This document shows positions 1-64,000 of a stretch of DNA of 64,000 nt, piece by piece. Numbering within the stretch: position 1 is the stretch's first letter; the number at the start of each line of letters is the position of its first letter. A program made the position numbers and the translations under genes. Source of the stretch: Mugil cephalus. Taxonomy: Eukaryota > Chordata > Actinopteri > Mugiliformes > Mugilidae. The DNA is taken from the NCBI RefSeq assembly GCF_022458985.1, contig NC_061772.1, forward strand, positions 1,736,001-1,800,000. The letters run 5' to 3'. The notes below the pieces were generated by a model. That model saw nothing but the letters and a program-made list of their open reading frames with translations. It did no database searches and was not told the origin of the DNA.

Positions 1-229
1 GTACCTCATAGAAATCACACAACAGGTCTAATTTCAATCTATTCCAAATATATTTTTCATTTTGAAACTAATGAAAATGGAAACAAAATGTCTGTGGGAT
101 TTCCACTTGCTACTAAATATGACACAACATGTAACACTCAGGTAAATAAACATGTTTTTCACATAAACTGTTATTTTTTTGTCTCCCTGTTGTCACGCAT
201 GGCCCTTTCTTCCTCCATCTGCTGTCCAG

Positions 230-1249
230 TGCGTCATGTCTCTGATCTACTTGACAGTGGATGATGTGTTCCAGCTCATCAACTACTATAGTTTTAGCTA
301 CTGGTTCTTTATGGGACTTTCTATTGCTGGACAGATCTACCTCCGCTGGAAGGAGCCTGACAGACCCAGACCACTTAAAGTAAAAACACAAAAACAACAC
401 ACCTGTGTGATCACTATGTATCCGTCCATTGATGGATTCATTAATGAATCATGGTGTTTGTGTTTGGCTGACAAGCAGGGCTTGAGCTCTGTGTACTGAC
501 CAGAGCCAGAGCTCAGCTTGTTCTCCATCAATATCATAGTGGCACCATCAGAAGCTTTATTACATTCATTCTTCTGTAGATGTCTTTGTTGGTCATTGAG
601 CCTGCCAAATCTTAGAATCTCCTCTGGCAAGAAAAGAGGTCAATAGAAAATAACCACCCTTGAAGAGGATGATACCAGTACTGATGTAACTGCGTGAATG
701 TCTGGGCAGGAAATGAACTGTCTTAGATGTAGGCTTTAATTTGTCTGTTGCTAAAATGTCCAGTGGGACAAATGCTTCCTAAACATATGCATAAAAAAAT
801 ACTCTAAAAAAAAAGTCATTAAGGCATATACGTTTATTGTTGCGTCTCCATCTCATGGCCTCCTTCCTGATTTTTTTCTCTCTGTAGCTGTCGTTGTTAT
901 ACCCCGTGGTGTTCTGTCTGTGTGCCGTTTTCCTGGTGGCAGTTCCTCTCTACAGCGACACCGCCAACTCTCTGATTGGCATTGCCATTGCCCTGTCAGG
1001 CGTCCCCGTCTACTTCCTGGGTGTCTACCTGCCAGAGTCCAAACGGCCGCCTATCATCACTAAGCTATTGCGTGAGTATACCACATGTCCAGCACCCTGA
1101 AGCTGCAGTCACAGTTGTCGCTGTGGTTGCATCATCACTTATTCTAGAGTCAACAAGCCAACATGTTGTCTTTTACTGCAGGTTCTCTGACTACCTTCAC
1201 CCAGTACACCTGCTACTCTGTACTCACTGAGGTGGATAAAAGCCTATAG
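230..1249 (+). CDS. slc7a6: SLC7A6 (y+LAT2-type amino-acid transporter), last three coding exons
   Basis: Light subunit of a heteromeric amino-acid exchanger (y+L system) that pairs with SLC3A2 at the plasma membrane. Coding exons are 230-379, 888-1071 and 1182-1249, each bounded by AG and GT; frame is kept and the stop is TAG at 1247. Together they encode the last 133 residues. The first exon reads [20 protein letters not shown] followed by SFSYWFF and [12 protein letters not shown], a signature of the y+LAT group; the second carries two hydrophobic segments and [18 protein letters not shown] and the ending VLTEVD resemble SLC7A6 more than SLC7A7 from family knowledge, and the neighbouring slc7a6os supports this. 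The cytosolic tail after VLTEVDKSL is short compared with the mammalian protein. The 5' part lies outside the window. Confidence 0.9.
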
Positions 1250-2670
1250 CATATTTGACACTGCAAAGCTTTCACCAGCAGTGACCTCATAGTCACCAGG
1301 CAATGGATTCAGATGGGACGTCAGATCTTCTACACAACCTTCCACCATGATGAAACTCTCAGACTTCACTGCCTTGACTGCCTACAACACTAACAGTGCT
1401 GCACAGACGTGCAGATTTCCCCTGGATTTCAAAGACTTTCACCCCTCAGCGGAGACACTACTGTTACATTACAGTATTTAATAACCTCTGGTATATATCA
1501 TGCGCCTTGTTGTTTCCACAGGTTGTAGTATATACTGTATGCCTTTTAAAGTACCTGCCTGTGAGATTTTACAGATGCTGTGTACACAGTCACAGGGACC
1601 TGATAATGATGCAAGTACATTTTTTCTATATAGCTTTTACTCATTTAAGTGATCTTGTGCAGTATGAGTGAGTTAACCTCGCATGGGAACCAAAGTATTG
1701 TAAACTGTTAGTCATTTCCTGAATGAAAAAGGGAATAAAATATGATTCATGAGATAACGGTCCCACGGTAGGGAAATGTATGTAAAGACTCTCAATTCTA
1801 ATGTCATTGTGGTCATGTGGCATTGGTGCCACTGCTGGGTGGTGGGGTGATGCCTTTCACCTACTGTCATATTTAGACTCTACTGGTTTCAACATGTCAT
1901 CTGAGGTGGGTTTAGTGTCAGCTGAATCTGATGACACAGAATGACCTCATTGTGCTGCTCCAACATTTGAATCCTGTTCTATAGGAAAACATTCTCCATC
2001 TTAGAATCCACATTTCATCTTTAGTAAGCACCTTTTAGTTGCAGTATACTGCTTCGTTTTGTTGCCACTGATGAGATCGTGCTTTGGAATCGGTCCACTC
2101 CTGCTGTAATGCACTGACTGCATCACCCACACCATATGGCTGTGCATTAAACTGGATGTTAATGGACTAGAGCCTCTTGTGTAGACTAACAGCAATAACT
2201 TTGAATTATGGTTGTTACAAATTGTGAGTTAATTTCAACATGAAACAACTTATTCTTTGCAGTTCTGTAGATGCTGTGTCTTGTGATGTTAAGGCCAAAT
2301 CATCATCACATTGAGGGTTGCAGAGCAGTTGGGACAGTTTTTCCTGAAACTGCCTCTCACAGCTTAAGCTGTTACAGTACCTGTCGTCACTGACCTAAAA
2401 AACACAGCGTAGCCTCAGGGACAGTAACTAAGGAGAACAGTTCATCAAATAATCACTTCCAGCAACAAACAGCAGGGGTTCCTGTTCCACTTTTCCTTCC
2501 TCCAGTTCAGTCAAACACAGCCTCGAGCTTTACCAACAGTTGGCATACTGTCCCTGGACATTGAATTATGAGGTATGACCAACCTCTAACTGATTGTTTT
2601 GAGAACTTTTGTTCATCATTATTTATTTTGACCTATTATTAGAATCAATAAAGTCTTTAAATTGACTAGG
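1250..2670 (+). other. slc7a6 3' UTR with polyadenylation signal
   Basis: Non-coding stretch after the slc7a6 stop. A canonical AATAAA lies at 2647-2652, followed by TG-rich sequence (ttgtgttgtg), which is the expected cleavage context. No ORF of interest is present. The exact 3' end is inferred. Confidence 0.6.
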
Positions 2671-3397
2671 TTGTGTTGTGCAGGAATAACCGACAATGAG
2701 ACGCTGTTATTTTGAAAGCTTTGTTTTTATACACATCTACATATTTACAAACGGTTTAACTCATCAAGCATCCAAGAGAAACACGCACTCACAATAAAAA
2801 TGATGTGTCGCACTTTCATATTATGCAAAAATCTAACACACACAGTTGTACGAACACACGCTACCGTGCACAAAATGCAAACACCCTAAATTGCAACCAC
2901 ACATGGCCCGAGACGTCTCACTAACATAGCACAAAGCACACAAGGCATATCCCACTAATGTGCAACATTTCAAACGCACATCCACTTCGAACATACACCC
3001 ACACACAAATTCACTCCACCACAGTAAAAAAACAAAACAAAAAACACTGGATCCTTCCAGAAATAACACCTACTCCTTTACCATCTGAGTAGTAAGAGAT
3101 GGATTCATTCACATGTGTGCAGTTTCTAAATAACTAGTCAACAAGCTTTGTGACTTTTAAAACTTTGGCACAAAGAACAGTACATTGTTCCCGGTGTTAA
3201 TGGAATGTTTCTCAATTTTACTTGAAATTAGAAACTTTGTAAAATCTCATCTACACCTTGCTTCTCTGCAAGGTGGGATTTTCTTTCTTGTCGCAGTGAG
3301 TTCTTCTACTCTTACCTACACAGTAGTCTCTAGAGTATGGGTTATTTGTGCAGAGGGCACTGGGAAGATCCACTGAGTGGGGATCATATGCAGCAGA
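2671..3397. other. Tail-to-tail interval between slc7a6 and slc7a6os
   Basis: About 0.7 kb between the slc7a6 polyadenylation site and the slc7a6os stop codon. It should hold the slc7a6os 3' UTR on the minus strand. It is A/C-rich (many cacac runs at 2820-3010) and holds no convincing gene. Confidence 0.5.
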
Positions 3398-14621
<11,224 letters not shown>

Positions 14622-14721
14622 GTTGCGTCTCTGTCTGCGTCGGTCTCGTCTGGTCTGGTTAGTTGTCTAGCAGTCAGAGAAGAGGAAATTACGGGAGCGC
14701 TTACTCCGCCTTTATTTCCGG

Positions 14722-15839
14722 GCAACATCATTGTGGAACTCAGTCACTGGACTCTTCACTTCACAAATAATATTTATGATGAACTTTGCTGTCGGCAATG
14801 ATAACCAGTAAATAAACCAGTAACTTGAAATGTAATGCTTGTTAAAATATAATGTGCATTTAAATTACCACACAAAATCGCTCATAGTTTATTAAATGTA
14901 ATTATGTGATAAAAAATTAAGTAAACATATTAATCTATTTGTTTAGCTTCCCAGGCTCAGGGAATATCGCTATTGCAGGGAAAAGGCTCCTGAACATGAG
15001 ATAAAATACAGATACAGCAAATACAGCAAACAATATAGCAGCACACCTGCACTGAAGCTTTGCACCAGTCACATACGTCAAATCCAGCATCAACGCTGAC
15101 CCAATGAAATGGCATAAAGATATTTTTCTCACCAGTTTTCCCTGTGAACCAGGGGTACTGCTACTAGTTAGTAGACTGACAAATCCTTTTCTGTAGCTTC
15201 TGAGTTGCCTAACCTTTCTTAACGATGCCCAGCTTTTCTTGAGAAGTCCATCTTGAAAATGGCTTTGACAGTAAATTTTCAACCACATCCATTTCTTCTC
15301 CTCCTACAACCATTGTGTGGTGACAAAACAGCTATTAAATCAATACAACTATATTTTTGCTCATCCAACTCACAGCAGATGCAGTTCACTAGCTCTGGCT
15401 AACTCACTCTCTGATTGTCCAATCAGAGGCTCTGAATAGGTGAGGCTCACCATACCCGTGCTAGCAGGCCTGGTGTCCTTATCTCAAAATCTGATTGGTT
15501 AAAGCAACAGTCTTATCAACACGTATTTTATGCTGCAGGGCATGCAGAACAGATTGTGAAGCCCCCTTCTCCGACCCTAGCACCAAACTATGCCTGAAAG
15601 GTGATTGGATAAGAATTTTTATATGAAAATACATGTTTGGAAGCAGAGCAACCTTGTGAAAGCTATCAAAGGAAGCAAACAGACTTATAGTAATTATTTA
15701 ATATAAATTCGTGGAAAATAGAATTAAGTGAGTTTTTCAGATATTTTTAGGGCAGCAAAGAAGGCCTTGCAGGCCTTGCAATTAACAAAATGCGGTGAAT
15801 TAACATAAGAGTAAAATCTAAATCAATCAATATGTCAGC
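14722..15839. other. Intergenic, repeat-like, no recognised gene
   Basis: Upstream of the slc7a6os promoter. A 117-codon minus-strand ORF (14935-15288, starting MWLKIYCQSHF) has no recognised domain; one hydrophobic stretch (ILFAVFAVSVFYLMF). Nearby 'attgtccaatcagaggctc' and 'ctgattggttaaag' look like old repeat sequence. I do not call a gene. Confidence 0.35.
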
Positions 15840-16970
15840 TTCAATTCTTCTAGGTCCACTTGCACAAAGTTTCTGAAGGACCTCAGCTGGTAGGTTGTCC
15901 CAAACATCTTGGAGAACTACCCACAGATCTTCTGTGGATGTAGGCTTCCTCAAATCATTCTGTCTCTTCATGTCATCACAGAATCACTCAATGATGTTGA
16001 AATCGGGGCTCTGTGGGAGCAATGCCATCACTTCCAGGACTTCTTGTGCTTCTTCACACTGGATATAGACTCTTAATGACCTTGGCTGTATGTTTGGGTT
16101 CTTGTCACGCCACAGAATAAATTTGGTGCCAATCATACGCCTCCCTGATGGTATTGCGTGATGAATAAGTATCTGCCTGTATTTCTCAGCACTGAGGACA
16201 CCATTAAACCTGAACAAATCCCCAACTCCATCTGCAGAAATGCAGCCCCAAACTTGCAAGCAAACTCCACCATGCTTCACTCTTGCCTGCAGACACTCAT
16301 TACTGTACCGCTCTGCAGCCCTTCGGTGAACAAACTGCCTTCTGCTACAGCCAAATAATTCAAAGTTAATTTAAATTCAGTCCAGAGCACCTGTGACCAT
16401 TTTCTAATAATAATGATAATAATAATCAGTTTTATATTGGGCTTTATCATAGGCACTCAGAGACACTTTTCATAGGATACACACAGACGCCCATACAGTC
16501 ACACCTGGTGGTGGTTAACTGACAGACTGACAGAAACGTGAATGCCAATCCGTGCAATGTTACATCAGTAGAGATCACGCTGGGAACAACGTGGGTTAAG
16601 TGTCTTACTCAAAGACACAATGGGAAGCCTATGAATAGGGCGGAATTGAACTGCTAACCTCTCGGTTATTGGATGGCCACTCTACCTCTTGAACTACTGC
16701 ACCCCAGTTCTGCCTTGTTTCCATGTCAGAGGGATGGATTTTTGGATGTAAGGGATGGATGGATTTTTGTAATTCTTCCATGAAGACCATTTCTGGCCAA
16801 ACCTCTCCAGACAGTAGATGGGTGTACCTGGGTCCCACTAGTTTCTGCCAGTTCTGAGCTGATGGCACTGCTGGACATCTTGAGCTCATGATCTTGATGA
16901 GTTTTTCATCTGCTGCAGTTTCCTTGGCTGACCACTAAGATCCTACAAAATCCCTGACTTTGTGCAAGTT
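15840..16970 (-). mobile_element. Tc1-like transposon relic split by a SINE
   Basis: Both termini are visible as inverted sequence: cttctaggtccacttgcacaaagt near 15848 and acaaaatccctgactttgtgcaagtt near 16944. Minus-strand frames give transposase pieces: KHGGVCLQVWGCISADGVGD (16190-16280), LLPQSPDFNIIE, the decayed 'PDLNPIE' catalytic motif, and VWDNLPAEVLQKL. The region of the first catalytic Asp is interrupted by the SINE at 16396-16706, and a 5' piece continues beyond it. Dead copy. Confidence 0.8.
16396..16706 (-). repeat. tRNA-derived SINE
   Basis: Read on the minus strand it begins near 16706 with a tRNA-like head: an A-box-like segment (agaggtagagtggccatcc) and a B-box-like segment (agcagttcaattccgc), then a body (gtgtctttgagtaagacactt) and an AT-rich tail ending in ttattatt repeats. 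This layout is that of a widespread fish SINE. It is inserted in the Tc1 relic. Confidence 0.7.
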
Positions 16971-16991
16971 GTATTTTTTATGTTTCATGTA

Positions 16992-17010
16992 CTATATATA
17001 TATATATACA

Positions 17011-17054
<44 letters not shown>

Positions 17055-17060
17055 TTTTTA
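16992..17060. repeat. (AT)n microsatellite
   Basis: Nearly pure TA repeat, broken once by 'cag'. Confidence 0.95.
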
Positions 17061-17361
17061 TTAGAATTCAAATAGAAACATCTTGTCCAAAGATTAAAAG
17101 CACAGCTAATGGGTGTCACTGACCCCGGTGCAGTGCCAGATGCATTGCTGGTGAAGCACTGAGGAGACATTTATATCCAGATAGCATTAGCTTTATAACC
17201 AATATGCAGTCCCACCACCTGACTACAACACTGCTCAGAATCAAGCTTTTATTTTTGTACTTCTGCTGACTGTCAGTTACCATATTAGGCTAATGTGTTA
17301 ATTCATCTAACTAATCTTATTAGCTACATGTTTAGTTTCACCAAGTGCTAGATATAACACA

Positions 17362-17430
17362 AGTCCAGTTGCCTTTATTCCACACCTTTTGGATTACTAT
17401 GACCTGGATGACTGAGTACCTTCACAGACA
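17362..17430 (+). repeat. Penelope-like element terminal fragment
   Basis: Contains agtccagttgcc and ggattactatgacctggatgactgag-type sequence, the same as the right end of the Penelope-like element at 28690-28755. Confidence 0.65.
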
Positions 17431-17439
17431 ATATCAAGT

Positions 17440-20340
17440 ATACTTTGTCACATACAACTCCAAAAAAGAGGAGTCTCAATCCTGATCAATAGTAACACCC
17501 CACTTATACAAAAAGCATAGCCAGATGGATGCTACATCATTATTAATGGAACAATCAACAACATAACAAATGCAAGTATTTGTGCCCCAAATACAGATGA
17601 CCCAACATTCTACCACGACTTCTTCACGCCATTACAAGATTTCTCATCATCAATTATTATCATACGTGGCAACTCCAACACAGTACCACCGGTAGCACCA
17701 ACAGGAGACAGCTCAACAAATTCACATCACACCAAAAACTGGCACTCAACACAAATAATCAAACAGTACATGATAGATCTGGTTGTGGGCGATAGTTGGA
17801 GGCTATAAAACCCATCAACCAGAGAATGCACCTACTTCTCTCCAGTCCATCAATCTTTTTCACATATTGATTACTTTTTAACAAGTATATGATGACAGAT
17901 ATCTGACCCCACCACACACCCAGTTATCATATCTGACCATGCACCGATCAGTTTCATAATGCACAATAAAACAGAAACAAAAATCAACTCAAGATGCCGG
18001 TTCAACACACCCCTACTCCAACATAAAGACTTAGACTCATCTTTTAAGAAAGAATGGACACTTTTCAGAGAAATAAATGACATAGCAGGAAAGAAATCTA
18101 CTACTATGCAACATACCCAACAGAACAAACACTCAAAGAAATCAGAGGAGTCAAACTCCAACTCAACAATATCTTTAATAAAAGGATACAGTTCACGTTA
18201 CAAAGACTAAGATATAACCATTTTGAACACAATGACAAACGTGGTAAATGCTTAGTAAATCAACTCAAACGCAATAATGAGAAAACACTCAAAGATCACA
18301 ACAATCAAAGAGGGAATATCAATATTAGGGAATATCACCAGTGACACACAGACCATAAACAACATCTGTAGACAATTCTACTTTGATTTATTTACATCAA
18401 CAAGGAAACAAACCTGGCAGCAATAGAAAAATACATAGACAACATTACTGTACCCTCACTGACCAAAGACCCAGCAGACAGTTTGGACACTCCATTAACA
18501 TCGACAGAAAATGAAAAAGCACTAAAAACCAAGCCAAGTAATAAAGCTCCCAGAATGGATGGATTCCCCACTGAATTTTACAAACACTATACCCATTATA
18601 AATAAATTATAAATAAACACAGATAATAAATAAAAATAATCAGCAAAGCACTTGCAGTCCGGATTGGATCAGTAATCTCATCACTCATCCACCCAGATCA
18701 AACAGGATTCATTAAAGGCAAACACTCATCAAATAACACAAGCTGTCTCTTCAACTTGATAAGTTTATCCCAATAAGGCCATTCTCTCACTAGATGCAGA
18801 AAAGGCATTCGAGAAGGTAAACTGGACATAAACAAATTTTTGTTTTGGACAGTCATGCATATGATGGATTAAAACATTCTACAACAAACTAAGAGCATCA
18901 GTCATCACTAACAGTGTAACTTCACCAAACTTCACACTGCATAGAGGCACAAGACAAGGACGTTCACTTTCACCTTTACTATTTGCACTTTTAATTGAAC
19001 AATTAATAGCAGCAGTATGCCAGAATAACAAAATCACAGACATTGGCAGTAATATAACACGTAAACACATAAAATCAGCCAATATATAACACATAAAATC
19101 AGCCAATATATGTACTCATATTCATACAGATCCCACATAATTCTACCATAGAACAAATCACAACCATCAATACATACTTTAATATCTCTGACTATACAAT
19201 AAACTGGAATAAAACCACCATCCTTACACTTTATGGAGACAGTTGGTAAGTGTGGGTGCTATAATGGGTTAAGAGGAACTTTAAGAGGAAGTAGTGCATA
19301 TCTTACTTAGAGCTTTCTATATTCTTGTGACATGTTGCAGCATGAACACCAAGTGTGAGGAGTGGTCATACAACCCAAAGACCAGCATCATTATCACAAA
19401 AAACTGTCACGGGTTAAAATCTTGACATTAAGGACTGTTTTGACATGGTGGTTTGCCACCTTATTTCATACCTAGAGTGTTTCCCTCATGATCGATTCAT
19501 TTGGGCCACACTTACCACCCCCTACTGGCACTATTGCATATTTAGGCATCAAATTCTCCACCAAGCTGTCGGTTATTTCATTTGAATTTCACTCCAATTA
19601 AAGGCTGCATAGCCACAATACAACTCACTGACATATATGGCACTGAAAAACAACATTTTATACAATACATTCAATGAAAAAACATAACCAAGACAAAACT
19701 AGGCATATCAAATATCCATTTACAACAACCACCAGTATTGGACAATATCAACAAAATTGCAAAAACAAACAAACCACTGTCAAAACGCTATGAACTAGTA
19801 TGTTCCAATGACAAAACACACCATATTCCAATAAGTAAATGGATAAAATGCAAAAAAGTAAAGTGACCTCAACATCAACACCAATAATGAATTCTGGAAC
19901 AACATTTGCAATTACATCTTCAGTATGTCCAGGAACACCAACATAAGACTAATACAGTAGAAGATCATCTATAGAACACACATTACACAGCAAATATTGT
20001 ACTTAATGGGATTAGCTACCACAGACATATGTACTCACTGTACACTTAATACAACAGATGATTATGTCCATGCATTCTGGACCTGCCCACCAATACACCA
20101 GTTCTGGAGAGAAGTAACCACCACACCATCTCAATTCACTGTCTGCAACATCTCACTTTTGCCATCCATATGCATACTTGGAAATCTGGACACACTCAAC
20201 ACAGACTCAAAACAAATCATAACACTCCTACCTGTAGCCCTAACTATCGCCAAGAAAGCAATACTACTCAACTGGCAAAATAGGAAAAAGGTTGACACCA
20301 CACAATGGCTGGATTTGTTAACACAATAGATACCACATGA
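17440..20340 (+). pseudogene. Decayed L1-type LINE (endonuclease, reverse transcriptase, zinc-knuckle C terminus)
   Basis: Plus-strand fragments in order: endonuclease piece near 17575-17700 (ICAPNTDDPTFYHDFF, then IIIIRGNSNT, a decayed 'GGDFN'); reverse transcriptase near 18690-19000 (QTGFIKGKHSSNN; SLDAEKAFEKVNW, carrying the first catalytic-Asp motif; LHRGTRQGRSLSPLLFAL); and a C-terminal piece at 19997-20329 with CTHCTLNTTDDYVHAFWTCP, the cysteine/histidine knuckle plus 'FW.CP' of L1-type ORF2. Many stops and frameshifts, and the F/YADD region is not intact. A 272-bp insertion lies at 19245-19516. Confidence 0.8.
19245..19516 (+). mobile_element. 272-bp insertion with inverted ends, second copy inverted at 22866-23122
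   Basis: Begins ggtaagtgtgg and ends ccacacttacc, its exact inverse, and it interrupts the LINE frame. About 230 bp match the reverse complement of 22866-23122 (for example gacatgttgcagcatgaaca). Family not recognised; no target duplication seen with confidence. Confidence 0.55.
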
Positions 20341-20499
20341 AAAACAGTCAGCTTTACAAACAAATCAACCTGAAGAATGCAATAACGTACTGTATATTCA
20401 GCTATTGTGAACTCCATTCTTCTGCCGATGAACTGATGCCACATCCCACTACCACTAATCTTACTCATTCAAACTTGGATATTTATTTATATACTATAT

Positions 20500-20640
20500 A
20501 CAACTCACCAGCCACTTTGTTAGGTATACCATGCCAGTAAAATATTGGACCCCTTTTGCCTTCAGAACTGCCTTAATTCTTCATGGCATATGTTCAAAAA
20601 GGTGTTGGAAACATTCCTCAATGTTTGGTCCATATTGTAT
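20500..20640 (-). mobile_element. Tc1-like element end fragment
   Basis: Starts caactcaccagccacttt with gttaggtataccatg, the terminal repeat of a known fish Tc1 family, followed by internal sequence 'ccttttgccttcagaactgc' that recurs at 23288. Truncated after about 140 bp. Confidence 0.7.
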
Positions 20641-20698
20641 ATATTGTCTTTCCTTTCTTTTCTTTTTTTTTCTCTCTCACTAATTTAACTTTTATTTA

Positions 20699-21335
20699 CA
20701 GTTTTTTACAACCGCTATGACCTGTTTGTCAGAACCTTAAACACTTTTTCAAAACTGTTGAAAAAAACACAGACACACACTTTCAAAATACAATAATCCA
20801 CTAACACTGTTCACCAAATTTACCAAAGCACTGACACACGTTGTCTTCCAACAGAAACATTTAGCCAGTCACAGCACAGTGTCATAAAAAACACTGACAA
20901 CTGATGGAATAACACAAACTGAATCACTTTGCATGTGTCAAATCTACTTTTTTCCTTTTTCTTTTACAATCAACAGATTATTGTATTTATCGTACTTGTA
21001 AATAAATATTTGTGATGATGTTCTTCATTTTTCATTTGTTGGGCATGATTTTTCTTCCTTTTTTTTTGTACAAGACTCAGTACACTTGGTTTTTTGCAAG
21101 TCCTCCACCTTGTCCTGATGTTATTGGTAATGTGATTGAAAAAAGCCCAGCACCTGAGCTGGGTGAGACCAGAATCAGCAAATTTTAAACGTGTAAAATG
21201 TGTGTATTTTGTGTCAAAAGAGGAAGAATTGTGTTAATTGTATAGCCCACACAGGCTGATGTGGTAACTGTGTGAAGAGTTTTGAAAAAGCGTATCATAC
21301 GGGTCATAGCGGTTGTAAAAAAAAAAAAAAACCTG
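20699..21335. mobile_element. TA-flanked MITE (mariner-like ends)
   Basis: 637 bp from cagttttttacaaccgctat to ggtcatagcggttgtaaaaa…cctg, inverted repeats of about 30 bp with an A-run length difference. Flanked by TA (20697-20698 and 21336-21337). Internal sequence has no ORF. It sits in the 3' region of the LINE. Confidence 0.8.
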
Positions 21336-21337
21336 TA

Positions 21338-21600
21338 ATGTTATGTGGCGCTGCTTACACCAGGTAAAATTCCTATGTACATTGTACATTTGGCCAATAA
21401 AGAGATTCTTTTTTTTTTCCTAAGTATATTTTTGGGGCTTTTTAGCCTTTAATTGAAAGCACAGTGAAGAGAGAAAGGAAATGGGGAGGGAGAGAGGGGG
21501 GAGTGACACAGAGGAAGGGCAACTCGTTGCCTCAATATATGGGGTGGGTCTCTACTCACTGAGCTTAACACCCCAACAAAAAAAAAATAATAATAATAAT
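21338..21600 (+). repeat. LINE 3' tail and repeat-like sequence
   Basis: Carries ttacaccaggtaaaattcct and ggccaataaagagattcttt, a typical LINE-type 3' end with AATAAA, followed by a T-run, purine-rich sequence (agagagaaaggaaatgggga) and an (ataat)n run. Interpretation of the purine-rich part is uncertain. Confidence 0.5.
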
Positions 21601-21981
21601 AATTAACAGTAAAACAAGACAAGCATTAGAAATATTTATTTTAACTGCAGCTGTAGACATTATATAAAAATAAGAAAGAAACATCTCATAAAGTAAATTT
21701 TTCTATAGTCTCCTAGAAAGCATAGTTGGAGTGAAATTACACTAAACCTCTACAATAACTCGATTGTGTTACCAAAGTTTAAGTAAATAAAACAGAAACA
21801 CAGAAGGATGCAAGAATTGACTTTGGCTTTGATGATCTCTGATGTGTGAATTCTGCCAGTAAGCATTAGCTTCCAGAAGGCTGAATCCAGCAACGGGAAA
21901 TGTTGAGACAGTCTTGAGTTTAGCTTTAATTGTGCATCATGCTTATTCAAGTAACCCCTAACACGTGATATAGTTATTGGA

Positions 21982-24839
21982 TCAGTTATTGAAACTGGTA
22001 GTCATCATTTTCTGCGAAGAGTGGTCTCTGGTTGATGAGTTATCGTCAGATCTAGGCTTGCACATCAAAGCCACAGACCACAGGAACACAAATACACCTG
22101 AAAATGGAAAAGAGGAGGCTGTGAATTACCCCCGGCTAATTATCAATATGCATACTTAACATGAAAAACATTCACATACTCACCCTGCAGGGAGTTGAAT
22201 ATAGTGAATACGTAGATCCCAGGAAGAATGTATGTTGTGCTGGCTAAACCCCAAGGTAAGCCCAGGACACAGCTGAGGCCCACTACTGTGGCACAGTCCT
22301 TCCACAACCCAGTCCATTTCCCTCTGTTTTTATTCCAGCTACCATCTTTCTCAAAGCCTCTACGACTTCTTCTTACTCCCCAGAGTTTAAAGACCACGAC
22401 ACCCAAAATGCAAGAATTATACAGTATCACCAGGCATGGAAAGGCCACAGTAGTGATGTAGCTCACTAAAAGCATGTGTGGGAATTGGCTGCTCATCCAG
22501 CACCTGCACATTATGAAAAAAAGAAAATTCAAAAATGAATTCAAGAACTTTCACTTTGAACAAGGTTATATTTGAATTCCAAATAACTGTTTTAAAGCAG
22601 ACTACATCAAAATGTGTATTTACAAAGACTTCAAACTATCTTTGTGGTTACATATTTAAAAATCACTGGTTGTTTCTTACATGTGTGCTACTGAAGTTTG
22701 GCCGCTGCTATCAGTCAGAGTGTATTTGCCATAAACACCTGAAATTGCACACACCACAGCAACTAGTGTAGGAAGTCCTGAAAAAGAAAAGTCTGAATCA
22801 ACAAATTGGACCGAGAAGCAATAACAAGCCGAGTGAGGTTATCCTCTTAAACTGAGCTCAGCTCAGTTGATTTGTTCCAGAACTGGTTAAGATCGCTATG
22901 TTCACAGTGGCCCAAATGAACCGATCATGAGGGAAACACTCTAGGTGAAGAAACAAGGTGTCAAACCACCATACCAAAACAGTTCTTAATGTCAAGATTT
23001 TAATCTGTGACAGGTTTATTGTGATAATGATGCTGGTGTTTGGGTTGTATGACCACTCCACACACTTGGTGTTCATGCTGCAACATGTCACAAGAATATA
23101 GAAAGCTTTAAGTAAGACCTGCACTACTTCCTGGTACGTAATAAATCAGTTCTGCTCAGAGTTCATGCAGACATAGACCTTGAAGACCACATTAGACCCT
23201 AATTTGACTTGAAAATGTTTCATTGATCTTCGCTGATTGGCTGAATGAAAATGTGTGCTGAACTTACCAAGTATGATTCCTTGCCTCATAAAGGGGCCCC
23301 CTTTTGCCTTCAGAACTGACTTAATTCTTTGTGGCATACTTTCATCAAGGTGTTGGAAACATTCCTCAAAGATTTTGGTCCATATTGAAACGATAGCATC
23401 TTACTATGAGAGGCCGTTTAGGAAATAATTAGTGTGCATGCCCTGGGGCAGCCACACTCTTGTTATTCATATTTGCTCTCACATGTTACATCATACTCTC
23501 TCACATACACTAGTCACACACACTTACTGTCATACTCTCTCACAAACAATTAATACATTTTTTTTCTATTTAACGTTGACAATCATCGCACAATCGCTCT
23601 GCAACTACATCATGTGTCTGTCTGACTAACAGTAGCCATTTCGCCTGCTTTCCAGCCGATGAATGCTAGCAACACAAAATAAACAGTGATTACGTGGGGG
23701 TTTGTATTTTTACCAGTGATTTGTTTTCACCCAAATGGGCTGTGGCCTTTCCAGTGGCATAAGGTTACTGTCTTCCATCCTGCTGGAGAGACACATCCGG
23801 TATCTACACTCGCGATGAGCCAATCAGAAACTGAAAATTCAAGTTGACTTCCGTTTCATTCAAACTGTCTCACACATACTACTATACTCGCACACATCGC
23901 ATGTCAAATTCGTGTAACAGAGTTTTGATTGTAGTGTTTGTGAGTATGATCGTATGTGTGTGTGACTATAGTAGTGTTTGTGAGAGAGTATGATGTAACA
24001 TGTGAGAGCAAATATGAATTATTTCCTAAATGGCCTCTCATTTCTTACAGTTGCTATAGACTTGTTGGCTGCACATCTATGATGCCAATCTCCCGTTCCA
24101 CCACATCCCAAAACTGGGTCTATCATTATATCCGTGATCTGTTATGTTAATAACACTAGAAACTCCTAAACACTGGACATTGCCCACACAGACAAATTTG
24201 TAAAGTGATAGCTGAAAATCTGTTTAGAGGCATCCTTTAGAGTTTTCTATATTCCCACATAAAAATGATACGCAATATCAGTGATTTTTCGCTGAGAGTC
24301 CTGAGAGTATACCGAAAGTAGAGAACCCAGTCAAACAAATGAGACAAAAATTTCATACTCCTACTACACTGTATTTTTTGTTTAAGAAAATTAGCTAGGT
24401 TCTCAGTCATCCGGGTCATGGTAATCAAGGTGTTTAAAAGAAGGCAACTAAACTTGTAGAGTTTCTTGAAGACGTTTCAACACTCATCTGAGTAGCTCCT
24501 TCGGGTCTAAGAGTCTCTTAGAACCTCAACTTCCCACCAATCTCTAAGTGTGCCGTGAGGAGTGCGTTGGAGACCTGGGTTTACATGCACCACAGGATGT
24601 CTGGGCTTGGCTTCGAGACTTTACAGGTGGATGGAGACTCACTCCTGGTTGTTGGAATTTACAGCCCTCCCTCAGCGGACACAGAAACAGCATGCAACAT
24701 GATCCATCCCACTGTTGCTATGGAACTGACCAAACAACCACATCACCTTGGACACTGTTTTGCCAACTACTTTTGTAAATTTGTTTGTAATGCTAATTCT
24801 GTAGTTTTTTGATCGCACTGTTTATTTTATTTGTCCAGA

Positions 24840-24912
<73 letters not shown>

Positions 24913-27900
24913 TTATTCTATTTTAATGTAATCTTATTTTATTTTATCTTTTCAGTTGTGGTTTGTTACTTGTATCATTAAAGATCATCAAAGTCTAAGA
25001 TTATATTCTGTTCAGAAGAGTTTCAGATCATTTTAATGATGTCTGGTAGAAAATCTGTTGAAAGAAGAGGTGTCATGTTTGAAGTATTCCAGCATCAGAA
25101 GCTTATTCCATCTGTGAAACCTGGGGGGTGTAATGTCCTTATTTGGGCCTATTTCACTGTTGACATTGATGGAGCAGTGAATCCTGAATTCTAGAGAATT
25201 GTAAAGTTGTTAGGACATCTCACCACGAGCTGAATCTTAAGAAATACTGCAAAATAAATTTCTTAGTAAATGCTGCTGAAATCACGCGTATGGGAGCACT
25301 TCGGTTTCCCAGTGAACCCTCCGCGTCGTCCATTCATTTCAGATGATGGACACCTCGTCTGCATTAACCCGCATTCACCATGGTCACTTTTTCACAAGAA
25401 GCGGCTGAGTGGACTATTTAACATCTCCGATCCGCAGGCGTTGCAGCAGCAGTTACTAATCAGCTGAGAGGAAGAGAGATGATTGCTTAACGTTACATTA
25501 CGTGATACAAAGTATCCTTTCAGAAGGCCAGTGCACGTATTACCAGGTGTGTGTCTAGAGGATCATGCGAAATTTCCAGTCCACAGGTAGTTTTCTAAAC
25601 CGTTTTTATTGCAAGAAATATCCAAAAAGCGTTAAATAAGGTCAGCTGGACTTGTAGAATTTCTTGAAGACGTTTCGCCACTCATCCGAGTAGCTTCTTC
25701 AGTTCTGATAAACTAGTGGGAAATTGAGGTTTAAATAGGAAAAACTCTGTGGGTAACACCCACCAGAAACTTGCTTGACCAGAAACTGGGGTCACTAATT
25801 ACCATAATGGCTGATACTTACCTGTCCTTGAATGGGGGGAACTGAGTGCCCAAGCTAACTTGCCCTATGAATAGAGCTCTAACGAGGCTATTGTCCATGG
25901 GAACCTGGAGGCTCAATGTGTGAATGTTGTTGAAACTTCTTGGGGACAGAAGTCAAAACTGAATTATAAATAGTTGGTAAATTAAATCTCAGTCCACCTC
26001 CTCTGTTTAGAGAAGGTTTCTCCATTTTGACATAGATGGCTTCCTTAACTCCTCTCTCAAACCATCTGTCCTCTCTGGCCAGGACTTTGACGTTGTTATC
26101 CTCAAAGGAGTGTCCTTTGTCCTTCAGGTGGAGGTGGACTGCTGAGTCGTTTCCTGATGAGCTGGCTCTCCTGTGTTGGGCCATGCGCTTAACACAAGAT
26201 TATTCCCACCAGCCTACACATAGGCTCCACCGTAAAGGGCTTCAAAGCGGAACAAATTCTCCAGAAAGCTCAAGCCCAGCTGCTCAACGAGAGAGTGAGA
26301 CAGGTCCATTTCACCATCGACGCTCTCAAATCCGAGGCCGAACACTGCTTCTGCAAACTAACTTCGCAGCTACCTGAGGACATTCTGGAGAAAGTCTCCA
26401 AATTTGTGGAAAAGGCCCAGATCACACAACACACAAAAGGTAAGGAACGACAGAAACGCAAATTCCAGGTTTTGCAAACTAGACACAACAGAAAACACAA
26501 GTCAGAAGAACTGACATGGAGGAAGAAGGATGACCACACCACGCAGCAGGGCATCCAGAAGAAGTGGGTCCAGAACCTATCACACAGAGAACTCACGCAA
26601 CCAGAGAATGAGATCCTGGCCAAAGGACTAAACTTCGCCATAACACCAGAACAGATTCCAGTGGTAGACCTCATCACTGCTACAGAGTCTGCCATCAAGA
26701 ACAACAAACTGACAAACACAGAAGCCGAACAACTCAGACTGGAAATAACATCAGCCCTCGCCAGTGCAAAAACACCACCATCGAACATCACCCCCCAGGA
26801 AAGGAAGGCGCTAGTATCACTGCAGAAAGACCGGGACATCACGATCCTGCCAGCAGACAAACGGAGATGCACAGTGGTGTTAAACACGGTGGACTACCAG
26901 GCAAAAATGAACAACCTCCTCAACGACCAAGACACTTTGAGACACTGAGACGCGATCCAACCAACATCTACAAAACCAGAATAATAAACTACCTACAACA
27001 ACTGGAAAAGGAGAAGGTCATCGACAGACTCCTTTATTACCGTCTGTACCCAGGGGAAGCCACACCGTGTATTTATGGTCTCCCCAAAATACACAAGGAG
27101 GGAGCCCCACTCAGACCCATTGTCAGTAACATCAACTCTGTCACATATAACATTGCCAAGCATTTGGCATCCATCCTCTCTCCATTAGTAGGCAACACCC
27201 CACACCACATCGAAAACTCCAGGGACTTTGTGAACAAAGTCAAGGACATCACACTGGACCCAGAAGAAACCATCGTGTCCTTTGATGTCACCTCTCTGTT
27301 CACCTGCATCCCCACGAGAGAAGCCACGGATGTAGTAAGGAAAAGACTACAAAAGGATGACACCTTGGCCTCAAGAACCAACCTCACCCCAGAACAAGTC
27401 TGTGTGTTACTCGACCTATGCCTGCCCACCACCTACTTTCAGTTCAATGGAGGTTTCTACAGGCAAAAACACGGCTGTGCGATGGGGTCCCCAGTGTCAC
27501 CGATCGTGGCCAATCTCTACATGGAAGAAGTAGAGACCAGAGCTCTGGCACCTTTGCAGGTTCCACTCCCACCCACTGGTACAGATATGTGGACGACACC
27601 TGGGTTAAAATCAAGACAAAGGAGGTGGAATCTTTCACTAAACACATCAACACAGTGGACAGCAACATCAAGTTCACCAGGGAGGACATCAGCGGGGCCT
27701 GTCTGGCCTTTTTGGACTGTTTGGTATGTGTTGAAGAAGATCGAAGCCTCAACATAGAAGTATATAGGAAACCCACACACACAGATCAACACCTGTTATT
27801 TGACTCACACCACCCCCTGGAACACAAACTGGGAGTCATCAGAACCCTCCAGCACCGAGCACAGACTGTCCCCACCAGACAGGATGGCAAGGACAAGGAG

Positions 27901-30792
27901 GGAACACACATTAAACAAACCCTCAAGACATGCGGATATCCCAACTGGGCCTTTGTCAAAGGCTCCAAAAGATATCCCAGGAAGGACAGGGAAGAGGAAC
28001 AAAACAGAAGGAAGAACATCACCATCCCATAGCTGGGGTATCAGAGAAACTAAGGAGAATTTTTGGTAAACACCGCATCCCAGTTTATTTCAAACCTGGA
28101 AACACCCTAAGACAGAAACTGGTCCACCCCAAGGACAAAACACCTAGACAGAAACAGAGCAATGTAGTGTACGCGGTTCAGTGTAGCGAGGAATGTACAG
28201 ACCTGTACATTGGGGAAACCAAACAACCCATACACAAGCGCATGGCCCAACACAGGAGAGCCAGCTCATCAGGAAACGACTCAGCAGTCCACCTCCACCT
28301 GAAGGACAAAGGACACTCCTTTGAGGATAACAACGTCAAAGTCCTGGCCAGAGAGGACAGATGGTTTGAGAGAGGAGTTAAGGAAGCCATCTATGTCAAA
28401 ATGGAGAAACCTTCTCTAAACAGAGGAGGTGGACTGAGATTTAATTTACCAACTATTTATAATTCAGTTTTGACTTCTGTCCCCAAGAAGTTTCAACAAC
28501 ATTCACACATTGAGCCTCCGGGTTCCCATGGACAATAGCCTCGTTAGAGCTCTATTTGGTCAAGCAAGTTTCTGGTGGGTGTTACCCACAGAGTTTTTCC
28601 TATTTAAACCTCAATTTCCCACTAGTTTATCAGAACTGAAGAAGCTACTCGGATGAGTGGCGAAACGTCTTCAAGAAATTCTACAAGTCCAGCTGACCTT
28701 ATTCAACGCTTTTTGGATTACCATGACCTGGATGACTGAGAACCTTCACAGACACATTGCAAGAAATATTATCCACCTTTCACTCTAATCATTTAATGTG
28801 TAGAGGATCCTCCTCTAAATTGTCCAGTTCCTCCGGTTTAACCTTGTGTCGCATCTCCTTCTTCTTTTCATATTCCCAGTCTTCAGAATGATCAAATTCA
28901 CCGAACAGGTTAAAGTTAACTATAAAATAACTAATTTTTTGTCAACTGTATCGCCATTTTGATAAATAAACTGAAATAACATATGTTCTGTTCTGTTTCT
29001 GTTGCCTTGGTTACCAAAGCATTTGAGCCAGCGCAATGATTTAGAACTGTCATCAGGTTGTTTGACCGGAACTTCTGGGTGTCCATTGTCACTTTTTAAT
29101 GTACACCCCGCAGCCAGTCAGAATCGAGGATCCACCCAGACCATGGTTTAAGTAAGGGTTTATGCCCGACGGGGTGAAAGTGTGGTTTTTCTTTGAAAAC
29201 CCTAATGCATTTGTTTTATGTTTTATTCTATTTATCTTTAACTTTTTACAACAGGAGATGGTTTTAGTTTTGCAGTTTCTGTTCAAAATAAATGAAAAAA
29301 GCTAGTCTTATACATGTCTGAGTTTTTGTTGCTATTTTCCTGTTGTACCGAACCCGTACCGAACGGTGACCCCTATACCGAGGTACGTACCAAACTGTAG
29401 CTTGTGTGTCTGTTACACCCCTAATATATATATATATTTGTGTGTGTGTGTACATTCTACTTAAAACACTGTTCCAACCAAACTCCACTTACCCCATCCA
29501 ACCAAGCTGAGCTTGAGTAGGTATCTTCTGACGTAGATGTTAAACACTCGTACAAGGAGAAGGTAGAGATGGAATCCTTCTAGAGCAGACCAAGTGAACG
29601 TGGCCAGCAGGGACCAATGTAAAAAGAAACCCAGAACACTGCAACGCCAGTCATCCATGTATGATGAATGCAGCAGCCCTTCCAAGAAACTGCCGAGCAG
29701 GAAGATGAGGTGGAGGCAGAGCAATGCCCCTGTTAGGTGCATATGGAGACATATGGCATTCTCAGGACGCTGGCGACTAAAAGAGAAATAACAGTATTAC
29801 ATGATAATTTTCATATTTGTTATTTAGCAGATGTAGTCATACATCCAGCCCTGGTCACTTTGTCTTGAATGTTGCAAGTACTTCCACCGCAACACTGTCC
29901 TGATTATTTTGTTGCTAAAATAATTGTAGCCAATGAAAAGCCCTGAACACTTTCTTGTGCGTGCTAGCCGGCTGCTGTACTGATTTGATTCTGCTTTCTG
30001 GTATATAGTAAAAATGTGGTATGGCCTAGTATATTGATAGTATTGGGTGCAAGTTGTCTAACAGTGTTGGGAAAGTTAATAGCACTAAGCCTCAAACAGG
30101 AAACCATTAGACAGAACCTTTGTTCAACATGCCAGTGTAAACTCTAAAAACAATGGTAACTTCACACTGAGAAATCAGACAAGCTTGTGGTCATGCATAT
30201 ATTGGGTTCCTGAAAGAGCTATTTAGATAGTTATCTTGACTAGCGACACCTATCTAGGTCAAACATGTTTTGCTCTTTGTGCAAAATTAGAGCTGCACAA
30301 CCTGCTACTTTAAAGGAATGTATCATAGACTGTAGAGACTGAAAAAACTCACTGTAGACAAATATAGATGATCAAACTGATGAATGTGAAGACAACAGAG
30401 AGCGCTGATCCAGCATAGGAGATATAGCTAAGGTTCACAGCATTATTTTTATCCACTTTTAATTCTGGGTTCTGGAACAGAAAAGACATAAGAAAAGGCT
30501 TAAGAATGAGCCTCTTGAGGAAACAGTAACTTATTAATTGATGCAGTTTTGCACTGAAAAAAAAAGCTCTTCACTATCAAATATCACCTTCACTTAGTTC
30601 TAGCCTTAAACACCAGTTAGCCACAACATTATCAGGAGACACTATGACAGGAGAAGTTAATATCATGGATCATGGCATTCATGTGGATGTTACTTAGACA
30701 TGTAACACCCACCTAGAACAGACCAGACACCCCCACCCCATAGCAATGACACTCCTATGACACTCCTCGAGGGAAGCGGCCATCCCCAACAG

Positions 30793-30853
<61 letters not shown>

Positions 30854-32385
30854 CTTAGGAACAACTCAAAGAAAAGTAAAAGAACAGGATAAGGTGTTGA
30901 CCTAGCCTCCAAAGTCACTAGATCCCAAACTGATCAAGTATCTGTGGGATGATCCACAGAGGCCCCTCCCCTCAACCCATAGGGCCTAAAGACCCCCACT
31001 AACGTCATTCTGTTGATAGGACACCCTCAGAAGACTCATGTCCATTCTTTGATGAGTCACAACTGTTTTGGAGGCACATGAGAGACCTACACAATATTAG
31101 GAAGGTGGTCATAATGTTATGTTTGATCAGTTTACATAAATTTTCATGGCTAAAATTTCTCTTTCTCTAGACTGCATGTTTCCATGAAGGTGGATGGAGT
31201 ATACTATAGAAAATATAATGAATTTACCACAAGCACAGCAAAGAAGCTCAGGTGGTCGCAGCTGCAAATAAATTCAGATCCACCATCAGTGATGTTACAG
31301 CCCTCCTTGCTCCACTGACCTAAAAGATCACAAACACACTATATTTAAATCTGACTTTCATTTAAGAACCAAAACAGTGTCTCTGGCATATTTAACTCAC
31401 CCCTTTTATTTTCATCGTCCCAAAAAACACAAGCTGGATTTTCCACCTGAAGCATAAGAAGGTGCATTAAAATAAGAGGAATTGCTTTGTTCCAAATATA
31501 GTTTTATTTCTGATGTTTTCATCATTTTACCATTTTGTTGTATTTGAAGAACAGCTGAACTGGCTCTGAAAGGTTTCTGACTGGATGATTTCCGACCTTC
31601 ACTACCAGAACTAACCCTCCCAAAACTATGCCTTGTGTGTGGACAGGTGGGTAGATTAGACTTCGTCCTTTCGTCTGCAATGACATTTAGAGGTGGCAGA
31701 AGGTACACATGGAGCAGACTGAGCTTAAGTAGAAGTAAATTCAAAACTGGAAACAGGAAAACAGACAGTATCAAAAGTTCCTTTATTTTCAACAACGTCT
31801 GATTGTCAGAAGATACAGTATATGGAAAGCAATGCAAAGTAGCATGAGCTATGTAACCGGAAATCAACAGAGAAAGCTAAGTAAAGGCTATTTAAATCAT
31901 TCTCATTTTGTTGTACCTTTAAAGCTACTGACCTTAGCCACATCGTCAAAATAAGAGCTGTCAATCACTGTAGACACCAGAGAGACCTCCTCTTCGGACC
32001 CATTTCCTCTGCTCATCTTTAGAGCCGAGGATGGAATGTGAACTCTGTGTTGTAAAGTAATGTTGCCCTCAGTCTAAAACCATTAGGATGCACAAAGACA
32101 TACAAACCCTGTTTACACATACTGGATATACAATGCAAGAGGGAAAGATAAAATGACCCAAATGTGTTTGTGCTATATGCAGATGATGAAAAAAACAAAG
32201 CTGTTTTGCTTGTACATTGTTTAGTATCAGATAAATAATTGGATTTATTTTTTCCTTGAAGTACCAACTGATTCTAAATGCAGCCTCACCTCTTTTGATA
32301 TGTTCACTTTCTTCAGGATGAAGTTTGGGGGGGTGAAACGTCCTTTTAATGTGCAGTTTGCAATTTTTTTTGTATAACACCTACC

Positions 32386-32432
<47 letters not shown>

Positions 32433-33024
32433 ATACAGTATATATTAGGCAGTCATTTTTACTTTGGACAACAGTTAGGATAATGAAACCATTTCAAAAT
32501 CTTTTGGTATGAAATGGAGAAATGAAAATGTGCCTTTGAAACACTTTCATCAACGTTAATAAGTTAGAATTAATACTCAGCCTAATGGATCATATAAATA
32601 AGGTGCTTATTTTTTAGTCTCTCACAATCAGGCCAGTGTGAATCCATCATTCATCAGCTGCACAGTACAACTCACCTGGTCCAAGGATACTCCTGCTGGG
32701 CTTTACAGTGGTTGAGGACATCATCACAAGTCAGTCCACGATTTGTGAGCGCTGAATCAGACAAAACTTAGAAGTGACATGCAAGATAGTCTGTTATAAC
32801 TGTGGTCATCAAGGAAAATGATTGTGACTTAAGCTATGCAAACGACAAGTCCCCACCACTGAGGAGCAGAGAGCTGTCTCTTGTTTGATGAACTACTTTC
32901 AACTTTCATAGATAGCTTCAAAATATTATTCACCATCTTTAAAGACAACAACAAACACCTGTAAATGATACTCACCACAAGCTTGGGACACATAAATTGT
33001 GACGAGAAAAAGAGTAGTCCACAT
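21982..33024 (-). CDS. Adhesion G-protein-coupled receptor, G subfamily (gene A), complete
   Basis: Twelve coding exons (minus): 32976-33024, 32676-32751, 32290-32380, 31933-32067, 31531-31674, 31401-31446, 31228-31319, 30353-30471, 29493-29776, 22681-22777, 22184-22503, 21982-22097. All splice sites are GT-AG and the sum is 1569 bases, giving 522 aa. Signal peptide MWTTLFLVTIYVSQACG; an N-terminal region with several N-glycosylation sequons; a GAIN domain (GLVLVVKVGNHPVRNLSEPV); a GPS with Trp/Cys pattern and FICSCDHLSFFAVLV, predicting self-cleavage between HL and SFFAVLV, the tethered agonist. Seven membrane segments follow (FHLYLLLVRVFN in TM3; LGLPWGLA in TM6; FTIFNSLQG in TM7). Length and layout are close to ADGRG5/ADGRG3. 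Intron 9 (6.7 kb) holds nested transposons. Ligand unknown. Confidence 0.9.
22866..23122 (-). repeat. Second copy of the 19245-19516 sequence, inverted
   Basis: Reverse complement of about 230 bp of 19280-19512, roughly 85-90 % alike by eye. On the minus strand it keeps an 88-codon frame (22858-23124) containing CCSMNTKCVEWSYNPNTS, not recognised. In intron 9 of gene A. Confidence 0.6.
23288..24125 (-). mobile_element. Tc1-like relic interrupted by a MITE
   Basis: Left part 23288-23404 (ttgccttcagaactgactta, aacattcctcaaagattttg) and right part 24043-24125 (ggctgcacatctatgatgcc, ttccaccacatcccaaa) are contiguous in the known fish Tc1 family; a 638-bp element separates them. No usable ORF. 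Confidence 0.75.
23405..24042. mobile_element. 638-bp long-inverted-repeat MITE
   Basis: Starts tatgagaggccgtttaggaa and its right end inverts to aatgagaggccatttaggaa; the similarity goes on inward (tattcatatttgctctcaca against its inverse near 24000). Flanked by tcttac on both sides (23399-23404 and 24043-24048), a likely 6-bp target duplication. Family not assigned. Confidence 0.75.
24396..24540 (-). repeat. Penelope-like element terminal fragment
   Basis: Contains gttctcagtcatccgggtca, ttgtagagtttcttgaagac and gtttcaacactcatctgagt, matching the inverted terminus of the element at 25622-25740. Confidence 0.7.
24600..24780 (+). pseudogene. Non-LTR retrotransposon endonuclease fragment (L2-like)
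   Basis: A plus-strand frame reads LLVVGIYSPPSADTETACNM followed by IHPTVAMEL, resembling the start of the apurinic endonuclease domain of fish L2-type elements. Less than 60 residues remain. Followed by an ATT microsatellite. Confidence 0.55.
24838..24914. repeat. (ATT)n microsatellite
   Basis: About 25 uninterrupted ATT units. Confidence 0.97.
25888..26190 (-). pseudogene. Inverted partial copy of the GIY-YIG nuclease end
   Basis: Minus-strand frame of about 98 codons identical to the C terminus of the main ORF (begins MAQHRRASSSGNDS, ends PPGSHGQ). It belongs to the inverted pseudo-LTR at the left end. Confidence 0.9.
26205..28538 (+). pseudogene. Penelope reverse transcriptase / GIY-YIG endonuclease, broken by three frameshifts
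   Basis: Copies element RNA into DNA at a nick made by its own nuclease. Frames in order: 26205-26948 (N-terminal), about 26936-27590 (reverse transcriptase first half), 27545-28032, and 28025-28538 (nuclease). Motifs: PLRPIVSNINS; motif A SFDVTSLFTCIP; motif B GCAMGSPVSP; motif C WYRYVDDTW (27577-27603) with both aspartates present; then a GIY-YIG domain, VVYAVQC..C..LYIGETKQPIHKRM (about 28165-28240). Frame changes fall near 26938, 27550 and 28028. Each piece is otherwise open, so decay is recent or partly sequencing error. I describe the breaks and do not rejoin the protein. Confidence 0.9.
30611..31133. mobile_element. Deleted Tc1-like element with internal (CA)n
   Basis: Left end gttagccacaacatta and right end gtcataatgttatgtttgat are the inverted termini of the same Tc1 family as at 9919. 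Between them only scraps remain (catggcattcatgtggatgt; caagtatctgtgggatgatc), with a CA microsatellite at 30795-30847. In intron 7 of gene A. Confidence 0.75.
30795..30847. repeat. (CA)n microsatellite
   Basis: About 26 CA units inside the deleted Tc1-like element. Confidence 0.97.
32387..32428. repeat. (CA)n microsatellite
   Basis: About 21 AC units; starts six bases upstream of the acceptor of gene A exon 3 (exon edge 32380). Confidence 0.97.
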
Positions 33025-33214
33025 CGTGTCGCGCTCTTCCTCAAACACACAGCACTGCTGTCTTTCAGTTGAGTTTGCTCAATAAGATGAGTTTCACATC
33101 CACGTAGAGTGTCACATGATTGCAGGGTGGCTGTAGACTTCTTTATCAGGAAGTGATTCATATTAGATCCATTTACAAAACGGGTTGACAGGGGGTTTAC
33201 AGATTATTTTTAGA

Positions 33215-33385
33215 TTGTAAATGGTAAATGGTCTCGTAGCACCTTTTGACCTATTGGTACTCAAATTGCTTTACAAGTCACAGACACATCTACCCATTCA
33301 CTTGCACAAGCACACACACATTTACACACCAGTGCCAGGCACTGAGAGCAACTGAGGTTTGCTTAGGACACTTCAGCATGTGGCA
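33215..33385. repeat. SINE tail-like repeat
   Basis: Contains taaatggtaaatggtctcgt, attgctttacaagtcacaga, a CA-rich stretch and taggacacttcagcatgtgg, the body and tail of a common fish SINE; the tRNA-like head is missing. Confidence 0.55.
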
Positions 33386-33399
33386 CTTCAGAACATTTA

Positions 33400-35580
33400 T
33401 TTATCTTATGTTATGTTTTTGCTTTGTTTACATCAAACTCTGTCTGGAGGAAAGAGGAAGTTTCCGAATGTTTCTGTGTTCTCTTACGCAAAAGTAAAGA
33501 AAATTCAAGTCACAATACACAAGAAGTACTGACAGGTACAGTTTGATGGGGAAGTGAAAGTAGACATGCACCACAAAATATTTTCCAAAGTTTACCACAC
33601 AAATAGGAAACAGAGTTTACATTTGGATTACATATAAAAACTTTAACATGTAATACAAACATGTGTTATATTAAGAAAAGTAAAGGGAACCCGTGTGTCA
33701 GAAAAAGTGATTTTTGATAAAGCGAGGACAATGTTAAACTTACGGTGAATCAGATTTACGTCACCTTAAAGGAATTTTCAGCCTCAACATGTCACAAGGC
33801 TTTCATGTGGGTTTCTGAGTTACTGTGGTCACATGTGAGGGAATTACCAGGGCAACAAGTATTTATCAGGATGTCCTCAAGTCTACAGTGCTGCTGATGT
33901 GATTTTCTAATCCTCATCTCTCTTCCTCTGCTGGTTTACACACATGAAAAAAAAAATGTCATTCCTCCATGGTATAGCACTGTTTATTGAAATGCAGTCT
34001 CACATGTCATCAGAGGCAGAATAATGTGAATTAGGACCAAATTAGGACCAAGATCAGTCAGGTGTTGTATCTTTCTCGAACTCTGCCTCCATTTTATTGT
34101 TCTTTGACATGCTCTAACAGGTATTAGATATTGCAGATTTTCTTTTTTGGATATTTAAAGTAAACTGCATTTGACCATCAGAATATCAAGTTATTGTGAG
34201 GTTTTCATTGCTTTAGACCCAACTCACAAGGTGTGTAAAGGACACCTATAAATACACAAAGGAGAAAAACCATGAATTAGCCTTTAAGCAGTACATACAG
34301 TGGGAACACAGAGAATACTGTGCAATAGGTGAGGGACCCTTAAACAACTAATAGTGGAACTGAATTGCTGTCATTTCTTGCCATGGGTTCTGTATACCAA
34401 ACACCAGAGGGCGCCAGAACTGATTTAGAATTGATCCACCTGAAATCTGACACCATCCTAGCACTCACTGTATGTGTTACACATAGCTGTGAAGGACTTC
34501 TTCAAAATAGTTACAAGGAAAAAGCTTGGAAAATGAAAGCCAAAGTTGTCTGGGATCTATTCTGGGATCTATATTTTTAATCTATCGTCACAGTAAGATG
34601 CACACTAGTTACAAGGTACTCAGCTAGAAAAGAGGTTTCATTTGTTGACAGACAATACGAGAGGGAGCTGACTCTGTTACAGCCACTGTTACACTGTAAC
34701 TATCTAATCAATCTTTACTCTGGGAAACTCATTTGTCAAAATTTTCAATTTGGTTTAGTGGTCCAATCCCTTCACAATATTTGTGGGTAAGTCACATCTC
34801 TATAATAGTATATAATCTCTATAATCGGCACTGGGGGAATTTTCTGGGCACAAAATCTGCTCCATAGGTGTTTTATAGCACAGGTTACTCAGGTACAATA
34901 GCAACTGGATATTATTTCTGATATTCTCGACTTGCTCATCAGAAATAAAACATCTTGCGGAAAAATTATTTTGAATAACTTTATTACAACAAAAGCTTTA
35001 GAAAGCTTGTGCAATGGTTTACATTTTATTAATACATCTTTTACTTAATGGTGTAAGTAAAAACAAAAACATTTCTATTGATTATTAGCCTTTATTATTC
35101 TGTCTTCATTTCTCCCTTACTTTTACTATTTTATTTTTATTATGTATTTATTATTTGTAAATACACTTAAATAAACAATATGATATCATAACCTGTATGA
35201 TGCAACTCTTTTGTGATTCATTCTACAGTGAATAACCTTAATAAATCAAAGTATGAAGTATAATGTACAGTATTTCATGTCATGATCAAAATATATTCTA
35301 GTCTTATATTTATTTGTCAAAAAATTATCCAAAAACACAGGCACGCCGTAATATTCTACATTGTATGGCATAAATAGAACTTGAGTATATGTACTGTATA
35401 TATAAAGAAGAAGATTTAGAAATAAAGCTGCGATAGAGACATGCAGTTAAAGGAATCTTAAACCCAAAATGATGGGAGAGTTACATGTGGGATTTGACTA
35501 TTACTCTCTTATTATACTTTGCTGCAGCAGACAATAGGGTAAAGTAGATAATAGCCTATTGTCCATAGGCTATTAGAGGT
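33400..35580. other. Intergenic, gene A start to gene B end
   Basis: AT-rich. Should hold the gene A promoter (right of 33024) and the gene B 3' UTR (left of 35581). Several TTTATT hexamers on the plus strand (35035, 35091, 35141) could be gene B poly(A) signals. No coding ORF recognised. Confidence 0.4.
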
Positions 35581-38500
35581 CTACTCAGATTTGAGTTCCG
35601 AAGTCTTCCCTGGAGTTGAACTATATTTCTCCTCCATAGCTCTCTTCCTCTGCTTCTTTGCAGACAGACAGATCCACACAAACATGAAGAAACCTTGACA
35701 AAGAGACACATGTGTTAGATGAAGATATGATATTAGCAGCATTGCTCAGTAGTCATACATTTAGTCAGAAGATCAAAAACAACTAAGTTGATTGCAGACC
35801 TTGCAGTGAGTTAAGGATGCAGAAAAGGTAGAGGATGGGGTAGTTGACATATCCAGAGCCCAGGAAGGCCAGGCCCCAGGTGGTCCCCATCAGACAGGTA
35901 AGACCCAACACAGTGAGGCCACTCTTGCAGAATGAACTGCACCTTTCTGGGTCTTTCCAAGACTTCTCCCCAGTCTTTACGCCAAGGTTTGAGTTAGTCT
36001 CTAATGCTCGTCTCATCTTACAGATACTAGAGGCCACTGCCACAAATATGGCAGAGTTGAAGATAAATATAATGGTGAAATATACCAGGTTCAACGAGTA
36101 GAAGAAGGCGTTGTCTGTGATCCAGCAGCTGTGAAACCGACAGAGGAATTTAAAAAAAAATAAAGTTTAATAACAACACAAACAGTCATAATCTCTAGGA
36201 ATACAATGTGCCTATGGTGTAGTTTACACAAATAAAAGAAATATCATCTATTTGTAGTAGAAACAAATCTGAAATGGTTTTGATACTGATTTTTTCAGCC
36301 ACAAGACTAAAACCATCTGGCTAATATTGGGTTCAAGTGAATTTGGAGGCCAGGTCAACACCTTGTGCTGTTCTTCATGTTTTTTGTGTGTGTGTCTGAT
36401 ATATGATATATGACATTCTCAGTTACTGTAGCTAAAAGTTAGTTAAAGTTAGGATTTACTTACATAGAGGTAGTTTGGTTAGTATCAGCCATGGTCATAC
36501 TTGTAACTCCATAAAACTGTTTGTAGTCGTTAACTCCCAAAAAGACTGACACGATTAAGCCAGGAATCCCTGTCAATCACACAGTGACACAGATAACCTT
36601 CACCTGATTTAATGTGTCAAGCATATACATTATTTGTTAATTATTAATTAAAGGACCTGCACATCCAGATCAATGAGCCATTAGTTACACTGTATGACTA
36701 AATGAGCATTAAGCATATTCAATATGCAGGTACCTATCATTGTTTATCTTTGTGTGTAACCAAGGGTCAGAGTGTGCTCTCATGAAAAGCCTTCCAACAA
36801 ACAAAAACACAAACACTTGTAGTTATTTCCCATCCTGTCATACACAGAGACACAACACCAACACACAGTAAATACAGTAGGTGCTCTAGCAACACTCACC
36901 CCATCCAGCAAGAGACAGTTTGAGCAGGTAGTGTCTGTAGAGGGTGTTAAACACCTTGAGGAACAGTAGATAGAGGTGAAGTGCTTCTATGGCCATCCAG
37001 GTGAAACAGCAGAGCAAGGAGTAATGCATGAGCGCTGCAACAAAGATGCAAATCCAGCCTGGCTTCACTTGGGTCCCCCACTCAGTCAGAAGAAAGGTTG
37101 TATTGAGCAAAAGCAAGGCCCCACTCAGAGATATATGGATAGATGTGGAGTAGTCTTTTGTGCAGTTTCTTAGGGAGAAAAAAACAAAAACATAGGAACT
37201 TCAAGTCCTCAGGCAAGATAACACTCGATACTGCAGCGTTATGGCACACAGCACATATTCCAGAAACACACTATTCCAGTCATAATACTAATTTTCATTT
37301 TTTATTCAAAGCTTTTAATACACCACACTTCAGCACAAAAACACATCTGGTGATTCTTATCAAACACCTACAAACTGTCATTAGATTTGGATTCAAATCT
37401 AGCCAAAGTCAGAGGAGCTGATAGTTCTTCAAACCATGCATGGTGTCGATGTTGTTCCTTTATATACCTACCTGTGGAATACGTAGATGACCATGGACAA
37501 AGCAGTGAAGAAAGCTGACAGGCCGCAGCCAATGTAACTGATGTATGACAGTATTTCCCAGTGGATTTTTCCAATTGGTTCCCTAATCTGCAAAATATAT
37601 GGAGCAGTATCAGTATGCAAGACGCTTTAGCAACAAGATATTTTCCAAAATATGCAATTTTAGGAACTGAATAATATCTTACTCATTCTATATATTATAT
37701 TTTCGTATTATTATTACCTTATAAGTTAATGAAGACTAAGAATATGGTATATTGGCTACTGAGGCACTTTGATCATGATTGTAAGACAGTTATCCTGCCG
37801 ATATTAATTTAAATAAATGTCTGTGAAGTCACTATTTATCTTAGAATAAGGTAACACAATGTTGACTAAGCCTGTAGCAGCGTGATCAAAGTATTAAAGA
37901 CTTCATACATTTGCATTATTACAAACTGGCTGTCTATGGACAGATTCCCAGGAACCAATGTCAGTGTTAATGCTAATGTAATCTCTATAAACAGATATCT
38001 CCATGAATGAAGAGTGCTAAACCATCAATAGAAAGCTGATGGGTCCAGAGGTTTCTCTCAATGGAAACTAAATGTTTCCCAAAGCTGCATCTTCACATTA
38101 CAGTAACAGCATTTAACCTTTATAATGTAGTGACTCTTATTATGAAAGTAATAACAGAATGGCAATAGTTGTCATTCATAAAATTCTTCAATAAAAAGCT
38201 TTGATTTTAAGAGCATTAATGTGACGTATTTCTGGGAGACCTCCAACTTCTCAGTGAGGTATCACTGTACCCTTCTTTTTACAGACTAATGCTTTGTGCC
38301 CCATGAAATCAGATTAACTAAAGGTTTCATCAAATAAACTCGACTCGTCAAATGTTTGACACTGACACTTGAAAAGTTTGCCGAATCCAGAGTGTTTCAT
38401 TACCAGTAAGACGGCAAAAGGTGTTGTATGGTTGCAGCTGCAAATAATGTCATTTTGGTCGTTATGGGTACTGTTGTCAGTCTCACATCCATCTGTTCTC

Positions 38501-41500
38501 CAGTCCCAATCTGGAACCATCAACAACACACAGTAGCTGTAAAAATTCACTATAATTCTACTGGCTGTCTTATTAAAAACATCTGCATCAATGCAAGGTA
38601 TTCAAAGAAGTGATATCCACTTGTTATACTCCTAAACCAAACATGTGTAAGTAGAAGTCTCTTGGTTTTAAATGACTGTGTGTTGATAAAGGTAGACAAG
38701 GGTTGAGAGTATTCCATGCCCAGTGTTTAAGATTCTTTCTGGATTTAATCATCAAACCACTGAAATGATTTAATCCTTACAACCCAACAATAATTAAGTT
38801 GCATCTAAACAGTAACTTGAATACAAGTCAGTGCTTTACAGTTTATCTTGTTGTAGGCAAAAACTGGCGTATACCTACCATGCTCATCCAAATAGTGGCA
38901 CAGTAACTTCGAAGTGTTCTGTAAAAATATAAATGGAAATGTAGGGAGCTATGTTATAGTTAACAGTTGCATGTACAACCAACTCAAGCTTTCTCAATAG
39001 ATTAAATATGGTGCAGTAGTTCAAAGTCAAATCCTTCAGTCTCTTTATATATCACCAGACTTTGGTATGACCTCATACAAAGAATAGCTGAAAAACCACA
39101 AATGGAGATACAGTATTTTAAATTTAGTTGACAAGCTCTCATTCTGAACTGACTGTAGTGAAGGACTACTTAGCTATCGGAATTAAATTACTTTCACTGA
39201 GGTGCAACACAATGTCACAGTATGATTAAGTCTAGTGAGTCTTGCTCCAACACAACTTTCTTTCCTTTGTCCTACAGTTTATAAAAACAAAAACACAACA
39301 AAAAAAAACAAAGCGATGATAAAATGTTACATCCTTAAACTGGCAGACTTACGGTCCCAGTTGTTTGCGTAGGGAAATTCATCTTGATTGGCGTATTCAG
39401 ATTATAGAGATGCCTTTCCCCTAGTAGCTCTATTCTGATAACCATTGATGAAATCTCCTCCTGGTTAAGCTGACCAAAGGAATACTGTGAGTTGTACAGT
39501 GATGGACACGCAAGACACTATTACATAGAACACACAGTTTACTGTAAACATCTGTAATGAAGATGTTGTAATATGATTCATTAAAATGTTCTTGGCCAAA
39601 GGTCTGAATGACCAATACTCATTGGCCAGGGCTAAATGATGAATCTAACTGATTGACCATGTCAAGTGAATATAGAGTGAATATAGACATACTTTGAACT
39701 GACTGTGGTGCATGTAGCTGACCAAGCCAATGATCCTCTTCTCCTCTGGGATGGTGCGCAGGGCATCCACAGGCAGCTGAACCGTAGGTACAAACGACCT
39801 GTTCTGAGGCGGCAGCAGCTATAAAGAACTAGCTGATAAGTCACGCTCAAAATACCCTCATTGATGATCAAACCTTGGTCAGCAAGCTTAATTTGAATTG
39901 AGCCTGAAGTTAGCCTGATATAACAAAGACTAAAGCATTTGCTGTTTCCTCAACAAGATTTTCACAGCCTGTGTACCTTTGGAGCTTCCATCTGGATACT
40001 TAAGTTGGATTCTACAGAGGAGAGGTTAGAATCACTGATGTTTACCACAAGTAGAGACAAGTATTTCAGGTCGTAGATCGTGGGGCTTCCAGCCTTAACT
40101 TGAGTTGTTCCCATAATCGAATGAATCATCTTCCTTTCCAATCTACATAAATAAGATGGGCATGATGCAACATGAAAGACCCTTCTGTGCAAGTGTATTT
40201 AGAGAATCTGAGCATGCATACAAAACCAATGCTAACACTCTAATCTGTGAGGGTCCTCACTTGTCTAGGTCAAGCTATATCCAAAAACCAAAAGGGACCT
40301 ATGCTTCAGTGTTTACTGTTTTCGTCAATGCAAATACTTGCTCATAAATGCAAAGTAGAGCAGGGACCGACGGTCGATAACCAAAGTACTGGACCGCATA
40401 AGGTATGTTGACGTCATGGAGGAGGGAGAGGGAGAATGGTGGCAAGGAAAAACCCACCCTCAAGCTTGCTCTGGAGGTTTCAGGATGGTTTTTGTGACAA
40501 TTCTCAAGACAATTTGTATTGTTATTGGCTCTATATGAATTGAATTGAATTGAATTGAATTGAATTGAATGGAATGGTGATGCAAAGGAAGGAAAGACAA
40601 TATTGATTCTCTGGGAAAGTACCAGAATTGTGCTAGTCATGTGGCAAAAAGCAAACATTACTAGAGAAATATACAGTATATGTATGAGTTAATTTAATAA
40701 TAATGAATATGAATATCCTAGCGCCACAAACCTGGATTGACACTTACTCTAGAAAAGTTTTTTTGACAACATGATCGCTACTGAAGAGCAGTTTACATGT
40801 ATCCCATATATCGAAGAGTTTCATCATTCCTTTCTGGTCAGAGCTGTTACAAGTCAAAGTCTTAATCAATGGCAAGATGACGTCTAACTCACATAAATAT
40901 TTGGAGCAGTTGTTATCTGTGAAGTGAGACGAGAACAAGATCAAGACATATATTAGTCCTATTTAAAGAAAGTTGGGACTTCACACGTGATACTTGCTAA
41001 AGACATGACTGTACAGGGACAACAGTCTATTTGGGAGACAGTATACTTACAGTCTCCAAAGACATACTCAAACTTGGTTGGCTTATATGTACTTGTAGTA
41101 TTGAGGCAAATGAGTGATCCACTTGGCCATGTGTAGTTGCTGAATGTGCAGTTAAAGACACAAGGGATTCCATTCACAGAGCAGTTAGTTACACCTAGGT
41201 TTTCATAAAGGTTGTTCCCACAGGTGTCATTAATATTAATGCGATAATCTGAAAAGTTGAGACACACTGAACACAGAGTCAGAAGAATCAACTTACTGCA
41301 ACATACACATGTTCAGTCACACTTACATAAATGGACATTTTCACCTTCCCGCCTCATTTTTTTAAAATGTTTTAAAAACATTAAAACCACACTAAATCGT
41401 AGCAAATTCTAAGCATATAATGTAATATGACCCATTCATGAATCTTGCACTTGACTGTATTGTACTATTTACCTATAACAGTCAATACAATGTGCAAAAG

Positions 41501-41945
41501 GGTTGTTGGGAGATTTTGTATAACCTGAATAACTATTAGTATTATTTGGGAATCTGTTTTGAGCAAACACATTTTTGTGTATTGTTGAATACATATGTGT
41601 ATACCTTAACATTATGAAGAATGCTTTTGGTAGTTTTTGTCAGAGTTTAATTAACCACCGCCTTGCTAAATAACCACACTTGTGTGCTTTTACTTTTTTT
41701 TTATTTGCCATTGTCACTAAAATAAGCTTCATAGATATTAGTCACAATTTAAATTCCTAGGTACACTTTTCAGTTAAGTTTGCAAACAAATGGATAATCT
41801 TCTTTTCTACCAATTTTGCAAAGATACATTACACTTTCCTCCTTCTCTGGTGAACAACACATGAACAAGCAAAACTGACATTCATACCTTGGTCAGCCAG
41901 TGATTCACACAGCAGCAGCATTAACAGCATTAAAGGAACCATCAT
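35581..41945 (-). CDS. Adhesion G-protein-coupled receptor, G subfamily (gene B), complete
   Basis: Thirteen coding exons (minus): 41888-41945, 41051-41248, 40748-40916, 39977-40142, 39693-39818, 39353-39469, 38879-38918, 38404-38510, 37472-37587, 36900-37168, 36464-36569, 35800-36128, 35581-35693. All GT-AG; sum 1914 bases, 637 aa. Signal peptide MMVPLMLLMLLLCESLADQ; a cysteine-rich N-terminal region in exons 2-3 (nine Cys, several N-glycosylation sites) that I do not recognise; GAIN sequence in exons 4-6 (PPQNRSFVPTVQLPVDAL; LVSYMHHSQF); GPS DIICSCNHTTPFAVLL, predicting a cut between HT and TPFAVLL. TM3 is MAIEALHLYLLFLKVFN, TM6 GLTCLMGTTWGLAF, TM7 LFCILNSLQGFFMFVW. Exons 9-11 match gene C in size and phase, showing tandem duplication. 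Starts with two Met codons; the first is used. Function and ligand unknown. Confidence 0.9.
36295..36385 (-). repeat. Fragment of the deleted Tc1-like family
   Basis: Contains cagccacaagactaaaacca then aatttggaggccaggtcaac, both ends of the same deletion derivative as at 43100-43280, squeezed together. In an intron of gene B. Confidence 0.6.
40380..40575. repeat. Retroelement 3'-end-like repeat with (GAATT)n tail
   Basis: Sequence ending ttggctctatatgaattgaa followed by about seven AATTG units, as in the simple tails of fish non-LTR elements. In intron 3 of gene B. Family not certain. Confidence 0.5.
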
Positions 41946-43090
41946 TCTTCCTCTGAGTGATTATTTTAACTATATGACAATTGAATGAAGGAAATGCAAT
42001 TGTAAAGTCAAATAAAAGAACAGCACACAGATACCTATGATATGTGACACCATCAGCTGATAAAACAGTAGAAAGTGTAGTGGCATGAAATCAGTTATTC
42101 ACAAATATTAGCTTACAGTTTTTAAACGGATTGGTTTCTTTGTTAAAAAAAGATTTTCAGTTAGTAGAGTGTGAATGTGTTTTTTTATTCTTTAAAGTTT
42201 TTGCACTCACACAGACATAGCATATGAATCCAGTCACAGTAACAAATAATGAAATTAAACAAACGCCACAGTAGAAACTCATAAATCAAAAACATTGAAA
42301 ACTCAAAAAGTTAAATTCACACGTTCTTGCATTCTTGCTGTTTCACTATTTATCCAAACAGTCCACCTAAAATTTACATTTTATATACTTAGGAAAATAA
42401 TTACATGTCTTGTATAAAAATTCAGTCAGATTAATCTTATATCACATGAATGTTGTGACTAGTATATCCACACTAACACCACACAGATACCCCAAGCCCA
42501 TTAGATAGAGGAAAATAAACTTACATTAATATTCAGTAGAAGAGTAGTTCTTTCCTCTCAGGTGAACAACATAAACTAGACAAGTACCACTGAGCTGTGC
42601 TGGCTCTCATTTATTGTATGTAAGCGAAACACAGCAGCACTTGTGTTAGGTCCGCTGGAGGTTTTATGTTTTTATGGCCCTGTAATAACTCAGTCAAACT
42701 TTTTCACCCTCTGTGGACATTTGACTGTGCATCAGTCTGCAGTAAACCAGTCTGAGAACAGAAATACGAAAATGCACACTAACACCATGTTGTAGAAACC
42801 ACTAAAGATTGTAACAATTCCAGCTGTCAGTGTTGAAGAACTAACCAATATTAAAGTAATGTATCCAGAGATTTATGTACAATATGCTATATGCTCGTAT
42901 GTTTACATGATAAAATATTACTAAACAGATGTGGAAACATTTCAATATCCAGCGCAATAGGTATAATCCACAGAATCCACATTATCAGAGAAACTTTTAA
43001 AGTACAAGAATCAATATCAAGTGAGTTGCATGTCAAACCCAGATCAGATCACACGCAATGTAGAAAAAAAAATCCTGACGGACAAAGCTA
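41946..43090. other. Intergenic between gene B and gene C
   Basis: AT-rich. A minus-strand donor-like site at 42524-42535 (aatgtaagttt in reverse) could end an untranslated first exon of gene B, giving a 5' UTR intron. No coding sequence seen. Confidence 0.35.
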
Positions 43091-43099
43091 AATGCATGC

Positions 43100-43155
43100 C
43101 TGAATACACACTGATCAATCACAAGATTAAAACCACTGACAGGAGAAGTGAATAA

Positions 43156-43200
<45 letters not shown>

Positions 43201-43280
43201 TAATAATAATAACAATAACAATAAAAACAAAAAACAAAAGAACAGCACAAGGTGCTGACGTGGCCTCCAAATTCACATGA
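43100..43280. mobile_element. Deleted Tc1-like element with (CA)n, next to the gene C stop codon
   Basis: Starts tacacactgatcaatcacaa, then attaaaaccactgacaggag, (CA)n at 43157-43198, and tgacgtggcctccaaattca. It shares both flanks of the microsatellite with the copy at 30611-31133. Ends about 20 bp from the stop codon of gene C, so it should lie in the 3' UTR. Confidence 0.7.
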
Positions 43281-43296
43281 CTTTCTGGTTTTAGGT

Positions 43297-46200
43297 TTAG
43301 GTGCTTTGACTGCTCCTCACAGGGTCTGAGTTTCCAGCCTTTCTCAAAGACATCAAAAACCACAGGAAGATGGAGAACCCTGCATGCAGGAAACGAGAGA
43401 AAGAGTGAAGTAAAAATTTAGACTTTGTCTACACAATCTAACAGTTGCCAGGTTAATATGCAAACATGCAGTCAAATATCTGCTCTATAAATACATACAG
43501 TATTTTAACATTATGGACAAGACTTACTATTCCTGACAAGCAAGTGCAATGAATTAGAAAGGCATCTTCTAATTTTCCATTGGGAGCAAAGATCCTCAAA
43601 CCTGTGTCAAATCCAGAGTCTCTGGAAACTAGTTATTTTCAATGATATACAATTTGCTCCTCCATTACATGTTGAGAGATTCCCAACCTGGCCTGTAGAG
43701 TCCATTTCCTGCACTTTACCAACTTAGCCGCATATGGAATCTGTTTAATATATCAAATATTTGGTTTGTATTGAGTAATTTTGGAATATTTTGTGCCACA
43801 ATCTGAACAAGCTTGATAAATCTCTCACGCAGCATGAGTAGATCAAGATGCAGAAACTGATCAGCAGAAGCAGAAGAATGGGGAATATTGAGTTGAGCCG
43901 TCGGCTTCACTGAAATCACGCGTATGGGAGCACTTCAGGTTTCCCAGTGAACCCTCCGCATCGTCCATTCATTTCAGATGATGGACACCTCGTCTGCATT
44001 AACCCGCATATACCATGGTCACTTTTTCACAAGAAGCGGCTGAGTGGACTATTTAACATCTCCGGTCTGCAGGCGTTGCAGCAGCAGTTACTAATCAGCG
44101 TAGAGGAAGAGAGATGATTGCTTAACGTTACATTACGTGATACAAAGTATCCTTTCAGAAGGCCAGTGCACGTATTACCGGGTGTGTGTCTAGAGGATCA
44201 TGCGAAATTTCCAGTCCACAGATAGTTTTCTAAACCGTTTTTATTGCAAGAAATATCATCCACCTTTCACTCTAATCATTTAATGTGTAGAGGATCATCC
44301 TCTAAATTGTCCAGTTCCAGTTCCAGGTTTAACCTTGTGTCGCATCTCCTCCTTCTTTTCATATTCTCTTCTCTCTTTCTTTTCTGCTGCATCCCAGTCT
44401 TCAAAATTATCAAATTCATCAAACAGGTTAAAGTTAACTATAAAATAACTCAACTGTATTGCCATTGTGATAAATAAACTGAAATAACGTATGTTCTGTG
44501 TTTCATGTCTGAGTTTTTGTTGCTATTTTCCCATTGCACCGAACCCGTACCAAACGGTGATCCCCATACCGAGGTACGTACCAAACCGTTACACTCCTAC
44601 TACAGAACAAAGACAAAAAGTAAAAAGATGTTGCCCAGACCTTGCAGTGAGTTCAGGATGGAAAAAACGTAAAGGCCTGGAATGGCCAGATAGCCAAACG
44701 AGAAGAAGATCAGGCCCCAGGTAATGCCAAGAAGAGTGATGACTCCAAGCAGGGTACAAATGTCTTTCTTGGCTCTATTACGATCCCACGGTCCAAACTG
44801 ACATGCAAATTTTAGGGTAAAACAGCAGTTGGTTATAGACCATTAGAAACCAGTTACCAATTACAAATCTATATGAAACCCTGACATGTGTAAAGTCTTG
44901 GAGAGTGACTCTCTTTTCAATGAACACATACAAAATACTGTATTTTGTCATTACTCTTTTAAGGATTAATAATGGAATTTTTGAGGATTTTATGGGAAAC
45001 AGTAGCATATACATGGAGTGTGTGCAAGGGAAAATAAATGATATAAAAAAATGTTATCAGAAAAGCAAATAAATAGATAGGGCAACCCAATGTACTTTAT
45101 GTACCTCTAACTCTCATAAAAGATTGTTGCCTACTGCCAACAAAGGGCATGCTGGCAGTGAGACACTTACGAAATGAGATATGATGATCCTTTAATTTAT
45201 CACCATTTATTCTCAATAAAAGAGCAAAGAGTGGATTTCCATACCTCTTGACTACGGCGAAGACTGACGACACGTTTGATTGTTACCCCTAACATGATCA
45301 TGTTGAAGAGGAACACCAAGGAAAACATTCCAATTGTAGTCCCATTCTTCACTGTGTTATTAGTTAAATAACATCTACAAAGAAAAGAAGCATATCTATA
45401 AATGTAATGTCATTTACTGAACAATCAAAATGGCATTGTGTCATCAAAGATGTCAATTCACGTTGACAGAAGGTTTCAGCTACATTTAGTGAAAGTATTC
45501 CTGGACAAATTTTGATTGAGTGCCAACTATAGGGTGTTAGAAGCGTGGTGAAATGGTGTTTGCTGCTTGTTCCTGCTACCAGTGCGTCAGTTCTGTTTGA
45601 ACATTCAAATACACAAAGATATTTAATAAGTTAGTTATTAGTCTTAATTGTACACTCTTGCAAATGTGTTTCTGCTTTTTCCCTTACATCGATGTGTTTA
45701 TAGTTGAGTCCACAATGACACTACCATAGTTGCGTGTGTCTAGGATGACCACAATTGACACAATGACAGCAGGAATACCTGAAACACAAGAATTAACAAG
45801 CGACTATCATGTGACTGAACAGTTGTTGCTTGATGATTGCTGATTGAGAATGAAGACAAAGCCACTCACCCCACCCGACTACACTGAGTTTCAGCAGGTA
45901 TCTCTTGAAATAGATGTTGAAGATTTTGACTAAGAGAAGGTAGAGGTGGAAGCCCTCTATGGCCATCCAGCTAAAAGTAGCCAACAGGGAGTAGTGAAGA
46001 GCCAGACCCATGTAAAGACAAAGTCCATCGTTAAACAGTGCTGCCGCTGCCTGGTTGGGGAGGAAGTGTAAGTTGAGCAGGATCAGGGCAATTGCAAGGT
46101 TGATGTGGACCTTCATGGAGACATCTGCTCTAATTTTTCTGTGGGGCAGAGGATAAATTATCTAACGTGAGTAGAGAGGTTTGATTTCTTGATTACAAAG

Positions 46201-49200
46201 TGGTTACAAGGAAATTAGGTCTTATGTGGTGAAAAACAAATGATCAATGGATGAGAGAACAACAATTAAGAAGTCTTTTAAAGAAAAAGAAAAAAGGAAC
46301 AAAACAATTGAGGCAACTTATGGATGTAAGTAAAGGACAGTAAGAAAAAGTCAAACAAGCAGGAGGAAGGGAGAAGAAGAGCTGAAAATGTGATGGGGGC
46401 AAGTAGCAATAGATGTTACATCACTTGCATTGTGCGAGTTGTGAAGACAGAAGCAATAAAGGACAGTGAAAGTTTACCTGTTTGTGATGAAGAGCAAAAC
46501 AGTCATGACCAGTGCAAAAAGAGAAATACTACAGCCAATCAGAGTAATGTATGTGAGAGCAGCCAGGTCTTGAGGTGGGGGTGTGGCAGACAGCTGTGGA
46601 GAAAATACACATTCACATTCTCTTGCTGTTTTATTGTGACTGCCAGTGAATTATAGGACTGACATTTTACTAAATTAGCAAATGTATCCTCAATGTAGTG
46701 GAGAGTTTAAGCACTCTACGTACAATTTTAAGAAACTGGGGTTTTGCTTTTGGTACTTCCAATTTATGCTGAAGTATAGATAAAACAGATCTGTACCACT
46801 ATTGATTCTACGATTATTGGTATTTTAGTAACACCTAAACCTAAATGAAATTTTGAACGTAGGGTTTTTATTGGATCCCTGCGCTGTATTTAAGGTCACT
46901 GCATGGAGAACGAGAGGTCTTTAACCTTTGTGGCATCTAGTGGTAGCATCAAGAATGACACTGTGATAGCCAGCATTGGATGTTGTTTTGTAGACAAAAG
47001 CATCTATCACGGTAACAAATTATTTTTAAGAGACATTTTTGACCATAAGTAATTGTTGTAGACCCTGCATACTATACAAAAAAACATAATAGTTATCATA
47101 TATTTTATAGTGTAACATCTTCCGTAGCCAATAAAATGAGGATCACCATAGGTCTAACTGTATATATGCTCTATATGCGTATACACATAAAATCACCTTT
47201 GTTGAGTACAAATAATTTTTATTCTAGCATTAGTACTCGTTATTCAACATATAAATATTTATAGTAGGGTCAAAATGTCTCAGAACATAGAATCTCAGAG
47301 TTCATTTTGAGTAAAAGGAAAATTATTTTTGCCACCATCTCTAAGTCAGCAATCAAATTCAGAATAGAAGGGATCAGCCACCACATCAGATGAACAAAAT
47401 ATCAAGGTTTGTTTACCGAGAACCAAACTAACAAAAAAATTGACATCACAATAAGTTCTGTGGAACATTATCAGATCATGTCAGGATGATGGGTTTGAAC
47501 TAGAGGTCGACCGATATGGATTTTTTCAAGCCGATGCTGATGTTTTAGACGCTGGTCAGCCGATGGCCGACGTCTGCTGCCGATATTTTCCTGGCCGATA
47601 ATTGAAAGTTCCCCTTCTACTTGCATAAGAAAAATGGCACACTAATAACAAAGGATGCAAAGAATTATGAAGTCAACACAACTTTTATTGATAAATAGAA
47701 AACAAATAGACAAAAAAATATATAAAAAAAAATATAAATTAACAATTTAGTGCACAATTGTTGTTCAAGGAACATTTATATAACAAACATAATCCTTCTT
47801 CTAACATATATTTAGCCTGTATAAAAACAGAAAAAATATAAATTAACCATATAGTGCACAATGGTGGCAAACAGCAAAAATTTTCAAAGAACATTTATAT
47901 AACAAAACACAGATCCCACATTTGGCCTTCTCTGGTGTTGGCTCGCTGAAGTATTCCCAAACTGGATTGTTTTTTTGTTTGTTTTTCAGCCATTACTAAA
48001 ACAAAATAATCACACATGGTTAGTATTTTTAGTAGTTCCTTCATCTTAAATCCATTTAATAACCACTTGTATATTAAAACAGATCCTCTAATATATTTTG
48101 AAAAATAATGAGTAGTAGGTTAGCCTACTGGTGGACAAGAACTAAAATCTTTCACTAACATTTCACTAACATATTTTTGTTGAGATTGCTTACTGGCCAA
48201 ATGCAGACAATCTGGTAATCACACACACAAAAATGTTTGCTGTGTATCGAGAGATCTGATTATCTATTCGAATCTTCGTTAAAAACACGCTGCACTGAGA
48301 AAACAGCCCGCATCAACTTAATTGTGCTTCTAAACTGATATATCCGGGAGCTGTGTCTCCGTGCAATTTAATGTGTCGAGAGAGGGGGAGGGACGTAGCC
48401 CCCATTCACGCTGCAGTGTTTGAGACCTGCTGCCTGCAGCGCTAGACACCCTACACACACCCCGTTACTATTACCGCCACACACAAACAGTTCAAATTCT
48501 GCGACTGTGACAAAAGAAAAATAAAACCGAACTCACAACGTCGGGGGTGATGGTTGTAATAGACTACCCTTTCGTAATGCTAAGTTACCTATAAGCTACA
48601 GTTGGTCGAAGGCTTGCTGTAAGTTCACCGCCGTTTAAGGCTCCGTTTAATAATGTACCCAATAAAAGGTAAATATATGCTTATTGTCTATGACTTTCAA
48701 AGACGAGAATTTAAGCCTTACCTGCTCTCCCAAGAGAGTTGTGCGCTCAAAAAAGTTTTGGCTTGGGTCCTTCTCACGCAGCAGCTGCACGATCCACCGC
48801 ATCAATAACAGTGGGCTGTCCGCGGACGTGCCAGAATTTAAATCGGCCACGACCATCGACCGATTAAAAAGGTCAAATAGGCAGATGAATCGGTCGACCT
48901 CTAGTTTGAACCAACTCGATGACTCTATGCAGCTTAATTAGAATGGCTGTAAATTGATTTGCATCTTAGGCCATCTGAGCAGATCAAATCATATGAGGGC
49001 TTCCTCAGTGAAGGGACACAACAAAGTTACCCCGTCAACTCAGATGGACTTGAATGAGACTGGTGTATCTTGTCGTGATTACTTATGTTTTTATCCATAT
49101 CCTGCAGTCCCGTATATGCGCCAACATATTGTGAGTTACTGAGAACAGGAGACAGGTTACTTCCATGTGTCAAGAATTCCTGACCAGTTGAATGATTGAT

Positions 49201-51437
49201 TAGTTGTGTGAACCCACAAATCTAGTTTCCGTAAAAGCTACATGGCCCGGAGAGTTGATATTTTTGTTCTCTGATCATTGAGGATATGTTTTGCAGATAC
49301 AATTGAAGAGACAAATGGAAGCTATGTTATAGAGTTACCCACTATATTCTACATGTCGCTATTTCTATGTTTTACAGGAGAAAGTCCTATCAGGTCTCTG
49401 CTAATACTGTTACTCTTGAGCCTGACTTTGCATAATGAAAACGGCCAGTCCTACCATGAGCACAATAAAGTATGTGAGATGGTCACAGGAACAGGTGATG
49501 TGACTCCGTTCCCATCTTGTTACGCAGCCATCAGGGCTAAATTCTGGTAAGTCAGAAAGACAAATCCATCATGTCTACGATTTTGTCACATAGAAGTTAC
49601 ATCTGCAAGCTTTGCTGGTTGTGAACAAAAACTCAGAAGCCAAATTAGCATTATTTTAACTAAACTATTCTTCATGACAGAGGTGATGCTGTATACTCAC
49701 TTTCAGTTGAAAAATTATAGAACTGGCACGAAGGCTTTTGGGTTTCCTATGAGACAGTAACATCCCAGGTTAACATAAGATCATAGAGGGTGAGGACACA
49801 GGGAATGATGAAAATAATAAAATGAAGTTGTACTTACATTTACAACCGTGGTAACATTTATGGTGATGTTTACATGTTCCTGTAGTCCTGAAACATTTTT
49901 GTCCTCCACACTCAGGCTAATCAGTCTTTCCTCATACAGGTTAACCGAGGGTTCCAAATCAAGCTACAGGACAGCATACATTTAGTCAGAGCTGGATATA
50001 GGATATGCTGACAACACCAGCAAATACAGAACACTCTGAAAGTGCTGCACTGGAAAAACAGCAGTTTGTTGTTGTTGTTGTTTTTTTGTTTTTTTTTTAA
50101 ATTGGTTTAATATATGGATCACATGATTCATTATAAGGTATTTGTTTTTATTAGCTGGACAATTTAAATAATCTGACGACATAGACAATCTTTTTGCCTA
50201 CTTTTGCATTAATGATATGTAAAGATTTTGATTATTGTATTTCTGCGTACGAGTATTTGCATTGCGTGTCTTTATCCGCAAGTAGGCCAAAAAGTAATAT
50301 TTAGATATAAGGATATAAGGACTGTTTGATAATATCATAACCAGTGGGGATATTGAAAATAATAATCACAATCTTTTCTCTGTTTAATTTTTAAAAAAAC
50401 ATGCAATCTCACTTTGAACATACAAAACTAAATTTAGAATACAGTCTTTTGGAATGCAGCTCCTAAAAGCCTGTTCTACAATTTTTTTCATAAAGTGTTG
50501 GTGCTGACCCAGTTTGTTGAGTAAAGCATTAGAAAGGTAATGCCATTGTTTGGTCCGGCATCTAGCTCTTTTGGCAGTTGTACAGTCACTTTGCTGTTTA
50601 GGACAGGCCCGTCCAGCATTACCTACATCACAGACACAGCACCAAGAACAAGACGAGACATCATTTGTTCATGTCTGTAATCTATAATGATAATGATTAT
50701 AGATTACAGATAATTATAATGAGTTATTAAATGTGAATAATCCAACTCTACAGCTGCTTTTATATCTTATACCAAGACCAGAGAACAAATATGAATTAAC
50801 AAATGACCACACACTTCAACATATTCAAGATATAGTATGTCATCACATGTCGACCAAAGTGGAAGACAATTTAAAAAATAATCAAATAAACAAACAATTA
50901 TAATGACAAAAAAAGTGATATTTTTACCTCGGTATCACTGGCTTGAAGTTCAAGGCCTTTAAAGGGGTGACTGGGTTTGTGCATTAAACCCACACCATTA
51001 CAGAGGGACAACTTTTGGCAGTTTACCAAGTTTTTTATTTTCTCGTTTATATATTGTTGCATTTGCTTAAGTTGTCTTGTGAAAAAAACACAGGAAATTT
51101 TTAAGACAAAAAGACAAAGCAAATTCTTTCGCTCATGGATAAAAAGTACTTAGAATCAAATATACATGAACACAGATGCTCTCACAAACATACAATCACA
51201 GCAGTGAAATAAAATGTTTACCCCTTGCTGTTCGTGCTATTCCATGGAGATTCACATCTTTCGGATTTCCCTGTCAAATAAATTATTATTAAGATATTAT
51301 TAAGATGATAAAGGTGATATTGAAAGTATCAACATGCTATATTGTACCATATTAAAGCAACTTATACTTTGTTCAGTACCTTCACACTTGGGACTGTGAA
51401 CAGAGCAAAGATCAAAGAGCAAAGAAGTCAGGACCAT
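43297..51437 (-). CDS. Adhesion G-protein-coupled receptor, G subfamily (gene C), complete
   Basis: Thirteen coding exons (minus): 51380-51437, 51222-51270, 50928-51075, 50509-50622, 49838-49963, 49701-49746, 49455-49543, 46478-46593, 45870-46138, 45688-45778, 45245-45374, 44641-44797, 43297-43379. All GT-AG; sum 1476 bases, 491 aa. Start chosen at MVLTSLLFDLCSV, a signal peptide; upstream in-frame sequence is also open (KWWLFLW). Short ectodomain with GAIN (NITINVTTVV), GPS ITCSCDHLTYFIVLM (canonical HL/T cut; tethered agonist TYFIVLM, near the TYFAVLM of human ADGRG1/ADGRG5). TM3 MAIEGFHLYLLLVKIFN; TM6 LGVITLLGITWGLIF; TM7 YVFSILNSLQGFSIFLWF; short tail ending SSQST. The TM5-TM7 unit is split by an intron that genes A and B lack. 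Ligand unknown. Confidence 0.88.
43911..44599. mobile_element. hAT transposon copy 3, truncated
   Basis: Begins at the same base as copy 2 (ctgaaatcacgcgtatggga) and ends ccgttacactccta. It lacks the roughly 300-bp segment present in copies 1 and 2 before the right end. In the last intron of gene C, 42 bp from exon 12. Confidence 0.8.
47501..48903 (-). mobile_element. hAT transposon, deletion derivative of a spliced BED-type element
   Basis: 1403 bp with a perfect 8-bp duplication gtttgaac (47493-47500 and 48904-48911). Ends tagaggtcgaccgatatgga and, inverted on the right, tagaggtcgaccgattcatc. On the minus strand a first exon (48729-48856) opens MVVADLNSGTSADSPLLL, with donor CAG|gtaagg; an acceptor near 47996 leads into NPVWEYFSEPTPEKAKCGIC, a BED finger. 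The catalytic part is gone, and about 70 bp are repeated in tandem near 47725 and 47840. Lies in the gene C intron between the GPS and TM1 exons. Confidence 0.88.
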
Positions 51438-51499
51438 CCACAAGAACAGCCACCATTTTATCCTGTGAAGTAAACAGAAGTCATGTGAATCAAAAACCT

Positions 51500-52234
51500 G
51501 TCAGGTAACATGGCCCATGCTATGCCATGAAACCAGTTTGAAGGTAGAAAAGTATGCAAAAATGATGCAGTATTGCTTTCCATGCACCAATATGTTCCTG
51601 CTAGTGTGGTGCTATGAAGAGCTCCCAATGTACTTTTGATACTTCCTTGCTCGTCAAGGTGAGACTATTGACACTATGGGACAATGACTGATGTTGCCAC
51701 TCCTCTGGTTAAGTTCATCACCTGCGGTCTCTGGCTAAAAGCCCCACACTGCTGTCAGTGATCATCTGTGTTCCGATCAATGAAAAGCAAGTGTTGGAGA
51801 GCACTCTGCTTGGACTCCATGAACATGCCAGTATACCAGTATTACATGTATCGCAACATCATGATCAAGAAGAATAAATAATGTGAAGACCAACGTACCA
51901 ACATGAGTTAGCAGAGACCAACTCTGCAAGTAAATTTATTTCCTCTCACACAGACGTAAAATGCACATACCAGTTGGCTATTGACTTCAGTCTGTTGTGT
52001 GTTCACATTTCAGTTTAAATAGCTTTGGCCCTTATCACTGCCTCTACTCTCTAGACACTTTTTGTTGGCAAGAGTAAAAAGAGGAAAAATGCAAACAAAC
52101 AAACAGTTAAAATAAACAGTTATTTCGGAGAACGGCCACTTCTACAATGCAATAAAACAATGAATAAGACAATGAAAGCAAATGCAACAAAGAATATGTG
52201 TGTTGACAGCAGCTGCAAATATGATCCGTGTAGT
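51500..52234. other. Upstream region of gene C
   Basis: No repeat or gene recognised. Probably the first intron or 5' flank of gene C: a minus-strand exon-like segment with donor AACATG|gtaaag lies at 52805-52830 and may be an untranslated first exon. Confidence 0.35.
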
Positions 52235-52425
52235 TCAAAAGTCGTTTAAAAAGGGCAACTGGACTTGTTGAGTTTTGAGAAGACTTCCCACTAGCCTCAT
52301 AGAACTGAAGCAACAAGATGAGTAGCGACACATTTCCTCGTAACTCTGCAGGTCCAGTTGCCTTTTAGAAACTTCTTTTGGAATACCATGACCTGGTAAC
52401 TGAGGACTTTCACAGACATGTAGTT
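52235..52425 (-). repeat. Collapsed Penelope terminal repeats
   Basis: Contains ggcaactggacttgttgagt near the left and ggtccagttgcc, ggaataccatgacctggtaa near the right: the two inverted termini of a Penelope-like element joined with almost nothing between. Confidence 0.65.
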
Positions 52426-53309
52426 TATTTAATATAGTTATCATAGGTTAATAATATATATAGTTCAGGTTTCACATTGCATATATAGAATAGGAATAGG
52501 GTTAATGATTCTTATTTTCAACAAGGAAGAAGAATAAGTAAAGATGAGTAAATTCAGTTTAGGAAATAATATAAAATAATATACATTATTAGTATATATC
52601 ATGCATTTAAGCATTTCAAGCAGACACAAGAGGAAGTACAAATACCCTGAACTTAACTGGGAATACAGCACCACATATACGGGGTCATCTGTGTAGACTT
52701 ATTTAAAGAGCCACATCCTGTATATCACGTAATATATCAGCATGGAAGCTGATAGCTAAATTAGGTGGTTCTGGCAAGAGAAAAATCAAATGTGACTTAC
52801 TTTACCATGTTGCTGAGCTTCTGTAAAAATTATTCCATCAGAAATGCAGAACACAGTTGATGCGACAGTGGGACAAGCAAGTGAGAAAACTTGATAAAGC
52901 CAATGAGCTTTGTGGGAAGTTGATAACAAACATGTAAATGATGTTACTGTAAAGGAGGAAGTGGACTTCAGAAGTGAAAATTCAGCATTAAGTGATTTAT
53001 TTATTTATTTTGAGAAGTTCTTTTTTTGAATCCTGAATTTTATTCAGGTTTTATCATCATGATGTACACTTTTATAAACTGCAGCTCTACACTCTTCTCT
53101 ATACTGCAGATTGCTGTACTCTGAAATGTGATGAAGATAATCTTCTATAATAATAATGTTCATTACCTCACCACGACCAACAGAGGGCAGTGGTTGGCTA
53201 CATTAAAAAGTGGTGAATGTAAAAGTTAATGTAAAATTGGGATTTTTCCCATTGTTGCAATACGAAAATCCAAAAACAAGTCTGCACTTATTATTATTTT
53301 TTTATTTAA

Positions 53310-53582
53310 AAAGGCTGATTTGGTGCTAGTGGAACAATGGTGCAGTGGTGCGCACTGGGTTTGAATCCGCTGGCCAACTGGAGCCTTTCTGAGTGAAGTT
53401 TGCATGTTGTCCTTCCGTGGCTTTTCTTCTGGTATTCTAGCTTTCTTCCACAGGTGTGAGTGTGAGTGAGAATGGTTGTATGTCTCTCTCTGTTAGCCCT
53501 GTGACAGAGACTGGCAACCTGTCCAGGGTGTACCCTGTCTCTCACCCAGTGACAGCTGGGATAGGCCCCAGCCCCCACACAA
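53310..53582 (+). repeat. Teleost SINE-like interspersed repeat
   Basis: Contains aatggtgcagtggtgcgcac, gggtttgaatccgctggcca (B-box-like), gagtgaagtttgcatgttgt, tgtccagggtgtaccctgtc and ccagtgacagctgggatagg, a repeat very common in fish genomes. Confidence 0.75.
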
Positions 53583-53599
53583 CCTTCTCAAATGAACTT

Positions 53600-54174
53600 T
53601 CTGTTTCTTAGGTTTGATATTCATTAAAGCCCTATATTTTATACAAGTAACCTATGATGTACTTTAATTAGTTTTCTTTTCATTAAAAATAACGGCTATA
53701 AATGTTGTGCATTCCTTCAACAGATGTGAGCGTGTGTCAGTTGCACTTCATGCTTTACCCATCAGCAAGCTTAACTGCTGGGCAGGCCTGAGGCCTTTCT
53801 GCCAGGTGGCCCACACAGCATGAAGAAAACTAGAGAGTATAGAGTGCATTTTAGCCACTTTGAATATCTACCTCTATGACTTCAAAAAATGGTGCGTGCA
53901 AAAGGCCCGACCTGTGACTAACTCTTAGACTACTCTCCTGAGGAAGAAGGACCAGTGAAGTAGAATAACCTCATGTACAGAAGTTAAGATAAGTTGTAGT
54001 ATACTAAAACAAAGGAAAGACTCAATAAGCTCTTCAAATCAGTTCAAGGTGTTCATTTCTTGTTGATCAACTACTGCTTTGAATGAAAACCGATATTAAA
54101 CTGGTTTTGTGAAAAGTAGAAAACACTGCGTGTTTAGTAGCATGCAAAGACTGCTTGGTAAGATCACTGGGCTG

Positions 54175-54208
<34 letters not shown>

Positions 54209-55140
54209 GTAATAATAATAATAATTTAAGCTCAAGACAACGTTGCTGATCATTCAGTAGCTGTTACTAACATAAGCATCAGTAAGTTTGAACAATAACA
54301 TACCACTTCCACAAGGAGCTACCTTCTTTGTTACTTTTTGTCTAAGATTCCTTCAGTTGATAAGGTTGTCCTTCACAGACCGAGAGTAAATGACCTGTCT
54401 GGTGTCTGAGTGGTGACAGGTGCTACCTTCCCTTCTCAACTGAGTTGACTCTTCTCATCTTTAAGTGAATGAAATAAATAAATGTATATATACAAAGTGG
54501 TTACAGAAAGTCTGGAAATGTGGAACACCATCATGATCCCCTCATCCGTGCGGTTCATAAAGGATTGAAGCGGTCAGTGCTCTTACAGGCTAATAGATAT
54601 ACCGGAAATATTGCTGTGAAAATGAAAAACAAAACACGGAGGAAACACATTGAAAAAGAACCACTTGTAGTTACTACACAGTTACATGTTCGTTGCTGTT
54701 TTTGCCAAACATTTATTGCACTGATCACATGAGTCCATCGACCTGTTTCTTGTGCTCCCTGGATTGTCTTTGACTGTTTTTATTGTTCGTACGTGGAAAC
54801 AATCGGGTTCGAAATATCGTAGGGGCGAAAATGACTGCGATACATTTAGATTCCCTTTAAAGTTGAGGTACGGTATGGCGCGCACAGGTTTTTTATTTTG
54901 AAAGTCCATACAGGAACACGTCGTTGCTATTGTCTCGCTTGGCTGAAAGACCCACGCGAGGTCCCGAAACACCACGGCCAGCGCGAACCACTCCACGATC
55001 TGTTCCATTCTGGTGACAGCTCAAGAACCTGTCACAAGACGGGACTAAGAGGACCGGCTTTCGAGAAGATTTCCTCCGGTAAAAGGGCAAACTGGACAGA
55101 AAGGGCACACAAACCGTGAAATAGATGTTTCTATCTAAAA
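53600..55140. other. Intergenic between gene C and mmp15
   Basis: Apart from the microsatellite at 54177-54225, nothing recognised. ORFs here are short and lack coding character. Confidence 0.4.
54177..54225. repeat. (AAT)n microsatellite
   Basis: About 15 AAT units with one interruption. Confidence 0.95.
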
Positions 55141-55149
55141 ATCTAGAGC

Positions 55150-55784
55150 TCATTACTTAATGGTGCTGCAGGAGTCGGACAAGTGTGGCTAACTTTGGAC
55201 TCATTATCGTCGCAGTTTTATTTGTTTGCAACTTTAACCTGAATCGCATTATTACGAAACGAAGCTATTAATTCATTGGACTTGAACAGTATATGATTTA
55301 CCGAAGCATTCTTGTGGTGGACCCAGTTTGCTGAAAGTGTGCATTGCTCGTGGAGCGGACTCTTGTAAAGTGCACGTTCAAGGTTACTAATCAAGCAACG
55401 GTTTGCTGTTAATTAAATGAGATGTGCGCTCCCGTGAGCAGCCCCCACTGCAGATAACCATAGCGCAACACGCAAGTAAAGGTGGCACCGTCAGCGGCGT
55501 AAAACAATTTGAAGGAGTAAGCTGTATGGACTTACGTGGTGACAGGCGAATAAAGACAACTCACCGACGTTCATGGAGGGTCGCTGCCTGTGACTGTAAA
55601 TCTGGGATGGAGCGCTTTTGCAGGAGGCAAGTGCCCTCTTGAAGACTGATAGCGTCATTGCGAGGGAATAGTGTATTGCAGAGATTTTATAGAGCTTTTA
55701 AACTAACGCTACTGCGAGTAAAAACTCGCCTGAGACGTCTTTGCTCCGTTGGGATTGAACCGCGACGAGCGGAGGGCCCAGACC
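55150..55784 (+). promoter_or_regulatory. mmp15 promoter / 5' UTR region
   Basis: CpG density rises from about 55400 to 55900 and the mmp15 start lies at 55785 in gaccatgg, a good Kozak context. Short upstream ORFs exist (one of 72 codons from 55424). Transcription start not determined. Confidence 0.5.
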
Positions 55785-63948
<8,164 letters not shown>

Positions 63949-64000
63949 GTAACAAAAACAGAAAATGCACATCACACACATCTTTGCTGAAGGTTGCTAC

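Follow-up and report, generated by a model that had tools for sequence, protein, structure and literature searches.

The window, a 64,000-nucleotide stretch of the Mugil cephalus genome (NC_061772.1, positions 1,736,001 to 1,800,000), carries on its minus strand three neighbouring adhesion GPCR (aGPCR) genes, A, B, and C, modelled by splice-site dynamic programming (Table 1). Each product starts with a hydrophobic N-terminus, has a diverged ectodomain that closes on a GPS within a probable GAIN region, and carries one 7TM domain. Dynamic programming placed 12 + 13 + 12 exons in A, B, and C (37; 524/634/472 aa), and adding a 49-base exon to gene C gave a final set of 38 exons encoding 524, 634, and 491 aa, in which 35/35 introns are GT-AG and all 1649 codons remain open (0 internal stops). 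We consider it very probable that these are three intact ADGRG-family genes (GPR56/GPR97/GPR114 type) in one tandem array. The first-pass annotation had proposed three complete tandem adhesion GPCR genes closing in frame with GT-AG introns only, and the models, one gene per 7TM domain, together with the Pfam matches bear this out. The stop of gene A at 21982 and the TM exons were recovered independently, as were lengths for A and B close to those first given (522 and 637 aa), whereas agreement on the 491 aa of gene C is not independent. The 38 exons first counted were likewise reached, but the 38th was sought to fit those 491 aa.

Table 1. Exons of the three receptor genes and transposable element copies in their introns (positions in the window).
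Feature	Position	Strand	Basis or remark
Gene A (ADGRG3-like) exon 1, ATG + hydrophobic N-terminus	32976..33024	-	dynamic programming
Gene A exon 2, ectodomain	32676..32751	-	only splice sites + open frame
Gene A exon 3, ectodomain	32290..32380	-	only splice sites + open frame; dropped at intron cost -2.5
Gene A exon 4, GAIN	31933..32073	-	start 32044 at intron cost -2.5
Gene A exon 5, GAIN	31531..31674	-	alignment to solved ADGRG3 and ADGRG6 GAIN
Gene A exon 6, GPS, CVFWD	31401..31446	-	splice search + Pfam
Gene A exon 7, GPS + tethered agonist, CDHL/SFFAVLV	31228..31319	-	splice search + Pfam
Gene A exon 8, TM1	30353..30471	-	splice search + Pfam
Gene A exon 9, TM2-4	29493..29776	-	splice search
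Gene A exon 10, TM4 end + ECL2	22681..22777	-	splice search
Gene A exon 11, TM5-TM7	22184..22503	-	splice search
Gene A exon 12, TM7 end, C-tail, stop	21982..22097	-	splice search
Gene B exon 1, ATG + hydrophobic N-terminus	41888..41942	-	dynamic programming
Gene B exon 2, Cys-rich, several N-glycosylation sites	41051..41266	-	without Pfam match
Gene B exon 3, ectodomain	40748..40916	-	only splice sites + open frame
Gene B exon 4, ectodomain	39977..40142	-	splice sites + open frame; final dynamic-programming run only
Gene B exon 5, GAIN	39693..39803	-	final dynamic-programming run
Gene B exon 6, GAIN	39353..39460	-	splice search + ectodomain search
Gene B exon 7, GPS start	38879..38918	-	splice search + Pfam
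Gene B exon 8, GPS + tethered agonist, CNHT/TPFAVLL	38404..38510	-	splice search + Pfam
Gene B exon 9, TM1	37472..37587	-	splice search
Gene B exon 10, TM2-4	36900..37168	-	splice search
Gene B exon 11, TM4 end + ECL2	36464..36569	-	splice search
Gene B exon 12, TM5-TM7	35800..36128	-	splice search
Gene B exon 13, TM7 end, C-tail, stop	35581..35693	-	final dynamic-programming run
Gene C exon 1, ATG + hydrophobic N-terminus	51380..51437	-	start as in first-pass annotation
Gene C exon 2, 49 bases	51222..51270	-	by eye; fits phase and the earlier 491 aa
Gene C exon 3, ectodomain	50928..51075	-	splice search
Gene C exon 4, GAIN	50509..50622	-	splice search
Gene C exon 5, GAIN	49838..49963	-	splice search + ectodomain search
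Gene C exon 6, GPS start, CQFY	49701..49746	-	splice search + Pfam
Gene C exon 7, GPS + tethered agonist, CDHL/TYFIVLM	49455..49543	-	splice search + Pfam
Gene C exon 8, TM1	46478..46593	-	splice search
Gene C exon 9, TM2-4	45870..46138	-	splice search
Gene C exon 10, TM4 end + ECL2	45688..45778	-	splice search
Gene C exon 11, TM5; then phase-0 ICL3 intron absent from A, B	45245..45374	-	
Gene C exon 12, TM6-TM7	44641..44797	-	splice search
Gene C exon 13, TM7 end, C-tail, stop	43297..43379	-	past transposon copy
Transposable element copy, gene C last intron	43910..44586	.	
Same element type, gene A 6715-base intron	25276..29436	.	

The splice search was aided: anchors were set on the TM, GPS, and GAIN exons, the start codons were fixed, and the codon table (4370 codons) drew ~645 codons from the window's own TM exons. 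Previous anchored runs had missed GPS and ectodomain exons or had placed spurious exons in long introns, so four stretches inside such introns were barred from holding exons in the final runs. Without anchors and at high intron cost, gene finding joined TM5 of gene C to TM1 of gene B, and this solution was discarded. The chance control covered the gene C span: at a permissive, unanchored setting it returned 14 exons, 498 aa, and a score of 75.0, compared with at most 209 aa and 16.3 in eight shuffles, and at a strict setting 326 aa and 37.5, compared with at most 60 aa and -0.3 (eight shuffles). Nine of the 14 unanchored exons were exact model exons, and four were spurious, lying in the GPS-TM1 intron. 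Shuffled DNA at the permissive setting still closed 6-12 exons in frame, so in-frame closure alone is weak evidence.

The 5' ends are the least constrained part of the models. Unforced runs began gene C at 50619 in one case and at 51437, the start first annotated and adopted here, in one setting of another; because both this start and exon 2 were guided by the first-pass annotation, the gene C 5' end and the 38-exon agreement are not independent. It is possible, though we lean against it, that some 5' ectodomain exons are partly wrong or missing and that the true ectodomains are longer or different. Exons 2-3 of A, 2-4 of B, and 1-3 of C were placed by splice sites and open frames without homology; changing the intron cost from 0 to -2.5 reduced gene A from 12 to 11 exons (484 aa) with loss of exon 3, exon 4 of B appeared in the final run only, and exon 2 of C, whose start was itself adopted, occurred in no dynamic-programming solution. 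Against this, the by-eye reading and dynamic programming gave near-equal lengths for A and B. At the 3' end of gene C, an end at ~44600, reached by read-through of the last donor to a stop after FVFVL, was rejected as the main end because the downstream exon has the same phase as the final exons of A and B and, like them, opens with G(F/V)..F.W.

The TM exons have sizes of 119/116/116, 284/269/269, and 97/106/91 bases in A/B/C with agreeing phases, the same correspondence that had been reported at first pass. TM5-TM7 occupy a single exon in A (320 bases) and B (329) and two exons in C (130 + 157); the additional intron of gene C went unmentioned in the earlier annotation. A derived origin of this ICL3 intron was considered and dropped, as ICL3 is interrupted by a phase-0 intron in an ADGRG6-like locus as well, 8 residues closer to TM6 than in gene C.

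Class and family assignments rest on domain matches and solved structures. With gene C as the 472-aa model, Pfam 7tm_2 (PF00002) matched A, B, and C at E values of 3.4e-26, 1.5e-30, and 6.2e-38, and GPS (PF01825), preceding TM1, at 1.6e-14, 2.7e-8, and 5.5e-9 (54.5, 34.6, and 36.9 bits vs a cut-off of 22.5). Nothing else matched the three proteins at E 0.1, including the GAIN model and any PLL-type domain, for which the Pfam library presumably includes a model; ~200 N-terminal residues of gene B were likewise without a Pfam match. Among PDB chains, ADGRG receptors were the best solved relatives of all three: ADGRG3 for A (216 bits; next ADGRG6, 194), ADGRG6 and ADGRG2 for B (221 and 211), and ADGRG2, G6, G5, G3, and G1 for C (225 down to 187). 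Full-length searches with B and C ranked ADGRG chains above L3, D1, and E5, and with A one ADGRG4 chain fell just under L3. Searches with the ectodomain alone matched A strongly to the solved ADGRG6 GAIN domain (E 4.2e-12), C weakly to that of ADGRG3 (3.8e-4, with ADGRL3 near at 5.4e-4), and B weakly to that of ADGRG1 (3.1e-3). The aGPCR signatures LHxxxLxxFxW, GxGxP, and FxxxxxxQG are all present in A and C, and in B with M for the first L. Judged by sequence, A, B, and C belong to the ADGRG family, their 7TM domains being nearer to ADGRG than to other aGPCRs.

Among the three genes, pairwise identity is 24-28% in the ectodomains and 37-40% in the 7TM parts (gene C as 472 aa), in keeping with the earlier view of diverged ectodomains on a better conserved 7TM domain. 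Kinship was examined with a tree of 261 columns in which human ADGRG4 was absent and from which six loci, weak matches of other families, were kept out. All ADGRG rows separated from four fish intronless aGPCR loci (100/100), and human ADGRG2 and ADGRG6 formed a group with loci on C5, C15, C18, and C21 (100/98) that held neither A-C nor a fourth gene, D. In the best tree, A grouped with gene D and human ADGRG3, whereas C joined human ADGRG1/5; clustering of the genes with human G1, G3, and G5 apart from G2 and G6 had support of 72.9/33, and UFBoot values on the ADGRG1/3/5 side were 12-52. Of eight tree constraints, three coincided with the best tree and none of the remaining five was rejected by the AU test, among them A-D monophyly (p-AU 0.150), B with ADGRG2/4/6 (0.479), and a human-only G1/3/5 grouping (0.225). 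The tree favours, weakly, the A-ADGRG3 and C-ADGRG1/5 pairings and leaves A+B+C monophyly unrejected. By 7TM identity, A has 40% to human ADGRG3 vs 38% to B and C, B is nearest to ADGRG6 (41%) and ADGRG2 (40%), and C has 46% to human ADGRG5 and is as close to ADGRG2 (42%) as to ADGRG1 (41%). The most likely assignment is ADGRG3-like for gene A and ADGRG1/5-like for gene C; gene B is an ADGRG whose subgroup is ambiguous between the ADGRG1/3/5 and ADGRG2/4/6 sides.

The first-pass annotation had read the matching TM exon sizes and phases as showing descent by tandem duplication. The evidence does not support this argument: a TM2-4 exon of the same size (269 bases) and phases (2 and 1) also occurs in 4/8 other ADGRG-like loci of the genome, so the layout is family-wide and not proof of closest kinship among A, B, and C. 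We regard it as unlikely that the three are closest mutual relatives, duplicated within ray-finned fish from one ancestral receptor. A shared locus, strand, and exon order would suit such an origin, and the AU test does not reject A+B+C monophyly (p-AU 0.189); this grouping costs 8.4 log-likelihood units, however, and conflicts with the higher identities of A and C to human ADGRG3 and ADGRG5 and with an exon layout common to ADGRG loci on other chromosomes. ADGRG1, ADGRG3, and ADGRG5 also adjoin in human; this adjacency and the A-ADGRG3 and C-ADGRG1/5 pairings would make the duplications old. Tandem duplications of old date are thus the probable source of the set.

Gene D, the fourth ADGRG-like gene, sits on the opposite strand ~10 kb before the left edge of the window, outside the stretch available to the first-pass annotation, whose array is incomplete in this respect. 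Neighbours of the cluster include permease-like and metalloproteinase-like genes, which would fit human chromosome 16. Three single-copy families that mark the human ADGRG1 region gave no support from synteny: in this genome, katanin con80 maps to C3 (31.6 Mb) and C21, and USB1- and COQ9-type genes map to C10, all away from the cluster. A second, Penelope-like element (about 25620-28718) interrupts the transposable element in the long intron of gene A. The value of the exon list is mainly for annotation, as it separates three genes within 30 kb on one strand; gene callers could be misled by the 6.7-kb transposon-filled intron of gene A and by the transposon before the last exon of gene C.

The tethered-agonist core is kept in all three genes (SFFAVLV in A, TPFAVLL in B, TYFIVLM in C), which makes ordinary ADGRG receptor function the most likely reading. 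Following the family, A, B, and C would be transcribed separately, and the GAIN domain would cut the chain at the GPS so that the new N-terminus of the membrane part forms a tethered agonist. Once the ectodomain is removed or moves, this agonist would insert into the 7TM bundle, and G proteins would be activated. The cleavage triads are HLS (A), HTT (B), and HLT (C), and the middle residue varies, as in solved ADGRG6 (HFT). The H-T-T triad of B and the GPS of C, which has neither of the usual tryptophans, make cleavage uncertain in these two. The same features, with the transposons within introns of A and C, could also mark at least one of the genes as a recent pseudogene or as unexpressed despite its open frame. 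We consider this very improbable given 1649 open codons over 38 exons at ~38% paralogue 7TM identity, and GPS and 7tm_2 scores far above their cut-offs. Ordinary receptor function remains our preferred reading. A more speculative proposal, which we rate as improbable, is that B and D are extra ADGRGs at the GPR56/GPR97 locus without a human counterpart, that this locus accordingly held four tandem ADGRGs in the bony-vertebrate ancestor, and that B signals as a receptor whose H-T-T site is cut poorly or not at all.

The array is real but ordinary, its family being already known in fish and humans. ADGRG2/4/6 (GPR64, GPR112, GPR126) share the TM2-4 exon size and phase in several copies of this genome, human ADGRG2 and ADGRG6 have 34-42% 7TM identity to A-C, and the ADGRG6-like locus, as gene C, has a phase-0 ICL3 intron; unlike these receptors, A-D fall outside the supported ADGRG2/6 group, which B could still join. 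ADGRG1 proper carries an N-terminal PLL domain. Vertebrate ADGRG1/3/5 (GPR56, GPR97, GPR114) resemble A-C in GPS (with a probable GAIN domain in A-C) plus 7TM, tethered-agonist core, short C-tail, and tandem neighbours, as well as in the best match of A and the 7TM identities of C; they differ in that the Pfam matches of A-C include no PLL-type domain, and subgroup placement is statistically ambiguous. Steroid-site motifs are said to occur in >70% of aGPCRs. If the proposed orthology is true, this fish locus holds ADGRG3-like and ADGRG1/5-like receptors side by side; a 2026 review states that ectopic G3 can compensate for G1 knockdown in zebrafish blood stem-cell formation. Besides gpr56 and gpr97, zebrafish has been reported to carry five extra Group VIII-like genes, G8L1-5 (PMC4335454), a description that would suit gene B, gene D, and the C21/C17 pair.

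The window spans C3:1736001-1800000. Comparison of its six-frame translation with itself revealed exons matching one another at ~22–31 kb, ~36–38 kb, and ~45–50 kb. A Pfam 7tm_2 search of the genome (634.8 Mb, 24 contigs), in which 150 of 224 candidates were scored, returned four minus-strand matches from the window, each within the range of one of three tandem ADGRG-type adhesion receptor genes, A, B, and C. Each gene carries 7tm_2 and GPS domains above the curated Pfam cut-offs, with no other Pfam domain in any of them at E 0.1. Solved relatives are headed by ADGRG3 for gene A, by ADGRG6 and ADGRG2 for gene B, and by ADGRG2 for gene C, followed there by ADGRG6, ADGRG5, ADGRG3, and ADGRG1. 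Taken alone, the gene A ectodomain strongly matched the solved GAIN domains of ADGRG6, ADGRG3, and ADGRG1; matches were weak for gene B (ADGRG1) and gene C (ADGRG3 and ADGRL3). In all three receptors the putative tethered agonist carries F at position +3 and L at position +6, two positions that matter in such agonists. The predicted cleavage site of gene B reads H-T-T, and in the gene C GPS the two tryptophans are replaced by Y and F.

Exons were found with a splice-aware dynamic programme that used generic consensus splice matrices. Its codon table comprised 4370 codons, of which eight intronless paralogues supplied 3725 and the window's core TM exons ~645. With TM, GPS, and GAIN exons anchored, start codons fixed, and four intron stretches barred to exons, genes A, B, and C closed with 12, 13, and 12 exons (524, 634, and 472 aa). 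Adding a 49-base exon to gene C, located by eye in the sequence and in phase if exon 1 ends at 51380, gave a final set of 38 exons and 524, 634, and 491 aa, with GT-AG at 35/35 introns and no internal stops. The first-pass annotation had likewise proposed 38 exons, all in frame with GT-AG introns, and lengths of 522, 637, and 491 aa; genes A and B differ from it by 2–3 aa, and the gene C share of the agreement, including its identical length, is not independent because its start was taken from that annotation and the 49-base exon was sought to account for 19 additional residues there. An unanchored run at high intron cost fused exons of genes C and B into one chain and was rejected.

The chance control covered the span of gene C under two settings, with eight dinucleotide-shuffled sequences per setting; at both, shuffled chains were far shorter and lower-scoring than the real one. 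Unanchored, the permissive setting returned nine exact model exons among 14 from the real span; four were spurious, all in the intron separating the GPS and TM1 exons. Shuffled DNA still closed 6 to 12 in-frame exons at this setting, so it is length, coding score, and homology that carry the case for the genes.

With the TM2–4 exon of gene C as query (exons are named by the transmembrane helices encoded), 23 genomic matches were obtained, 11 of them ADGRG-like by score: genes A–C, a fourth gene (D) left of the window, and seven loci on contigs C5, C15, C17, C18, and C21. The remaining 12 had E-values of 2e-5 or worse. In the best tree (20 sequences, 261 columns; human ADGRG4 left out), the C15:1.3 and C18 loci group with human ADGRG2, C21:0.8 groups with ADGRG6, C5 and C15:24.3 form a pair, and genes A–D group, at weak support, with human ADGRG1/3/5. 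Of eight tree constraints, three coincided with this tree and the remaining five all survived testing, so the tree does not fix ages or orthology. The ADGRG-like pair L017 (C21:3625099) and L018 (C17:9069970), sharing 49% 7TM identity, joins neither human ADGRG2/6 nor ADGRG1/3/5 in a supported grouping.

Elsewhere in the genome, eight single-exon GPS/7TM receptor frames, seven arrayed at C21:17664918-17946916 and one at C17:18583316, may be part of the ADGRF-like expansion reported for fish. Four more 7tm_2 matches lie on the same strand within 43 kb at C23:15971710-16014745 (150 of 224 candidates scored), possibly another tandem receptor array.

Sizes and phases of the TM exons had initially been read as proof that genes A–C descend from tandem duplication. 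The argument is not supported in that form, since a 269-base TM2–4 exon with phases 2 and 1 also occurs at four of the eight other ADGRG-like loci (C21:0.8, C15:24.3, C18, and C21:3.6); common exon sizes are a family trait and no proof that genes A–C are close kin. For gene D, 269 bases is among several options (the draft model takes 263), and a simple scan did not obtain this exon at the remaining three loci. The TM5–TM7 region is one open segment in genes A and B and at six of the eight other loci; the other two carry introns at different places (see table). Gene C has a phase 0 intron in ICL3, the loop between TM5 and TM6, eight residues further from TM6 than that of the C21:0.8 locus; the two may descend from one old intron, or that of gene C may have been gained.

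In gene D, the GPS exon (Pfam E 5.5e-10) reads CDHLTYFSVLVV, the TM2–4 exon matches 7tm_2 at E 7.2e-7, and TM exon phases in the draft, which is incomplete (the last exon and some of the GPS are missing), are the same as in genes A–C. The tail of the neighboring permease-like gene reaches into the window, where it scores below cut-off. A second gene between D and A, which resembles SLC7A6OS, had no Pfam matches. The metalloproteinase-like gene we take to be of membrane type.

Receptor reading frames are not hit by transposons. Intron 9 of gene A (6715 bases) holds a nested insertion, whose interrupting element has inverted arms 99.7% identical; a GIY-YIG domain match just below cut-off (20.5 against 22.6 bits), taken with features known for such elements, points to a Penelope-like identity. 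The two Tc1/Sleeping Beauty-type copies share 99.4% identity across 1614 bases and have inverted ends of ~206 bases; the transposase frame (357 codons) is unbroken in the left copy and broken in the right.

Positions of features in and around the receptor array and at two other ADGRG loci (window positions unless a contig is named)
Feature	Position	Remarks
Gene D (L032), draft model	C3:1721000-1725892	plus strand; ~10-11 kb left of window
Amino-acid permease-like gene	between genes D and A	Pfam E 8.3e-14
Matrix metalloproteinase-like gene	right of gene C, outside window	Peptidase_M10 E 1.6e-30, hemopexin, DUF3377
Gene C 49-base exon	51270-51222	
First DNA element	25276-29436	nested insertion in gene A intron 9; split at ~25622/28756
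Second element, ~3.1 kb	arms 25870-26190, 28236-28556	interrupts first element
Copy of first element	43910-44586	gene C last intron; 54 bases from preceding exon
Tc1/Sleeping Beauty-type, left copy	5049-6662	
Tc1/Sleeping Beauty-type, right copy	60897-62510	opposite orientation to left copy
L014 (C15:24.3)	C15:24340439	intron within TM5
L012/L038 (C21:0.8), ADGRG6-like	C21:822376	intron in ICL3, phase 0

Genes A–C fit the known picture of fish and adhesion receptors. The tethered agonist is described in a 2026 review (PMC13197933). A 2015 zebrafish survey lists five Group VIII-like genes alongside gpr56 and gpr97 and reports no clear GPR114 homologue (PMC4335454).
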